Below are positions 1 to 64,000 of a DNA stretch of 64,000 nt, piece after piece. Positions within the stretch are counted from its first letter, which is position 1; every line of letters begins with the position of its first letter. Below the pieces are notes generated by a model, which was not told where the DNA came from, ran no database searches, and saw only the letters and a list, made by a program, of their open reading frames with translations. The DNA comes from Marinomonas sp. SBI8L. GTDB taxonomy: Bacteria > Pseudomonadota > Gammaproteobacteria > Pseudomonadales > Marinomonadaceae. A program made the translations under genes and the position numbers. The DNA lies in contig NZ_JSEO01000015.1 in NCBI RefSeq assembly GCF_001624705.1, forward strand, positions 1-64,000, given 5' to 3'.

Positions 1-771
1 ACTTATCAAGACGTCGATTATCCATACAAAAAGAGCTTGATGAATATGTTCTTGAAAATGAGCTCTGTCAGCGGCTGATGACCATTCCTGGTATCGGCAT
101 TATCAATGCAACAGCTTTATTCGCAGCCATTGGCAATGCCAGTCAGTTTGCTAATCCAAGAGAACTATCAGTTTGGCTTGGCGTAACGCCTAAACAGTAT
201 GCGAGTGGTGGAAAATCCTATATGGGAAGAATGAGTAAACGAGGGAATCAGTATTTACGTAAGCAGCTTATACACGGTGCCAGAACCTTAATTCATCGTA
301 CAAAAGGGAAAAATGACAAGCTCTCAGTCTGGGTTAAACAGTTGATTGATCGTAGAGGAAAACATAAGGGAGTCGTCGCAATCGCAAATCGATTAGCAAG
401 ACTCGTTTGGATTTTACTTCGAAGGAATGAGGATTATAAAACCCTATCCGCTTCATGATAGAAAATAACTAAAGAGTTAAACAGCCGAAAGAGATCTAAC
501 CAAAGTCGACGAACATATGATGTAAAAGCGGGTTTTCCGCACTTAACGACAGTCTGGCATGGACAAGGTTCTTGAAACCGAGTGGGTGATAAAGACAGTT
601 AAGTACGGATCTCATCAAGGCCAGAAAACCAACAAAAAGCGTTTTTATAACAGGCCGGATATATGTCTAGTACGACCCTTCATCGAGTTTTTGGAATTGG
701 TAAAGGTCAAAAGCGGTTAATAAGAAAAAGACAAAACCACTTAATATTCAGAATTAAAAAGTGGTTTGGAT
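1..771 (+). mobile_element. IS110/IS1111-type insertion sequence, 3' part
   Basis: The left edge of the window cuts into this element, so only the 3' part of the transposase and the downstream noncoding end are present. The right boundary is approximate: the sequence from about 772 (AACTAACGCC) looks like the end of an integron attC site, so the element seems to sit in or beside an attC. About 310 bp of noncoding DNA lies between the transposase stop and that point. In the IS1111 branch of this family the long noncoding end downstream of the transposase is known to encode the target-finding RNA. That such an RNA lies here is inference. Confidence 0.6.
3..458 (+). CDS. IS110-family transposase, C-terminal part (truncated by window edge)
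   Basis: The reading frame is open from position 3, so the gene starts outside the window. The visible part carries the C-terminal helix-hairpin-helix/serine domain of IS110-type transposases (Transposase_20), with LMTIPGIG, a conserved LSVWLGVTPKQ stretch, the GRMSKRGNQYLRK motif and a terminal LARLVWILLRR. The N-terminal RuvC-like DEDD domain is not visible. These enzymes act as recombinases that move a circular IS form into a target chosen by an element-encoded RNA. Intactness cannot be judged here. Confidence 0.85.
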   Translation, partial: LSRRRLSIQKELDEYVLENELCQRLMTIPGIGIINATALFAAIGNASQFANPRELSVWLGVTPKQYASGGKSYMGRMSKRGNQYLRKQLIHGARTLIHRTKGKNDKLSVWVKQLIDRRGKHKGVVAIANRLARLVWILLRRNEDYKTLSAS

Positions 772-821
772 AACTAACGCCTTGACGGCACAGGAGCGTC
801 CATATATGTCCGTTTTAAATT

Positions 822-1085
822 CTACAAGCTTTTTATAGCTCTAATTAGCTGCTCGGATTTTCCCATTTCATTTAAGAAATTTTGGTCATAACAACTCGAT
901 GTTTCCATGTACCCTCTAACGCAATTGAGAAGTTTATTTAAAAGCTTCTGGTTATCAGGTTCATGCAGTGCACTCTCGTATTTTACTAAATATTCTGAGA
1001 CTACTTTTTCTGGTGATTCCGCTAATTTTTCTTCAATAGCCTCAATTGTTACTTTTAATTGAACTATTAGTTGCTCTCTATCCAT
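822..1085 (-). CDS. Small hypothetical protein in an integron cassette
   Basis: An 87-residue acidic, largely alpha-helical protein with no family I recognise. It starts MDREQLIVQLKVTIEAIEEK and lacks a signal peptide or membrane segment. The gene is followed at lower coordinates by an attC-like end (about 772-800) next to the IS110 element and preceded at 1115-1217 by a full attC site, so it fits a gene cassette transcribed on the minus strand. Small orphan proteins of this kind are common in chromosomal integrons. Function unknown. Confidence 0.55.
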   Translation of the reverse strand: MDREQLIVQLKVTIEAIEEKLAESPEKVVSEYLVKYESALHEPDNQKLLNKLLNCVRGYMETSSCYDQNFLNEMGKSEQLIRAIKSL

Positions 1086-1114
1086 TTAATTAACCACAAA
1101 ATACTGAAGAAAAT

Positions 1115-1217
1115 ATAACGCCGTCGTCAACTTTCGGAGGCTACTGGCGCCTTTTGTGCGTTTTTTTGCACAAAAGGTGACAGTGGCCGGAGGTCAGATT
1201 GCACGACCTTGTTATAT
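1115..1217 (-). repeat. attC integron recombination site
   Basis: Read on the minus strand, the site begins ATAACAAGGTCGTGCAA just after the DUF4274 gene and ends TTGACGACGGCGTTATA. The two ends are imperfect inverted repeats, with a strong inner hairpin (CCTTTTGTGC / GCACAAAAGG). This is the layout of an attC site: conserved simple-site cores at both ends and a variable palindromic centre. It overlaps the stop codon of the upstream gene, which is usual for cassettes. Confidence 0.75.
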
Positions 1218-1709
1218 GCTTGCTCCGTTTACTTCCTGATACAGGACAGAAGGAATACCTGCCTTTTTGTATTTATCCAGAGTGAGCTTATTTATATTTG
1301 GCTTAAAACTCACCGGACCACAAGCATAATCGTTATTGTTTAGTTTGCGGACAAGCAATTCACAGAAATCTGCCCACTCATTGTTGTACTCATTTCGCTC
1401 TACTTCTTTTAAGAAATAGCTCATTCCTTCAGCAAGCCAAAACAGAGAGATCGCAGTACCTAAATCACAATGCTCATTGTTTGCTATAACTGTGGGCAAA
1501 GCATAGCCATCATTCCAGTTGTAATTCATTGCATATTGCTGAAGAAAATACGGATTATCCGATGCTTTTGCAATCTCGCAGATCTTCTCAATATCTTCTT
1601 CATATTGAATTTGATCTATGTATTTTTGCTCGATTTCTCTATTCATGACTGCATATAACATTTTAATAATGCGCACGCTCGGTTTGCTAGATTTATCCAC
1701 CGCAATCAA
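1212..1709 (-). CDS. DUF4274-like cassette protein
   Basis: The sequence YNWNDGYALPTVIANN and the following CDLGTAISLFWLAEG resemble DUF4274, a helical family of unknown function often found beside toxin or immunity genes and in cassette arrays. The first 16-20 codons run through a repeated intergenic module also present near 19920 and 25870. The real start is therefore probably one of the methionines at residue 17 or 22 (MLYAVMNREIEQ) and not the first codon. The gene is followed by the attC at 1115-1217. The family call is from memory of the motif. Confidence 0.5.
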   Translation of the reverse strand: MIAVDKSSKPSVRIIKMLYAVMNREIEQKYIDQIQYEEDIEKICEIAKASDNPYFLQQYAMNYNWNDGYALPTVIANNEHCDLGTAISLFWLAEGMSYFLKEVERNEYNNEWADFCELLVRKLNNNDYACGPVSFKPNINKLTLDKYKKAGIPSVLYQEVNGASI

Positions 1710-1930
1710 AACGCTACATATGATTAGTTCTTAAAAGGAAAGGCCACTTATTCACTGAAAACCTTCCTGGCTAAACGCGCATGCGCGTTATTTCGATTCC
1801 TATTTTTGCATGTAGGGCACGGTTATTTCCGTGCCCTTCTCATAACTTATTGATTCTACATATTTTAAAAATGGGCACAATGATAAAGCGCGCCATATCA
1901 TTGATATTTATAATGCTAAAGCGTGCCAAT
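1665..1930. repeat. Repeated intergenic module, part 1, copy A (outside the transposon)
   Basis: This stretch begins ATAATGCGCACGCTCGG and later holds TTATTTCGATTCCTATTTTT, GATTCTACAT and GGCACAATGA in the same order. The same blocks recur at 19919-20150 and 25870-26110 inside the transposon. Each copy lies directly upstream of a minus-strand cassette gene, so a promoter or leader role is plausible. It overlaps the annotated 5' end of the DUF4274 gene. Downstream, 1931-2133 holds a small hairpin (1961-1980) and no gene that I can see. Confidence 0.55.
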
Positions 1931-2133
1931 TTTCACTAGAATCAAGCAAAAAACAAAATAGACTGTATATTTATACAGCCTATTGATTTTTGGGTTACCC
2001 TTATGAGCTCAAGTCCTTTTTTAAAATTATCTTAGATCGGAAATGCGTGTCAGAGGCTACAATCTGAAACAGAAAAGGCCTTTCTCGTTCAATTAAAACA
2101 TTTGATTAAACGCGTTATATACTTGAATGAATG

Positions 2134-2138
2134 CTACT
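2134..2138. repeat. Target site duplication CTACT, left copy
   Basis: CTACT directly precedes the left terminal repeat at 2139 and recurs at 27050-27054 directly after the right terminal repeat. Five bases is the duplication length made by Tn7-like TnsA/TnsB transposition. Confidence 0.9.
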
Positions 2139-2243
2139 TGTCGAAACAACCATAAGGTGACATTTGCAAATTCATATAGATCAAGACATTAACAGCTTTA
2201 CAATCATAAGCTGTCAGTGAAAAAAGCAACCATAAGATGACAT
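2139..2243. repeat. Transposon left end with three dispersed TnsB-type sites
   Basis: The terminal repeat occupies 2139-2163. Three similar 17-bp sites follow: CAACCATAAGGTGACAT at 2147-2163, CAATCATAAGCTGTCAG at 2201-2217 and CAACCATAAGATGACAT at 2227-2243. They point the same way and are unevenly spaced, which is the pattern of a Tn7-type left end. Confidence 0.88.
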
Positions 2244-2337
2244 TTTAATTTTTTTATTTGTAATTAAATTACACAACAACAATTAATATTTAATTCAGCT
2301 TTAAGTGGTTTATTTAAGAGTGAGGGGGTTACAAGCT

Positions 2338-2367
2338 AAACCCTCAATAAAATGGGTTGAGGGTTTA
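2338..2367 (-). terminator. Terminator-like hairpin after the split NTPase gene
   Basis: AAACCCTCA and TGAGGGTTT form a stem across a short loop about 40-70 bp beyond the 2406 stop codon. It probably ends the minus-strand transcript of the KAP/YobI-like locus before the transposon left end. Confidence 0.6.
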
Positions 2368-2405
2368 ATATAAAAATATCCGTAATTGAAATTAAGGTTT
2401 GTTCT

Positions 2406-4037
2406 CTATTTTCTATAAAGATTCACTTTAATTTCGCCAAAGAAAGTATTCCCCCATGAGGATATAATATTTCGTGAATCAAGCCAGATGACTAAATCCT
2501 GATTTTCAGGAGTATTTCTTAGTGTCGGTATCGAATACCCCTTTTTTATTTCGGAATATGGTCGAGGCAGATTAGCTAAAATTTGACGAATTTCATCATC
2601 ATTTAAATCTGTATGACATTTATTTAAAAGTTTCACTTTCGTATCAGCAAACTCAGCATGCTCAATTAAAGATTTAACAATATTTGCATCAAGGTCGAAA
2701 CTTTCAATGTTCGTGTTTTGAATAATTGGACCTATAAGTGCAGATCGTTTGGGTAGAAAAACGATAGATTCTAAGTCCATTAATTCTATTATCCGGAGCT
2801 TAGTTGTATGATCGATTTCAGACCGTAGAAGGTCTTCTAAGAAATCATCATCTAACTCAAAGCTGTCTGGGTCTTCCAGATATGCTGAGATGTTGGCAAC
2901 AACAAATTGCTGTTGTAAGTCGTTATTATCAATTAGTGCATTGAGGCTTTCTTTAGAGAATGTGATTTTCCCTTCATCAATTAGTATCCCGAGTTTAGTA
3001 GAGCTAAGCTCAACCGGTGGTTTATTAAACGACTTGGGTAAAGCTTGAGCATATTCTCTATAGGCGTCATCAGATAGCGAATCAGCATTGATGATGACCT
3101 TGCTTAGCTTCAATGAATTCGAATCACTAGGCATAGGATGTTCAAGAAGAGTCGAACGAACAACATCTTGATTAAGATAATCAATTAGAAATTCATCCGT
3201 ATATCCTTCACTTTTCATAAAAGCAATGCAGTTTTTCCAAGTGGGTTTAATTTCTCCTATTTTAAACAGCATTACATGTAATCGCTCAGGCACACTTTCG
3301 AGATCAGGCAGCTGAGCAGTCTGATTGATAAGATATTTTTTAAGATTTTCTTGATCCAACCCATCTTGGCAAATTAAAGTCAGAATAGAAACTGTATCCT
3401 CCTCTGAACTTCCGGGTAATTTTAATAGAATCTCACGTAAATAAAGATCATAATCACGTTCAACCCTTTTTATTAAAGTTTGGTTATTCGTTGATCGTAT
3501 TGCTGAAAAATTTCTCTCATATAATGGTTCAAGATCACTATTCCCAAGAATCACTTTATATATGTATTCTAAGTTTAAGAGTGTTAATTTAAAAAGCCCC
3601 TCCTCAAACATAAATCGTACAATTTCAGAACGTTCAGTAATTACAGACAAGTCTTGAACCTCAAAATTGAGGTGTTTAAGGCGTTCAGGAGCAAGTTCAG
3701 GCACATTGACTAACACTTCTAGAAGGTTATCCGAGACAAACTTAGATAACTCGCCAAAGTCACAAACAAGTGCCGTAAGCGAAGACTTTGGTAAATTCGC
3801 GATCAGTCGGGTGACGTGAGCAATATTATTGTTACTAGCAATAGCCGCAGGAACAATGCCTTTCCAAGCGTTGGTAAGTCTCGAAAGCAGATCAGTAACT
3901 TCTACGCCACTAGTATAATAAGCTTCAAAAAAATCTTCGCTGGCTTCAAAATTTGACGAAAGAAATTCAAGGAGTTTCTGCGTTTGGTTAAAGTAGTTAG
4001 TAGTATCTCCTAGCAAAGTGTCTACGAGTTTAATTTA
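2406..4037 (-). pseudogene. C-terminal part of a split YobI-like P-loop NTPase protein
   Basis: About 540 residues of mostly helical, leucine-rich sequence with no motif I can name, ending LYRK. It lies 3' of the P-loop NTPase gene in a different frame. The frame is open from 4034, but no ATG is present at its 5' end; the first usual codon is a TTG at 4016 without a clear ribosome site. Removing one T near 4030 would join the preceding protein's YVLN directly to KLVDTLLGDTTNYF and give a single product of about 1,200 residues, the size I expect for YobI-type proteins. I read it as the frameshifted second half of one gene. A genuine separate, translationally coupled partner cannot be excluded. 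Confidence 0.5.
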
Positions 4038-6009
4038 AGACATAGTTTTGTCTAAAGTCTTCCTCTCTCATTGCAGCAACAACTTCAGCTGGATTATCAA
4101 TAGGAAAGTTTGGTTCAGGTGTAACGAAAGCTCTTATTTGGATCAAAAACTTATTGTCATTAGGTGATAGACGACCAGAATGAAAGAGGGAAGTATATTG
4201 ATAGTAGGTATCATCAAGGTAACTTTCTAATATCAGAAAACGAGCAAGCTCTCCGTTTGCCCCAAAGTCTTCGAATAGGTCTTGCATGCTTTCTGAGTTT
4301 AAACGTAACAGCTCGTTGAGATTGGTCAAGCGAAGCGTAGCAATCTTAGACCTTAGATCACTTATTTTACGTAAAATACTGTTTTTGTTATCTGTTGCAA
4401 TACTCTCGACCTCCAACTTGCGTTGTTGGTATGATTTGTGAGGATCCACTTCGTCTTGTAAATTGTTAATATTTATTTTTCTGTAGTAACCATTATTAAA
4501 GTGGCAATGTATTTGTGATGTATTAATTAGTTGCTCGAATATATCATTGTCAAACAACTCTTGAAAAGCAAACCAATAAGAGCTATTTAAACTAATACTA
4601 TATGTATCCTTCGGTAGTTGCTCTATCAAAGTCATCAAGTAAATTTTCTGAAGTTCTTTCACGTCCGAAGGTATTTGTTTCTCACCTGCTACAATCTGGT
4701 TTTCAAGTTGCTTGAGCTCAGTCCTAAACTTTTTTTCACAAACACCAATAAGCTCATCTTGCTGATTCAATACTTTTGCGAGAACGCCTTCTCCACGGTG
4801 CAGTTCCTCAAAATCTCTTGGATAAACGTTTTTATAGATCAAAATTGCGAGGAGCTTGTTAGCGTCTAACAAGTTTTCTCCATCAGTTTCTAAATTAGCC
4901 ACATAAATTTTATATTCATTGAAGATGTTCTGGATCAACCTTAAGTCATTTAAATATCGTGATACTTCTCTAAGAAACTGCCTATCAAGACGATCATCGA
5001 GATCTAGCCTCTTTCCCTGTTCCAACATCATATCGATAGAGTTTGAAGTGTTGATAATAGGTATGACAGGAATAATAAATTCAAAGAACTTTGTTCGCTC
5101 GGTATTCAGAAACATATCATCGCGTAAAGCATAAAGAAATTTAACAGTATGGTTTACTCCAGCATTCTCGTTCACTAGGCTATTAATTTCTCGTAAGGTA
5201 ACGAATATTTCTGCGTCATTAAATCGATCTAAATCCTCAATAATTACAAGATCGTAAGAAGTGCATTGAAAAAAGTAGACTATTTCATCCAAATGACGGT
5301 TAAGTATTGACTCCTGATTATCATTTGCAGGTTTTATCTCAACATCTGTCAAAGATATGCTCTTGAGTGTAAGGCCAAAACTTGCAACATAAAAATAATG
5401 TAATGTAGACCATAAAAAAGTTACTGAAAGAAATATGCTTCCAAAGTTTAACCAATTACTGTATGAAAACGGGATAAAAAAAGATCCACTGATAATATCG
5501 TTTCGATGAGGAAGAACATACCAAATTGAAAGAATACCAAGCATGATATAAAGAGTCTTAAAGACTGACCAAACACTTGGAGTCCTAATTCTTTTGAAAC
5601 GCGATAAAGGAAGTTTATTTGCATCAGCACCATACAACATTTGCTGAAGGATACTTCTTTCAATCTCTTGACGACTTACTGTCTCATCATCTGTATTTAT
5701 CTCAGGAACAAATGAAGCTAGAGATATATGGAGTGAGGGGCGCTTATGTTTTTTTAAGAACGTTTGAATAATACTGCTCTTACCTGATCCATAAGGACCG
5801 GTTAGAGCGATGTTAAAAACCTTTGCATTTTTCATTGCAAATAGAATTGCTTCAGAATATACACCAGCTTTGTCGGCATTATCAGTAGGGGCAAGGTCCA
5901 CAAATTTGGATTTAATACTTTCTGATTGGTTTTTACACTCTAGAAAATGAACGATGTTATTGAGGACTCTGGCAAACTTACGTGTAATAGTGATAATCAA
6001 CTTTATCAT
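4030..6009 (-). CDS. KAP/YobI-like membrane-anchored P-loop NTPase (N-terminal part)
   Basis: A 659-residue protein with a Walker A motif GPYGSGKSS near residue 75, two hydrophobic segments near residues 150-170 and 185-210 inserted in the NTPase domain, and a Walker B-like LVIIEDLDRF near residue 255 followed by a sensor-like KFLYALRDD. That order is typical of KAP-type NTPases, in which the membrane insertion sits between the P-loop and Walker B. Related YobI-type proteins occur as accessory and possibly defensive genes. Here it is cargo near the transposon left end, with the probable remainder of the protein in the next frame downstream. ATG start preceded by GGTTAAAACCG; no strong ribosome site. 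Confidence 0.65.
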   Translation of the reverse strand: MIKLIITITRKFARVLNNIVHFLECKNQSESIKSKFVDLAPTDNADKAGVYSEAILFAMKNAKVFNIALTGPYGSGKSSIIQTFLKKHKRPSLHISLASFVPEINTDDETVSRQEIERSILQQMLYGADANKLPLSRFKRIRTPSVWSVFKTLYIMLGILSIWYVLPHRNDIISGSFFIPFSYSNWLNFGSIFLSVTFLWSTLHYFYVASFGLTLKSISLTDVEIKPANDNQESILNRHLDEIVYFFQCTSYDLVIIEDLDRFNDAEIFVTLREINSLVNENAGVNHTVKFLYALRDDMFLNTERTKFFEFIIPVIPIINTSNSIDMMLEQGKRLDLDDRLDRQFLREVSRYLNDLRLIQNIFNEYKIYVANLETDGENLLDANKLLAILIYKNVYPRDFEELHRGEGVLAKVLNQQDELIGVCEKKFRTELKQLENQIVAGEKQIPSDVKELQKIYLMTLIEQLPKDTYSISLNSSYWFAFQELFDNDIFEQLINTSQIHCHFNNGYYRKININNLQDEVDPHKSYQQRKLEVESIATDNKNSILRKISDLRSKIATLRLTNLNELLRLNSESMQDLFEDFGANGELARFLILESYLDDTYYQYTSLFHSGRLSPNDNKFLIQIRAFVTPEPNFPIDNPAEVVAAMREEDFRQNYVLN

Positions 6010-6437
6010 TCGGTTTTAACCTTGTAAGGTTCGTTAACTTATGGAAGTGATATTAAAAAGAAATTTTATTAATAGTGGTCAAATACTCTTGAATAGCATT
6101 CCTTATTGTATTTCTAAAATTTAAATATAGAAGTCAGGTAAGAGAGAGCGTCATCTTGCTATCCTAATTAATTACAGAGTTGTTTGAAGAAAACATTATG
6201 TATCACATTGATGTATTGAATAATTATGAACTCTATCAGCAAATAAAAACTGAACAAATACTCACTTTTATTCTTGAAGTACCTTTGATTTATTGAGCTT
6301 ACTCAATTTTACTGGATTCCCATTCTTTGCAAAATTTACTATTGAATTATCTTCTTTGAATAATTTTAATATCCCTCATCAGCAAAGATTTCAAATAACA
6401 TAAATATTTTATTAATACAGAAGTAACTAATATACCC
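6010..6437. other. Gene-free AT-rich stretch between cargo NTPase and IS30
   Basis: No convincing reading frame, CRISPR repeat or attC was seen. It must contain the promoter of the NTPase gene, but I cannot place it. Confidence 0.4.
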
Positions 6438-7393
6438 TAGATTTCAGCAATAAGTGACACACGTTTATTTAATAATACTTCAATCGGTGTGAGATAGTTT
6501 AACGACTTTCTTGGCCTAAAGTTTATTAACATTTGTGTGACATTAATTTCCCGATCTGTGAGCTGGCCTATCGCGAATCCTTTTGGATAAAAGCGTCTCA
6601 ACAGACCATTGGTATTTTCGTTCAGACTCCGCTGCCAAGAGTGATAGGGCTTAGCAAAATAGATTTTACACTTCAACGCCTTAGCAATACTTTGATGATC
6701 TGCAAATTCACCGCCATTATCAAATGTAATCGTTTTACAAACATGCTTAAAAGGCTTTAGCAGGTTTTTAATGGCTTTAGAGACCAACTTTTTCGTTTTG
6801 CTCTTAACTCGACAGGTCAATAAGAGCTTTGTGACTCGCTCTGTTAACGTTACTAAGTAACCATCTTGACCATAAACCGTATCACCTTCCCAATGACCTA
6901 TTTCTTGCTTGTCTTCAACCTGCTTGGGGCGCTGATCTATATCGACCCGATTAGGGATTAAGTGGGCGCCTGCCATCACGTCTTTGCGTGGTTTATAGGG
7001 GTTACCTTGTCTTGCCAGCTTATGACGCCATCCTTGCTCAAACACAATGCGGTAAACTGTATTACAGCAGACTTTTAGGGCTGGCATCTCTTTCGCTAGC
7101 CGTCCTGCAATCTGCTCTGGGGTGAAGCTCAACTTGAGAAACGTTTCCACTTTATCAATCAGTTCCTGACTTCGTTTTGTAAACTTGTGAGCCTGAGTTC
7201 TGATCATAAGGGTATGAGTGTGGGCCTCCTCAGCACAATATTTTCTATTGGGACATCGCTTAAGTTCACGAGCAATCGATTTATTGCCCCGCTTCATCTT
7301 GATTGCGATAGCTCTTGCTGAAAAACCGAGTTCATTTAACCCTTCAATCTGGTATCGTTCTTGGAGTGTCAGTTGCTTATATTGGTTGCTCAT
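6437..7393 (-). CDS. IS30-family transposase
   Basis: 318 residues with an N-terminal helix-turn-helix (LTLQERYQIEGLNELGFSAR), a second DNA-binding segment (FTPEQIAGRL) and a C-terminal DDE integrase core. The catalytic residues are visible in HWEGDTVYG, ITFDNGGEFADH and NENTNGLLRRFYPKG. The length is usual for intact IS30 transposases. It catalyses transposition of the surrounding element, and nothing suggests damage. Confidence 0.92.
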   Translation of the reverse strand: MSNQYKQLTLQERYQIEGLNELGFSARAIAIKMKRGNKSIARELKRCPNRKYCAEEAHTHTLMIRTQAHKFTKRSQELIDKVETFLKLSFTPEQIAGRLAKEMPALKVCCNTVYRIVFEQGWRHKLARQGNPYKPRKDVMAGAHLIPNRVDIDQRPKQVEDKQEIGHWEGDTVYGQDGYLVTLTERVTKLLLTCRVKSKTKKLVSKAIKNLLKPFKHVCKTITFDNGGEFADHQSIAKALKCKIYFAKPYHSWQRSLNENTNGLLRRFYPKGFAIGQLTDREINVTQMLINFRPRKSLNYLTPIEVLLNKRVSLIAEI

Positions 7394-7489
7394 TTTTTGA
7401 CGGCCTTGGTGGATTGTGTGAGAACTCGAAGCCTATAGGCAACTGGCTCTCTTATCTATTCCAAGTGTGTCGGTTATTGCTGCAATCTA
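6438..7489 (-). mobile_element. IS30-family insertion sequence
   Basis: About 1,050 bp bounded by inverted repeats: TAGATTTCAGCAATAAGTG at 6438 and, on the other strand, TAGATTGCAGCAATAACCG from 7489. The repeats extend over about 24 bp with a few mismatches. One IS30-type transposase fills the element, and its TAG stop overlaps the lower repeat. No clear short target duplication is visible. It lies 55 bp beyond the cas6 stop and does not interrupt a gene that I can identify. Confidence 0.8.
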
Positions 7490-7543
7490 AGTACTTAATT
7501 GAACATCTATGAAAAAATTTTAACAGTAATATAATCTCTATTA

Positions 7544-8137
7544 TTACTTTAACTCTTTCGGAACAGATGTAGGTGTACCAGTTTTTTTCGATAAACCATA
7601 GTTATTTATCACTCCTAAGCTCTTTTCTTTAATCTTTATTAGTTCAATATTCAATTCAAATGACTTTTCACTTCCTTTACTCGTTATAGGAATTTTATGA
7701 AAGTGATTAAACGTTGATCTATAGCTATCCGCTCGTGGTTTATAAACCTCCCCTCGCAGTTCAGCCCTTTTAGCCAGCCGCTTAAAATTTACAGACCTTC
7801 TGGACCCAGTAGCTTTATCGGCGGCTTGAGTCCGCACAAATGCCACCTCTTCTCCACCTTCCTCAACAAGCTTAAGAGGCTGGATGTCGAAGTATTTGAA
7901 CGATGCCATTTCTTTAAAGTATTTTTGGCTCACAAGTAACGAAAGCTGCTCAGGGTTTTGAGAGACGAAAGCAATTGAAGACCCAACAGCATTTTCATTC
8001 CACTCAGGGAAAGCAACAGCAATATCGTTATAGCCATAACGATTGATAACACCATGTAAAATTGAAATACATCGTCCTGCCAAGGTGGTGTCATCTCTAG
8101 GTTCTGGAAGAAAATTAATTCGAATATAGTAGCGCAT
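7544..8137 (-). CDS. cas6: Cas6f (Csy4) crRNA endonuclease of the I-F3 transposon
   Basis: 197 residues from the ATG at 8137, which overlaps the cas7 stop by one base (TAATG). The longer frame reaching 8200 lies inside cas7 and is not used. The start MRYYIRINFLPEP and the histidine at residue 28 (ISILHGVI) correspond to Csy4, whose His29 is catalytic. The C-terminal half carries SRRSVNFKRLAKRAELRG, basic and suited to RNA binding. The enzyme cuts each repeat at the foot of its stem and stays on the 3' hairpin of the crRNA. It is last in the tniQ-cas operon, and the array it processes lies upstream of cas7. Confidence 0.9.
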   Translation of the reverse strand: MRYYIRINFLPEPRDDTTLAGRCISILHGVINRYGYNDIAVAFPEWNENAVGSSIAFVSQNPEQLSLLVSQKYFKEMASFKYFDIQPLKLVEEGGEEVAFVRTQAADKATGSRRSVNFKRLAKRAELRGEVYKPRADSYRSTFNHFHKIPITSKGSEKSFELNIELIKIKEKSLGVINNYGLSKKTGTPTSVPKELK

Positions 8138-9156
8138 TATGCTTTCTTCCCAACTTGAAACAAGCCACCTTTTATCAAGTTGGCCGCTACAAAGTGGCAT
8201 TCACCACTAACTATTTCAGTCGTAGTCATTTCCTGAATTAACGACTCTAGCTTTAAAAGATAACTAAACAAACTCTTTTGAGTTTCTGGTGATCGATATG
8301 AAGTTTGATTGGCTTTATCTACCCCATAAGGGCTTACTCTTATTTTATCAGCACCATCAGCATACCAATCGTCAATACAGGCTATCGCAGCCCCAACTTT
8401 GCAGGTCCCCATGATAGGAATCCTTTTATTATTCAATATCACGTTTTGATAAACACGACTTGATTTAGTGTGCTCTTTTTCACTAAAAGACTGACTTGGG
8501 TGTATTTCTTGAGTAAACCCCATTTTTAATTTTGCCGTAACTTCTAACAACAAGTAACTTTTAGGGGTAGTCAAGGCTGCTTCAAACTCCGCAATTAATT
8601 CATTCCAGTTATCAACACTGGCCTCCCAGCCACCCTCAAAGCGCTTACGATGGATGTTACTGACCTGGTATGAAGCCCCATTGGAAGAAATAACTTCAAT
8701 ATCGGTATTTAACACCTCTTGATTACGCCACAGCCAAGCTCCCGACAAAATATTTTTCAAGTAACGTGTCGCAAGTAATCTGTAACCCCCAAGCTCTTTG
8801 TATTTTTGGCTAAATAATTCCAGAGTTGTTGTTACCGAATGATCGTCACAAATAAGAGGCGAAATAGAACTAGCATCAATTCTCAAAGAGAACTTATTCA
8901 GTATGAACGACGAATCAGGAGGAGCAAAACAATAATCGATTAGTTGAATATTACCTTCAGCAAATTTCTTAGGTGATACAGATTTCTTTTCTTTCATTGA
9001 AGAGTCATACCCTTCTGTTGAGCTTGATTTTTGCCCAAGTATTGTTGTTTCTGATATCTCTAATGGCTTTAGATTTCCTTGAGAATCAAGAAAATAAAAA
9101 ACAGCATGTCCTGGTGAAATGGAGCGTTGATAAGATAGTTTTTTTGGTATATTCAT
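8137..9156 (-). CDS. cas7: Cas7f (Csy3) backbone subunit of TniQ-Cascade
   Basis: 339 residues beginning MNIPKKLSYQRSISPGHAVF, a characteristic Csy3 opening. Six copies of this protein coat the 32-nt spacer in type I-F Cascade. Further family features are NGASYQVSNIHRKRFEGG and the later RVSPYGVDKANQTSYRSP. The gene follows the CRISPR array, not cas8/5, with 119 bp between the last repeat and its start, and is coupled to cas6 by a one-base overlap. A leader of this length could include its own promoter. No damage seen. Confidence 0.92.
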   Translation of the reverse strand: MNIPKKLSYQRSISPGHAVFYFLDSQGNLKPLEISETTILGQKSSSTEGYDSSMKEKKSVSPKKFAEGNIQLIDYCFAPPDSSFILNKFSLRIDASSISPLICDDHSVTTTLELFSQKYKELGGYRLLATRYLKNILSGAWLWRNQEVLNTDIEVISSNGASYQVSNIHRKRFEGGWEASVDNWNELIAEFEAALTTPKSYLLLEVTAKLKMGFTQEIHPSQSFSEKEHTKSSRVYQNVILNNKRIPIMGTCKVGAAIACIDDWYADGADKIRVSPYGVDKANQTSYRSPETQKSLFSYLLKLESLIQEMTTTEIVSGECHFVAANLIKGGLFQVGKKA

Positions 9157-9275
9157 AATATTGCATACCTCAATAAAAAAAGAGCCTAATCAATAAAAAG
9201 TTGTATGAATTTATGCAATTAACGTTACAGATAACAATAGCGATGAGCATCTACCAACTATGTAAGGTCTTCAAC

Positions 9276-9483
9276 ATATAAAACTACCTATCCGGCAGAG
9301 CCTTTATGCATACTATAAGCCCCTTAGGCTTTCATTTAACAAGCTACCTATGCGGCAGAACACTTCGAAGATAGCGAGATCCATGGTGATTTTTGTTTAC
9401 AAGCTACCTATGCGGCAGAACACTTGATGATGTAGACGATAGGGCGCATAAAAGCTTTACAAGCTACCTATACGGCAGAACAC
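9276..9483 (-). CRISPR. Type I-F CRISPR array, four repeats and three spacers, between cas8/5 and cas7
   Basis: The 28-bp repeats lie at 9456-9483, 9396-9423, 9336-9363 and 9276-9303, exactly 60 bp apart, with 32-bp spacers. On the minus strand they carry the type I-F stem CTGCC-N5-GGTAG, so transcription runs with the operon. The first three differ at one or two positions. The last differs at nine but keeps the stem (CTGCCGGATAGGTAG). The leader-distal spacer before this divergent repeat matches the lysR gene next to the right end. A divergent repeat around the homing guide is a known habit of I-F3 elements. Confidence 0.95.
9304..9335 (-). other. Homing spacer targeting the adjacent lysR gene
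   Basis: Read on the minus strand this 32-nt spacer starts ATGAAAGCCTA and ends ATGCATAA. It matches lysR at 27099-27130 in 28 of 32 bases. The mismatches are at crRNA positions 12, 14, 22 and 24, and the first 11 positions (seed) match perfectly. Positions 12 and 24 are among those that are flipped out every sixth base in type I-F Cascade and do not pair. I found no match in the window for the other two spacers (9364-9395 and 9424-9455). Confidence 0.93.
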
Positions 9484-9662
9484 AACGATTTATTGATATA
9501 ATTCACTCCAATATCAAATACTTAACAATAAAACCCAACAAATACCATATAAACCCAACATTAATCTAACCTATTGATTTCAATATATAATTTTTATTTA
9601 AAAAAATAATAGGTTAAATTGTAAAAACAAATACTTTCAAACTATTATTTTTCATTTTCAAA
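9484..9662 (-). promoter_or_regulatory. CRISPR leader with repeated operator-like elements
   Basis: This AT-rich stretch separates the cas8/5 stop from the first repeat. It holds a direct repeat AAACCCAACA at 9531-9540 and 9551-9560 (20 bp apart, two helical turns) and an inverted repeat TAACCTATT / AATAGGTTA at 9567-9575 and 9608-9616. It probably carries the array promoter. The repeats look like a regulator-binding site, but no regulator has been tied to them. Confidence 0.45.
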
Positions 9663-11591
9663 TTAATAATTGTCTTTACCAATTAATATAGAGTTATTTC
9701 GAACGGTGTATTGCCAAAAATAATCCTCAACTTTCTCTGGGTTGAAAATACATAGCTTCACTGCTCCTAACACGGGTTCTACAAAAGCATGTTTATACTC
9801 TTGAAGGCTTGCGAGTTTAATATATGGCTTCTCTAAAAAGTGATACCCGACATTTGTTATTACCTTGGAATAGTCTTTAGAGATAACAGTTAACCAATTT
9901 TCAAGCGTATCTTCTGTCTCTTCATCTTTCAGGTTATCAGATGTTAACCAGCGCCCCTGAGTGGAAGGTAATTGTGTTATTGCTTCACTGATGTCGTCAT
10001 AAACCCTATTCATATTTAATGTTGAAATATTACTATGAACCGCCCCTCCACATAGCTTTTGAGGAATTGATAACGGGATCATTTCTTGAGCGATGGTTAA
10101 CTCTTTTGGCACTCGAATAATCATAGTCATTTTGAAGTCACAATGAGCTGAATCGTTTATTCCAGGTACAGCTAAGCTATCCATTGAGTTCATGGTCAAC
10201 TCTTTAATTACCCCTCTTCGATGCAATCCATACTCATGCAAACAAATCGCAAAACTTGTTTTTGAAACAATATCTTGACCAGTACCTATCAGCTTTCTTA
10301 AAAAGTGGTGCACAAAACCAAAACACCCTATTAATGAGGGAAAACCAACAACATAATCACTCGCATAACCATTAACATGACTTATGTTTAAATCTGGCAA
10401 AACAATGTATTTTACTTTGCCATCTTCAGAGCTTTGCTCCTGCTTCTGATGTGGCCGCTTCAACAGCCGCCCAACTCGTTGCTTTAAAAGTCTGATAATG
10501 TCAGGCTTGTACGATAAGGTTTTTAATGTATATGACGTAGCAAAATAGTTATTTAAATCAGCAACAATTTTATCTGTTTCATTTGCACTTACATCATCTA
10601 CCGTCTTTTTGAATCGAAAAGCGATCCAAGTGGTCAAAACAAAATCAATTTGAATAAGATTTGAACGCAATAGAGCTTTTTTGTGGTTTGCTGGTAATAG
10701 ACCACTTTTAACACTTAACCATTCTTCAAACACCTTCAAGAGCTGATTATTATCGAATATCTGAACGGGGTTTTGAGTATGATTTTTATTTAAATCTAAA
10801 AACCTATTCCTATAAACTAAAAGCTTTCCGGCAACACTCGATGCCACTCGCCCTACACTTGAAGGTCGTTGGCAATAATGCACCCATTGATTCTGATGCT
10901 TTCCCTTTAACCAGTTATGAAGCTTAATTTGCATTTGACTTGATACAACAGGCGTTAGAGACACGTACCCTTCTTTTGAAGGGAACCTAAGCTGGGACAG
11001 GTATGGCTGTGTTAGATCGGTAAGGGTAAAGTCATCACTGACTTTATTAAGCCCCTCTTTAAGATACTTAAGGTTTCTTTGGGTAATCCCTAATTGTTGT
11101 AGGCATTCATTTACCTTGACATCGTCTCTTAATATCAACTGACCCAACGAGGTTGATTGTCCTTGATAGCTAAATATTGCTGTCAAAAAAATGGCTATAT
11201 TAATATCAGAAGCGCTATTACTCCAATCAACAATCATTCGATCAAACTTAAATGAAGTCCAGTAACCCTGAGGTAAAGAACCAATTGTGCTTAGTCTTAA
11301 TGGGCCGTGTACACGATAATCTGGAAACTTAAGGTTATGTGTAATACAGAATTGGTATGATCTAGCAACCCGACCTAACCATTTTTGGTTTTGAAGAAGT
11401 GATTTACATAACGTCTTATCGAGAACATCAAGATCTGGACCCAATTTTTGCGTTAAATTAACTAAAGCACAAATTGCGTTTATCAAAACATCATCAACTA
11501 TCGATGGCACTGCAAAAGGTGAAAATGCTCTCTTAATTAAAGTATTTCGTACTATAGGGTCATTGTTAGCTATCAAAGAATGAAATTCCAT
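9663..11591 (-). CDS. cas8: Cas8f-Cas5f fusion, large subunit of TniQ-Cascade
   Basis: 642 residues, the size of the fused Cas8/Cas5 of I-F3 transposons. The start MEFHSLIANNDPIVRNTLIKRAF, the segment LKFPDYRVHGPLRLSTIGS and the C-terminal glycine-rich region KLCGGAVHS resemble this family. In known complexes this subunit holds the crRNA 5' handle, reads the PAM and contacts target DNA. Its ATG follows the tniQ stop by three bases, so the two are translationally linked as in relatives. Unlike the usual arrangement it is not followed by cas7: the CRISPR leader and array come next. Confidence 0.88.
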   Translation of the reverse strand: MEFHSLIANNDPIVRNTLIKRAFSPFAVPSIVDDVLINAICALVNLTQKLGPDLDVLDKTLCKSLLQNQKWLGRVARSYQFCITHNLKFPDYRVHGPLRLSTIGSLPQGYWTSFKFDRMIVDWSNSASDINIAIFLTAIFSYQGQSTSLGQLILRDDVKVNECLQQLGITQRNLKYLKEGLNKVSDDFTLTDLTQPYLSQLRFPSKEGYVSLTPVVSSQMQIKLHNWLKGKHQNQWVHYCQRPSSVGRVASSVAGKLLVYRNRFLDLNKNHTQNPVQIFDNNQLLKVFEEWLSVKSGLLPANHKKALLRSNLIQIDFVLTTWIAFRFKKTVDDVSANETDKIVADLNNYFATSYTLKTLSYKPDIIRLLKQRVGRLLKRPHQKQEQSSEDGKVKYIVLPDLNISHVNGYASDYVVGFPSLIGCFGFVHHFLRKLIGTGQDIVSKTSFAICLHEYGLHRRGVIKELTMNSMDSLAVPGINDSAHCDFKMTMIIRVPKELTIAQEMIPLSIPQKLCGGAVHSNISTLNMNRVYDDISEAITQLPSTQGRWLTSDNLKDEETEDTLENWLTVISKDYSKVITNVGYHFLEKPYIKLASLQEYKHAFVEPVLGAVKLCIFNPEKVEDYFWQYTVRNNSILIGKDNY

Positions 11592-11594
11592 AAA

Positions 11595-12800
11595 TCACCA
11601 AGTTGATGTCATAACGTGATAATTAGAGCCTTCTACTTGAAAGCTAGATAGCCACAGCAAAAACAGTTCATCTAACTGAAAGACACTTTGATGAGGTTGG
11701 ATAATTTCATCTGACTTAAGTTTTACAAAAGAGTGCAGTTCACCCTGATCATATAATGCAGAAACTTGATCGATCGAAATCCCTAATAAAATAGAAGCTT
11801 CAATTGCATTGACTGTGATTTTATTGAGGTTACTACCTTGCCATGATAATTGTGTATTTAGAAATTGATAAAGATGTTGTAACACAAGATTATCAGCTAG
11901 CCGGCTTGAAGGAAGCCTTATTGATTTATTCAGAATATCACCAAATACATCTGAGAACTTCGTATGCTTAACTGAAGCTGCTTTCATTTCAAGATGACTA
12001 AGGCATGTATTTAAATACTTATCAAAAAATTTAGGCCATTGAGTCATATACTCATTAAAGCTTTTAGAGCCTGTGGTTGATTCTCTAAGTTGTATCCACC
12101 ATAAATACAATCCCCAACGATGGACAATAGAAACAACAGGAAAAGCACCCACATGCTCCCCTGCGAGCCATTTACTGATATGTAGTTCTTCTTCATCAGC
12201 CTTAGCAACGACGTTAATATTCTTATAAGTAACACCACACTCAGGACATTGATCTATTGAATCGAGAAATAAGTAGTCGATATGCTCGCCACAGGCACAT
12301 TGATGAATAAGAGGACAACAATGACGGTGACAGACTGTGTAGGGTTCAAAGTGCCATATCTGCCTAATATAAGACGCTTCAGCTAAACATTCAGGGCAGA
12401 TGCCTATATTTGACTGATGCAGAAACTGTCGAGGGTATAGCCGCCCCTGCTGAATTACGCAGCCTACTCCTGAAGAATATTTTTGATTCGCTCTATAAAT
12501 AGCCAGCGATAAAACAGGTAAAACATCTTGAGCTGTCATCATACTAATTTGCTTTAAACATTTAAGTCGCTCGTTACTGCTATGTTTTGCAAAGCAAGGA
12601 TTCAACACGTGCAGATCAAGAGGTAACAAGCGTGACTTTGTGCCATTATGTTTATAGAGTTCAAAGTTTAAAGCGCCGACAAACGTCTTATACTTTTCAA
12701 AACCATTCGATTGAGCTAATCGTAAAAAATAGCTTTCGAGTGATTCATCTACATGTGGTTTAGGTCTAATTAATAGCAACTCAACCCCCTCCAAAAGCAA
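11595..12800 (-). CDS. tniQ: TniQ targeting adaptor (TnsD-like)
   Basis: 401 residues. The N-terminal RPKPHVDESLESYFLRLAQSNGF is the conserved opening of TniQ proteins. A zinc-binding region follows, with CPEC at residues 135-138, CHRHCC at 157-162 and CPEC at 185-188. The C-terminal half is helical. In I-F3 elements a TniQ dimer binds Cas6/Cas7 of Cascade and recruits TnsC, replacing the sequence-specific TnsD route. It heads the tniQ-cas8/5 pair, and 140 bp separate it from tnsC, enough for a promoter. Only one TniQ-like gene is visible, so guide RNA is the only targeting pathway I can see. Confidence 0.92.
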   Translation of the reverse strand: MLLEGVELLLIRPKPHVDESLESYFLRLAQSNGFEKYKTFVGALNFELYKHNGTKSRLLPLDLHVLNPCFAKHSSNERLKCLKQISMMTAQDVLPVLSLAIYRANQKYSSGVGCVIQQGRLYPRQFLHQSNIGICPECLAEASYIRQIWHFEPYTVCHRHCCPLIHQCACGEHIDYLFLDSIDQCPECGVTYKNINVVAKADEEELHISKWLAGEHVGAFPVVSIVHRWGLYLWWIQLRESTTGSKSFNEYMTQWPKFFDKYLNTCLSHLEMKAASVKHTKFSDVFGDILNKSIRLPSSRLADNLVLQHLYQFLNTQLSWQGSNLNKITVNAIEASILLGISIDQVSALYDQGELHSFVKLKSDEIIQPHQSVFQLDELFLLWLSSFQVEGSNYHVMTSTW

Positions 12801-12940
12801 CCTTTAAACATCTATCGATTATTTTTCTTTAGCGTTCAAAGTGACCTTTGATTTGATTCCAAGAGCAACATCACTGCGTTTCTACCTAGTAAGTGCTCGT
12901 ATCCAAAATGTGATATTTCTTCCATTACATCTGATCAAAA

Positions 12941-13939
12941 TTATTTACGACTAAAAAGATCGTTTAAGGACTTATCCTTATTGTCATTTTTAAGTGATAA
13001 ATGACCATAATCTATATATTCGTCCCAATCCTCTTGATTTTTTGGCTCTTGATAAGTGATTTTGTTAAGCGGCAACACAAAAGGATTATCAAATTTCTCA
13101 TTCAATAATAATTCTGTAGCCTTCATAAAATCAGTTAATTCAATCTTCAAATGATCTTCTAACAATGCAATTTTAGTGGCCAAATTGATCAGTTTTCGTA
13201 AGCGTCCCATGCTGCCTCTACAGAATGCATAAAGTGGTAAGGCTATTGCTTTTGAGGCTAGCTGACTAGGTTTTATGAAAGGTAGTGCTTTGTCGACTTC
13301 ATTTAGAAAGAGCAAATAAAATTCCCTTTCTTTCTCATCGGTTACTCGAAATGGCTTTAATACTCTTTGCAGAATAAATCGCCTAGCAAGCTGAGAGTTT
13401 GCTTCAAGAATATGTTTGCTATTTGGCATACCAAACATAACAACTGGCACTTTTGATCTAACGATTAACGTTTTAAGCCAGTCCGCAGCCCTAAATAGAA
13501 TTTTAGAACTGCGACGCTCAATCATATGCTGAAATTCATCAATAATGATTAGCTCTGTTTCGCAATTTTTAAGCAGAGTGACCAAACGATTATTTAGCAA
13601 TACAGCGTTATTTGACGTGCAATAAAATGGGTCATTAAGATCATTTAACATTTGTTGAGACGCTGAAATTGGAGACGAGTTTTCAGGTAATGTTGTATAT
13701 AAAACAGATACTACCGTTTTATTTTCTTTATCAACACTAGGGTAAATATCTAAATAACGTTGAATTAAACTTGTCTTTCCCGCGCCTGTATAACCAGTAA
13801 TTAGCATACAATCAGGTTCGCCACCTAAAAAAGAGTCTTGTCGACAGCTATCAATCTCCTGAAGAATTGAGCGTAAATACGGCGTATTCACAAAAAGATT
13901 TCTCACATCTGAATACTGTTTTTTGAACTGATTATTCAT
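12941..13939 (-). CDS. tnsC: TnsC AAA+ ATPase, transposition regulator
   Basis: 332 residues from the ATG at 13939, which overlaps the end of tnsB by eight bases. The frame could reach 13978, but that extension lies inside tnsB. Walker A is GYTGAGKTS at residues 49-57 and Walker B IIIDEFQH at about 131-138. These match the AAA+ ATPases that polymerise on DNA between the TniQ-Cascade target complex and the TnsA/TnsB transposase. The C-terminal tail is acidic and charged. No frame damage is visible. Confidence 0.93.
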   Translation of the reverse strand: MNNQFKKQYSDVRNLFVNTPYLRSILQEIDSCRQDSFLGGEPDCMLITGYTGAGKTSLIQRYLDIYPSVDKENKTVVSVLYTTLPENSSPISASQQMLNDLNDPFYCTSNNAVLLNNRLVTLLKNCETELIIIDEFQHMIERRSSKILFRAADWLKTLIVRSKVPVVMFGMPNSKHILEANSQLARRFILQRVLKPFRVTDEKEREFYLLFLNEVDKALPFIKPSQLASKAIALPLYAFCRGSMGRLRKLINLATKIALLEDHLKIELTDFMKATELLLNEKFDNPFVLPLNKITYQEPKNQEDWDEYIDYGHLSLKNDNKDKSLNDLFSRK

Positions 13940-15812
13940 CTTCTTTACCCAGAGTCGAAACAGACCAATTTGGTGCATCCAAACTTACTGTCCAATCATT
14001 TACATTCCTGTCACTTTCTTTCACTACCGTCAATGAATTGGCACCCTCAGCCTCTTTAATTTGTTTCGGTAATCCAATATCATTTTTTTCTAAATAACGC
14101 GCAGCTCTGACACGATTAGAGATGGTTGCCGATGATTTTTTTGTTTTAGTTTTCTTAGTTATTTGCACTTCTGACTCAATAATCTCTTTAATTTCTAACA
14201 TAGCAGTTACAAGATCATCGATATCATAGTTATGTCTAATATGTTCTCTTGCATATCTTCTATTCAAATTATGCTGCCAGAGCGTTAAACCTTGTGCGTA
14301 ATTCTGGTTTAAAGCAGGAACAATAAAATAAGCATCTTTTTCACAGTCTAAAACAAAGATAAAGCCTATATTTCCTGGGAGTTTTTTAATCTTAATTTTG
14401 CCATTTCCGTCTCTTGCTCTAAGTGCCGCCAATTTATCATTATGATAGCGAACGGAAAGAATATTTATACCATCATGACGTAAAGTTCTAATGTCAGTTC
14501 TACCAAGCTTGAAATCTAATTGCATAAGCGAACCATTAAATTCGCGGACCGGAAACATTGTCATTGATTCACGCCAAGTAAGATCAGGAATATTAGTTTC
14601 TAGTGAGTTAGGTGAAACTTGGTAAATATCTATAATCCACTTATGAATAATTTCTATCATTTTTGATTTGGAGATAACTGCATTTTTCTGAGGATCATAA
14701 TCGCCACGTGATAAAATATTACTGAAAGATTTACCAGGTATTGAAGAGAGTAACTCTGTATTTACAGTTCCAAAAAAACGCTCCACAGATGCTTTAAGCC
14801 AAGGATGTCGGACAGGATTACTAAGAACTTCAATCCCTAAATCACGACAGTTATCGGTTAAATTGTTATCCCAAAACTCTTTACCATTGTCAAAAACAAG
14901 TAACTCTGGAATACCATGTGCTGACCATGTATTAACAACACTTTGAAATTTATCTTTCACATAATCTTTTTTTAGAATCGAATTCTTTAATGCATAAGAG
15001 ACAGATAAAAAACTGGGTGGCTCAAAACCTAAATAAAAACCTGTAATTATTAAGCTATATGAATCTATTAATAAAGTCAGCCATGGCCTACCCAAGGGTA
15101 GCCTTGAAATATCATCGACAACAAATAAATCTAAACGAGTATGGTCTGCTTCAACTCGTTCTAATAAACGCGTTGTTTTAATTTTTTCTTTAACCACTCT
15201 AAAATCTTGACCTGCTTTTCTTTTTCCAGAAGTTAATTTTGTTTTTTCATAAGGGGTAACTTGATGATATCTTCTTCGAAATATTTCATAACTAGGATAA
15301 TTAAAATTAGTACCATGCTGATTGTTATATCGTTAAATTTCAGTTCTTAGAGTTCTCATTCCTTCTGCTAGACATGGTCTCTCAGCGCTTAAAGTTCTTT
15401 TTATATTTTCATTCAATAACCTATCTACTTCAGGCTCCAAATTTTTAACTCTATTGCCTTTTTTTTTAGCGGTTGTAACTAAAGAAACAATTTGAAAATC
15501 ACTTTCTTTAAATGATTTCCACCATCGAGATATTGTTCTCCAGTTCGGTATATCATCACCGAATTTTTCTTTTAATACTGGTAGGTGAGGAATAATATGC
15601 CTTTCTGTAAATATCTGAACGTCGTGATGAATGAGATAATTTATTATATTATAACGATGAATCGCTTCGTTACGTAACGTCTCTGAGAATACTGAAATAT
15701 CTTTGAAAACTTCATCATTATGGTAAGTTTGTTCTATTTCGTTTTGATTAGATTCTATTTCAGTAGGTTTACCTTCAAAAAAAGACTCGAAATTATTCAT
15801 CACTGCATCCAT
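13932..15812 (-). pseudogene. tnsB: TnsB transposase with one in-frame TAA stop
   Basis: The frame from 15812 to 13932 would encode about 625 residues but holds a TAA at 15333-15335, after residue 159. Translation on both sides stays in the same frame, and the residues after the stop (RYNNQHGTNFNYPSYE) continue a normal TnsB sequence through 45 codons to the long C-terminal frame. Catalytic DDE residues are visible: D223 (VEADHTRLD), D308 (LVFDNGKEF) and E344 (ASVERFFGT). TnsB binds the transposon ends and joins them to target DNA. A single recent nonsense change, sequencing error or suppressed stop are all possible. The start overlaps the end of tnsA by 13 bases. Confidence 0.88.
15333..15335 (-). 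other. In-frame TAA stop inside tnsB
   Basis: Read on the minus strand: ACT GAA ATT TAA CGA TAT. The flanking codons are in one frame with both parts of tnsB. One base change (for example to CAA, AAA or GAA) would restore a full-length transposase. Confidence 0.9.
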
Positions 15813-16420
15813 ACTTTTGATTGATTATCTATCAGTTTGTTTAAGTCTGTGCCTAATTTCCCTATCGCGATTAAAGAGCAAATTTCACACATTAAAGTGT
15901 TCCCGTTTCCTACACTCTTACTTACATCATTGATAGTTGGCGTCTTTAGAGAAACGATTTCGCTTATTAACTTATCAAGTAGCTCGCCTGAGCACTCATG
16001 CATTACATATCGATGTAAAATTTTAAGATTATCCAAGAGAGGCTTGATGCATATTTGACTTTCATCAATTACATAAAGCTCAAAACCAAGTTCTGAAGAT
16101 GCTTTTTTTTTAGCTTCAAATTCATATATAAATGAATCTTTAATAGCAATTTTTTGAGGTTTTACTTCGTATAAACAACGTATTCCCTGGCGGTCAATAG
16201 TTGCAAAATCGGGAGTATAGCTATGAATTTTATTTTCCAACTCATAATCAAACCCTAATGGTTGAGATTCGAATCTAATAACTTGAGGTGAGTACTCAAA
16301 GTGAAAGCACGCGTTGAACTCCAATGTCGATTCAGTAAGTATTGTTCTTCCTGTTTTATAACTTGGAAAACGATAGATATTGTTAACTGCTGACTTTCCA
16401 AGAATACGTTTGCGAATCAT
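15800..16420 (-). CDS. tnsA: TnsA endonuclease
   Basis: 206 residues from the ATG at 16420; the frame extends to a TTG at 16447, but the ATG after AAAAGTAG is a better start. Catalytic residues of the TnsA restriction-like fold are visible: E34 (TLEFN), D71 (YTPDF) and E85/K87 (LYEVKP). TnsA cuts the 5' strands at the transposon ends so that, with TnsB, the element is excised by cut and paste. The C-terminal half would contact TnsC. It is the first gene of the tnsABC operon and overlaps tnsB by 13 bases. Confidence 0.92.
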   Translation of the reverse strand: MIRKRILGKSAVNNIYRFPSYKTGRTILTESTLEFNACFHFEYSPQVIRFESQPLGFDYELENKIHSYTPDFATIDRQGIRCLYEVKPQKIAIKDSFIYEFEAKKKASSELGFELYVIDESQICIKPLLDNLKILHRYVMHECSGELLDKLISEIVSLKTPTINDVSKSVGNGNTLMCEICSLIAIGKLGTDLNKLIDNQSKVWMQ

Positions 16421-16447
16421 TTCAATACTACTTTTTAATAAAACCAA

Positions 16448-16807
16448 TATTAGTAATGATAGACAAATTAGTTTTTGTCAAAGAAATAATCAGAAGAATT
16501 CAAAATAATTTAATATATAATTATTACATTTCAATATATTCATTAAAAAAAATACTATCGATCAATATACGGCAAATAAAGATATCACGCTTTAATATCC
16601 TCCAAATAACCATAAGACCAATATGAATAACAATAATTTTATTATCTATCGAGCAATTTCAAATAGTTATTAGCTTTTAGGAAAATACAACTAGACCCCA
16701 AAAAATTGAAGAGTAAATTAATTCAGTTTTAAAGTTATTATTGCATTCATTGATATATGATTAACTTCCCCCTATAAACGCTGAGGAAACTATTGAAAAT
16801 AATAAGT
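16448..16807. promoter_or_regulatory. Upstream region of tnsA with a possible stray TnsB site
   Basis: 360 bp, very AT-rich, no gene seen. AACCATAAG at 16608-16616 copies nine bases of the transposon end repeats in the same orientation as the left-end sites. In Tn7, TnsA/TnsB binding near the right end represses tnsABC, so a site here could be autoregulatory or a relic of an older end. A nine-base match alone is weak. Confidence 0.3.
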
Positions 16808-17233
16808 CTATTTACACCTATCTTCTAAGTGTCTGCGCACTGAATAAAAAGTTAAAACAGATGGGTTAGCTAACAAAACTTCTTTAACGCTGCGTCGTTG
16901 AAAGATAGGATGATTTATAGGTCTGTCCCAGAAATCACTTTCGCATCCTTTAGGGGAGGATAAGGCAATTGCTTTATGAATTCCAAGTAATAAAGACAAT
17001 CGATTTTCTAGGTCTGAGCTTAAGTCAATTGAATGCTCGTTTGAGGCCTGATTCAGCAATGAATTATAGGTATTATGTGATATTCCCCCCAATAAAACAC
17101 TTGCTTGATCTAATGTAAGATTCCAGTGCTTTGAACTTCTTTTTTCTTCAAACCAGATTAAAGCTACTGCATTAATTTCATTCATCGAATTTTTTACACT
17201 TATCATAGCGCACCTCATTACTATTTTTGCCAT
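16808..17233 (-). CDS. DUF2384 (MbcA/ParS/Xre antitoxin-like) protein
   Basis: 141 residues. The N-terminal part (WNLTLDQASVLLGGISHNTY) looks like a helix-turn-helix, and the C-terminal RSVKEVLLANPSVLTFYSVRRHLEDR resembles the DUF2384 toxin-binding domain, usually written PLDLL..G....L..VRRYLD. Such proteins normally neutralise a RES-domain toxin encoded next door. No RES gene is present, so this would be an orphan antitoxin or an unrelated regulator. The start may be an internal methionine at residue 6 or 10. It lies between the phage-lysis-like genes and tnsA on the same strand and could regulate either. Confidence 0.5.
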   Translation of the reverse strand: MAKIVMRCAMISVKNSMNEINAVALIWFEEKRSSKHWNLTLDQASVLLGGISHNTYNSLLNQASNEHSIDLSSDLENRLSLLLGIHKAIALSSPKGCESDFWDRPINHPIFQRRSVKEVLLANPSVLTFYSVRRHLEDRCK

Positions 17234-17288
17234 GTTGGAGCTTTACTAATACTGTCTAGAAAACTAAGGATAGTCCAATCAATTTGGA

Positions 17289-17681
17289 CTAGGTGTCTGA
17301 GCTTGTTTTCCAGTAATGAACACGACACATTGCAATCGCGTATTTGAGATTACTAATCAGTTCATCGTGATCAGGATAACCAGCTACTGCATAAGCATCT
17401 TCAGCTGCTGCACTAATGAATTCAGATAAGTCTTTTACAATGTCTCTTTGATACTTGAGGTAGTTCAACCAGATATCTTTGTGAGTGTTTGGCTCCATTT
17501 GGCAGATACCTAATGCAGGGCCACCGCCCAACTGTTTAAGGTAAACACCCCCGCTTTCTTGGCAGATCGTCCCCATAACCAATTGCTCAGCCGCTACTGA
17601 GTACATGCCTAAACCTTTAAGCACAGACTTCACCACAAGATCCTTCAGTTGTAATAAGTGCAGACTCATAACTTCCCCCAC
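17289..17681 (-). CDS. Phage-type lytic transglycosylase-like protein, C-terminally short
   Basis: 130 residues with AAEQLVMGTICQESGG followed by KQLGGGPALGICQMEPNTH, the conserved E-S-GG and ALGxxQMEP segments of phage lysozyme/transglycosylase-like proteins. The glutamate in QESGG is the likely catalytic acid. The protein ends shortly after MCRVHYWK, where related phage proteins as I recall them continue for about 40 residues, so it may be truncated. It overlaps the upstream holin-like gene by 16 bases, suggesting a coupled lysis pair captured from a phage. Confidence 0.55.
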   Translation of the reverse strand: MGEVMSLHLLQLKDLVVKSVLKGLGMYSVAAEQLVMGTICQESGGVYLKQLGGGPALGICQMEPNTHKDIWLNYLKYQRDIVKDLSEFISAAAEDAYAVAGYPDHDELISNLKYAIAMCRVHYWKTSSDT

Positions 17682-17995
17682 AAACCAATAGAAAAGCTAA
17701 CAACTGCTGCTGCAATCGAGCCAATCACAGTTAATGCCTTCCAGCTTCCAATAGCAGTATTAGTGCGCCCTTCGGATACCCTCAGCTGCTTTTCATGATC
17801 ATCTAGCACAACACTAATTCGCTTCATTCCATTGTCATGAGACAAGTGCCTCTCTTCGACACGGGTTAAATTAGCAGTTAGTTGAGAAACAGCTTTAGCC
17901 ATTTCACTAGTGGCAGTGCGTAACTCTGAAAACTGTTCTTTATTCTCTATACGTTGAGCTTCAAAAAGCTCTTTAAAAGAATTTAAGTCGCCCAT
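17666..17995 (-). CDS. Holin-like coiled-coil membrane protein
   Basis: 109 residues: a long charged coiled coil (residues 5-80, with LTRVEERHLSHDNGMKR) and one C-terminal transmembrane segment (ALTVIGSIAAAVVSFSIGLW, about residues 88-107). This layout is common for phage lysis-cassette or tail-associated proteins. Overlap with the transglycosylase-like gene suggests a small operon. Two short hairpins at about 18012-18080 upstream resemble phage terminators. A holin role is inference from size, topology and neighbour. Confidence 0.5.
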   Translation of the reverse strand: MGDLNSFKELFEAQRIENKEQFSELRTATSEMAKAVSQLTANLTRVEERHLSHDNGMKRISVVLDDHEKQLRVSEGRTNTAIGSWKALTVIGSIAAAVVSFSIGLWGKL

Positions 17996-18169
17996 ATGGA
18001 ATCCTAGAAACGAAAAAGCCCCACACGAATGCAGGGCTTAGAAATGAGAAAGGCCCGCAATCTGCGATTGCCCTTTAGAGTAGGTTGCTGTAAACACAAA
18101 AATAACAGCGTGAAGAAAATGTAACCCCTAACACCTAGGGTTTTAAGGCTTACGCGCGTAATACTTCAA

Positions 18170-18392
18170 TTTCCTTTTCCTGTAACAAAACGGCAATTAA
18201 CACTCTAACTGCATGAATACTAATAACTTTTCATACCTAGCACTAAAAGCCGCGGGCGGTATACGAGCGGAAAATAGAGTGTGTTATTTGCATGTTTTTA
18301 GCGATAACTGTACTTAACATTTGTCTATTTAGAAGAAATTGAGTTTTCTTAAGGCAAAAAAAACAGCTTATTGGCTGCTTTCTTATCATGGA
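18170..18392. repeat. Repeated intergenic module, part 2, copy B
   Basis: Shares with copies at 20207-20405, 22165-22392 and 26142-26382 the blocks CGGCAATTAACACTCTAA, CACTAAAAGCCGCGGGCGG, GGAAAATAGAGTGTGTTATT and a terminal hairpin (AACAGCTTATTGGCTGCTTT). It abuts an attC site. AACACTCTA and TAGAGTGTG form a long-range inverted repeat around a GC-rich centre. Role unknown. Confidence 0.6.
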
Positions 18393-18485
18393 ATTAACGC
18401 CACATTAAGCGGAAATTTGCAGTTGGTTATACTTGAGCGAAGCGAACAACCAACTGTAAATTTTCCGTTTGAATGCCATGTTAAG
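18393..18485 (-). repeat. attC integron recombination site
   Basis: On the minus strand it runs from CTTAACATGGCATTCAAACGG to CCGCTTAATGTGGCGTTAAT, with a long imperfect stem including CAGTTGGTT / AACCAACTG. It lies directly downstream of the methyltransferase gene. Confidence 0.75.
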
Positions 18486-18504
18486 TTTTGTCTCAAAAGA
18501 CTTC

Positions 18505-19845
18505 CTAGCCTCCACCAGTAATCTTTTTCAAATGTTCGACATCCATAATATCTTTGGCTAGATATTCATCTACAACTTCTCTGTACTCACATGGTGGAAT
18601 ATAAAGAGTATGCCCCGCATGAAGTTGTTCTGCATAATCACCTATATCCTCAATTTTGAAGCTGTGAAGTGTAGCTGGCATCATAAAATAGTTAGAGCAA
18701 TATATAGAATGAACTGTATGTTCCGCAGGATAGAATTTGAGTAAATATTCTTTAAATCGCTCGAATCTTTGAGCATTACTCGGCATTTGAGAATAGAGAG
18801 CGGTTTCAATTGCACCAATCTGCCATATTAAAGCCGGCACATCGTTATGCAAAGGGCGCTCTCTCATCAGCAATTCAGTTGCTTCGTACATTTGCATACC
18901 TGCAGTCCCCGGATCAATCATCAAATCCGTAAATATACAATCCATAGCTGAAATTCCAGGAACAACTTTTACTTTAAGCCCCAATAAATCGGCTGCCTGT
19001 TTTATTAAAAATGGAGGATATGCAAATACTGTCGGATGTCCATATAGACCAAATGTAATTGGGCCGCCTTCTAGAGCTGTATCTAATACCTTTGCCGCCA
19101 TGGCTCGATATGCGATCATTCTATCCTGATCTTCTTCATATTCTGATACTAGATTAATTGCATTCTCACATTTTGATTTTAGAAACTCATCAACCCCAAT
19201 ACCATTCTCCACATAAAGAACAGTTTTAGATTTGGAAAGTATATATTCGGCCTCCCTCGTTATCTGATCCACATTCATTATTCCTAATCCAACGATATAG
19301 ATATCAACATCTTTAGTATCTTTGTTGGGTTGAGTAATTGAAGAATCTAAATACCCTTTTTCAGATAACTCTGTTATTAGATTAAGAACTTTTGTATATC
19401 TATCCTCACCATCTTCATGAAAAACCTTATCAGCTAGACCTTTAAAATCAGGTGCGGCTATTGAAAAGTGCTCAGCTTTTGTTTTCTTCGATGGTCTCGT
19501 TGTTGGTGGTGGTGGTGGTGGAGTAATAGTAACTGGTGGCGGTGGTATTACAGTTATTAGGCGAACCATGACAGATTGCTGTGTCGTTACATAATCAACA
19601 GGTTCATCTACACCCCATTTTTCATGGCTGTTCCCAACCAAGTTTGTGAGAATGTCATTAATCGCTGTAGAGACTAGTTTAGTCATATCTAGACTCCGTT
19701 CTCTTAGTATGCTTTTTTCAACTTCTGTAAGTTTATAGTCTTGAAATGATTTCTCAATGTCATCATCTACTAAGCGTCGAAAATTCTCATTCAATACAGC
19801 ATGTTTGAGGTATCTTGTGATTTCACATTCATTCATGGTTTTCAA
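18505..19845 (-). CDS. Borosin-type (TP-methylase family) methyltransferase with N-terminal LigA-like domain
   Basis: 446 residues. Residues about 180-440 are a tetrapyrrole-methylase-type SAM enzyme closest in motif to borosin peptide-backbone N-methyltransferases (OphMA/SonM): VGLGIM near 185, FGLYGHPTVF near 245, PGISAMDCIFTDLMIDPG near 276 and IWQIGAIETAL near 330. Residues about 20-70 (LVDDDIEKSFQDYKLTEVEK...ERSLDMTKLV) resemble the small LigA-type fold used as the substrate-binding domain of bacterial borosin precursors. Between them lies a hydrophobic, proline-rich stretch (VRLITVIPPPPVTITPPPP). The gene is a cassette with its own attC. Self-methylation of this linker is inference only; it may simply be a linker. 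Confidence 0.6.
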   Translation of the reverse strand: MKTMNECEITRYLKHAVLNENFRRLVDDDIEKSFQDYKLTEVEKSILRERSLDMTKLVSTAINDILTNLVGNSHEKWGVDEPVDYVTTQQSVMVRLITVIPPPPVTITPPPPPPTTRPSKKTKAEHFSIAAPDFKGLADKVFHEDGEDRYTKVLNLITELSEKGYLDSSITQPNKDTKDVDIYIVGLGIMNVDQITREAEYILSKSKTVLYVENGIGVDEFLKSKCENAINLVSEYEEDQDRMIAYRAMAAKVLDTALEGGPITFGLYGHPTVFAYPPFLIKQAADLLGLKVKVVPGISAMDCIFTDLMIDPGTAGMQMYEATELLMRERPLHNDVPALIWQIGAIETALYSQMPSNAQRFERFKEYLLKFYPAEHTVHSIYCSNYFMMPATLHSFKIEDIGDYAEQLHAGHTLYIPPCEYREVVDEYLAKDIMDVEHLKKITGGG

Positions 19846-19918
19846 TCCTATTATTGTTATAAATATCGTATAACTTGTTCATATAACAGAAACTGCAAGG
19901 CAGTAGAAACTTAACGGC

Positions 19919-20150
19919 TTAATAATGCGCACGCTCGGTTTGTGCGACTTATCCACCGCACTCAAAACGTCACATCTGCTTAATTAATTTGAAGAAAGGC
20001 TACTTATCAACTGAAAACCTTCCTGGTTAAATGCGCATGCGCGTTATTTCGATTCCTATTTTTGCTTGTCGAGCATGGTTATTTTCATACTACTAAGATA
20101 ATTAATTGATTCTACATAATTTAGTAATAGGCACAATGACAAAGCGTATC
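19919..20150. repeat. Repeated intergenic module, part 1, copy C
   Basis: Begins CTTAATAATGCGCACGCTCGG and contains AAAACGTCACATCTG, TTATTTCGATTCCTATTTTTG and GGCACAATGAC, matching copies A and E in order. It lies just upstream of the methyltransferase cassette gene on the minus strand. Confidence 0.6.
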
Positions 20151-20206
20151 AATCCTCATCAAAATGTGCCGTCCCCAAACAAACTGTATTTACAGCCAGT
20201 TTCTTT

Positions 20207-20405
20207 AGAGATTTCCTTTTCTACTTACAAAACGGTAATTAACACTCTAAATGCATGAATATTAATAATTTTTTATACCTACCACTAACAGCCGCGGGCG
20301 GTATACGGGCGGAAAATAGAGCGTATTTTTCGCATAGTGTTAGTAATAGTTGTATCTAAAATTTGTCTTGTTAGAAGAGATTGAGCTTTCTCAATGCAAA
20401 AAAAG
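20207..20405. repeat. Repeated intergenic module, part 2, copy C
   Basis: Contains ACGGTAATTAACACTCTAA, CCGCGGGCGGTATACGGGC and GGAAAATAGAGCG in the same order as the other copies, but lacks the final AGCAGCC hairpin. The remaining 20406-20640 holds no gene I can support. Confidence 0.6.
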
Positions 20406-20646
20406 GGCGGCGTTGTGGAGTCGGTTGAATGGCATTGTTAAATGGCTAAATACTCCGAACTGCCCGTTTATTCGACTGTGTATTGAACAATCAACTTCGC
20501 TAAGCTTGACCCAAACTTATGAAACTTTTGTTTTTAATAGGAAAGTGAGGAAGGCCAAGCTTTTCAGCGCCTTATAGTGAAGATAATTAACATAGCCCTT
20601 TAACACTCATATAGTGGAGAAAAAGACCATTACCTTTTAACCCCAT

Positions 20647-20675
20647 GTTATAGGCAATGTAAAACAACCTATAAC
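20647..20675. promoter_or_regulatory. Inverted repeat before the EEP nuclease gene
   Basis: GTTATAGG at 20647-20654 and CCTATAAC at 20668-20675 form a perfect 8-bp inverted repeat about 35 bp before the probable start. It could be an operator or a reduced integron core site. Confidence 0.35.
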
Positions 20676-20709
20676 AATGAGTAAAAACCAATTAAAAGAG
20701 GATAATATA

Positions 20710-21519
20710 ATGCAAAAAGATGATGTAAAAGTTTTGTGCTGGAACATACAATCAAAATCTCCCACCAATATAATGAAATTTATTGAAGCCACTAACATTG
20801 ATTGGGATGTCATTTTATTGCTAGAACCTGGGAAATTTTCGCAATACGATAAGAAGAAAGTTCCGTCTAAAAAAGTGAACTATTCATGTACATATCTAAA
20901 AAGTCATTCGGATCCACAGAGCAATTTAGCAATTCTAACAAATAGTAATGATAATATAATTAGTAAAATTACATCATTTGAGATACTGACAGGTGCTGCT
21001 CGGACATTGTGGGTGATAGAGATTGGTGGAATTCGCTTTGCTACATCTCATGCTCCATATAAGAAAAATGATGGGACAGGAGCCGATTGGTGTAACGACG
21101 CGAGTAAAACGGTGAAGGAGCAAAAAGTCAATGTTTGGCTTGGGGATTTTAATACGAACGGAAATACAGTTCCAGCGCCACTAAATAAGCAATATGCATG
21201 CTTGTTAGGAGGACTGCTAACAAGTTTAAATGAAAGCAAAGAGCTAGTAAGCCCATTTGATAAGATATGCGTAAGTAAAAACCTTTTTATCAAATTGGAA
21301 GCTAATGACAGAGCAGGGAGAGTATTACCAAAAATTCCGAAAGGATATTATCCGATGAAGGTAAATACACTCGAGGGTCCGGAAAAGGGTCCATGGAGTT
21401 CTGAAGACATCCAATTCAAAGACATAGATAACATTGAATTTCCATCAGATCATTTACCGATATACATAACTATTGAAGGATTCAGGACGACAAATTTTAA
21501 TGATGTATTCAATTTCTGA
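20710..21519 (+). CDS. Endonuclease/exonuclease/phosphatase (EEP) family protein
   Basis: 269 residues from the ATG at 20710, which has an AGAGG ribosome site; the frame also reaches 20677. EEP-fold motifs are in order: VLCWNIQS, LLLEPG (metal-binding Glu), ATSHAPYKK, WLGDFNTNG and the terminal FPSDHLPIYITI. The family includes DNase I-like nucleases, sphingomyelinases, phosphatases and CdtB toxins, so the substrate is not defined. There is no signal peptide. It is encoded opposite to all neighbouring cassette genes and overlaps a GNAT gene by 20 bases, suggesting a two-gene unit. Confidence 0.75.
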   Translation: MQKDDVKVLCWNIQSKSPTNIMKFIEATNIDWDVILLLEPGKFSQYDKKKVPSKKVNYSCTYLKSHSDPQSNLAILTNSNDNIISKITSFEILTGAARTLWVIEIGGIRFATSHAPYKKNDGTGADWCNDASKTVKEQKVNVWLGDFNTNGNTVPAPLNKQYACLLGGLLTSLNESKELVSPFDKICVSKNLFIKLEANDRAGRVLPKIPKGYYPMKVNTLEGPEKGPWSSEDIQFKDIDNIEFPSDHLPIYITIEGFRTTNFNDVFNF

Positions 21520-22039
21520 ATGCGGTGTGACCTTAGAGGTGCTAGACCAAAATCATATACCTTTCATATATAAAGGTTTAAATAATGAAAAACTAGCCAC
21601 TTCATATCCAATAAAACTGCCATATACACATATGGATGCAACTAGCTATGTAGATCGAGAGATGTTTGGTCGTTCAGCTGAGACTCGTTACTCTTTTGCC
21701 ATACTAAAAGAAAATAATTTTGTAGGTATATGCGCTATATATGATGTGAACAAAACTAAAGGATTTTCAAATTTATACTATTGGGTTGAAACCCAATATT
21801 GGAACCTTGGTATTGCAAGCATAGCCGTTAATAAATTACTTAAATTCGCTAAAAACGAATTGAACCTTACTCATATAGAAAGCGGTGTTTTAAAAAGAAA
21901 TCATGCTTCCTATCGAGTTTTAGAAAAAAACGGGTTTATAGTTGAAAATTCATTTATTAACAAAGGTAAATATCATAGAAAATTTCTTGGGGAAATTTTC
22001 TTGGAAATGAAATTGAACTTACAAAAGCATCCAGTATAA
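21500..22039 (+). CDS. GNAT N-acetyltransferase (RimJ/RimL-like)
   Basis: About 179 residues from the ATG at 21500 (or 21503), inside the end of the EEP gene. The acetyl-CoA site appears as VETQYWNLGIASIAVNKLL, a variant of the usual Q/R-x-x-G-x-G/A loop, followed by NHASYRVLEKNGF typical of RimJ/RimL-type enzymes. The acceptor is unknown. Coupling to the EEP gene suggests they act together, for example as an effector and a modifier. A strong terminator follows. Confidence 0.7.
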   Translation: MMYSISECGVTLEVLDQNHIPFIYKGLNNEKLATSYPIKLPYTHMDATSYVDREMFGRSAETRYSFAILKENNFVGICAIYDVNKTKGFSNLYYWVETQYWNLGIASIAVNKLLKFAKNELNLTHIESGVLKRNHASYRVLEKNGFIVENSFINKGKYHRKFLGEIFLEMKLNLQKHPV

Positions 22040-22052
22040 GCAAATAACAAAC

Positions 22053-22078
22053 CTAAAGCCCATTGAAATGGGCTTTAG
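22053..22078 (+). terminator. Strong hairpin after the EEP-GNAT pair
   Basis: CTAAAGCCCATT and AATGGGCTTTAG pair perfectly over 12 bp with a two-base loop, 13 bp after the GNAT stop. Confidence 0.75.
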
Positions 22079-22164
22079 CTCAATTATTGCTTACAGATGA
22101 TGAATACACTGCCATTTAACAATTAAGTAATTTGAAAAAGAAACTGTACATACAGACAGTTTTA

Positions 22165-22392
22165 TTAGAGCCTTCCTTTTCTCTTCACAAAACGGCAATT
22201 AATACTCTATCCATATGATTATTAATAACTTTTCATACCTAGCACTAAAAGCCGCGGGCGGTATACGGGCGGAAAATAGAGTGTGTTATTTGTATGTTTT
22301 TAGTGATAGCTGTACCTAACATTTGTCTATTTAGAAGAAATTAAGTTTTCTTAGGCAAAAAAACAGCCTATTGGCTGCTTTTTATCATGGGT
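22165..22392. repeat. Repeated intergenic module, part 2, copy D
   Basis: Contains ACGGCAATTAATACTCTA, CACTAAAAGCCGCGGGCGG, GGAAAATAGAGTGTGTTATT and the ACAGCCTATTGGCTGCTTTT hairpin. It abuts the attC at 22393. No reading frame is shared between copies. Confidence 0.6.
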
Positions 22393-22489
22393 ATTAACAC
22401 CATATTAAGAGGCAAAAAATTGTTGGCTAAAATTAGCGACGTAGGAGCAAAAGCCAACTGTTTTTTGTCCTTTTAAACGACTTGTTATG
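22393..22489 (-). repeat. attC integron recombination site
   Basis: On the minus strand it runs from ACATAACAAGTCGTTTAAAAGG to CCTCTTAATATGGTGTTAAT. The central stem pairs AGTTGGCT with AGCCAAC. It follows the AAA ATPase gene by a few bases. Confidence 0.7.
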
Positions 22490-22494
22490 TGCAT

Positions 22495-24843
22495 TTACAG
22501 TTCGTCATATACAATATTAATGACTTGTTCAGCTAGTGCTCTTGTATTTTCAAGCGTGTCATCGCCAATTTCGTGCATAGGTGTGTTTAAAGTATCTCGA
22601 ATCGCACTCAAGCGAGCTTCAAGCTCAGCAGTGATATAGCCGTTGTCCCTTAAAGCAACAGTGCAAACTGACAGGTCTGATTTCGCTTCACCAAGATCAA
22701 TGAGCTGTTTCTTAAAACGATGACGAATTTCTCCCTCAAAGAAAGGTCGCAAGGTTGTTAGAATGTTGTTATTAGTTTCACGATTAACAAATGCTTTAAT
22801 TCTGTCAAAAGCAACATCATGCTCTGTAGCCATCATGTCATCAATTTCAACGGCTTCTATCGAGCAAGTTTCAGCACCATGAACTAATTTTACCGATTTA
22901 GCGCACCGCCTGAATTTCTTCGCAGCTTTTGCTGCCATTCCTTTATAGTGAGTCGTTAGTACAAGTTGTTTAATAGTCCGTTGCAGCTCATCCAGCTTAT
23001 TGAGAATCAGTGCTATTCGCTCATTATCAAAACTAGTAACAGGATCATCCAGCACTAAAATAGCCTTAGCTTTCTCCTCTGTTGGAAGAGACATCACCTT
23101 AGCTAAAAATATACAAAGTGCTAGCGCTCTGCGGTCTGACTCACTAAATACTGTATTAATATTATCAGCAGAAATATCCTCACCTTTAAACTTAACACGA
23201 AGGTCATAGATAACTTGTCTGCCGCGATTATTAGGTACTTTGATAATCTTAAAGTTACTTGAGCCAAGCTGACGAAACAGTCCATTTATCAAATCAAAGT
23301 AAGTATCTAAATACGCTGTCTGCGATTGTTCGAGCTGCTGCTTTTGTGATTTATAAGTAGTATCTAACCCATTAACAGTTGCTAGCTTCTGCCTGTACTG
23401 AACACAAAGTGGCTCTAATGCTATCCGCTTTAGCGCCAAATTAGCTTGTGCTTGTTGTTGTGCGATTTCTGTCAATTGATGATTCAGCTCCACTTCATTA
23501 AGTGAGCCTTTATAAGCATTGAAGATAGCGTTAATTTGCTCTGCGACTACCCAATATTCATAGATAGCTTGATTATACGTTGTTGCTGCTATGTTCAGTA
23601 CATCGAAGGTAACGAGTTGAGCAGGTTCGTAGGGCGTAGTAAACTTTTGCTCTAGTCTCGGTATCCAGAATTCCGTTGCTTGCTGGCTATTTGCAATAAC
23701 GGCATCAAAAGAAGCGAGAATATCTTCATGCTTTTGTTCCAATGAAGCAGTTAAAGGCGCTAGAGCTTGATTGGTTATAATTTGAGGCTCCACATACAAC
23801 TCAAACACTTGTTTATTGGCTTGGTGTAGCTGAATAAGGTTTTCACGAGTATTTGGAATACTAAATGGCTGACGAAGGCCATTTAAAATTTGTCTTGTTT
23901 CTTTGTTAAATCTATCAAACTCAGCATTAAAAGCCTGCTGGTACGCAGCGATTAGGCCTTGAGCATCAGCACTTAAAGCCTGCCCACAGAAAGGACAATC
24001 ATCTTTTATTTGTGCGATACCTTGGCTAGCCCAACCTTTAAAAGTAGCTGAGTTGTTCACATGATTGCTCATGTGATTTTGCAGAGACACAAATGAATCT
24101 TGATGAACCTTTTGAAGGCTAGATGCTAGTACAGTATTAATTGAATCAATTGCTTGAGCAAAGTTGACCTGTGTACCAACCGCACTTAGAACATTACGAC
24201 GTTTGATTTTTTCGATATTCTGAATGGTAGTTGTGACTTGCAGTTTTGATGCTTCATGTGCCGCCACGTTAGTTTCTAACTGTTCTTTAGTCTCCGAAGG
24301 TAAAGCGGAGTTAACATACGCAGGAATACTACCCACTGCGTGAGTTGTAAATTGCCCTTCAATACCAGAAAGAAGTCTTTTTTCATCACGGATATTGCTA
24401 TTCATCTCAGCTAAAGCCGCAAACAAGGCGGTGTTACTCTCACCAAGAATAAAACTAGTCATGTTTTCAGAGTTTGGCCTCTCTTGCTTCTGACCAGTTA
24501 TTACATTTCTATGTATAAAGCTTTGGTCAAAAACATACAAACCTGAACAATCAGGAGTTTTTACTTGCCACTGACCGTTTTCGAATTTAGATGTAACATT
24601 ACCTGTCGCAGTACCAAACATGAATTCAACTTTAGGTGGTTTAGTTGGGTCATTTGGTATGCTTTTTCGGTGCATTATAAAATCAGGTGCATCTTCTGCT
24701 AGTGAATGAATAATATCACAGAGGGTACTCTTACCATTTCTGTTCTCACCATATATAACGGTCACATTACCAAGATCTATTCCACCTGCAACGGTTTTGG
24801 TGAAATTTCCAATACCTTGTATTAGCTTTATTTTTTTTAACAT
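22495..24843 (-). CDS. AAA_13-type ATPase with zinc hook (RloC/SMC-like)
   Basis: 782 residues. Walker A is YGENRNGKST near residue 30 and Walker B is AILVLDDPVTSFDNERI near residue 600; the signature-like SESDRRALALCIFLA lies just before it. Long coiled coils flank a CPFCGQ motif near residue 280, a half zinc hook of the Rad50/RloC kind. RloC-type proteins are anticodon nucleases activated by DNA damage, but I do not see their nuclease motif here, so I call only the ATPase scaffold. Such proteins are frequent in defence loci. It is a cassette gene with its own attC. Confidence 0.65.
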   Translation of the reverse strand: MLKKIKLIQGIGNFTKTVAGGIDLGNVTVIYGENRNGKSTLCDIIHSLAEDAPDFIMHRKSIPNDPTKPPKVEFMFGTATGNVTSKFENGQWQVKTPDCSGLYVFDQSFIHRNVITGQKQERPNSENMTSFILGESNTALFAALAEMNSNIRDEKRLLSGIEGQFTTHAVGSIPAYVNSALPSETKEQLETNVAAHEASKLQVTTTIQNIEKIKRRNVLSAVGTQVNFAQAIDSINTVLASSLQKVHQDSFVSLQNHMSNHVNNSATFKGWASQGIAQIKDDCPFCGQALSADAQGLIAAYQQAFNAEFDRFNKETRQILNGLRQPFSIPNTRENLIQLHQANKQVFELYVEPQIITNQALAPLTASLEQKHEDILASFDAVIANSQQATEFWIPRLEQKFTTPYEPAQLVTFDVLNIAATTYNQAIYEYWVVAEQINAIFNAYKGSLNEVELNHQLTEIAQQQAQANLALKRIALEPLCVQYRQKLATVNGLDTTYKSQKQQLEQSQTAYLDTYFDLINGLFRQLGSSNFKIIKVPNNRGRQVIYDLRVKFKGEDISADNINTVFSESDRRALALCIFLAKVMSLPTEEKAKAILVLDDPVTSFDNERIALILNKLDELQRTIKQLVLTTHYKGMAAKAAKKFRRCAKSVKLVHGAETCSIEAVEIDDMMATEHDVAFDRIKAFVNRETNNNILTTLRPFFEGEIRHRFKKQLIDLGEAKSDLSVCTVALRDNGYITAELEARLSAIRDTLNTPMHEIGDDTLENTRALAEQVINIVYDEL

Positions 24844-24946
24844 CTAACACTTATCCTTAAGCCATCAATGTAAATTTATTGATAGATAGACCAGTTAATT
24901 TATCTTAATCTGACCGAATTTACTGTGAGCGCGAAGTAGCGAAAGC

Positions 24947-25019
24947 ACATAACGCCCGTATTTGCGGCTGGTTTGAAGCGCAGCGGAAAACCAGTCCGGC
25001 AACATGCGCTTGTTATGTC
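24947..25019 (-). repeat. attC integron recombination site
   Basis: On the minus strand the site runs from GACATAACAAGCGCATGTTG to CGGGCGTTATGTG, with CTGGTTTTCCGC / CTTCAAACCAGCC forming the stem. AACAAGCGC and GGGCGTT are typical cassette-site ends. It overlaps the stop of the HEPN-like gene. Confidence 0.82.
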
Positions 25020-25848
25020 ATTCATTTTCAAATTCCTGTACATGAGCATCAATTTTTTCAGCCAACATACGACAATCTTTAACTAACCCTTTAATACTAT
25101 CTGCAGACACCGTTATAGGGGTTCCTTCCTTATCACAACCAGCTCTATGCACACAATCGTGCCTAACTCTAACTGCTCTGAAGAGCCATGATACATCCCC
25201 AAAATCACACGAAAGCACTTTCGCATACATTGGCTTTACCTTGCTCATATCATGAAAGATAATGCCTTTTAGATATGTGGCAACGGTTGACTTAATGTTG
25301 CTGTGCTGAGCGTAAATCTCGTTTACTGTAAACTTTCGATTTCCAAATTCTGGATCAGTTTCGATCAATTTCTTTGTTAATTTGTCGGAGTTCGTGACGC
25401 GATGGATAAATGTAGTTGATAGAAAGTGCTCTAGCGCAGAAACAACATGGGCATGCAACATCACCAACAAGCTAAATTGGGCGCTTTTCGTAGTTTCTAT
25501 TTGAAGCATTGCGGGGATATCAACCAACTGCTTATTGAACATTTCCAGCTGGTCTGAATGACCTACTTCCCACTCAAGTTCATCTTCCTCTGGGTCTTCC
25601 AAATCCCACTGGGATAAACTCACATAGGAGCCTGAAGTAAGACCATTGATTTTCGCCATGATAGACGGATCGTTATCATCGTCAAACCGAACAGTATAAC
25701 CATAAAGCAATCCATCATTGCTGTAATCACCGTCAATATCGTAAGTGATCTGCTCTAATTCATCTTCTGTAATTCCGAGGAAGTTAGCCAAACGGTAATT
25801 CTTTTGTACTTCAATTCGATCAAACCAGTAATCTTTAGTAGTGCCCAT
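25018..25848 (-). CDS. Cassette protein with HEPN-like C-terminal region
   Basis: 276 residues of an otherwise unrecognised protein. The N-terminal third is acidic (DIDGDYSNDGLLYGYTVRFDDDNDPS). The C-terminal half is helical and contains VRHDCVHRAG, which fits the R-x4-H active-site pattern of HEPN ribonucleases. HEPN proteins are common toxins and phage-defence effectors. Without structure prediction this is a motif-level suggestion. It has module E upstream and an attC immediately downstream, so it fits a cassette. Confidence 0.45.
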   Translation of the reverse strand: MGTTKDYWFDRIEVQKNYRLANFLGITEDELEQITYDIDGDYSNDGLLYGYTVRFDDDNDPSIMAKINGLTSGSYVSLSQWDLEDPEEDELEWEVGHSDQLEMFNKQLVDIPAMLQIETTKSAQFSLLVMLHAHVVSALEHFLSTTFIHRVTNSDKLTKKLIETDPEFGNRKFTVNEIYAQHSNIKSTVATYLKGIIFHDMSKVKPMYAKVLSCDFGDVSWLFRAVRVRHDCVHRAGCDKEGTPITVSADSIKGLVKDCRMLAEKIDAHVQEFENE

Positions 25849-25869
25849 TTTGATGACTCCCTACGAGGA

Positions 25870-26110
25870 CATAACAGCTTAATAATGCGCACGCTCTATT
25901 TGCCCGATTTAGTCACCGCAATCAAAACGTCACATCTAATTAATTTTTAAAAGGAAGGAAAATTGATTAATTGACAGCCTTCCTAGCTCAACGCTCATGT
26001 ACGTTAACTTGATTCCTATTTACCATTTTCAGGAACGGTTATTACATCCCTTCTAAGGCAGCTAATTGATTCTACATAATTTAGTAATAGGCACAATGAT
26101 AGTTCGTGTC
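25870..26110. repeat. Repeated intergenic module, part 1, copy E
   Basis: Contains CTTAATAATGCGCACGCTC, CACCGCAATCAAAACGTCAC, CTTGATTCCTATTT and GATTCTACATAATTTAGTAA, matching copies A and C. It lies directly upstream of the HEPN-like cassette gene. Confidence 0.6.
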
Positions 26111-26141
26111 ATTTCATTGATATTTGTAACATTAAAGCTAA

Positions 26142-26382
26142 CCAGTTTTATTAGAAATTTCCTTCTCCTGTCACAAAACGGAAATAAACACTCTAAATAT
26201 ATGATTACTTTTAACTTTTCATACCTAACACTAAAAGCCGCGGGCGGCATACGGGCGGAGAATAGAGTGTGTTTTTTACATAATATGAATAATAACTGCT
26301 TCTAGCTTGTGTCAATTTAGAAGCTAGTTGAGCTTATTTAAGGCAAAAAAAAGCAGCCAATTGGCTGCTTTCTTATTATAGG
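26142..26382. repeat. Repeated intergenic module, part 2, copy E
   Basis: Contains CACTAAAAGCCGCGGGCGG, a variant CATACGGGCGGAGAATAGAG and the perfect hairpin AAGCAGCCAATTGGCTGCTT. It abuts the attC at 26383. Confidence 0.6.
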
Positions 26383-26470
26383 CATTAACGCAGCCTTAAG
26401 CGGTGAGTAGCAGTTGACTAAAATGTGAAGCGAAGCGGAACCAAGCCAACGGTTACGAGTCCGACTTTAA
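26383..26470 (-). repeat. Degenerate attC-like site
   Basis: The far end, on the minus strand, is CCGCTTAAGGCTGCGTTAAT, and GTTGGCT pairs with AGTCAAC around a loop. The gene-proximal core is poorly conserved and overlaps the end of the gene at 26453. Confidence 0.5.
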
Positions 26471-26890
26471 GACCTTGTTTGCAATTTTGTCTCGATTACA
26501 AGCATATAATGACTCCATAACAAAAATGGAAATATTTCTGATTATATTCTCAAGAGAATCATCAACAACTAAGTATCCAGTCTTCTTGACTTGTGCGTTA
26601 TGATCTTCAAAAACATCAAGAATCATGGTAATCGACAGCAAACAATCATCATTACCGCGATAATGTTTCGCTAAGTTCTCAATTCTCCGATTTAGTGATT
26701 GTTTTGCTTTATCATCATAAAGTCCATTCGTATGAGCTATTTGATTCCTTATTATATTCAAAAAGCTCCACATAAGCTCTAGGGACTTAATATCGAAAAA
26801 GATCTTACTTCTATCATACAGTTCTTTTTCAAATTGCTGATTAATATCAGCCTTCGAGATAATTCCTTTTAAGCATACTGAATCGCCCAC
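26453..26890 (-). CDS. HEPN-like cassette protein near the right end
   Basis: 145 residues, helical, with MWSFLNIIRNQIAHTNG; RNQIAH fits the R-x4-H HEPN active-site pattern. The start (MGDSVCLKGIISKAD) lacks an obvious upstream domain, and the protein may be the C-terminal part of a larger one cut by the transposon right end, which lies about 90 bp upstream. It is the outermost cargo gene on this side. Assignment rests on the short motif only. Confidence 0.4.
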   Translation of the reverse strand: MGDSVCLKGIISKADINQQFEKELYDRSKIFFDIKSLELMWSFLNIIRNQIAHTNGLYDDKAKQSLNRRIENLAKHYRGNDDCLLSITMILDVFEDHNAQVKKTGYLVVDDSLENIIRNISIFVMESLYACNRDKIANKVLKSDS

Positions 26891-26980
26891 ACTTTAACTA
26901 TATAAAACTCAATGATAGTTATCGTAACACTACATATTGAACTAGTATTAATATTGTAATTAAATTACCGAATATAGCTG

Positions 26981-27049
26981 ATGTCAGATTATGCTTGTCT
27001 AAGATGTCAGCTTATGATTGTTTTATGTCAACTTATGGTTGTTTCGACA
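26981..27049. repeat. Transposon right end with three packed TnsB-type sites
   Basis: Three 17-bp sites in one orientation: ATGTCAGATTATGCTTG at 26981-26997, ATGTCAGCTTATGATTG at 27004-27020 and ATGTCAACTTATGGTTG at 27025-27041, followed by the terminal TTTCGACA. The 21-23 bp spacing is tight, as in Tn7-type right ends. The terminal 25 bp mirror the left end with one mismatch. Confidence 0.88.
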
Positions 27050-27054
27050 CTACT
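27050..27054. repeat. Target site duplication CTACT, right copy
   Basis: Matches 2134-2138. Two of its bases belong to the TAG stop of lysR, so the insertion spared the reading frame. Confidence 0.9.
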
Positions 27055-27889
27055 AACCTAACCCACCAACAAACTCTTCCAACAAGTCTTTCAACTCATT
27101 ATGCATTCGATAAGCCGCATAGGCTTTCATGTGAATAATGGGCGCCTCGTCGACTTTGAATAGCCTCCCTACTTTTAAATGCTCTTGTACCAAGGTATCG
27201 GGTAAGTAGGCTGCGCCGCCGTTGGCGAGTATGAGTTTTAGGGCGATACGGCCGCTGTTGGCGCGAACATTAGCAAGCTGACGCTGTGGAAAGGCGAGCT
27301 CGTGCTGAGTATTAAAAGGCGCGCCCCACTCGACTCTCACATAGGCGGTACCGAGTGCCTCTTCTAATGTTTGTTTAGGCTGACTTGTGACTAAGCTCAT
27401 GGGGATGCTGGCGACTTCTTTGACGATTAGGCCCTTAATATTGGGTTGCTCGTAGACAAAGCCGATATCTACCAAGCCTTGGTCCAGTTTTTCGACGACT
27501 CGAAGCGGTGTACTCTCCTCTAGTCTTAAAATAAGGTCAGGCTGGGTTTGATAAAGTTGATTTACCTTGTCTTGTAAGAAGCTATCCCAAAGCCCGGGTA
27601 CACCTGCAATCACAAGACGCTTTTTCTCTGTTTCTCCAAGGGCAGTGTCTTCATAGGCTTGCTCCCAAGCATTGAGAATAAATCGTGCGTGGCGCTCCAT
27701 GCGCTCACCTGCCGGTGTTAAACAGACTTCATGGTGCTTACGCTCAAACAAGGCAACGCCTAACAGGTTTTCAAGCTGTTTGATTCTAGCGCTTGTGGTC
27801 GACGTGGAAATACAGAGCTTGTCTGACGCTTTAGCAAAGTTACGCGTGTGGGTCACTTCAATAAAGGTTTCTAATAATATGGTGTCCAA
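27053..27889 (-). CDS. LysR-family regulator; attachment-site gene of the transposon
   Basis: 278 residues with an N-terminal winged helix-turn-helix (LETFIEVTHTRNFAKASDKL, residues 6-60) and a C-terminal effector domain. It is divergent from the SulP transporter gene and probably regulates it. The transposon inserted immediately after the stop codon. The target copied by the homing spacer lies in the last codons (MKAYAAYRMHNE), about 50 bp from the transposon end, so the gene is intact. This resembles the use of conserved gene 3' ends (glmS, guaC, yciA, rsmJ) by other Tn7-like elements. Confidence 0.9.
   Translation of the reverse strand: MDTILLETFIEVTHTRNFAKASDKLCISTSTTSARIKQLENLLGVALFERKHHEVCLTPAGERMERHARFILNAWEQAYEDTALGETEKKRLVIAGVPGLWDSFLQDKVNQLYQTQPDLILRLEESTPLRVVEKLDQGLVDIGFVYEQPNIKGLIVKEVASIPMSLVTSQPKQTLEEALGTAYVRVEWGAPFNTQHELAFPQRQLANVRANSGRIALKLILANGGAAYLPDTLVQEHLKVGRLFKVDEAPIIHMKAYAAYRMHNELKDLLEEFVGGLG
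27099..27130 (-). other. Protospacer of the homing crRNA in lysR
   Basis: 28 of 32 bases match the array spacer at 9304-9335. The bases 5' of the protospacer on the matching strand are AC, not the CC typical of type I-F. Forty-nine bp (27050-27098) separate its PAM-distal end from the transposon right end, in line with the 48-50 bp known for I-F3 elements. Confidence 0.93.
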
Positions 27890-28012
27890 AAGTAGATCCT
27901 GTTTTTTTAGAGCTTAAGGCCAATATATATCGTTTTATCAAACCTTCAAAAGCTTTTATCATGCTCCCACTTTAAATTTTGTCCTTAATACCTTTAAAGG
28001 CGAGCCATTAGC

Positions 28013-29776
28013 ATGAGCCATAAAAACCAAAAACATCACGCCTTTATTAATCGCTATTTACCTTTTTTGATTTGGGGAAAAAACCTAAATAAACAGTCTT
28101 TAATAGCTGACTTCATGGCGGGTCTAACAGGTGCGGTTGTTGTACTCCCTCAAGGGATAGCTTACGCCTTGATTGCAGGTTTACCACCAGAGTACGGCCT
28201 TTACACGGCGATTATAACCCCTATTATCGCTGCTCTTTTTGGCTCGTCTTTTCATCTTATTTCTGGCCCTACGGCGGCGATTTCTATCGTAGTCTTTAGC
28301 GTGGCGAACAATATCGCTAACAATACGGCAATTGAGTCCAGTGAGTTTATCGGTATTGTCCTCACTCTTACTTTGCTTACTGGCATCATTCAGTATCTCT
28401 TTGGTTTGATGCGATTGGGCAGTTTAGTGAACTTTATCTCCCATACTGTGATAGTGGGCTTTACGACAGGCGCCGCATTACTGATTGCCACCAGCCAATT
28501 TAAGTATGTATTAGGGGTTGAACTTGCATCAGACAATCACTTTTTTGCTTCTTGGTGGCAACTTACCCAGCATCTACCTGAAACCAGTTTTTATACCTTA
28601 AGCATCGCCCTAGTCACACTCGTTAGCATCCAACTAATTAAACGCTTTAACCCTAAACTACCTGCTATGTTATTGGGCATGATAGTGGGTAGTTTGTTTA
28701 CGTGGTTGATTAACGGCAAAGATAATGGGGTGCCTTTGGTGGGCGAATTACCCAATATGATTCCTCAGATGAGTTTGCCCCCTCTATCGTTTGATTTGAT
28801 GACAAGTCTCCTACCAGGGGCCATGGCAGTAGCCATATTAGGTTTGGTCGAAGCTTTGGCCATTGCCCGTGCTATTGGTGTTCGCTCAGGCCAACGCATT
28901 GAAGGTGATAAAGAGTTTATGGGCCAAGGATTATCTAACATTGTCGGTAGTTTCTTCGCTTGTTATGCAGGTTCTGGCTCCTTTACTCGCTCTGGTGTCA
29001 ATTACGACTCAGGGGCAAAAACGCCCATGGCCGCAATTTTTGCAGCGCTTTTGCTCATACTTATTTTGTTAACAATTCCTCAAATTACTGAATTTTTGCC
29101 TTTACCTGTGATGGCAGCGGCCATTTTATTGATCGCTTTTAACTTGGTGGATATCACCAGTATTCGTCATATTCTCTCTGATAAAGAAGAAAGCGCCATC
29201 TTACTGGTGACCTTTATTTCTACTTTAACTATCGCTTTAGAGTTCGCCATTTATTTTGGTGTCATTCTCTCTTTGATTTTGTATTTACGCCGTACCAGTA
29301 AACCTAGAATCATAGAGCTTGCGCCTCTTTCGATTGAAGATAATCACAACTTTCGTAATGTTGAACGCTTCAACCTTAAGACCTGCCCTCAGATCAAAAC
29401 CATACGATTAGATGGCTCCATCTACTTTGCTTCTGTCGACCATATACAAGAAACAATAAGTGCCTTAAAGCCTGAGAAAGGGGGTCATACGCATTTTGTT
29501 CTAGTCTGCTCCGGGGTGAATTTTATCGATTTCGCGGGTAAGGAGATGTTAGTAAAAGAGATAGAACGTATTGAAAGTTTGGGAGGAAGATTAGTCTTTT
29601 GCGGCTTTAAAAACACCTTGATGGATGATCTTAACGCGTCTGGGTATTTGGATTTAATGACGAGAGAGAATATTTATTCGGATGCGAGCCAAGCTGTTTC
29701 CAGCCTTATGGCAGAGCTTGAACATAAAAGATGCGAGACGTGTACGAATCGCATCTTTTCGGTGTGCCCTAAATAG
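28013..29776 (+). CDS. SulP-family anion (sulfate/bicarbonate) transporter
   Basis: 587 residues. The N-terminal two thirds hold about ten to twelve membrane segments with the family signature near residues 40-65 (AGLTGAVVVLPQGIAYALIAGLPPEYGLY, here split by the window of the motif). A cytoplasmic STAS domain occupies about residues 440-560 (TIRLDGSIYFASVDHI). A short cysteine-rich tail (CETCTNRIFSVCPK) follows. It imports inorganic anions, probably sulfate or bicarbonate. Divergent from the lysR attachment gene; 123 bp lie between them. Confidence 0.88.
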   Translation: MSHKNQKHHAFINRYLPFLIWGKNLNKQSLIADFMAGLTGAVVVLPQGIAYALIAGLPPEYGLYTAIITPIIAALFGSSFHLISGPTAAISIVVFSVANNIANNTAIESSEFIGIVLTLTLLTGIIQYLFGLMRLGSLVNFISHTVIVGFTTGAALLIATSQFKYVLGVELASDNHFFASWWQLTQHLPETSFYTLSIALVTLVSIQLIKRFNPKLPAMLLGMIVGSLFTWLINGKDNGVPLVGELPNMIPQMSLPPLSFDLMTSLLPGAMAVAILGLVEALAIARAIGVRSGQRIEGDKEFMGQGLSNIVGSFFACYAGSGSFTRSGVNYDSGAKTPMAAIFAALLLILILLTIPQITEFLPLPVMAAAILLIAFNLVDITSIRHILSDKEESAILLVTFISTLTIALEFAIYFGVILSLILYLRRTSKPRIIELAPLSIEDNHNFRNVERFNLKTCPQIKTIRLDGSIYFASVDHIQETISALKPEKGGHTHFVLVCSGVNFIDFAGKEMLVKEIERIESLGGRLVFCGFKNTLMDDLNASGYLDLMTRENIYSDASQAVSSLMAELEHKRCETCTNRIFSVCPK

Positions 29777-29809
29777 TATGAAAGCCTTTATTAAAGGAGG
29801 GCTGAAAGC

Positions 29810-30943
29810 TTAACGGCCTCTGTTTTTAGGGGCTTTACCTGCACCGCCCTTACCTTGACCGCCTGGTTTGCCAGAACTTGGTTTGCGACCTGTAGGTGCT
29901 GGACGACCTTTATTAGCGCCGTTACCTTTTTGCGAACCGCCTCCTTTTTGAGAGCCACCTTTACCGCCCTCCCCAGAACGGGAGCGATTTAAAGGGGCTT
30001 TACCTCGGCCACCTTCATTCTTACCTCTGCCGCCTTCATTTTTACCTTCTCCTGGACGAGAACGGCCATCACTCTTACCCTTAGATACAGGTTTACCCGA
30101 TTGAGACTTTTCTTTGCGGCTTTCAGCAGCTTGGGCTTTGCTTTTACTAAAGCTCTTTGAGTTAGATCGGCCTTTACTCTTTGCTTTAGCTGGCACTTGT
30201 TTTTTCTTGCTTGTATCTTCTGAAGACGAATGCTCAATCATTTTTGAGAGTTCGGTCATTTCTTTTTCAGTTAGGTCACGCCAATCGCCAACAGGCAGCC
30301 CTTTTAAGCTGATGTTCATAATGCGAACACGTTCTAACTTGGTCACCTGATAACCACAGAATTCACACATACGGCGGATTTGGCGGTTTAAACCTTGTAC
30401 TAAGAAAATACGAAACACATTCGGTGCTTCTTGTACCACCTTACATTTTTTGGTTTTCGTACCTAACATAGGTACACCACTTGCCATGGTATTGATTGCG
30501 TCTTCTGTTAAGGGCTTATCAACGGTAACCACATATTCTTTCTCGTGATTATTACCAGCACGTAATATCTTATTTACCAGATCACCATTACTGGTCAAAA
30601 AGATAAGACCTTGTGAGTCTTTATCTAAACGGCCAATAGGAAAAATACGAGATGAGTGATTAACAAAATTCACCATATTATCTGGCTCTTCCATCTCAGT
30701 TGTCGAGACGATACCAACAGGCTTATTTAACGCGATAAAGACAAGATCTTCAGCTTCTGGCGGTTCAATTTTAGCGCCATTAACACGAACCACATCACCC
30801 GGATTTACTTGATCGCCCACTTCAGCTCGTTTTTTATTGATAAACACATTACCTTGTTCAATAAAACGGTCTGCCTCACGGCGCGAGCACATACCACTTT
30901 CACTGATGTATTTATTTAAACGAGTTGAGGTTTTGAAATCCAT
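29810..30943 (-). CDS. rluF: 23S rRNA pseudouridine synthase RluF-like with long basic tail
   Basis: 377 residues: an S4 RNA-binding domain (residues 5-65, [20 protein letters not shown]) and an RsuA/RluB-type synthase domain with catalytic Asp in [15 protein letters not shown] near residue 107. RluF makes the pseudouridine at position 2604 of 23S rRNA. The E. coli enzyme ends near 290 residues. Here a low-complexity Lys/Gly/Ser/Arg tail follows residue 250, with repeated GRGKNEGG units. The tail may bind RNA. It converges with sulP across a short gap. Confidence 0.85.
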
Positions 30944-31116
30944 GTTGGTCCTATCAAAGTGTTGGAGAGTCGATAATTAATATTAGGCTGGCTTAAGTGT
31001 ACGGCTCATTCATGATAAATGGCCAGTAATGAGGCAGCTAAACTAATGGCGCACACTTTATAAGAATGGCGGTAAGGTTGCCAGCAACTCGCCCTGCTAA
31101 TGGCAAAATATCTTAA

Positions 31117-31908
31117 TTAATCTTGGTAGGCAGTATACAAAGCACTGGAATGCTCTTCTCTAATCAGCTTAATTTCATTCCAAATTTTTTGTGAAAGTGC
31201 TGGGTGTTCTGCAACAAATGATTTAGATAACATCAAATAATAAGGTTTAGAAACTAGTGGCGGGCTGAGTTTTTCGATGGCGTTGTAGTTTGCATTCTCT
31301 GTTTGAGTCGATAAAAAGCTATCTGCGGTAACCGTCTGCAAGGCAACCACCTTAATTCGCTTTGTACTTAGCATCAGCAAATTGCTTTTGGTGCTACTGG
31401 ATTGCTCAACCCTGATGCCCTTCTTTTGTAGATCTCCCACAATAGAATAACCTAATGGCGCACCGACTAATTCTGTTTTGAGATCTTGCCAATCTCCGCT
31501 CCAATTAATTGGTGACGACTTTAAGTGATAAAGCGAATAGGAAATACTGGTGATACGGCGGTCTGTATCGATAGGGCCAGTATGCTGAAAGTCTTTCGTT
31601 GGATACCAGCCAAAATCTAACCTTTCAGATTTGTAAGATGCATTAAAAATACCATCTACTCGATTAGATTTAAGCGAATACAAGGCACGCTTCCATGGCA
31701 TACGGATAAATTTAATCTCAAATTCTGGCATTCTTCTATCTAGAATTTGAAGCATTTCTATGGCGATACCAGGCTTGTTTGCAAGTACCTTGCTACCTTC
31801 ACCTAAATAATAGGGAGGTTGCTGCTTATCTTCGTAAGCAAGCGTAATAGTGAGAGCATGAAGGGATGATGTAAAAAATAAAATAAGAGAAAAGCACACA
31901 AAGCGCAT
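31117..31908 (-). CDS. Periplasmic solute-binding protein (SBP_bac_3-like)
   Basis: 263 residues with a signal peptide (RFVCFSLILFFTSSLHA, cleavage near residue 19) and the amino-acid-binding protein fold: PPYYLGEG near 31, a MPWKRALYSLKSNRVDGIF hinge region near 80. Proteins of this family bind small polar ligands, but this branch often occurs without ABC genes, and none is adjacent. Similar in layout to the protein at 60391. Ligand unknown. Confidence 0.7.
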   Translation of the reverse strand: MRFVCFSLILFFTSSLHALTITLAYEDKQQPPYYLGEGSKVLANKPGIAIEMLQILDRRMPEFEIKFIRMPWKRALYSLKSNRVDGIFNASYKSERLDFGWYPTKDFQHTGPIDTDRRITSISYSLYHLKSSPINWSGDWQDLKTELVGAPLGYSIVGDLQKKGIRVEQSSSTKSNLLMLSTKRIKVVALQTVTADSFLSTQTENANYNAIEKLSPPLVSKPYYLMLSKSFVAEHPALSQKIWNEIKLIREEHSSALYTAYQD

Positions 31909-32097
31909 TGTCAGGCTCCTAGTTTTGCGTAGGTTTAACTTCTGACCTGTAGCACTATCACGTTCTTAAATACTTCCAAGTAAAACAACAAAAACACATA
32001 ACCAAGTCGAATAATTAAAGGCTACTGATATTCTTTAGGTTTATCAATAGACAAACCTCAAATATGAAAATTAAAGCATATTCTTTAGTCTAATTAG

Positions 32098-32168
32098 CTA
32101 GGGAACCTACGATTAATACTTTCTCTGAAAAGACTGAGAAGAGATGACTTAATCGCAGGCTCCCTAGA
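32098..32168. repeat. Short member of the AGGGAACCT miniature inverted-repeat family
   Basis: About 70 bp from CTAGGGAACCTACGATTAA to TTAATCGCAGGCTCCCTAG. The ends match those of the elements at 54683 and 61379, and the interior TTCTCTGAAAAGACTGAGAA matches 54905-54922. The end supplies the stop codon of the diguanylate cyclase gene at 32164. Confidence 0.65.
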
Positions 32169-33870
32169 CAACAAACGCAGAAACCTGATTTCTCCCCTTT
32201 TCTTTAGCTATGTAAAGGGCATGATCAGCCTGTTTAAACAAAGCAACTTTATCAAGTTGTGAGCCTCTTAAAGTAGAGACACCGATACTAACCGTTACCT
32301 TAGGCACCACACTCGAATACAAATGCTCGATTGCCAAAGCTTCTACATTTGCTCGAACTTTTTCAGCCATAATTAGCGCACCATCGGCACCCGTTGCTGG
32401 CATGATGGCAACAAACTCTTCTCCACCATATCGAGCAACAAAATCTGTTGTACGAGTAAGTGATTTGGTAATGACTTGAGCGACCTCTTGCAACACGGTA
32501 TCGCCAAAATCATGCCCATAGTTATCGTTATAAAGTTTGAAACAATCAATATCTATCATGAGAAGCGATAAAGGCTCAGAGGTACGGCTAGCCATGGAAA
32601 TCTCTCGGATTAATGTGCGGCTATATAAGCGCCTGTTTGCAATCTTAGTCAGGGAATCAAGCTCACTTAGTACCTTTAATTTATGATTCGCCTGCTCTAG
32701 TTGCTCTGTTCTACTTCTGACTGTTTTTTCTAGACTTTTTTTATGTCGTTTTAACACTTCCCTTTCTTTTTCTTTAAACCAAAGAGGTAAGAAGGCAAGC
32801 CCTGTGGTGAGCAAGATAATAACGCCAAGTACTAGAATAAAAATGAGACGAGTGACTCGATAGGTTTTTAACGCTTCTTCTTCGTCTATTTCAGTTGTTA
32901 AACCTATACCTAGTTTTTCATTCCATAACCAAGCCCCAAATACAGGTACACCTCTGTAGTCTCGATAGGATTCGTAATAAGGTGCGCGATTACCATCTAG
33001 CGCCCTTTTCGCCATAAGAGTAAAAGGCCTTTCGTTCTTCGCTATGATGGTTTCTTCACCTTCTACTAAGTTAACTCCAGGGTCGGTAATGCGAATAGCC
33101 AACATGGCCATATTTTTTTCACCCAATAAACCCAGTAATTTTAAGTTTTGGGTAAAGCGACTTTTAGTAATGAGCAGACCTGTTTTATCAAATGCGTAGG
33201 TTTCACCTGTTCTACCTATACGGCCAAGCTCAGTAATTCTCGTAAAATGCACCATAGGGTTAAACCCAAGAATCAAAGCCGCAACAACAAACCCTTTTTC
33301 ATCAAAGATAGGCGCACCAACAAATACAATGGGTGCTGTTGTTAATTGTGCTCCGTTTTCAGAGGTAACTGATGTAACTGGATACTCTATCGGAGAGATA
33401 AACACATCCTCTCCTTTAAACAGGCGTTTTAAACTTTCGTTTCGCGTATCAAAAATAGTGCTTTTTTGACCTATATGAGATTCGTATTTGCTGGCACGTG
33501 TCGTGCCATTAAAGTCGACAATTAAGAAGGTTTGATCAGAATAATGCTGCATTTTAGTTTGCATTAGCATTTGCAATTCATGATTCGCTTTAGCAATGGT
33601 TTGTGGATTGTCATCAGACAATAACTGCTTACTTAATTCAGTAACTCGGGTGTCATTGGAGATATCAACAAGGTCTTGAAGGTGGTTCTCAGCCCATCTC
33701 TGTAAGGCCTCTTGGGTAATTTCTAAAACAGTGAAGAGTGATTGATGAATAGTTTGCTTAGCTTGTTTTTCGACATAAATAACCGCCATAAAGATAGCGA
33801 AGCTAATCAAAATAATAAAAACAAAAGGCAATATTAAAGAGGAAAAATTTGAACTCTTAATCACATTCAC
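32164..33870 (-). CDS. Membrane diguanylate cyclase with periplasmic Cache-type sensor
   Basis: 568 residues. A transmembrane segment at 12-32, a periplasmic dCache-like sensor to about residue 335 (FLIVDFNGTTRASKYESHIG), a second membrane segment near 340-365, a short coiled coil and a C-terminal GGDEF domain with the active-site variant RYGGEEF near 485. It makes cyclic di-GMP in response to an extracellular ligand. No RxxD inhibitory site stands out just before the motif. It follows the chemoreceptor gene on the same strand but is separated by a terminator. A miniature repeat overlaps its stop. Confidence 0.87.
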   Translation of the reverse strand: MNVIKSSNFSSLILPFVFIILISFAIFMAVIYVEKQAKQTIHQSLFTVLEITQEALQRWAENHLQDLVDISNDTRVTELSKQLLSDDNPQTIAKANHELQMLMQTKMQHYSDQTFLIVDFNGTTRASKYESHIGQKSTIFDTRNESLKRLFKGEDVFISPIEYPVTSVTSENGAQLTTAPIVFVGAPIFDEKGFVVAALILGFNPMVHFTRITELGRIGRTGETYAFDKTGLLITKSRFTQNLKLLGLLGEKNMAMLAIRITDPGVNLVEGEETIIAKNERPFTLMAKRALDGNRAPYYESYRDYRGVPVFGAWLWNEKLGIGLTTEIDEEEALKTYRVTRLIFILVLGVIILLTTGLAFLPLWFKEKEREVLKRHKKSLEKTVRSRTEQLEQANHKLKVLSELDSLTKIANRRLYSRTLIREISMASRTSEPLSLLMIDIDCFKLYNDNYGHDFGDTVLQEVAQVITKSLTRTTDFVARYGGEEFVAIMPATGADGALIMAEKVRANVEALAIEHLYSSVVPKVTVSIGVSTLRGSQLDKVALFKQADHALYIAKEKGRNQVSAFVV

Positions 33871-33884
33871 TTCACTCTATTAAC

Positions 33885-33915
33885 TAAAAAAAGAGCCGAT
33901 GTGTTAGATCGACTC
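33885..33915 (-). terminator. Terminator between chemoreceptor and diguanylate cyclase
   Basis: On the minus strand GAGTCGAT and ATCGGCTC form a stem followed by TTTTTTTAG, about 75 bp after the chemoreceptor stop. Confidence 0.7.
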
Positions 33916-33989
33916 TATATTAGATTAGTGAAATATATTGAAAAAGTGAATAAAACTCACAAATTAAAGCAGACTCTAGGGAACCTGCT

Positions 33990-35597
33990 TTAATCTAATT
34001 TGAATGAACTTACCCTTTCATCAAGGTTACGGGCCAAGTTCAGTAGTTTCTCACTGGTTTCCTTACTACTATGCGCATCGCTTAAAGAGCGGTCTGCATT
34101 ATCACGAATATTTTCGACACTGAGATTAATCTCTTCTGCTGTGATGTTCTGCTGCTCGGTGGATTCAGCAATCTGCACATTAAGGTTATTGATCTCCTTC
34201 ATCTGGGCAGAAATGTCTTTTAACGACATAGCCACTTCTTGAACTTGAAGTGCTCTTTGATCAGCCTCTTCACAAGATGCACTCATAGCTACAACCGTGT
34301 CTCTCGCTTCTTGCTGAAGCTTATCAATAGTACGCTTTATCTCATCGGTAGAGTCATGAGTGCGTGTTGCCAAGGTTCTCACCTCATCAGCCACTACGGC
34401 AAAACCTCGACCGGTTTCACCTGCACGGGCAGCTTCTATTGCTGCGTTTAAAGCAAGTAGATTTGTTTGTTCTGCAATACTGCTGATTACCTCAAGCACA
34501 TTACCCACTTCTAAGGTTTGATTTTGCAACTCTTCAACTTGATTCGCGGCACTACGTACATCGTTAGCTAATTGGTTAATACTTAATTCGGTTTGAGCGG
34601 CAATCGCCATACTGGTTTCTGCCATCTGATTACTGGCATCAGATTTTTCTGAAGCTTCATGAGATGTATGTTTAACCGCTGAAGAAGAGCTCTCAAATTT
34701 ACTGACAGCATCGGCTACCGACTCTGTACTCTGCTTTTGTAATTGGATAGATTTTTCTGTGGTATCAGATGCCGTATGAATTTGCTCTGCTGACTGGATA
34801 AGAATGTGGGAGGTTTCAGATACATTCGTAATATTGTTTTTAAAGCTCGACATCATGATATTGAAGTTATTCGCCAAACGGCCTAATTCGTCATTAGTAT
34901 TATCACGAATCGACAAACTCAAATCATTATTCTGAGCAACCAAGCGCATGGTTTTACCCAGCACCTTAAGACGTTTGATGAATAAACGTTTGAAGAGTAA
35001 ACCTAAGCCAACAAAAGCAACAAAGAAGATAGAGCTCAGCATTACTACACTGAAAATTGAGTTTTGATTGATGGCTTGATCCACTTCATCTAGAGAATAA
35101 CTCACTTTGACTGCACCTAGAATGTCCCCTGTTTTAGCTTGGTGGCAACCTAGGCAGTTTGTGCCCTTGTAATTATCACTGGCAACAATCGGATTGATAT
35201 AAGTGAGAACACGTTTATTGTCTTTGGTTTCGATAAAGAGGCTTTGTTTACCTTTCATTGCAGCAAGCTCTGCTGGAGTACTGGCCTTTTCATTTAGATT
35301 ACCTGGCCCATAAAGCTTACTTACTTGTTCGCCACGAAAGATTTGCGCGGCTTCTATGTTCTTTTGGCTACGCATTTTGTCCGTTAAAATTTCACGGTTC
35401 GACATGGTGCCAGTAATCATGAGGGTATTGATCGAATCAAAATAATTATCCGCCAATAGTTTAATATTTGTTTCAATCGTCTGCTCTGCAAGCTTTTGCT
35501 GCTGATTGGAACCATTAATAATACTGGCAATTAAAACAAGAATACCTGTTATAGCGAGAAGCAGATAAATTTTATGTTGAATCGAGAGTGAACGCAT
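33990..35597 (-). CDS. Methyl-accepting chemotaxis protein with periplasmic heme c motif
   Basis: 535 residues from the ATG at 35597, which follows GGAG at nine bases; the frame also reaches a TTG at 35612. A membrane segment near residues 10-28, a periplasmic sensor with CLGCH near 148-152 (a CxxCH heme c attachment motif), a second membrane segment near 183-205, a HAMP domain and the cytoplasmic signalling hairpin ([20 protein letters not shown]). The DUF3365/Tll0287-like sensors carry such a heme and are thought to sense redox state or gases. It signals to CheA/CheW, not encoded here. Confidence 0.85.
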
Positions 35598-35941
35598 TTC
35601 ATTTTTCTCCAAGAACCGATTCTCAATACTAACTATAAAAATAATTTATTAGTTTGATCTCGATTAATAAAGGCTCACTTATTTTTTGAGAAATAACGAA
35701 AAAACACACTTAAATACCGAATATAAATTGATTGTCTGAAACTTAATTTGTAATCTTGTGAAATTGACTTCTCTATTCTTTAAGTCTAAAGCGCGACTTA
35801 ATTTAAACTATTTTTTGTGTTTTTCTAAATCAAAAAATTTCTTGAAATCACACAACCTCATATTCATTAAATTAGTTAGTAATATTAATCACTTACTAAG
35901 TTTTAGATTTAACAGCATTTACTTTTGTGTACATTATTTTT
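35598..35941. other. Divergent intergenic region
   Basis: About 340 bp, very AT-rich, between the chemoreceptor and the CHASE-GGDEF gene. No gene seen; it must hold both promoters. Confidence 0.4.
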
Positions 35942-37651
35942 ATGGCAAACCCTAAACCTAAGAAAGTTACCAACTGCATCAGCATCCTCTCTTCCCTTTT
36001 CATTATTATCTTTGGTTTTACTCTATCGTTCAGTTTTTACTTTTACAGTCAAAACAGTGAAGAAGATCAATTAGAGCAACATTACGAGCAATACATACAT
36101 GCGCAGAGCCTGAGAATTCAAGCCAAAATCCAACAATCCAACATGGTACTTCAATCATATTTTGGCTTTTTAGATAGCCAAGGACATGTAACGAGAGACG
36201 AATACCGTTTGTTTTCAGAAGTGATATTAGATGAGCACCCAGAGATTTTCGCCGTTCATTGGACTCCTCGTATTAAACATGCAGACAGAGCTGCAATTGA
36301 AGTGCAGCTTGCAGCACTTGATTTAGCACCACTGGGTATTTTTGACGTCAATCCAGATGCCAATGAATTAGAAAGAGCACCGAAACGAGAAGAGTACTTT
36401 CCGGTTATTTACGCCGAACCTTTAGAGATAAACCGTAAGGCGGTTGGCCTTGACCCCTTAGCGAGGCCATATAATACCGTCACTATTCGTGAAGCTGCTC
36501 GTCATGGAATGCAAGATACAACGCCACCTTTTCCTATCGTTCAAGACCCTGACGGCCCACTCTCTGTGGCACTTTATCACCCTATTTACAGCAAAAACAA
36601 AGCGCAAGACACTCCCGAACAGCGCTGGGATGCATTAAAAGGCTATATTATTTTAATGTTAAGGCCAGGGCTTTTATTAAAAGAATACCAAGCAGAATTT
36701 AGTAAAAAAGATATTCAAGTCCGCCTAATAGACACAACCAATGAAATACAGCTAAAAATTTATCCAAGAGCTGACAGCCCTGAAGACTTGGCAATTAGCA
36801 ATTTAGCCGATCCAAAAATCATTAAGCATTCTTGGCAAGTTCCTGGTAGACAATGGACGCTAGAGTTCTACTCAGATACAGATAAAGTTATGGTGCAAGG
36901 TTCATTCTTACCCCTAGCACTATTAATAATCATGCTGTTGCTTACCTTGGTTTTTGCTTCGTTTATTTTTAATGCATTTAGACAGTCAGAGAAATTAAAG
37001 CTAGCTAACCTTGCGCTTTTGGAAAGGCAAAAAGAACTAGATGATCTTGCCTATTATGATCAGTTAACCCATTTACCAAACCGCTCTTTGTTGAATGAGC
37101 ACCTCAAGCGCATTTTAAGCTTAGAAGAAAGAGATAAGAGTTTTTCTGCCATTTGCGTAATGGACTTAGATGGTTTCAAAGAAATTAATGATGTTTATGG
37201 ACATGATGCTGGCGACCAAGTATTAAAAGACGTTGCTGCCAGATTGTTAGATAACTTAAGAGACAGTGACGTTGCTGCGCGAGTTGGCGGTGATGAGTTT
37301 GTTTTTATCCTAACGGGTTTGCATTTAATTGAGCCAATAAATGAGATTATTACGCGCATCATAGACGAGATAAATCAGCCAATTTTACTAAACACAAACC
37401 AAGTTAATATCTCAGTAAGTGCCAGTATTGGTGTGTCACTCTCCAAAACCCGTGACAATCAAAGCACGAAGACGAAGACAAACACCTCATCAAAACAGAG
37501 TAAGCTTCAAATGGCACCTCAAGAAACCAGCCCAGAAGAGAAAGCCATATTAGACTCAAATATTCGTAAGGCATTATTAAAAGATGCGGATATCGCCATG
37601 TACCAAGCCAAAAAGCAAGGTAAAGGAAAGCATGTTTTATTTAGTCTATAG
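35942..37651 (+). CDS. CHASE-domain diguanylate cyclase
   Basis: 569 residues from the ATG at 35942; a GTG five codons upstream is possible. A membrane segment at about 12-35, a periplasmic CHASE domain (FAVHWTPRIKHADRA near 105, with YPVIYAEPLE-like EYFPVIYAEPLEINRKAVG), a second membrane segment near 325 and a GGDEF domain with RVGGDEF near 460. A serine/threonine/lysine-rich insertion of about 35 residues lies late in the GGDEF domain (TKTKTNTSSKQSKLQ). It makes cyclic di-GMP in response to an unknown, possibly adenine- or amino-acid-like, signal. Confidence 0.85.
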   Translation: MANPKPKKVTNCISILSSLFIIIFGFTLSFSFYFYSQNSEEDQLEQHYEQYIHAQSLRIQAKIQQSNMVLQSYFGFLDSQGHVTRDEYRLFSEVILDEHPEIFAVHWTPRIKHADRAAIEVQLAALDLAPLGIFDVNPDANELERAPKREEYFPVIYAEPLEINRKAVGLDPLARPYNTVTIREAARHGMQDTTPPFPIVQDPDGPLSVALYHPIYSKNKAQDTPEQRWDALKGYIILMLRPGLLLKEYQAEFSKKDIQVRLIDTTNEIQLKIYPRADSPEDLAISNLADPKIIKHSWQVPGRQWTLEFYSDTDKVMVQGSFLPLALLIIMLLLTLVFASFIFNAFRQSEKLKLANLALLERQKELDDLAYYDQLTHLPNRSLLNEHLKRILSLEERDKSFSAICVMDLDGFKEINDVYGHDAGDQVLKDVAARLLDNLRDSDVAARVGGDEFVFILTGLHLIEPINEIITRIIDEINQPILLNTNQVNISVSASIGVSLSKTRDNQSTKTKTNTSSKQSKLQMAPQETSPEEKAILDSNIRKALLKDADIAMYQAKKQGKGKHVLFSL

Positions 37652-37709
37652 CTGGGTTTAAATACTGAAACCTTGATAAACAGTGAAGACGCTTAAAGAA
37701 ACCGCCTCT

Positions 37710-38078
37710 TTAATTAAATTCGCCAAGCAGCCAAGCTTGCGCGTCTTTTAAACTATGAAAATTAACGACTTGATATCCATTGGTAAAAGCAACCGCCTCA
37801 ACAATCACGTTTTCCGAACAAGCATGAGCTGTTACAGATGCTACCTTTGCATTTTCTAGTTCATCCTGACTTGCTAAATAAATGCCAAACTTCTCCTGCT
37901 CATCTAGTGTCATTAAGTTCTCAAAATGGCTTAAATCAACAAGTAATTTAACCACCTCGCCTTCTTGCACTAGCTGGCATACCTGATCAACTGCCGCCAC
38001 TCGTTGTTGAAAATCGACCGCATCATTAAATACCACTTTTATGATGTTATTTTCTTCTCTTGCCAGTGAAAATGCCAT
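37710..38078 (-). CDS. STAS/SpoIIAA-like small protein
   Basis: 122 residues with the alternating strand/helix pattern of SpoIIAA/STAS-like proteins: an internal strand VVKLLVDLSHFENL and a C-terminal FHSLKDAQAWLLGEF typical of the SpoIIAA-like branch, in which the last helix carries AxxWL. No signal peptide. It could be a small regulatory partner, but no kinase is adjacent. Convergent with the CHASE-GGDEF gene. Confidence 0.5.
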   Translation of the reverse strand: MAFSLAREENNIIKVVFNDAVDFQQRVAAVDQVCQLVQEGEVVKLLVDLSHFENLMTLDEQEKFGIYLASQDELENAKVASVTAHACSENVIVEAVAFTNGYQVVNFHSLKDAQAWLLGEFN

Positions 38079-38160
38079 AGTAAGTCCTTTTATAACTATT
38101 GCTTTAACAAGTTTCTTTTAAGTCTAATCCTTATCTTATAAAAAGCTCGAAATTTCACAA

Positions 38161-38194
38161 AAAAAGCCTTATAAAACAATTTATAAGGCTTTTT
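38161..38194 (-). terminator. Terminator after the thiolase gene
   Basis: AAAAAGCCTTATAAA and TTTATAAGGCTTTTT form a near-perfect stem with T tracts on both strands. Confidence 0.75.
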
Positions 38195-38244
38195 CAATAC
38201 GGACTAAATGGTCAGCTACTAAACAAGGTTAGCAGCGAATTAAG

Positions 38245-39423
38245 CTAAATTAGCTCAATCGCAACCGCAGCTGCTTCACCACCACCAATACACAAAGAAG
38301 CAACACCGCGCTTTTTGTTTTCTTGCTGTAGTGAGTACATCAAGGTAACCAAAATACGTGATCCACTTGAGCCAACAGGATGACCAAGTGCACAAGCACC
38401 ACCTTTAATATTGACCTTAGCAGGATCAAGTTCCAGCTTTTGTTGAGCCAGCATGGTTACAACCGCAAAAGCTTCATTGATCTCGTATAAATCCACGTCA
38501 TCTTTTGACCATTGCGCTTTATCCAAAACCTTTTGAATGGCTGAAATCGGTGCGATAGTAAATTCAGCAGGTAATTGCGCGTGAGTAGAATGTGCCACAA
38601 TACGCGCCAATGGCTTAAGGCCTTTTGCAATTGCCTCGCTCTCTTTCATCAAGATGATGGCAGATGCACCATCAGAAATTGAACTCGAATTCGCGGCTGT
38701 TACTGTACCCTCTTTTGCAAAAGCTGGCCTTAGCTTACGAATTTTTTCTGGACGAGCATTACCTGGCTGCTCATCTACTTCAATTATAGTATCACCATGA
38801 CGACCTTTTACCGTCACAGGTGTTATCTCATCAGCAAAAGTGCCATTATTAATCGCTGCATTCGCTTTTTCTAAAGATGCTAATGCAAAGTCATCCATAG
38901 CTTCACGGGTAAGTTCGTACTTGTCAGCCGTTTTCTGAGCAAAGTTCCCCATTAGGCCGCCTTCATAGGCATCTTCAAGGCCGTCAACGAACATATGATC
39001 TAGCACCTTACCATGACCCATACGTAAACCTTCACGTACTTTAGGTAAGATATAAGGAGACTGACTCATGTTTTCCATACCGCCAGCAACCATGATATTA
39101 GCACTACCTGCTAAGATTTGATCATGTGCAAACATCACGGCTTTCATTCCTGAACCACACATTTTGTTCACCGTGGTACAGCCTGTTGCTAATGGTAGGC
39201 CTGCATTTAAAGAGGCCTGTCGTGCAGGCGCTTGACCAAGGCCTGCGGGTAATACACAACCCATTAACACTTCATCAATCTGCTCCGGCTTTAGACCAGA
39301 ACGCTCTAGCGCAGCTTTGATTGCAATCCCACCTAGTTCAGGCGCTTTAATACTGCTTAACTCTCCCTGTAAGCCACCCATTGGGGTTCTAGCAGCACCA
39401 ACTAGCACAACATGATCAGTCAT
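38245..39423 (-). CDS. atoB: Acetyl-CoA C-acetyltransferase (thiolase)
   Basis: 392 residues. The nucleophilic cysteine is in NKMCGSGMKAVMFA near residue 88, the NEAFA motif (YEINEAFAVV) near 345, the GGACALGHPVGSSG histidine near 375 and the terminal CIGGGEAAA cysteine near 382. The enzyme condenses or cleaves acetoacetyl-CoA. It is divergent from liuR and shares the region with the LiuR-type operators, so it probably belongs to the regulon: HMG-CoA lyase releases acetoacetate, which after activation this thiolase splits to acetyl-CoA. Confidence 0.88.
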   Translation of the reverse strand: MTDHVVLVGAARTPMGGLQGELSSIKAPELGGIAIKAALERSGLKPEQIDEVLMGCVLPAGLGQAPARQASLNAGLPLATGCTTVNKMCGSGMKAVMFAHDQILAGSANIMVAGGMENMSQSPYILPKVREGLRMGHGKVLDHMFVDGLEDAYEGGLMGNFAQKTADKYELTREAMDDFALASLEKANAAINNGTFADEITPVTVKGRHGDTIIEVDEQPGNARPEKIRKLRPAFAKEGTVTAANSSSISDGASAIILMKESEAIAKGLKPLARIVAHSTHAQLPAEFTIAPISAIQKVLDKAQWSKDDVDLYEINEAFAVVTMLAQQKLELDPAKVNIKGGACALGHPVGSSGSRILVTLMYSLQQENKKRGVASLCIGGGEAAAVAIELI

Positions 39424-39503
39424 CTTTATTCTCCATTAATCGGCCTGTAAACCGATATTAAGTATTGATAATTCTGCGTTCTATTATTAGATAAATAGCA
39501 TGA

Positions 39504-39521
39504 CTTAACGTTAACGTAAAG
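39504..39521. promoter_or_regulatory. LiuR-type operator, thiolase side
   Basis: Palindromic CTTAACGTTAACGTAAAG, about 80 bp before the thiolase start. The TTnACGTnAACGTnAA pattern is that of MerR-family LiuR boxes controlling branched-chain amino acid catabolism. Confidence 0.7.
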
Positions 39522-39629
39522 CATGTTTCATTTTTTCCTTGTGATATCAGTTATCCGTTTATTTAGATCAAAACTTTCCTTGTCTATCTGCTGATTTTTG
39601 CTCGCTTTATAAGTGATCAAAATATTTAC

Positions 39630-39646
39630 TTTACGTTAACGTCAAC
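39630..39646. promoter_or_regulatory. LiuR-type operator, liu operon side
   Basis: TTTACGTTAACGTCAAC, about 50 bp before the liuR start. With the copy at 39504 it would place thiolase and liu operon under the same regulator. Confidence 0.72.
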
Positions 39647-39695
39647 TTCATTTAGTCTTTAGATATATTAGAGAAATCCATTATGAGCAAACATT

Positions 39696-40154
39696 ATGAC
39701 CACACAGAAAAAGAGCTTCTCAATTAGCGAACTTGCCGCTGAGTTTGGTGTAACCACCCGCAGCATTCGTTTTTATGAAGATCAAGGTCTCATGAAGCCT
39801 GAGCGTAAAGGACAAACTCGCATTTATTACAGCCATGACAAGGTAAGACTAAAACTTATTTTGCGCGGCAAACGTCTTGGTTTTTCCCTGGCAGAATCCC
39901 GTGAACTGTTCGATTTATGGGATGAAACCCCAAGCGGTAGTGAAAGACAGCTAAATAAGATGTTAGAAACATTAAGTGCTAAACAGGCTCAACTTGAGCA
40001 ACAAATGAAAGACATACAGATGGCCAAACAAGAATTGGACAATGCTGAAATGCGCTGCCGCTCCGCACTCAAGGAGCTAATGCAAGGTAAAGAAACTGGG
40101 CAAGGATCAGCACACAATACCGCTGACATGTTGACGTCTTCAAAAGAGATTTAA
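39696..40154 (+). CDS. liuR: MerR-family regulator of leucine/isovalerate catabolism
   Basis: 152 residues. An N-terminal MerR winged helix (FSISELAAEFGVTTRSIRFY, EDQGLMKPERKGQTRIYY, residues 7-50) and a long dimerisation helix rich in Gln/Lys. No metal-binding cysteine cluster is visible, as expected for LiuR rather than metal sensors. It is first in the liuRABCDE order, with 47 bp before liuA, and its own promoter region carries a LiuR box. Confidence 0.85.
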   Translation: MTTQKKSFSISELAAEFGVTTRSIRFYEDQGLMKPERKGQTRIYYSHDKVRLKLILRGKRLGFSLAESRELFDLWDETPSGSERQLNKMLETLSAKQAQLEQQMKDIQMAKQELDNAEMRCRSALKELMQGKETGQGSAHNTADMLTSSKEI

Positions 40155-40201
40155 ACAAATTAGGCCTAAAAACAAGAATCACCCTATAAAGGTAAACCGA
40201 C

Positions 40202-41368
40202 ATGATCTCTCAATACTCTGAACTGAATTTTGGACTTGGCGAAACCCTAGATATGTTACGCCAACAAGTGAATGCTTTTGCTGCAGCACAAATTGCACCT
40301 CGTGCTGAGCAAATTGACCAAGACAACCTCTTCCCCAATGATCTTTGGAAAAAATTTGGTGAAATGGGCCTACTAGGTATCACAGTCAGTGAAGAATTTG
40401 GGGGCGCAGACATGGGCTACCTTGCCCATGTGATTGCGATGGAAGAAATCAGCCGTGCATCAGCCTCTGTTGGTTTATCTTACGGTGCGCACTCAAACCT
40501 GTGTGTTAACCAGATTTATCGTAATGGCACCCAAAAGCAAAAAGAAACTTATCTTCCTAAGCTGGTTTCTGGTGAGCACATTGGTGCGTTAGCCATGTCT
40601 GAACCTAATGCCGGTTCTGATGTTGTCTCATTAAAGCTACACGCCCGCGATGAAGGCGATCATTATGTACTTAATGGCAACAAAATGTGGATCACTAACG
40701 GTCCTGATGCCAATGTTTATGTTATTTACGCCAAAACTGACTTACACGCTGGCTCTAAAGGCATAACGGCTTTCATTGTTGAACGTGATAGCGAAGGTTT
40801 CACTCAAGCTCAAAAGCTCGACAAACTAGGCATGCGCGGTTCAAACACCTGCGAATTGGTTTTCCAAGATTGCAAAGTGCCAAAAGAAAATATCTTAGGT
40901 GAGCTAAACGGTGGCGTTAAAGTACTCATGGGTGGCCTTGATTACGAGCGTCTTGTATTAGCAGGTGGGCCACTTGGCATAATGCAAGCGGCGATGGATG
41001 TGGCTGTACCTTATATCCGTGACCGTCAGCAATTTGGTAAAGCCATTGGTGAATTCGAGCTAGTACAAGGCAAAATTGCTGACATGTACACTCGTATGAA
41101 TGCCGCTAAATCTTATGTTTACATGGTTGCCATGTCAGCAGACAGAGGTGAAACAACCCGTAAAGATGCCGCTGGCGTTATCCTTTATGCAGCAGAAATG
41201 GCCACTCAAATTGCCTTAGACGCGATTCAACTACTTGGCGGTAATGGCTATATCAACGAATACCCTACTGGCCGTTTATTGCGCGATGCCAAGCTTTATG
41301 AAATTGGTGCAGGTACCTCAGAAATTCGCCGCATGCTAATTGGCCGCGAACTTTTCATGAACAAATAA
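40202..41368 (+). CDS. liuA: Isovaleryl-CoA dehydrogenase
   Basis: 388 residues, usual length. Acyl-CoA dehydrogenase signatures: [17 protein letters not shown] near 130, [13 protein letters not shown] near 245 (the Glu here is the catalytic base in isovaleryl-CoA dehydrogenases) and the C-terminal [20 protein letters not shown]. It uses FAD to oxidise isovaleryl-CoA to 3-methylcrotonyl-CoA, the third step of leucine breakdown, and passes electrons to ETF. Preceded by AAAGGT seven bases before ATG. Confidence 0.93.
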
Positions 41369-41480
41369 CTTAGACCAATCATTCATTCCTATTAATCATT
41401 CTCATTAGTCAAGGCTCTTTATTTAAGGGCCTGCTTATTTAAAAAAGAGTTGATAGGACAAAAAGATTAAGGAGAGCTAT

Positions 41481-43088
41481 ATGCCTATATTGCAGTCTAA
41501 AGTTAATCCTCGTTCTGAAGAGTTTTTAGCGAAAGCCGATGCAATGGAAACAGCGGTATTAGATTTAAAATCTAAAATCGAACATATTTATCAAGGTGGA
41601 GGTAAATCTTATCAAGAACGCCATCTTGCAAGAGGCAAGTTACTAGTACGTCAACGTATCGATACGCTAATCGATGAAGACAGTGCCTTTCTAGAGTTAG
41701 GCCAATTAGCCGCTTATGGGGTTTATCAAGACGATATTCCAGCAGCAGGTGTTGTGGCAGGTGTTGGTCAAGTATCCGGCATCGAATGCATGATCATCGC
41801 CAATGATGCCACAGTAAAAGGCGGCACTTACTTCCCGCTTACGGTGAAAAAGCATTTAAGAGCACAAGAAATTGCTGAACAAAACCACCTACCTTGCATT
41901 TACTTAGTGGACTCAGGTGGTGCGAACCTTCCTCAGCAAGACGAAGTCTTCCCTGACCGTGATCACTTTGGTCGCATCTTCTACAACCAAGCGCGCATGT
42001 CTGCCAAAGGCATTGCACAGATTGCTGTGGTAATGGGTCTTTGTACTGCAGGTGGTGCATATGTACCTGCCATGGCGGACGAATCCATTATTGTACGTAA
42101 CCAAGGTACTATCTTTTTAGCAGGACCACCTTTGGTGAAAGCAGCAACAGGTGAAGAAGTCAGTGCAGAAGATTTAGGTGGTGCAGATGTGCATTGTCGT
42201 ACTTCTGGTGTGGCAGATCATTATGCCGAAAATGACGAGCACGCTCTGCAAATTGCACGTCGTTGTATTTCTCACCTTAATCATAAAAAACAACCTCATG
42301 TAGATGTGCGTGAACCACAAGCACCTAAATACGATGCCAAAGAGATCTACGGCATAGTTGGTACAGATCTACGTAAGCCATTTGATGTAAGAGATGTGAT
42401 AGCACGCACGGTCGATAACTCGGAATTTGATGAGTTTAAACAGCTTTATGGCACAACGTTAGTAACAGGTTTTGCTCATATTCATGGTTATCCTGTCGGC
42501 ATAATCGCAAACAATGGCATTCTCTTTTCAGACTCTGCTCAAAAAGGCGCTCACTTCATTGAGCTTTGCTGTCAGCGCAATATTCCTTTGGTGTTTTTAC
42601 AAAATATCACAGGTTTCATGGTGGGCCAGAAATACGAAGCCGAGGGTATCGCTAAACATGGCGCAAAAATGGTAATGGCTGTTGCTTGTGCCAATGTCCC
42701 TAAAATCACCATATTAATCGGTGGTAGTTTTGGTGCGGGTAACTATGGTATGTGCGGACGTGCTTATAACCCAGATTTTTTATGGATGTGGCCTAACGCC
42801 AGAATTTCTGTCATGGGCGGCGAACAAGCGGCAGGTGTGATGGCAACGGTAACGAAAGATAAACTTGCCCGTTCTGGCATGAGCTGGAGCGAGGAAGAAG
42901 AAGCAGAATTCAAACAGCCAATTATTGATACTTACGAGCATCAAGGACACCCCTACTATGCTAGCGCTCGTCTTTGGGATGATGGCGTGATAGATCCGGC
43001 GCAAACACGTGATGTGATTGCCCTAAGTTTATCAGCGACCTTAAATCGACCAAAAGAAGAGACAAAGTTTGGTGTCTTTAGAATGTAA
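41481..43088 (+). CDS. liuB: Methylcrotonyl-CoA carboxylase, carboxyltransferase (beta) subunit
   Basis: 535 residues with two crotonase-like halves. Landmarks: [19 protein letters not shown] near 35, the acyl-CoA-binding [12 protein letters not shown] near 145 and [16 protein letters not shown] near 415. It transfers carboxyl from biotin on LiuD to 3-methylcrotonyl-CoA, making 3-methylglutaconyl-CoA. Preceded by AAGGAG before the ATG and separated from liuA by about 110 bp. Confidence 0.93.
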
Positions 43089-43128
43089 GGATTTGGACAA
43101 CCAAGTTTAACCCATTTGGCCCAACCTA

Positions 43129-43156
43129 GGCTTTACCCACATATTTGGGTAAAGCC
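43129..43156 (+). terminator. Hairpin within the liu operon
   Basis: GGCTTTACCCA and TGGGTAAAGCC form an 11-bp stem between liuB and liuC. No T tract follows, so it may stabilise or attenuate the message and not end it. Confidence 0.5.
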
Positions 43157-43189
43157 ATCCCTATTAAGTGATCATGAGAGAGCAATGTC

Positions 43190-44086
43190 ATGAACAATAT
43201 ACCCACGCAAAGCACGCTTTTTGATAACACAGAAGAGAATCCATCTTCTGCCAACAGTGATTTTAATGCCAAAGTAATTTTGCATTATCCTAACCCTGGT
43301 ATCGCTGAGTTAATCTTAAATAATGCAGACAAATACAATGCATTTGACGATCACATCATCTCTTTAATGATAGAGAAATTAACGCAAGCAGAAGCGCAGG
43401 CAGATTTAAAACTCCTTATTTTGCGCTCTACAGGTAAACACTTCTCATCCGGTGCAGATTTAAACTGGATGAAACGAATGGCAAGTAATAGCCATCAAGA
43501 AAACTTAGACGACGCCAACCAACTTGCTAAGTTAATGCAAAACCTTAACAGCTTTAGCAAGCCTACTCTCGCACTTGTACAAGGTGCAGCTTATGGAGGT
43601 GCCGTTGGCCTTGCAGCTTGTTGTGACATAGTCGTTGCCACACGCACCGCAAGATTCAGTTTAAGCGAAGTCAAAATAGGTTTAGTACCCGCCGTCATTA
43701 GCCCTTATGTAATTCGCGCAATAGGTGAACGCCAAGCAAGACGCTACTTTTTGAGTGCAGAAATTATCAGCGCAGAGCAAGCTCAAAGTTTTGGCTTAGT
43801 TCACGACTTAGTTGATGACCAGAACCAGCTAGATCAAGCGGCAGATCACTTTATTCAGCAGTTAAGTCAAAACAGCCCCCAAGCCATGACAGTAGCGAAA
43901 AAGCTTATTTTCGCAGTGAGTCACAAGCCGATCGACACAGAAGTCATTAGCTATACCAGCCAGTGCATTTCGGACATACGTGTTAGTGACGAAGGCCAAG
44001 AAGGTCTCAATGCCTTTTTAAATAAGCGTCAAGCTAGTTGGATTCAACCTACAACAGGCAAAGACAAGGAGACAGATGATGTTTAA
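43190..44086 (+). CDS. liuC: Methylglutaconyl-CoA hydratase
   Basis: 298 residues of enoyl-CoA hydratase fold. The oxyanion-hole segments are HFSSGADLNWMKRM near 83 and VQGAAYGGAVGLAACCDI near 125; the ADLNWM motif is typical of LiuC-type enzymes. An N-terminal extension of about 25 residues (SLFDNTEENPSSANSD) precedes the core. It hydrates 3-methylglutaconyl-CoA to HMG-CoA. It overlaps liuD by 11 bases. Confidence 0.9.
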   Translation: MNNIPTQSTLFDNTEENPSSANSDFNAKVILHYPNPGIAELILNNADKYNAFDDHIISLMIEKLTQAEAQADLKLLILRSTGKHFSSGADLNWMKRMASNSHQENLDDANQLAKLMQNLNSFSKPTLALVQGAAYGGAVGLAACCDIVVATRTARFSLSEVKIGLVPAVISPYVIRAIGERQARRYFLSAEIISAEQAQSFGLVHDLVDDQNQLDQAADHFIQQLSQNSPQAMTVAKKLIFAVSHKPIDTEVISYTSQCISDIRVSDEGQEGLNAFLNKRQASWIQPTTGKDKETDDV

Positions 44087-46082
44087 TAAAATCCTAATCG
44101 CTAACCGTGGTGAAATTGCCTGTCGTGTTATCGAAACTGCCCACAAAATGGGTGTTCGCTGCGTTGCTGTTTATTCAGAAGCAGATGTAAATGCTCGTCA
44201 TGTTGCTATGGCAGATGAAGCCTTTTTACTAGGGCCAGCACCAAGTAACCAAAGCTATTTACGTCACGAAAAAATTATAGAGATCGCCTTAGCAAGTGGT
44301 GCTCAAGCTATTCACCCAGGCTATGGATTCTTATCTGAAAACACAGAGTTTGCTGAAGCCTGTGCCGAGAATGGCCTTGTTTTTATTGGTCCACCAGCCA
44401 GCGCAATTGCGGCTATGGGGTCTAAATCTGCTGCTAAAGCTATTATGGAAAAAGCACAGGTGCCATTAGTACCTGGCTATCATGGTGATGATCAAAGCCC
44501 TGAGCTATTAAAAGAAGAAGCGATACGTTGCGGCTTCCCTGTTTTGCTTAAAGCGATCGCAGGTGGTGGTGGTAAGGGCATGCGAGTGGTAAACGAACTG
44601 GCTGAGTTTGATGAAGCCTTAGCCGCTGCACAACGTGAGTCTAGCAATGCGTTTGGCAACCCAGACATGCTCATAGAACGCTACTTAACGCAACCTCGTC
44701 ACGTAGAAATACAAGTCTTTTGCGACTCTCACGGCAATGGCGTCTATTTAGCTGAACGAGACTGCTCGGTACAAAGACGCCACCAAAAAGTGATTGAAGA
44801 AGCCCCTGCTCCCGGTCTTTCCGATGCCACACGCAAAGCTATGGGTGAAGCAGCAGTAAAAGCGGCTCAAGCCATAGATTATGTAGGCGCAGGTACAGTT
44901 GAGTTTCTTTATGATGTGGATGCTTCTTTCTTCTTCATGGAAATGAATACCCGTTTGCAAGTTGAGCACCCAGTAACAGAAATGATCACGGGGCAAGATT
45001 TAGTCGAATGGCAATTACGCATCGCCAATGGCGAAGCCTTGCCTTTAAGCCAAGATCAAATCCAAATCACAGGTCACGCACTTGAAGCCCGAATTTACGC
45101 AGAAGATCCTGATAATGACTTTTTACCTGCAACAGGCAAGCTGCATTACCTAAAAACACCAGCCACCAACTCAAATGTCAGAGTGGATACAGGTGTACTA
45201 GAAGGCGATGAAGTCAGCATTCATTACGACCCTATGATCGCCAAGCTCATAGTTTGGGATCAGGACAGAAGCAAAGCGATCAACCGTATGGTGCAAGCGC
45301 TAGAGCAATATCGCATTAGCGGTGTCACCAGTAATATTCGCTTTTTGCATGCCCTAGTAGCTGCAAAACCTTTTAGAGATGCTGAACTTGATACAGGTTT
45401 TATCGAAAAACACGAAAACCTTTTATTTAATACTAGTAGCCTTGAACTAGATAAGGCCCTTGTCTTAGCTGCTGGCTTTTATTTACAACAAGTTAAAGTG
45501 GTCAAGAAGAGCAATCAAGATAAGCACTCACCTTTCAGCCAATTTAAAAATTGGAGAATGAATAGGCAATATCAAAAGCCGCTTATTCTCGTGGTAGACG
45601 ACACCAAACATACATTAGAAATTCAACATTTTGATGAATATGATGAAGTCCGAGTAGATGGTCGCTCATACAAACTGCAATCTCACCTTAGTCATGACAA
45701 ACTAGATGCTATTATTGATGGCCACTGCCTGAGTGTCCACGGAGCATTAAAAGAAGGCGTGTTAGATCTTTTCTATCAAGGCGAGAAGTTTAACTGCCAC
45801 CAGTACACGGCTGAGTATGAACAAGGCGATCATGGATCTGATAACAGCTTAAGCGCACCAATGAATGGCTCCATGGTGAGCGTGATGGTCTCTCAAGGGG
45901 ATAAGGTTAGCGAAGGCCAAACCCTAGTGATTATGGAAGCGATGAAGATGGAACATGCTATTAAAGCACCTCATGACGGCATCATCGACGCCATTTACTT
46001 TAACGAAGGTGAACTTGTCAGCGACGGTGCAGAGCTCCTCGCTATGAGTGCGATTGAAACACAACAGGAAAGTGTCTCATGA
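44076..46082 (+). CDS. liuD: Methylcrotonyl-CoA carboxylase, biotin-carrying (alpha) subunit
   Basis: 668 residues. Biotin carboxylase domain from [16 protein letters not shown] through the ATP-grasp loop [14 protein letters not shown] (near 160) and [14 protein letters not shown] (near 290); biotinyl-lysine in [15 protein letters not shown] near 620. It carboxylates biotin with bicarbonate and ATP. The next codon (MFNKI, 44079) is an equally likely start. Start overlaps liuC and end overlaps liuE by four bases (ATGA), showing tight coupling. Confidence 0.93.
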
Positions 46083-47023
46083 CCCTAGATAAACGTACTT
46101 TTATCCAGTCCCCCCATTCTTACCCCAAAAAGGTACGTATGGTAGAAATGAGCCCAAGAGATGGCTTGCAGAATGAAACGGGTGGTTTTGTTCCCACACA
46201 AACCAAGATAGAGCTGATTAACCGTTTAAGCGACACTGGTCTGATTCATATTGAATCAGCCAGTTTTGTGTCTCCTAAATGGGTACCACAAATGAAGGAT
46301 GCCAGTGAAGTTATGGCGGGCATCAAGCGTAAAGACGGCATAACCTATAGCGTGCTTACCCCTAACTTGCGTGGCTTTGAAGGCGCGCTTGCGGCCAATG
46401 CTCAAGAGGTGTCGGTATTTAGTGCCGCCTCAGAAAGCTTTACTCAGAAAAACATTAATTGCTCGATTGAAGAAAGCCTTGAACGCTTCATCCCTGTGAT
46501 TGAAGCCGCTAAGTCCCAAGGCATCCCTGTTCGAGGTTATGTGTCTACTGTGATGGGCTGCCCTTATGAAGGCGAAATAGCGCCAGACAAAGTCGCTAAA
46601 GTGGCAAAAGCCCTTTATGACATGGGTTGTTATGAAATCTCTTTAGGTGACACTATCGGCACAGGTACACCGCTAAAAGCCAAACGCATGTTAGAAGCAG
46701 TTAACAAAGACATTCCAATGCACTTACTAGCAGCGCACTTTCACGACACCTATGGCCAAGCTGTCGGTAATTTGAATGCGGTGCTAGAAGAAGGTCTCGC
46801 TATTATCGATAGTTCGGTAGCAGGCCTTGGCGGCTGCCCTTATGCAAAAGGCGCCTCTGGCAATGTTGCTACCGAAGATGTGCTTTATTTGCTCGAAGGG
46901 CTTGGCATCGAAACAGGTATAAACCTTCAAGCCATGGTCGATACTGGCTTCTGGATTTGCGAACAAATCAATCGTAATAATGGCTCTAAAGTGGCACTAG
47001 CAAAGGGAAGAAGTCAGGACTAA
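46079..47023 (+). CDS. liuE: Hydroxymethylglutaryl-CoA lyase
   Basis: 314 residues. Family landmarks: [19 protein letters not shown] near 22, [18 protein letters not shown] near 122, [15 protein letters not shown] near 220 (metal-binding histidines) and the catalytic cysteine in [20 protein letters not shown] near 255. It cleaves HMG-CoA to acetoacetate and acetyl-CoA, the last step of the pathway encoded by this operon. A terminator overlaps its stop codon. Confidence 0.93.
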
Positions 47024-47034
47024 TCCTGACTTTT
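47012..47034 (+). terminator. Terminator of the liu operon
   Basis: AGTCAGGA and TCCTGACT pair around CTAA and are followed by TTTTC. The liuE stop codon lies in the loop. Confidence 0.75.
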
Positions 47035-47071
47035 CATGCATTCCAATAAAATTTAGAAAGCGGGTTTAGAA

Positions 47072-48271
47072 TCAAGCTTCTTGTAAAGCTTGATTCTTTC
47101 GCATCAAAAGCTCATAAAAAAACAACATTATAAAGGCGATAAGTATAGCCCCGAAGCTAATGAATAATGCTTCTTTGTAACCAAAGTATTGCGCAACAAT
47201 CCCCATTAAAGACGCTCCTGCCATACTCCCTAACGCCATCATATTTGAATAATAAGCCGTAGCCTTACCAATGCAGTTAGGCGCTTTATCTTGCAATAAA
47301 CTAATCCCGACACCCACGAAAATACCATAGAAAACACCATTAATTATCTGAATCAAAATAAAACTCAACATGCTTTCGATTAAAGTAGATAATATATAAA
47401 ACACCATGGCTGCAATAAAACTAAGGAGTAAAACCTTAGTTGTGCCGATTGCCTTAGCCCATTTAGCAGACATCAACATAATTGGGATCTCACATGCTGC
47501 GGTCAAACCTAACAAGAGCCCAGGGAAAGACACAGGCAAGTTTAAGTCATTGGTCAAATATAATGGCATGGCTGTAATGTAATTTGAGTTCGCCACATTC
47601 CCAAGAAAAAGCACCGCCCCTAGGTAATACACAACCCTCGGAATGGCTTGGTTTTGCAGCGCTTGCGACTTGCCCTTAGCCGCTGATGCTTTTTCTTGCT
47701 GAGGGAGTTTCCCCCAAGCATAAAAGGCGACAAAAACGCCAGCACACGCAGCCATAAGAAAGGTGAACTGAAAACCTATTTTATCGACTAATAAAAAGGC
47801 TAATGGCGGCCCAAGAATCCAGATAAAAGATACCGAAGATCGTATTTGCGCATTCAATTGAGTTGGATCTGTTGCCGAACTTTCAGCAAAGTGCCTAACC
47901 ATAATCAGTATCATAGGGATCGACGCCCTAGCGACTCCCATAAACAAGGTACCAGCAATCATTATTTGCCAGAATGCGTTTAAAAAAGCGTAACTCATTG
48001 CCGCACAGACTATTCCCATCAAAGCGATAATAAACAAAACTTTGTGGTCTACTCCCTTATCAGCAAGCGCGCCAAACTTTTGCGTAATATAGATTCCAGA
48101 AACGGTATAAGCCACAGTATAAATACCAATATAAATGGGCTCAAAGCCGAGTCCATCGATTAAGAAAATACTTAATATAGGTATAACAAGAGCATATGAA
48201 AGCGCAGTTAAGCCATTGATAATATAGTAATTACCAGCCTCACCACTGAGAAAATAATAAATGCGTTTGAT
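47072..48271 (-). CDS. MFS transporter, apparently lacking a normal start codon
   Basis: The first standard start in frame is a GTG at 48115, which would remove the first membrane helix. The frame is open further up to 48311 and encodes IKRIYYFLSGEAGNYYINGL and more, a normal MFS N-terminus. The best ribosome site, AAGGAGAAAGGG, precedes an ATC at 48269-48271 where ATG is expected. From there the protein is about 399 residues with some twelve membrane segments, as in sugar-efflux-type (SetA-like) transporters. Either ATC is used as a rare start or the gene is damaged. Substrate unknown. Confidence 0.6.
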   Translation of the reverse strand: MKRIYYFLSGEAGNYYIINGLTALSYALVIPILSIFLIDGLGFEPIYIGIYTVAYTVSGIYITQKFGALADKGVDHKVLFIIALMGIVCAAMSYAFLNAFWQIMIAGTLFMGVARASIPMILIMVRHFAESSATDPTQLNAQIRSSVSFIWILGPPLAFLLVDKIGFQFTFLMAACAGVFVAFYAWGKLPQQEKASAAKGKSQALQNQAIPRVVYYLGAVLFLGNVANSNYITAMPLYLTNDLNLPVSFPGLLLGLTAACEIPIMLMSAKWAKAIGTTKVLLLSFIAAMVFYILSTLIESMLSFILIQIINGVFYGIFVGVGISLLQDKAPNCIGKATAYYSNMMALGSMAGASLMGIVAQYFGYKEALFISFGAILIAFIMLFFYELLMRKNQALQEA

Positions 48272-48318
48272 GTCCCTTTCTCCTTGTTTCTGACTCCTTG
48301 TCAGAGGTGTCTAAATAC

Positions 48319-48933
48319 TTAGTTCGTTTTGATATTCTGCATTATTTCTGATTTGCGCTTAATGATAGGGGTAACGATAGGACTACCCTCTTGGGTAAAA
48401 AATACAGAAGGTCGATTAAGCCCTTTCAGTTTCCAACTTAAAATTTTACCAATACCTCTCATCACAGCTTTGGCAGACGAACCTTTTAGTGCTGTCGGAA
48501 TTTGCTTTTTAATCTCATGAGTTTGCACATAAGCACGGTTTTGACCAATTTCATCTACTCGACTAGTTTGATGTCGCATAAAATTATGTACTACACCAAT
48601 AAAAGGCATATTACGCCCTAAAGTATTGCCAATAGGCGTGTTACAGCACTTTGCATACCAACGATTCATGCCTTTATCGCTTAAGCGCATACAAGTAACT
48701 TCTTCAATACCTTGATCGATTGTCAGATTAGAGATGGGCATTTGGAAAATATCCGTACCAGAGTATTGATCAAGAATAGCCGGATGATTAGATCGCCCCA
48801 ACTCCATCAAATAAAAAGCAAAAGCCTGGCAATCATAACAGCAGCAGGTAAGGCGATTACCCTTTTGAGCATCCATATCATGGGCTTGCCCCTGAACTTT
48901 ACCGCAATCACAAGCCAGCTTTATTTCTGCCAT
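48319..48933 (-). CDS. DUF6151-type cysteine-rich (GFA-like) protein
   Basis: 204 residues from the ATG at 48933; the longer frame to 48999 lacks support. Cysteine pairs in LACDCGKVQG, RLTCCCYDCQAF and YAKCCNTPIGNT suggest a zinc fold like glutathione-dependent formaldehyde-activating proteins. I recall such proteins as DUF6151. Role unknown. Lies on the same strand as the MFS and GNAT genes. Confidence 0.6.
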   Translation of the reverse strand: MAEIKLACDCGKVQGQAHDMDAQKGNRLTCCCYDCQAFAFYLMELGRSNHPAILDQYSGTDIFQMPISNLTIDQGIEEVTCMRLSDKGMNRWYAKCCNTPIGNTLGRNMPFIGVVHNFMRHQTSRVDEIGQNRAYVQTHEIKKQIPTALKGSSAKAVMRGIGKILSWKLKGLNRPSVFFTQEGSPIVTPIIKRKSEIMQNIKTN

Positions 48934-49008
48934 AACTCTTACCCTCATCGTTATATTTAAAAGCGTTTTATTGAAAAAAGTTAAACCGAAAAGAGCCACT
49001 TAATCAGT

Positions 49009-49521
49009 TCAGTTGAATGGCTTAATTAAATGCATCAAAATCTCATCATAAGAAACACCTGCAACTCGAATGGCGTCTTTCTCTAACCCATACTCTTTAA
49101 AACCAAACTTCTTATACAAATCTATTGCTTGTGTATTATTTGAAGTCACCGTTAGTTGCAAACTCGAAACCGTTTTTAGGGCATCAAATTCTTTGATAAT
49201 GCTCTTCATCAGACCTGAGGCAATCCCAAATCCTCTCGTATTAGGTAAAACGTAAACACCCCAGAGATAAGACTTATGCTGAGTTTTAAGCTTATGACCT
49301 TGAGTAAACCCTGCGATAGCAACAAGCTCGCCTGTTTCTATAAATCCCCCAAGACAAAAAGAAGATTCTCTCGATTCCAAGCGCTCACGCCATACATTCT
49401 CATCAAAGTGAGATTCTTCAAGTAAACTAGACTCGAAAGCCTGAGGAGCTTCTTCAAGACTTTTAAGGCGAATCTTCTTATAAAGTCGCCAATCTTCTGG
49501 AGTGAGTTTTCGAAATAACAC
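49009..49521 (-). CDS. GNAT N-acetyltransferase
   Basis: 170 residues from a GTG start at 49521. The acetyl-CoA site appears as VYVLPNTRGFGIASGLMKSI near 90-110, and the C-terminal TSNNTQAIDLYKKFGFKEYG is standard for the family. Substrate unknown. No partner gene is evident. Confidence 0.82.
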   Translation of the reverse strand: MLFRKLTPEDWRLYKKIRLKSLEEAPQAFESSLLEESHFDENVWRERLESRESSFCLGGFIETGELVAIAGFTQGHKLKTQHKSYLWGVYVLPNTRGFGIASGLMKSIIKEFDALKTVSSLQLTVTSNNTQAIDLYKKFGFKEYGLEKDAIRVAGVSYDEILMHLIKPFN

Positions 49522-49621
49522 GAGTACGCCCTGCTCTATGTGAATCCATAGATATACTTTAAGGCATATGAGATTAACTTAATAGGTGTTGAGATAAATT
49601 CTCATTTAGAATCAAAGCTTA

Positions 49622-49653
49622 TAAAAAGGCTCAATCGCAAAAAGCAATTGAAC
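49622..49653 (-). terminator. Terminator after the histidine phosphatase gene
   Basis: On the minus strand GGTTCAATTGC and GCGATTGAGCC form a stem followed by TTTTTAT. Confidence 0.65.
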
Positions 49654-49694
49654 CCTGTTATGAAATCCCTATCAAACCTCGTAAACAAAGTAAC

Positions 49695-50528
49695 TTATTG
49701 AGCACTACTAGAAAGGTTCACACCTGAAAAATCTTTATAAGCATAAGTCCCTATGTGGTAAATACCTGAAGCGGGATTACCTATCTGGCAGGTTTCATTA
49801 TTACCTGTTTCAAAAGGTCGGCAATCATAATCAGATGAAGTTGGTTGCGCACCGTATTTAACATACAAATCGGCATCTCCTGTACCACCACTCATACTGA
49901 CTTCAAATGAGGTCACGCAGTCAGGTAGATCAAGTTGGTAATAAGCCCACTCACCTGTGTTGCCTGATAAGTTCGTTAAAGCAAGGTCAGATACTTCACA
50001 GCTTTGCTTATCTTCGCTAGGCAAAGATGTAAGACGCACAGTGGTAACAGAACCATCTTGATTAAAGATAAGCTGATAAAGTCTATCGTATTCACTTTCA
50101 TCAATGGCAGAGCCTGCTTCACCACCTAATAAGGTCACGAGTTCGGGGGTAGTATTAGAGTGGCCCACCACCATGGTATTACCAACCAAGTTTTTTAAAG
50201 TCGTCGCAAAGCCACTCAAATCGAACGGATCATAAGCCTGAACACCAACTGAGATAAGCTCACTCAAAGGCGCTGCTGTTTCTAAGGTACGATTGTAAGA
50301 AGTGCTGTAAATCGCGTTAATATTTGCATGCTTAAGTGTGCTAGCGAGGTTAGCAGCACGTAGTTTTCCCGCTTCAGACAAGGAAGGGTTAGAGCCAGCA
50401 TCCAACTTTTCAGCATGGCGTGTTAAATAAATAATATTCGCATCCGCTGCCATTAATGAAGAAGCATATAGGCCAGATAAAGCCATACTCATACCCACAA
50501 CAGAAACAGTTAAAGCCTTCTTAATCAT
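49695..50528 (-). CDS. Secreted histidine phosphatase with C-terminal PPC domain
   Basis: 277 residues. A signal peptide (residues 1-28, VVGMSMALSGLYASSLMAAD) precedes a SixA-type phosphoglycerate-mutase-like domain with the RHAEK catalytic motif near 37 and VVGHSNTTPEL near 120. Residues about 185-277 form a pre-peptidase C-terminal (PPC) beta domain (DLPDCVTSFEVSMSGGTGDADLYVKYG), usual in secreted proteases but rarely joined to a phosphatase. It likely acts outside the cytoplasm. The PPC domain ends abruptly after VNLSSSAQ. Confidence 0.75.
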   Translation of the reverse strand: MIKKALTVSVVGMSMALSGLYASSLMAADANIIYLTRHAEKLDAGSNPSLSEAGKLRAANLASTLKHANINAIYSTSYNRTLETAAPLSELISVGVQAYDPFDLSGFATTLKNLVGNTMVVGHSNTTPELVTLLGGEAGSAIDESEYDRLYQLIFNQDGSVTTVRLTSLPSEDKQSCEVSDLALTNLSGNTGEWAYYQLDLPDCVTSFEVSMSGGTGDADLYVKYGAQPTSSDYDCRPFETGNNETCQIGNPASGIYHIGTYAYKDFSGVNLSSSAQ

Positions 50529-50730
50529 GATAAATCCTTTTTATAACACATTGTTTTAGTTTGTTTTTGATCTAATTTTTCACAAAGTCAGATCAACATA
50601 CTAGCAATGCTTTTGCCGTAGCTGAGCAAAAGTTAAAAAGGCTAATATAACTAGATCAAGGGTCTCAGATTAGATTAGGTTGGGGAACCTGAGCTAAATC
50701 AATCGATGATTCCTTAAACCATTCCTTAAG

Positions 50731-51633
50731 CTAAGCCAACCATTCCTCTAATCTTGCAAGTAAGCCTATTACACGTTTTGGCAATACATGCTCTCGATTA
50801 GTACAAAGGTAAATGGTTTCATTTACTGGGTTTGGAAGTGTATGCCATTTAATCTTGTCCTGATAAGCAAAGGCATCAACAGCAAAAGCAGGTAAGACAG
50901 TAAAACCTAAACCTAAGCTGACCGGCTCTAGAATCGAGCCTATTTGATTTGAAAAGCCACTTTTTCGGATATCATCAATATGGCTAAATTCAGGAAAGTT
51001 AGCCCCTAGTAACAAAGCAGCTTGATAATCGCTATCTGGATGCTGGATAAAGCCTAATTCTTTAAGCTGATTCCACATAGACAATAATGTGGCTGCAGAA
51101 GATAGTTCACAATCGTCAAAATCAGCCGGTGTTACCAAAACAAGTGCTTCTTTTGCCACTTCCTTAGCGTCTATTTTAGGGTTTGCTGTAAGTTTGCTCA
51201 TCAAGCCAATATCTAACACGCCTTGGCTTAAATGTGATTCGATCGAATCATTAGGCGCAAAACGATAATCAACCGTCAACTTAGAATGAGTTTGCTGCAT
51301 AGCCAAAATATCAGGATAAAGTCTTAACCCCACGCTTCCAGGCGACATGATACTTACCTCCCCTACAAATTCAGGGTCGTCTTGCAAGCTGGTTTCGAGC
51401 TCTTCCATGGCCTGTAATATCTGCTTTCCCTTTTGGTAAACCTGATTGCCCGCATGGGTCAGACTAAACTTTTTCCCTTGTCGTATTAATAAAGTCTGCC
51501 CAAGAGACTCTTCCAACTTTCGAACATGTTGGCTTACGCCAGATTGCGTCATATGCAACTTATCAGCGGTACGGGTGAAATGGCCAAGCTCGGCCAGAGT
51601 ACAAAAGCTTTTTAAAAGGACAGGATTAATCAT
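50731..51633 (-). CDS. LysR-family regulator
   Basis: 300 residues. N-terminal winged helix-turn-helix (LLKSFCTLAELGHFTRTADK, MTQSGVSQHVRKLEE) and a C-terminal LysR substrate domain. It is divergent from the VOC-family gene at 51761 with 127 bp between, so it probably controls that gene. Effector unknown. Confidence 0.87.
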   Translation of the reverse strand: MINPVLLKSFCTLAELGHFTRTADKLHMTQSGVSQHVRKLEESLGQTLLIRQGKKFSLTHAGNQVYQKGKQILQAMEELETSLQDDPEFVGEVSIMSPGSVGLRLYPDILAMQQTHSKLTVDYRFAPNDSIESHLSQGVLDIGLMSKLTANPKIDAKEVAKEALVLVTPADFDDCELSSAATLLSMWNQLKELGFIQHPDSDYQAALLLGANFPEFSHIDDIRKSGFSNQIGSILEPVSLGLGFTVLPAFAVDAFAYQDKIKWHTLPNPVNETIYLCTNREHVLPKRVIGLLARLEEWLA

Positions 51634-51760
51634 AACAAAATATACTTATTTTCATTTTAAATGATAATTTAACATTATTAATATACGTATGTAACCTTGC
51701 CTTATTCACTCGTTAAACACGATGAGAAAGACCCATCTAAACCGTTAATAAGGAAAATAC

Positions 51761-52258
51761 ATGACCTACCCAAGAGCTTTTAATCACATAGGTTTATCCG
51801 TACCTGATGTCGATGCCGCTTTTAAGTGGTATACCGATGTTTTAGGGCTTTACCCAATAATGGAGCCAACAGAAATTGCACGAGATGACAGTGCCATTGG
51901 CATTATGTGTGATGACGTATTTGGCGAGAGCTGGAGTAAATTTAAAATCTGCCACCTAGCAACAGCAGATAGAATCGGTATCGAGTTGTTTGAGTTCCCA
52001 GATAATCAAACACCCGACAATAATTTAGAATATAAAAAGACAGGCATTTTTCATTTCTGCATTACTGACCCTGATGTAGAGGGTTTAGCAGAGAAGATAG
52101 TCGCAACGGGTGGTAAACAACGCATGCCAGTTCGTAGTTATTACCCAGGAGAAAAGCCATATCGTATGGTTTACTGTGAAGATCCATGGGGAAACATCAT
52201 CGAGATCTACTCACACTCTTACGAGTTAACTTACTCAGCAGGCGCTTATCAAGATTAA
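51761..52258 (+). CDS. VOC-family (glyoxalase/dioxygenase-like) protein
   Basis: 165 residues. Opening FNHIGLSVPDVDAAFKWYTD and closing CEDPWGNIIEIYSHS are standard VOC features; metal ligands would be His near 9, the Glu in RIGIELFEF or His in GIFHFCITD, and Glu in IIEIY. Proteins of this fold include lactoylglutathione lyases and ring-cleavage dioxygenases. Substrate not defined. Downstream of a divergent LysR gene. Confidence 0.83.
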   Translation: MTYPRAFNHIGLSVPDVDAAFKWYTDVLGLYPIMEPTEIARDDSAIGIMCDDVFGESWSKFKICHLATADRIGIELFEFPDNQTPDNNLEYKKTGIFHFCITDPDVEGLAEKIVATGGKQRMPVRSYYPGEKPYRMVYCEDPWGNIIEIYSHSYELTYSAGAYQD

Positions 52259-52343
52259 GCATTAATCTAAAAGTAAAAGACTGGCTTACCGCTTATTCAA
52301 GCACCTGCAAATAAGTCAGTCTTATTGCTAGATAGATAAAGGC

Positions 52344-52559
52344 CTAATAACCTAGGCTCGATTCATATGGATCTTCTGTTCTCTTTGCTTCGTATTCTTC
52401 ATATGACATGCTCGATCTTTCCATGCACTCATCATATTGAGAAGGTGCCACGTTATTACAAGCAAACTGGTTATTCGCTTGGATATTTTCATACAAATCT
52501 TTTTTACTACAGCCTGCAACTAAAGTCAGAGCAACGCCTAATATGGCTATTTTAATCAT
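52344..52559 (-). CDS. Small lipoprotein
   Basis: 71 residues with a lipoprotein signal peptide: IKIAILGVALTLVAGC, lipobox LVAGC with the acylated Cys at 17. The mature part has two more cysteines (FACNNVAPSQYDECMERS) that could form a disulphide and an acidic tail. A small lipid-anchored periplasmic protein of unknown role. Confidence 0.6.
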   Translation of the reverse strand: MIKIAILGVALTLVAGCSKKDLYENIQANNQFACNNVAPSQYDECMERSSMSYEEYEAKRTEDPYESSLGY

Positions 52560-52682
52560 TTACTACTTTCCTTTAAAAAAACGCTTAACTCTAAAATCAC
52601 TTAAATAATAAACTACCAATATAAGTTAAAATCTGACTAAAAGTTTTTAAATAAGTTCCAATTAAATAACTCATCATGCCAA

Positions 52683-52961
52683 TCAGTTACTCGTTAAATA
52701 CCAAACCAATATTAACATGGATAAGATAAAAGGAACGACAGTTAAAACAACAAAATCCGAATACTCCCCGTGCTTAAATGCATACCAGCCTTGATGAATA
52801 CAAAAAGCCGTTGAACCGATAAAAAAGAGAGAAAGATAAAAGTAAAACTCAGTTAAATCAGATAAACCAAGAAACAAAAGAATTGGCCAGATAGCGGCAC
52901 CTATCCAAAGATGGGGCACTAACATCACCCCTATCTTTCGTTTATAAGGCTCTCTTCTCAT
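52683..52961 (-). CDS. Small integral membrane protein
   Basis: 92 residues with three hydrophobic segments (LWIGAAIWPILLFLGL, FYFYLSLFFIGSTAFCI, FVVLTVVPFILSMLILVWYL). The N-terminus RREPYKRKIG is basic and so probably cytoplasmic. No family recognised; no operon partner. Confidence 0.55.
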   Translation of the reverse strand: MRREPYKRKIGVMLVPHLWIGAAIWPILLFLGLSDLTEFYFYLSLFFIGSTAFCIHQGWYAFKHGEYSDFVVLTVVPFILSMLILVWYLTSN

Positions 52962-53145
52962 TTGAAGCTCCTCTTTTATTGCAACTCATCAACATCTATT
53001 CAAATAAACAGTTGGGACGATTTTCTTCATTTCTAGAACTAAAATGCATAATAAAGCACCCAAGTAAGGCGGTTTTGCAGCGCCATAAAAGCTAAATATC
53101 ACTAAAATAATGACATGCTTTAATCTGATTATTAAGGAGTGAATC

Positions 53146-53829
53146 ATGAAATTAACCCTTTATTCTGGCACACGTAACGCTTCAAGCTGGGCTATGAGAG
53201 CTTGGTTAAGCCTAAAGGAAACAAACATTGAGTTTGAAGAAATTATTATAGATATCAAACGCCCTCAAAGATGGCGAAACATAGCTGAAATTAGCACCTT
53301 TTCACCTGCCTCACGCGTCCCTGTACTAGTGGTTGAAGAGGAGGAAACCCAGAGCAAAGACACACACATTATTTACGATTCTCAGGCCATCATGGAATTC
53401 GTTAATGAATTATCCAATAACCAATTACTTCCCGATAATAAATTTGTAAGAGCTGAAGCCAGATCTATGCTTGCTTGGCAACATGCTGATATGGGTAAGA
53501 TCTGCCCTAGCCTATCTTTTGAAAGCAGCTTTTATCCAGATAAGAAAATATTGTCAGCTGATAATGTCAAAAGCGCCGAAGGCCTTTATCAAGTATGGGA
53601 AGGTCTATTATCTAAATACCAAGGTCCATATTTATTTGGCGACGTGTCCCTTGCGGACCTTACCTTAGTACCTAGCGTATTAAGGCTTACTTCACACCTT
53701 GAACCATCTCATCACTTCCCCCTAACAAAGGCTTGGGCAGAACGTTTATTAAACCGACCTCATGTCAAAGCTTGGTTAGATGAAGCCTATGAGTTAGACC
53801 CCATTTATTATGATTCTTACCTACACTAA
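53146..53829 (+). CDS. Glutathione S-transferase family protein
   Basis: 227 residues. N-terminal thioredoxin-like domain with LYSGTRNASSWAMRAWLSLK (Ser near the glutathione site) and the cis-proline segment SRVPVLVV near 60, then IYDSQAIMEFVNE; the helical C-terminal domain carries LFGDVSLADLTLVPSVLRL, the conserved GxxxSxAD N-capping motif. Reaction unknown. SD AAGGAG precedes the ATG. A terminator follows. Confidence 0.83.
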   Translation: MKLTLYSGTRNASSWAMRAWLSLKETNIEFEEIIIDIKRPQRWRNIAEISTFSPASRVPVLVVEEEETQSKDTHIIYDSQAIMEFVNELSNNQLLPDNKFVRAEARSMLAWQHADMGKICPSLSFESSFYPDKKILSADNVKSAEGLYQVWEGLLSKYQGPYLFGDVSLADLTLVPSVLRLTSHLEPSHHFPLTKAWAERLLNRPHVKAWLDEAYELDPIYYDSYLH

Positions 53830-53837
53830 GAAGTATT

Positions 53838-53865
53838 GAGAGAGCCTAAACGTCTTGGCTCTCTC
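53838..53865. terminator. Terminator between GST and proC
   Basis: GAGAGAGCC and GGCTCTCTC pair over nine bases in the gap between these convergent genes. CCCCTTTATT follows on the plus strand. Confidence 0.7.
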
Positions 53866-53895
53866 CCCTTTATTAGATCCAATAACTAAAAGCCA

Positions 53896-54971
53896 TTAAT
53901 CCCTATTGTCAGGATCAGACATATCCACCGCTTTATGAGACGCTTTTAACAAAGCATCATAAATAGCGGCTTCCACATGTTTGGCTTTCAGCTCATTCAC
54001 TCCTTGCTCAGTGGTACCATTTGGCGTCATCACATCTTGAGCAAGCTGAGCAGGAAACTTATCAGACATTTGCAGCATTTTACCGCTACCCTCTAAGGTT
54101 TTACCCACTAATCGCTTTGACTCTTCATAGTTAAAGCCCAATGCTTGAGAGGCTTTAATCATGGCATCAGCCATTAGCATGACATAAGCTGGTCCTCCAC
54201 CACTGATGCCCGTTGCGCCATCTATATCACTCTCTTTCTCAACAAAGAAAAGCTCACCCATAAACTGAGCCGCCTCAAGAAAAGCAGAATAATGAGCGCT
54301 AAAAGTACCGCTAAAATAGATAGGCGTGATTCCTACACCAAACTCACAAGGCGTATTTGGCATACATCTCACCACTTGAGAGTTAGGAAAGTATTGCTGA
54401 ATTTCCGCACACGAAACACCAGCTAACATAGAAACAATTAAAGCAGGATCGTTAGCGCCCGAATCTCGGTTTTGCATCGCTAGATTAGGTAAGTCTTGGG
54501 GCCTTATACCTAAGAAGAGAATGTGTGTATTTTCGGGGAGCCCCTCTCTCACCTCAATATCACCAAGACTTTGCGCAAGTTTTAGCCTTTCTTCACTTTT
54601 GTCGATAACACTCACTTGCCAATTATTTAAAAAGTAAGGAAGTGTCGCCTTATATACAGGAAAGCCCATATTACCAGCACCGAGGGAACCTACGAATAAG
54701 TCCTCCCGCCTCAGCGTGTGGATAAAAGCCGCTAGATTTATGGCGAGGGTCGCAACTTAATAGTCATTCTATTGATAAGGCCCTTAACGTAAAGATAGGG
54801 CTTTTAGACCACGCCCTTCGGGTCTTTCAGAAAAAGTCACACCCTGTGTTGTCCCTTTTCGTAAGGTGCCTACATTACGTCAAAGTGACGCCTTGCGTGA
54901 TACGTTTTCTGAAAAGACTGAGAAGAGGTGACTTAATCGCAGGTTCCCTAAACACAATTCTTTTGCAACAT
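53896..54971 (-). pseudogene. proC: Pyrroline-5-carboxylate reductase split by a miniature element
   Basis: The 3' part (to 54684) carries LGAGNMGFP, the tail of the Rossmann GxGxxG loop, and the ProC signature GISGGGPAYVMLMADAM followed by TPNGTTEQGV, in about 260 residues. Upstream the sequence enters a 267-bp inverted-repeat element with no in-frame ATG, GTG or TTG before a stop at 54757. Beyond the element a good ribosome site (AAGGAG) and ATG at 54971 encode MLQKNCV, the missing first residues. The enzyme reduces pyrroline-5-carboxylate to proline. It is probably inactive unless another start is used. Whether a second proC exists elsewhere is unknown. Confidence 0.75.
54683..54949. repeat. 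Miniature inverted-repeat element (267 bp) inside proC
   Basis: Ends AGGGAACCTACGAATAAGTC and, reverse-complemented, AGGGAACCTGCGATTAAGTC. No reading frame of note. It contains CGCCCTTCGGGTCTTTCAG and blocks shared with the elements at 32098 and 61379. Non-autonomous; its transposase source is not in the window. Confidence 0.75.
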
Positions 54972-55212
54972 TTGCGATCTTCTCCTTAATCCTATCCATT
55001 TTCGTTTTCTATTCGAAAACTAGATGGTACGAATAGAATTCAAACTTGCAAGGCTTTAATACAGAGGGAGAAGAACTAATAAAGCAAGAAGAGAAACAAC
55101 TAACTATCTGATTTAATTTAAAAATCAATACTAAAAAAAGAAGTGAAATGCAGTGAAAAGGCTCACTACCTCCATCCTTGGAGATATATAAAATAAGACA
55201 TGAGAAGAGAAT

Positions 55213-55704
55213 TTATCGAGCGATAATATCTAGTACTTCTTCAATGGTTTGAGTTAAAAGCTCAGCATTGTCATAAGCGCTTTGCAATGCCGCATCTTGG
55301 CTTTCTTTCACCTTAGTTGGCTGTTCAATAAATAAACCTTTTGGCTGATAATATTGGTCTAATACAACCACTAAAGGGATTTTAACCTCTGTAATATCTA
55401 ACTTATCTAACAAGTTTTCTTGAGCAAAATCACGGCTAACAATAGAGAGATTAATCTTAGGGTGAAACTCTGCCATGGCACTAATTGCCGTAATATTTAG
55501 CTGACAATCCGGACACCAAGTTTCACCGGCTATTAGGATATTAGCTCCCTGCTCTAAACTGGCAATTCTCATTATAAGTGATTGCGTAAACTGCCCAGTT
55601 AAAGCATCAGCCGCTTTAAGGACAGCAAGAGCCTCATCTTCAGAGCCTTGCGCCAAATAGGTTTTAAAGTCGATTCCTTGCTCAAAAAAGTTTTTAAATG
55701 CCAT
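55213..55704 (-). CDS. Thioredoxin-like protein
   Basis: 163 residues with a WCPDC redox motif (IAGETWCPDCQLN near 63-71) and the thioredoxin-fold cis-proline in EVKIPLVVVLDQ near 112. This type is a small cytoplasmic family with ETWCPDC active sites, and no signal peptide is present. Function unproved. About 240 bp of gene-free sequence lie between it and the proC region. Confidence 0.75.
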   Translation of the reverse strand: MAFKNFFEQGIDFKTYLAQGSEDEALAVLKAADALTGQFTQSLIMRIASLEQGANILIAGETWCPDCQLNITAISAMAEFHPKINLSIVSRDFAQENLLDKLDITEVKIPLVVVLDQYYQPKGLFIEQPTKVKESQDAALQSAYDNAELLTQTIEEVLDIIAR

Positions 55705-55790
55705 AAGCTAACAATTACCTTTGCTTTTTATTAATTTCAAACACCATCTTACCAACAGAAGACCACAAATAAACTGAAAACATTTTCAAC

Positions 55791-56636
55791 TTATGATGAT
55801 GCCAATAAAGGATAAGTGAAAAAAGTCAGATGCCCTAAGTTAAAAGCAAAGTGAACTGCCACGGCATAACTTAGTCTTCCGCTCCAATAATAGGTTAAAC
55901 CGTATAAAAGCCCAGCTAAGCTTGCCACTAACATAAAGACAGGCCCACCAGCAAAGTGTGCTAAACCAAATAAAACACTGGCAACACCCACGCCGATAAC
56001 AGGATGAAAGCGACGAGTTAATAGGTTTTGAATATAACCCCTAAACAATGCTTCTTCTGCAACACAGGTTAATAGCAAATTACTAAAGGCAAATACCAAC
56101 CACCAATTTGGTAGACTCAATTCATATTGGATAAGACCCAGAAGGAAAGCGAGTAAGAACACACCCGCAAACAAAGCGGCAAGCGTTCGTACTTGCGTTT
56201 GAGTCATTGCCTTAGTACGACCAAGCAGTTTAGGTACAAGTAAAAGCAAGGCAAAGAATATCAGCGGCTTATCAAGGTTTAAATATAATGTATAGGTAGA
56301 GCTATTTGCTCCGCTTTGCACCTGATCTAAAACCTGTAAATTATTAAAACCAGGAGCGAGATGTAAGGCTAAAGCAAGCGCCCAGACAACCACAATCACA
56401 TGGCAAATAAAACATTTTATTCCCTTAGCTTTTGCACCATAAGCGGCCACAATTAAACCAGCTACACCATATAGAATTCCGATTAATTCCAAATGAGACT
56501 GATACAAGGCGGCTAAAGCACAAACACCTAAACCTAAAAGCCCAAACTTAGGCTTAAAGAAGCTTGTAATAATTGCCATACCTAGCAGAAGCCAAGTAAA
56601 ACCTGCTGGGAAAAGTGAAAGTATAAATTCCATCAA
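55791..56636 (-). CDS. CPBP-family intramembrane metalloprotease
   Basis: 281 residues with about eight membrane segments. The three CPBP motifs are visible: EEALFRGYIQNLL near 195, FGLAHFAGG near 228 and HFAFNLGHL near 268, supplying Glu, His and His/Asn for catalysis. Family members cleave membrane proteins or prenylated substrates, and some protect against bacteriocins. Target unknown. Confidence 0.83.
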   Translation of the reverse strand: MMEFILSLFPAGFTWLLLGMAIITSFFKPKFGLLGLGVCALAALYQSHLELIGILYGVAGLIVAAYGAKAKGIKCFICHVIVVVWALALALHLAPGFNNLQVLDQVQSGANSSTYTLYLNLDKPLIFFALLLLVPKLLGRTKAMTQTQVRTLAALFAGVFLLAFLLGLIQYELSLPNWWLVFAFSNLLLTCVAEEALFRGYIQNLLTRRFHPVIGVGVASVLFGLAHFAGGPVFMLVASLAGLLYGLTYYWSGRLSYAVAVHFAFNLGHLTFFTYPLLASS

Positions 56637-56746
56637 TTAGATCCATAAAAAAACTGTGTGCGGATACTAGCATGCTACCGAATAGCTCATATAATCCAGG
56701 CAAATTATTTACACTAAACTCACACTTCCTTTTGCTAAGTGTTTGA

Positions 56747-57001
56747 TTAATAATTTTTCTTCTTTAAGGAAGGCTTACTAATCAAACGATTAACGATTGA
56801 GTTCACCACAGGATTAATCATGAAAGTTACAGGTAAGGCAACTGCAAAAGAGATCCCCCAAGCGGCTAGCCAAGCCAATAGAAAACTCATTAAGTCTTCT
56901 ACTCCCAGTTGTATGAGTGTCATAGCGAACGACATAGCCCCAGACATTAATAACGCCATAAAAAATCCAAACAAAAAACTAGAATATTTAGCATGAAACA
57001 T
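56747..57001 (-). CDS. DUF2798-like small membrane protein
   Basis: 84 residues from the ATG at 57001, eight bases after GGAGG. Two hydrophobic segments (FFMALLMSGAMSFAMTL and WLAAWGISFAVALPVTFMI) separated by a short loop, ending in a basic tail (LISKPSLKKKNY). This matches DUF2798, whose role is unknown. It lies downstream of pirin on the same strand. Confidence 0.65.
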   Translation of the reverse strand: MFHAKYSSFLFGFFMALLMSGAMSFAMTLIQLGVEDLMSFLLAWLAAWGISFAVALPVTFMINPVVNSIVNRLISKPSLKKKNY

Positions 57002-57047
57002 TGCATTAGCCTCCAATCAACTTTGATATTCTTTTTTAATTCTATAT

Positions 57048-57728
57048 TTAAATAATTTGCTGACGAACAAGGCTGATATGCAGTAGTTCGCTGGTCACGG
57101 TAAGATCCATACTCTCGCCTCTCACTAGGTCACCGTCTTTTACAATCTCGCCATTTAATAACCCTTCGCCTTGGCTGATATAAGCTAAAAAATCACCTTT
57201 AATTTGAATGTTTTTATCTTTCTTCAGTAGGCCAATATCGATTGTGGTATGACTATCAAAAGTCTCAGTTTGCAACTTACTACCACCATAAATACGGGTT
57301 AACTCATTCTCTTTTGGTTCATAGAGTTTGTAAGCTGCAGGTTCGCCCAAGGTTTCTGGCAGGGCCCAAAGCTGGAGTATGCGATTCCCCGTGGCATCTG
57401 GATTAATTTCATTGTGCTCAAAGCCTTCAGCCCCAGCTCTTTGCGCTTGAACTTGATAACCAGACAGAGACTGTCCGTGCTCTAACGAGCCTTCATGCTG
57501 CAAGTTACCTTCCAGCATGACAGTAATCACATCCACCTCATGATGAGGGTGCATTCTGGTTTCCCCATGAGGTAAGTACCTTGCATCCGCTAGGAAAATA
57601 AACTGCCCTAACCCGTTCCAAGTCGAATTATTACCACCTACTTTGTTATCAACAATCAAACGTGTTTCTTTAAGTCCAGCAAAACCACCACGTTTAAGAG
57701 AATCTCTGTGTAAAATCTTCATAATCAT
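57048..57728 (-). CDS. Pirin-family bicupin (YhhW-like)
   Basis: 226 residues. The cupin metal site appears in GETRMHPHHEVDVITVMLEG with histidines and a following QHEGS. Total length and the second, degenerate cupin half (residues 140-226) match YhhW-type pirins, which bind iron and may act as quercetinases or redox-sensing regulators. It is divergent from a LysR gene that probably controls it. Confidence 0.82.
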   Translation of the reverse strand: MIMKILHRDSLKRGGFAGLKETRLIVDNKVGGNNSTWNGLGQFIFLADARYLPHGETRMHPHHEVDVITVMLEGNLQHEGSLEHGQSLSGYQVQAQRAGAEGFEHNEINPDATGNRILQLWALPETLGEPAAYKLYEPKENELTRIYGGSKLQTETFDSHTTIDIGLLKKDKNIQIKGDFLAYISQGEGLLNGEIVKDGDLVRGESMDLTVTSELLHISLVRQQII

Positions 57729-57866
57729 TTCCTTTTATCTATATTTGTTTGTTTTTTTGAAGCTAAAAACATTGTAAATAAAGAAATAAAATTAAATAAT
57801 CAGAATAAATTAACCAATTTGTTCGAAAAAACTGAATAGTTTTAGTTTGAGGCAAGGAGGCAAAAA

Positions 57867-58751
57867 ATGAAGCTCACATTAGATGCACTTGAAGTACTCG
57901 ACGCGATAGATAAAAAAGGCAGTTTTGCCGCCGCAGCGAATGCCCTCTTTCGTGTTCCTTCCACCCTGACCTATACAATACAAAAGCTCGAAGAGGATTT
58001 AGGCTTTGTTATTTTCAGAAAGGAAGGCAGACGCTCTGTACTCACACCAGCGGGTCGAGTTTTATTAGAGGAAGGAAGGAGCCTTCTACTAGCGACCCAA
58101 GCCATGATAGATAAAGCCCATCAGGTGGATTCAGGCTGGGAGGTTCGTCTCAATATTGCACTAGATACAGTTTGGGATACACAGCAGTTCTTACCTATTC
58201 TGACTGAGTTTCAGCAACTTAATACAGGTGTTGAAATCAATCTCTTAGAAGAAGTCATGGGTGGCAGTTTAGAAGCTTTGATAGAAGACAGAGCGGATAT
58301 TGTCCTTGGTGGTCCAGCACCAAACACGCCCATTCAAGGCTTACAGTTTAAAGAAGTGATACAAAGCCAATGGTGTTTTGTGACCGCAAATCATCATCCT
58401 CTTACTCAAACAAACCTTCCATTAACGAATGAAATGATTGCTCCATATACTTCCATTGTGATTAAAGATTCATCCAGACATTCTCCGATCAAGTCCCATC
58501 GCCTTATGGATAAACAAAAGCAGATTAAAGTCGCTTCAATGCAACAAAAAATAAGTCTGATCGAGGCTGGTATTGGTGTAGGTTTTTTGCCCAAGCACAA
58601 GATTCAAAACAAACTAGATGAAGGCACATTAGTCACATTAGAAACCACAGAACCTACTGCAATAACGCCTCAATACTGTTCTTGGAAAAGTAACAACAAA
58701 GGCAAAGCTGCCCGCTGGTTTATTGATAGAATCTTGTCAGAGAAAATTTAA
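57867..58751 (+). CDS. LysR-family regulator next to pirin
   Basis: 294 residues with N-terminal winged helix (LDAIDKKGSFAAAANALFRV, STLTYTIQKLEEDLG) and a LysR substrate domain. 138 bp separate it from the divergent pirin gene. The arrangement (LysR-pirin) is frequent in gammaproteobacteria. A GGAGG ribosome site precedes the ATG. Confidence 0.87.
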   Translation: MKLTLDALEVLDAIDKKGSFAAAANALFRVPSTLTYTIQKLEEDLGFVIFRKEGRRSVLTPAGRVLLEEGRSLLLATQAMIDKAHQVDSGWEVRLNIALDTVWDTQQFLPILTEFQQLNTGVEINLLEEVMGGSLEALIEDRADIVLGGPAPNTPIQGLQFKEVIQSQWCFVTANHHPLTQTNLPLTNEMIAPYTSIVIKDSSRHSPIKSHRLMDKQKQIKVASMQQKISLIEAGIGVGFLPKHKIQNKLDEGTLVTLETTEPTAITPQYCSWKSNNKGKAARWFIDRILSEKI

Positions 58752-59090
58752 TTATTTCTTTAGAAAGAGTGAAAATCACATATAAATGATTGATAAATGA
58801 TTCCTCGTAAAAAAATGCTTTTTATATAAATCACTGATTAACAAAGAAATAAATGATTAATAAATCAATCAAAAAAAGCCTTATGAACTTTTAATATTAG
58901 ATATAGCCAAATAAAAATATCTTAATCCAAAAGAAATAACAGAAACTCATATCTGTAATTGTTTGTTTTATGCATAATAGTTTCATATTCTCGAATTTCA
59001 ATAAAAATAAAACGCATAAAAATGCACTTTAAGGATATTTAATTTAACAAATCATCCATGAGGTGCGTTTTCTCAATTAAGGGAAATAAT
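58752..59090. other. AT-rich leader upstream of the lipase-like gene
   Basis: About 340 bp with no gene seen. It is rich in A/T runs and holds repeated ATAAATGATT-type motifs near 58780-58860. It probably contains the promoter of the hydrolase. Confidence 0.4.
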
Positions 59091-60260
59091 ATGTTTGAAA
59101 ATTCGACTGCATTTAGCAAACCACTAAAACGCTTTTTGTGCCTTTCATCTATCTCTATGTCTATCTCAATGTCAGGCTTAACCTATGCCGCACAAGACTA
59201 TCTCGACTATGGCTTACATTGGGCCAAAATGGTGAGCGGCAATGAAAGTCAAGTCAAAGCCGTTAATCATGACGGCTCTCTCATCACCCAAGATACTAGC
59301 TACTATGACGATAGCAAACCAACAGTGATCTACTTCCATGGTTGGCAAAGTGGATCAGCTGAAGAAGGATATAGCCGAGAAGACTTCGAATTTTCAGATA
59401 TTAATGAAAACACCATGGAAACTTGGAAGGAACAAGGCTGGAATGTAGGCATATTCCATTGGAATCAGTTTGCAGACGAAAGCGAAGTGAAAGATGCAGA
59501 AGCAAAAATGTGGAGCGCAAATGGCAATAAAGGCATGCGTTATCGCTTAAGCGATGGCAGCTATAGTACAACCCAATCACCGGCCATATCTGTTGGCGAA
59601 ATTGCTTTTCAACAAATCAGTTCTGTTTTAGCCAACAACACATCCAATAACCTACGCTTTGCAGGCCACTCTTTAGGTAATCAACTCGCCGTTTTTGTCG
59701 CCCAGCAAATCAATGATGGAATAAATAACGGTACCTTAGCTAACAACCTCATGCCCAAAAGAATTGCTTTATTAGACCCTTTTTGGTCTCAAGATGGAAA
59801 AAGCTATTTAGGTGATAAAAATGGCGACGGCCAAAATGACTGGACAGGTGAAAGAGTTCGCTGGGCCATCAATGAGATGATTGCCGATCAAGACATTGCC
59901 GTCGAATGGTATAAAACCTCTCTTATTTTTGATGTCTGGATTGGTGATCAAAATACTGCTTTAGAAAGTGATGTAGCCCTCATCAATAACCGCTTTTGGT
60001 ATCTCAATGCTTGGGATATTACATCCAAACATAACCATGCACGTAGATGGTACTTTCAATCTATGGATTCAGACGCGCCAGAAGAAGTTAGTATTAATTG
60101 GTGGGGAACACGCAGCGAAACAGGCTATGACGCAGCAAGTGCTTCAACATCGGACAACCGCATAAAGTTCATGATGGGCAATAGTTATGAATGGGACCAG
60201 GTTGAAGGCCGATATACTGCTGACCCTGCTGATGATCAATTTGAAGTAAAAGATTATTAA
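59091..60260 (+). CDS. Secreted lipase-like alpha/beta hydrolase
   Basis: 389 residues from the ATG at 59091 after AAGGGA; the frame also reaches 59058. A signal peptide (LKRFLCLSSISMSISMSGLTYA) precedes the enzyme. The oxyanion region is TVIYFHGWQSG near 75, the nucleophile elbow is FAGHSLGNQLAVF near 205, and a DPFW segment follows near 240. This is a lipase/esterase-type serine hydrolase released to periplasm or medium. A strong terminator follows. Confidence 0.78.
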   Translation: MFENSTAFSKPLKRFLCLSSISMSISMSGLTYAAQDYLDYGLHWAKMVSGNESQVKAVNHDGSLITQDTSYYDDSKPTVIYFHGWQSGSAEEGYSREDFEFSDINENTMETWKEQGWNVGIFHWNQFADESEVKDAEAKMWSANGNKGMRYRLSDGSYSTTQSPAISVGEIAFQQISSVLANNTSNNLRFAGHSLGNQLAVFVAQQINDGINNGTLANNLMPKRIALLDPFWSQDGKSYLGDKNGDGQNDWTGERVRWAINEMIADQDIAVEWYKTSLIFDVWIGDQNTALESDVALINNRFWYLNAWDITSKHNHARRWYFQSMDSDAPEEVSINWWGTRSETGYDAASASTSDNRIKFMMGNSYEWDQVEGRYTADPADDQFEVKDY

Positions 60261-60269
60261 CCATTGAAA

Positions 60270-60305
60270 TGATTGAGCTGGTAGAACTAGCTACCAGCTC
60301 AATCA
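60270..60305 (+). terminator. Terminator after the lipase-like gene
   Basis: TGATTGAGCTGGTAG and CTACCAGCTCAATCA form a perfect 15-bp stem with a six-base loop. Confidence 0.8.
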
Positions 60306-60390
60306 ATTATTTAAAACATTTACTCATCACTCCAAAAACATAATTTAATAATGTTTAAATTGAGTATTTTTATTATGCAAACTGAAAAAG

Positions 60391-61173
60391 CTAATCAGCT
60401 TTCGAATTAGGCAAATACTTACCACTCTCAAGATCTCTTAAAAATTGCTCATAAAGCCCACTGGCTTTTAACTTTTTAAGCCCTTTATTAAAAGAAGCCA
60501 TAAATTGCTCATTTTGCTTATCATTTTTTGATAACAAGAGGTGCAATGACTTTTCACTCATTGGAGTAATACTTTTAGGATGATAAGTAATTAAGTTAGC
60601 CAGACTTTCTTCGTATTGAGTTTGCAGCAAAAAGTGTCCAACCTCTTTTGTTATTGGAAAAATATCAATTCTATTTCGAAGAAGCATAGTGAAGTTTAGC
60701 CCATCGTTTGAGATACGATGAATGTTATAGTCAGAAGAGGCCTCTGCTTTGCGGTAATCTTCATTATAGGTATAACCAAGAGTCCCGCCTATATGAAGCC
60801 CTTTAAGGTCGGTAAATTCATTCCATACAAATGGGAAAGATTTCAGATGAAAAAAGACAGTTTCGCTTGTTATCACAGGGTCACTATAATAAAACGTCTC
60901 TTGGATATCGGACTGATAGCGCCAAACAGCCGTACCATTTAACTTGCCATGCTCGGCCATCTTCATCCCTCGCTTCCAAGGGAGAAAGTGATAATTCACT
61001 TTAATACCTTCTAAAGCGAAAGCTTCTTTAACAATATGAGAAGCCACACCATCATGCTTTAACTTTTTTGAATGGTAAGGCGGCCACTCACCGTTTGCTA
61101 AATCAATAGAGACCTCTGACATAGCGCTAGCAGAAAATAGGATAGTAAAAATTATCACTGGAATTTTGTTCAA
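60391..61173 (-). CDS. Periplasmic solute-binding protein (SBP_bac_3-like)
   Basis: 260 residues with a signal peptide (IPVIIFTILFSASAMS) and the fold of amino-acid-type binding proteins: LANGEWPPYHSKKL near 25, FLPWKRGMKMAEHGKLNGTA near 62. It resembles the protein at 31117 in length and layout, including the PWKRxxxxxxxxxxxG region. No transporter genes are adjacent. Ligand unknown. Confidence 0.68.
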   Translation of the reverse strand: MNKIPVIIFTILFSASAMSEVSIDLANGEWPPYHSKKLKHDGVASHIVKEAFALEGIKVNYHFLPWKRGMKMAEHGKLNGTAVWRYQSDIQETFYYSDPVITSETVFFHLKSFPFVWNEFTDLKGLHIGGTLGYTYNEDYRKAEASSDYNIHRISNDGLNFTMLLRNRIDIFPITKEVGHFLLQTQYEESLANLITYHPKSITPMSEKSLHLLLSKNDKQNEQFMASFNKGLKKLKASGLYEQFLRDLESGKYLPNSKAD

Positions 61174-61378
61174 AGATGAGTCCTAAACCTTAGATATCTC
61201 ATTAATCATTAAAACAGTTGTTGCTCACCCGCTAAATTAACCTAGGAAACAAAACCTCATGCTTAGCCTGTACCGAGTTTGGTTCCACCAAGTAAGGCAA
61301 GTCATTTAAAATACTTACAATTAGCCTTAACTCAGCACTGACGCTTATTGAAGAATACCAAATATTCGCCAGACAACA

Positions 61379-61553
61379 AGGGAACCTGCGATTAAGTCAC
61401 CTCTTCTCAGTCTGCACTTGCAATGCATGAGGGGAAATGGCAAATAAGGCATCACTTTGTGCTTTATTAATAGAACAACTATTAAGTAACGACCCTCGCC
61501 ATAAATCTAATCGCTTTTATCCAGACGCTGAGTCGGAGGACTTATTCGCAGAT
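61379..61553. repeat. Third member of the AGGGAACCT miniature element family, partial
   Basis: Starts AGGGAACCTGCGATTAAGTC and ends GGAGGACTTATTCGCAGATT, where the final GTTCCCT of the family is lost. The block CGACCCTCGCCATAAATCTA matches the element inside proC. No gene in this intergenic region (61174-61654). Confidence 0.65.
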
Positions 61554-61654
61554 TAGTTTGTGTCTCATCAGTCATTGAAGGCTGAAAATGAAATGAGCAT
61601 TTTAAGACACTTTATATGAATTGATTCATGCTGATGATTGATTTAAAAGTAACG

Positions 61655-62542
61655 CTAATCAGTGTCAGTTTGCCTTGAATGAATCCACTGCTTAGGTGAC
61701 TGTCCATACATACGTTTGAACTCTCTGCTGAATTGAGAAGAGCTGACATAACCAACTTCCATCGCGGCTGTATTTACGTTCATGCCACCAACTATCTTGA
61801 TTGCAGCAGTGTTGAGTCGCATGGATTTTACAAATTGAATCGGCGACATCATGGTGGCTTGCTTAAATTTACGATGCAAAACAGCTCTGCTCATCCCCAT
61901 CTGAGTAGCCATCACCTCTATGTTTATCGGCTTGTCCAAGTTAGCTGTTAAGTATTCAATGACTCTGGCAATATCGTTGCCCACCCCAAATGCACGTCTT
62001 GCAGATACGCCAGCTTCTCCTTTTAACACGGCATAATACAATTCACGCAGTCGCCCTTCTCCTAAGATCGAAATATCAGAAGGGTTCTCCAGCAATCTAA
62101 GTAAACGCACAAGTGCCTCAGTGAAAGGCTCATCCCAGTGAGAAAGTGTCAAGCTAGATGATAGGCGACTTGCTTGAGGCTGACGAATAGCGCCTATACC
62201 TGTGTCCATTTCTATTGCGAGCTCAGTCATGACTTTTGTATCTAAAGAGATATAAACACCTAACAAAGGGTTTTCAGGTGAAGCTTCTGGCGTACCCGCT
62301 TCTACCGGCATAGAAATAGGGCAACACATAAATTGGCTACTATCGTAAGCATACCTTTGACCATTGACGATAGCTTCTTTCGATCCGTTCACTAAGGCAA
62401 CAACTGTCGGCTCGTAAATAGCGGGCGCACAGCGAACTGGACTAGTAACACGAAAGAGCTGAACCCCCTTCACACCCGTTTCCACCATACCATCGTCACG
62501 AACATTCATTTCAACGAGTTGTTTGATTAATTCTTTACTCAT
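61655..62542 (-). CDS. AraC-family regulator
   Basis: 295 residues from the ATG at 62542. N-terminal AraC_N domain (VALVNGSKEAIVNGQRYAYD) and two C-terminal helix-turn-helices (LDKPINIEVMATQMGMSRAV and MEVGYVSSSQFSREFKRMYG). Divergent from the dehydrogenase at 62823, 280 bp away, which it probably regulates, a common pairing for this subfamily. Confidence 0.87.
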   Translation of the reverse strand: MSKELIKQLVEMNVRDDGMVETGVKGVQLFRVTSPVRCAPAIYEPTVVALVNGSKEAIVNGQRYAYDSSQFMCCPISMPVEAGTPEASPENPLLGVYISLDTKVMTELAIEMDTGIGAIRQPQASRLSSSLTLSHWDEPFTEALVRLLRLLENPSDISILGEGRLRELYYAVLKGEAGVSARRAFGVGNDIARVIEYLTANLDKPINIEVMATQMGMSRAVLHRKFKQATMMSPIQFVKSMRLNTAAIKIVGGMNVNTAAMEVGYVSSSQFSREFKRMYGQSPKQWIHSRQTDTD

Positions 62543-62822
62543 AATGGCTACACAACTCAATTATCTTTTAATGTGGCTTAGCTTTTTACAAACCTTCTAT
62601 TAACGAATAACTAAACAGGTCAATTAGACGCAAATAAAACATCTAGAAAACACACCTCCAAATTAGCACCAGGGATTCACGAACTCAATTCAGCGATACA
62701 AATAGGCATATTTTAGAGATTATTTCGCCTATTTGCGCTCAATGCTGAGAGTTATATTTGTCTGCGATGAAAAACACAGATTTACAGACCTTCAAAGACA
62801 GACAATTTTTGGATCATAAACA

Positions 62823-63770
62823 ATGAAGCAAATAAACACATTTGGCCCTAAAGGCTGGACACCAGAACAACTTGGCTCTTTAACAGACAAAACCTATGTG
62901 ATTACTGGAGCTAATAGTGGCGCAGGTTTCCAAGCAACACGCACTCTGTTAAGCAAAGGAGCGAGAGTCATCATGCTTAACCGTAATACACAAAAATCCG
63001 CAGCAGCCATCACAGCTCTGAAACAGGAATTTGGCGATAAAGCAGAAGTTACCTTTATTCGAATGGATCTCGCTATATTAGATTCGGTAAGAGAAGCCGC
63101 CACGAAAGTATTAGAAACTACAAAACAAATAGACGCCCTACTCTGTAATGGAGCCATTGCCCAAGTTGCCAAACAAGAAATCACACTTGATGGCTTCGAA
63201 AGCCAGCTTGGTGTAAATCATTTTGGTCACTTTCTCCTATGTGGCATGCTTTTCGATCGAATAGAAGCGTCCCAAGGACGTATCGTTGTTGTAGGCAGCA
63301 ATGCTTACAAAATGGGTTTAAAGAAAATCCAATTTGACGACCTTAATTTTGATCGAAAATATACAGCTTGGGACTCCTACGCACAAAGTAAGCTCGCTCA
63401 AATGATGTTTGCCTACCAGCTACAAGATCGTATCGAAGCAGCAGGTAAAAGAACAAAGGTATTTGTATGTCACCCAGGCGCATCCAGAACTAACTTACTC
63501 ATGGACACAGCAAGCACCTTTAACAAAGTGCTTTGGTCACTACTTTCTCGAATCATTGCGCAATCTGCCGAAAAAGGCGCTTGGCCAGAAGTTATGTGTG
63601 CGACTCAAGATGGACTCGCTCTAAAGCGTTTATATGGCCCAACTAAAAGAGCCGAAACCGTTGGTCCTATTGGAGAGTGCTCTTTAAACGAAGTCGCGTT
63701 AAATCAAGGCATGGCTAATAAACTTTGGCGCTTGTCAGAGGAAAAAACCGGCCTTACTTGGTCGTTCTGA
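62823..63770 (+). CDS. Short-chain dehydrogenase/reductase
   Basis: 315 residues. Cofactor loop TGANSGAGFQATR near 28 (TGxxxGxG), LCNGAI near 100 in place of the usual NNAG, GVNHFGHFLL near 122 and the catalytic YAQSKLAQ (YxxxK) near 185. It resembles the retinol-dehydrogenase-like SDR branch. Substrate unknown. The patatin-like gene starts two bases after its stop. Confidence 0.85.
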   Translation: MKQINTFGPKGWTPEQLGSLTDKTYVITGANSGAGFQATRTLLSKGARVIMLNRNTQKSAAAITALKQEFGDKAEVTFIRMDLAILDSVREAATKVLETTKQIDALLCNGAIAQVAKQEITLDGFESQLGVNHFGHFLLCGMLFDRIEASQGRIVVVGSNAYKMGLKKIQFDDLNFDRKYTAWDSYAQSKLAQMMFAYQLQDRIEAAGKRTKVFVCHPGASRTNLLMDTASTFNKVLWSLLSRIIAQSAEKGAWPEVMCATQDGLALKRLYGPTKRAETVGPIGECSLNEVALNQGMANKLWRLSEEKTGLTWSF

Positions 63771-63771
63771 A

Positions 63772-64000
63772 ATGAGAATTAGGCTCTTACTTATTACCCT
63801 CTTCATGCTAACGATGGCAGGCTGTGCCCAGAATAATAACTATCAACAATTAGAGTTAGTTAAAGCTTCTGAATTGAAAGCTCATTCGAAAGAAAAGCAA
63901 ATGGCTGCAAGCCAAAGGGTTGAAAGCAAACCCAAAGGCCAAAAAGCTATTCAAAGAAAGAAAATAGGTATTGCCTTTGGCGGTGGTGGCATTCGAGGCT
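63772..64000 (+). CDS. Patatin-like phospholipase lipoprotein, N-terminal part (cut by window edge)
   Basis: 76 codons are visible. A lipoprotein signal peptide (RLLLITLFMLTMAGC, lipobox TMAGC with Cys at 18) is followed by a charged linker and then IGIAFGGGGIRG, the oxyanion-hole glycine loop that opens patatin domains. The GxSxG nucleophile lies beyond the window. It would be an outer-envelope lipid acyl hydrolase. Translation is probably coupled to the dehydrogenase gene. Confidence 0.75.
   Translation, partial: MRIRLLLITLFMLTMAGCAQNNNYQQLELVKASELKAHSKEKQMAASQRVESKPKGQKAIQRKKIGIAFGGGGIRG

Follow-up and report, generated by a model that had tools for sequence, protein, structure and literature searches.

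The window analysed here, a stretch of 64,000 nucleotides, contains a Tn7-like type I-F3 CRISPR-associated transposon (CAST) that spans 2139-27049 (24,911 bp) and ends beside a lysR-family gene. This raises the question of what brought the element to that gene. A sequence-only reading had proposed RNA-guided insertion directed by the leader-distal spacer of the element. Judging from the sequence, the element is very probably an I-F3 CAST guided by its last spacer to the 3' end of lysR, with insertion 49 bp downstream and with the present copy probably immobile.

Boundaries and gene content of the element

The boundaries and cargo of the element are as follows:

2134..2138, no strand: target-site duplication CTACT, left copy, a 5-bp flank overlap on the G066 empty site
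2139..2242, plus strand: left transposon end, TGTCGAAAC..., with TnsB-like sites at three element positions (9, 63, and 89)
16808..26890, no strand: tnsA-side cargo, including a PDC-S06-like AAA gene (22495-24843)
26982..27049, minus strand: right (tnsA-side) transposon end, where three TnsB-like sites stand close together (element positions 9, 30, and 53)
27050..27054, no strand: target-site duplication CTACT, right copy

The ends form a terminal inverted repeat of 25 nt that is 96% complementary. Tn7-like ends with repeated TnsB sites and a 5-bp duplication are as found in I-F3 CASTs, and the close relative G066 carries the empty site, the flanks of which share a 5-bp overlap. In the host genome, copies of the right end are confined to the two ends of the element. 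An Xre regulator (RtaC or RtbC), as expected for the I-F3a or I-F3b subtype, was sought at the start of the cargo, where the ORF at 16808-17233 has no Pfam or NCBIfam match in a scan that covered the small ORFs in part. An Rfam scan of 1-32000 also returned no match.

The element possesses the gene set of an I-F3 CAST, with tnsB interrupted:

7544..8200, minus strand: cas6f (Csy4); Pfam PF09618, NCBIfam TIGR02563
8137..9156, minus strand: cas7f (Csy3); Pfam PF09615, NCBIfam TIGR02566; in the PDB, best matched by Cas7 of 7u5d
9663..11591, minus strand: cas8/cas5 fusion; Pfam PF09614; near-full-length alignment with the I-F3 Cas8/5 chains 9vtq and 6lnb
11595..12800, minus strand: tniQ; Pfam PF06527; matches TniQ of I-F3 elements in the PDB (E ~1e-67)
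12941..13978, minus strand: tnsC; Pfam TniB and AAA
13932..15812, minus strand: tnsB, interrupted by an in-frame TAA at codon 160 (15333-15335)
15800..16447, minus strand: tnsA; Pfam PF08722

Neither of the two tnsB pieces has a Pfam match. The C-terminal piece is 53% identical to the gene lying between tnsA and tnsC in the nearest relatives found, two sister elements from an uncultured Alteromonadaceae bacterium (L059) and Aliiglaciecola sp. M165 (L060). Because tnsB contains a premature stop, this copy of the element is probably immobile. No Cas1 is encoded anywhere in the host genome, and no Cas3 was detected among the element ORFs that the profile scans covered.

The CRISPR array and its match to lysR

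The array and its target comprise:

9484..9662, minus strand: A+T-rich stretch between cas8 and the array, presumed from its sequence to be the leader
9456..9483, minus strand: repeat R1, leader-proximal
9424..9455, minus strand: spacer S1, no target found
9396..9423, minus strand: repeat R2
9364..9395, minus strand: spacer S2, no target found
9336..9363, minus strand: repeat R3
9304..9335, minus strand: homing spacer S3, leader-distal, matching lysR at 28/32 positions
9276..9303, minus strand: terminal repeat R4, diverged (atypical), following the homing spacer; 73% identical to R3 over 30 aligned nt
27053..27889, minus strand: lysR-family attachment gene; the nearest named model is HdfR, with a score under its cut-off
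27099..27130, minus strand: protospacer, within the lysR codons for the C-terminal MKAYAAYRMHN

As in other I-F3 CASTs, the homing spacer adjoins an atypical repeat. R4 retains a 5-bp hairpin and, together with the T run that follows it, also scores as a terminator-like site. Terminal repeats decay in ordinary arrays too. No further array was found in the host genome, where four scattered single matches, each with one mismatch, form no cluster. With every-sixth positions free to vary, S1 and S2 matched nothing exactly in viral contigs; they gave no hit with E < 1 among plasmids and phages (queried as 9304-9455, repeats included), and no match in 49 genomes of the genus except the array itself. 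A candidate S1 match within the element at 20559 (23/32) was set aside, as at least 23 identities were also reached by 5 of 500 shuffles of another spacer.

Recomputation returned the values first reported for the leader-distal spacer: 28 of 32 bases identical between 9304-9335 and 27099-27130, both on the minus strand, with a perfect 11-base seed (positions 1-11), and exactly 49 bp (27050-27098) between the protospacer and the transposon end at 27049, downstream of the lysR 3' end. Pairing is also perfect at positions 25-32, the mismatches being at positions 12, 14, 22, and 24. For VpCAST, an I-F3a element of Vibrio parahaemolyticus, mismatches at positions 13-17 and 19-23 are reported to have little effect, every sixth position, including position 12, is flipped out, and cargo is inserted mostly 49 bp downstream (PMC12774636). 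The four lysR mismatches sit at positions that are reported as tolerated in VpCAST or belong to the every-sixth set (PMC12774636). The PAM, on the other hand, is AC at the lysR protospacer (AT in the G066 empty site), whereas VpCAST is described there as preferring 5'-CN-3', which counts against a guided insertion (PMC12774636).

We infer that the guide caused the insertion and that the complex works as it does in the I-F3 systems studied so far. A crRNA from the last spacer would have brought TniQ-Cascade to the lysR-family gene at its 3' end, and TnsABC would then have inserted the element, with the tnsA-side end leading, 49 bp downstream and right at the stop codon. Insertion at this point leaves the lysR coding sequence intact.

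Comparison with control elements

The distance had been called canonical, and most of the control elements counted here come close to it. Of 19 control loci with tnsA in reach, L063, L114, L128, and L133 were chosen for their clear match, and were joined by L078 and the sister elements L059 and L060 to give seven controls. Read in the same way as the 49 bp at lysR, the offset is 47, 47, 50, 51, 51, and 51 bp in six of the seven, with homing matches of 23-27/32; a second TGT at 54 bp is also possible in L128 and L133. L078 matches at 23/32 with TGT at 47 bp. In the seventh control, L063 (26/32), no TGT is nearer than 66 bp, which counts against the rule. With about 49 bp between its homing protospacer and the tnsA-side end, the lysR insertion resembles those of I-F3 CASTs. 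Control homing spacers carry 5-9 mismatches, so the four at lysR are not unusual.

Further points also count against the guided explanation. In four SRP-RNA-like loci (L079, L081, L086, and L134; 25-28/32), the best 32-mers give TGT at 61, 60, 56, and 57 bp, respectively; lacking the flanking repeats of a plain spacer, these matching stretches were left out of the count. Ten of the 19 loci gave no usable match: L077, with its tnsA hit on the array side, returned only a match to itself, and nine others had best scores of 19-23, chance level for so many comparisons. The sister element L059 has mismatches at positions 28-30, which shows that the rule drawn from VpCAST does not hold everywhere.

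Alternative explanations for the match

An improbable alternative is that lysR is a secondary target, the insertion still being guided by a spacer made for another, unsampled gene. The four mismatches, the non-CN PAM, and the poorly conserved target gene all favour this, as does a TAA stop codon that ends at position 12 when the homing spacer is read in the lysR frame; the spacer is therefore not an exact copy of a working lysR. Such a gene has nevertheless not emerged from the genomes covered. When the four mismatch positions were left free and up to 3 additional mismatches allowed, the spacer pattern matched, among 390 genomes of the order, only its own genome, at the spacer and at lysR, and within the pattern used no better match than lysR occurs in the 49 genus genomes. 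Viral contigs held no match to an exact pattern with seven free positions, and plasmids and phages gave nothing with E < 1. The control homing spacers have more mismatches than the one studied here, and that of L059 likewise holds an in-frame stop against its target.

It is more improbable still that the element landed beside lysR independently of any guide and that its spacer is a later copy taken from that gene. The order of events is unreadable from one sequence, and lysR is not a typical conserved attachment gene; both points leave room for later copying. The genome, however, lacks Cas1, and a fresh copy should match at 32/32, yet both species that have the protospacer carry the same 28/32 target. 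The distance and orientation also fit guided insertion. The absence of Cas1 for spacer uptake in the host equally counts against the guided explanation. A chance similarity between the spacer and lysR, for which no supporting point was found, can be dismissed, as the best chance score is 21/32 over a background of 3,428,564 positions and at most 24/32 in the window over 500 spacer shuffles, and both the distance and the orientation of the match are as expected; four higher background scores (three of 28/32 and one of 32/32) we attribute to copies of the array and of the lysR site within the background set.

RNA-guided I-F3 insertion, which the sequence-only reading had proposed, is consistent with all of the gene set, the ends, the duplication, the empty site, the distance, the orientation, and the significance of the match.

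Relationship to other I-F3 elements

In a midpoint-rooted tree of TniQ, Cas8/5, Cas7, and Cas6, which 76 of 87 loci entered (11 were left out), the element groups with L059, L060, and a Vibrio/Photobacterium clade with support of 1.0. We take this clade to be I-F3a, in part from PDB similarity. The nearest PDB chains to Cas8/5 and TniQ are 9vtq and 6lnb/6lnd. Tn6677 (VchCAST) is an I-F3a element. In common with VpCAST and Tn6677, the element has tnsABC, tniQ, fused cas8/5, cas7, and cas6, and it shares with I-F3a elements such as VpCAST a homing guide and a spacing of about 49 bp. It differs from I-F3a elements in attaching at lysR rather than at yciA or guaC, and from those such as VpCAST in having its array inside the cas operon. 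Its TniQ is 31-33% identical to those of the Vibrio/Photobacterium clade, and its tnsABC run in the same direction as tniQ-cas, whereas the direction is opposite in the four clade loci in view (L063, L064, L066, and L068).

Identity to L059/L060 is 49% for Cas7, 42% for Cas6, 36-37% for TniQ, and 32% for Cas8. Both sister elements likewise carry a homing spacer at the array end, with offsets of 51 and 50 bp, respectively, but their arrays lie downstream of cas6, and about 14-17 kb separate their tnsABC from tniQ. Their target is a thioesterase gene, assigned to the NCBIfam PRK11688 family in L147 and located at the same place by alignment in L148. The attachment site has therefore changed within the clade, the sister elements adding yet another site.

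The I-F3b elements L049, which we take to be Tn6900, and L114, the Shewanella ANA-3 CAST, resemble the window element in having tns and cas genes in the same direction and in guided homing, the ANA-3 match being 27/32 at an offset of 47 bp. I-F3b elements nevertheless occupy another branch of the tree and have the array downstream of cas6, and their attachment genes are given as rsmJ and ffs, rather than lysR (PMC11406308). Among viral contigs, 29 stretches resembled TniQ, none of which was confirmed.

The attachment site and the position of the array

I-F3 elements are reported to home mostly to four sites, guaC, yciA, ffs, and rsmJ, and parE to be an attachment gene used by TnsD (PMC11406308). 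The lysR-family gene is thus not one of the four main guide-recognised genes of I-F3a and I-F3b listed there (PMC11406308). Other literature names cobO and ParM/StbA as attachment genes in Shewanella. lysR is absent from the attachment genes in the literature passages covered, which lie outside the Petassi 2020 and Klompe 2022 catalogues; to that extent, the earlier suggestion of a new attachment site at lysR fits the list of guaC, yciA, ffs, rsmJ, parE, cobO, and ParM/StbA. The further lysR insertions for which a search had been suggested did not appear among the 49 genus genomes, a set with a single genome for each species: the protospacer itself occurs in 2 of them, and the second is empty. 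The lysR site is represented by one insertion and one empty site. The target is little conserved, unlike classical attachment genes, which, like the single insertion, counts against guided insertion. In the genus, only 2 of 49 species carry the target to which this element homes, and this suggests a homing guide that can be redirected towards narrow targets. How attachment sites evolve, and how these elements come by homing spacers without Cas1, can be studied directly here.

The position of the array, between cas8 and cas7 and so inside the cas operon, is unusual and is shared by none of 82 relatives (0/82), six of which had no repeats by the patterns used. A consensus scan of the minus strand at 9484-9662 found no sigma-70-like promoter before the array. 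Tentatively, and with considerable doubt, the element may represent a deep I-F3 lineage that re-aims its guide at lineage-specific genes (lysR or a PRK11688-type thioesterase) rather than keeping to the four classical ones, and whose array has shifted to a place between cas8 and cas7; the homing crRNA, Cas7, and Cas6 would perhaps derive from one Cas6-cut transcript, tying guide production to Cascade supply. The terminator-like R4 and T run, which would separate the array from cas7, count against the single-transcript part of this proposal. With its array inside the operon, the element has a layout of regulatory interest.

A homing spacer matching lysR

The CRISPR array of the element comprises four repeats, recurring every 60 bp, and three spacers of 32 nt, of which the leader-distal one is the homing spacer.

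2139-27049: Tn7-like type I-F3 CRISPR-associated transposon
9276-9483: CRISPR array
9304-9335, minus strand: homing spacer
27053-27889, minus strand: lysR
27099-27130, minus strand: protospacer in lysR

The homing spacer and lysR share 28 of 32 bases; the mismatches are at 12, 14, 22 and 24, all outside 1-11 and 25-32. Its protospacer, which spans lysR codons MKAYAAYRMHN, lies 49 bp from the tnsA-side element end. The sequence-only reading had claimed both this match and its distance, and both hold. In the window, 500 shuffles of the spacer reached at best 24/32, and background DNA at best 21/32 in 3,428,564 positions, a score that omits three 28/32 hits and one 32/32 hit taken as copies of the lysR site and the array. 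When the four mismatch positions were left open and as many as three others were tolerated, the homing pattern was found in the order in this genome only, among 390 genomes (18 of the genus, this one perhaps counted; close relative G066 not in the sample), and in the genus in this genome and G066, among 49.

In the reading frame of lysR, a TAA stop codon ends at spacer position 12, so the spacer does not exactly reproduce a working lysR. The spacer of the sister element L059, from an uncultured Alteromonadaceae bacterium, similarly reads V-stop-R against VCR in its own target. We read these in-frame stops as drift at the every-sixth positions left unpaired by the effector. According to the available part of PMC12774636, the Vibrio parahaemolyticus system (VpCAST) inserts mostly 49 bp downstream and flips out position 12, and its transposition is little affected by mismatches at 13-17 and 19-23 and abolished by those at 25-29. 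Two features depart from the VpCAST pattern: the PAM here is AC, whereas VpCAST favours CN, which counts against the fit, and L059 has mismatches at 28-30, contrary to VpCAST mismatch tolerance. No Cas1 was found in this genome, so the spacers of the element were probably not acquired there.

Element boundaries and the empty site

Sequence search located exact copies of TGTCGAAACAACC at 2139 (+) and 27049 (-), bounding an element of 24,911 bp whose ends form a 25-nt inverted repeat (96% complementary) directly flanked by CTACT at 2134-2138 and 27050-27054. Each end carries three CAACCATAAGTTGACA-like sites, tightly spaced at the right end (element positions 9, 30 and 53) and widely spaced at the left (9, 63 and 89). 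The minus-strand order from the tnsA side is tnsA, tnsB, tnsC, tniQ, cas8/5, CRISPR array, cas7 and cas6, with cargo on both sides of the tns-cas block. In a PDB comparison, Cas8/5 and TniQ group with I-F3 chains 9vtq and 6lnb/6lnd, and Cas7 is closer to 7u5d. tnsB contains a single in-frame TAA at codon 160 (15333-15335), with the reading frame open on either side, which reflects a recent nonsense mutation or else an error in the sequence; if the stop is real, a whole TnsB could not be made from this copy.

G066 retains the empty site (locus L053) and its LysR is 97% identical. The left flank (1654-2138) aligns to L053:9349-9833 at 95.9%; the right flank aligns at 86.7%, from 27050 and from L053:9829 onward. 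These alignments share 5 bp, which is the duplicated target. To the left of 1654, the genomes diverge. Insertion occurred at the lysR stop codon (27053-27055), leaving lysR whole.

Other I-F3 elements were read by the same method as controls, and nothing usable was obtained from 10 of the 19 control loci.

Homing matches of control elements and distance from protospacer to element-end TGT
L114, Shewanella ANA-3: 27/32; 47 bp
L128, Pseudoalteromonas: 25/32; 51 bp (TGT at 54 also possible)
L133, Pseudoalteromonas: 24/32; 51 bp (TGT at 54 also possible)
L059, target in L147: 25/32; 51 bp
L060, target in L148: 23/32; 50 bp
L078: 23/32; 47 bp
L063, Vibrio element: 26/32; nearest TGT at 66 bp

Of eight framed cases, the lysR match therefore scores highest, at a typical spacing. 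Together with the gene set, the ends, the CTACT duplication, the empty site in G066 and the spacer match, this spacing supports RNA-guided I-F3 insertion, as first proposed from the sequence. Four SRP-RNA-like controls (L079, L081, L086 and L134) gave no spacer framing, their best 32-mers lying at 56-61 bp. In these, an SRP-RNA-like stretch near or downstream of the array matches the flank at 25-28/32 and is seemingly longer than one spacer.

The attachment gene and its lineage

The attachment gene encodes a LysR-family regulator (Pfam), for which the closest model is HdfR, with a score below cut-off; a sulfate permease gene adjoins it. Besides G066, three of the 49 genus genomes searched encode a LysR at 57-58% identity, with 16 or 17/32 matches to the homing spacer at the homologous site, and the remainder have only more distant LysR proteins. 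The suggestion that lysR lies outside the known attachment genes agrees with the literature searched, seen in part and lacking key catalogues, where no LysR-family gene was found in this role; the sites named are guaC, yciA, ffs, rsmJ, parE (by TnsD), cobO and ParM/StbA. LysR is absent from the available text of the Tn7 survey PMC10293859. The LysR of PMC12150760 was rejected as an attachment site, acting there as a regulator.

A TniQ profile scan (one genome per species; 80 loci, of 81 confirmed) used one peptide pattern and covers relatives bearing it; among these 80 the closest are L059 and L060 (Aliiglaciecola sp. M165), at 37% identity. A tree built from 76 of 87 loci and the present element groups the element with these two (support 0.805) and joins the three to a Vibrio/Photobacterium clade (support 1.0). 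L059 and L060 home to a PRK11688-family thioesterase gene (L147:5077-5595), likewise outside the four main attachment sites (guaC, yciA, ffs and rsmJ), and the attachment gene therefore varies within this small clade. The mechanism is a known one, in a deep lineage, at an attachment gene of which the literature searched, seen in part, gave no example. Two genus genomes (loci L057 and L058 in G015 and G024) carry a different, distant I-F3 lineage, which groups with Oceanospirillum linum (L129).

An array inside the cas operon

The array sits between cas8 (9663-11591) and cas7 (8137-9156), within a 506-bp gap. This position was not seen in the relatives: repeats lie between these genes in none of the 82 having cas8, cas7 and cas6, and downstream of cas6 in 76, the other six having none by the search patterns used. 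The cas8-cas7 gap is at most 13 bp in 78 of 83 relatives; the five larger gaps contain no repeats, and we take them to reflect a cas8 or cas7 that is broken or was matched in part. Downstream of cas6 in the present element is an rve-domain transposase gene (6437-7393), IS30-like by our reading. The available part of a Shewanella survey (PMC12452197) describes three layouts, none with an array between cas8 and cas7, and the phrase 'between cas8 and cas7' did not occur among the matches listed in a literature search. A terminator-like site is scored at the terminal repeat with its T run (1 such site against 0.3 expected); if real, it would separate the array from cas7 transcription.

Cargo and flanking DNA

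Intergenic repeats of modular build, up to 495 bp long, lie between cargo genes (18169-18361, 19909-20403, 22137-22362 and 25869-26350) and in the chromosomal flank (1663-1890), with 15 matches in this genome, query counted; they may offer a route for cargo-gene exchange by recombination. Two cargo genes match candidate defence models: 22495-24843 matches PDC-S06 (E 1.5e-174), and 4030-6009 matches about half of Tmn (E 9e-82). The window opens contig C7 of this genome, and its left flank (1-1653) differs from G066 and begins with a piece of an IS110-family transposase (78-458) at the contig end.
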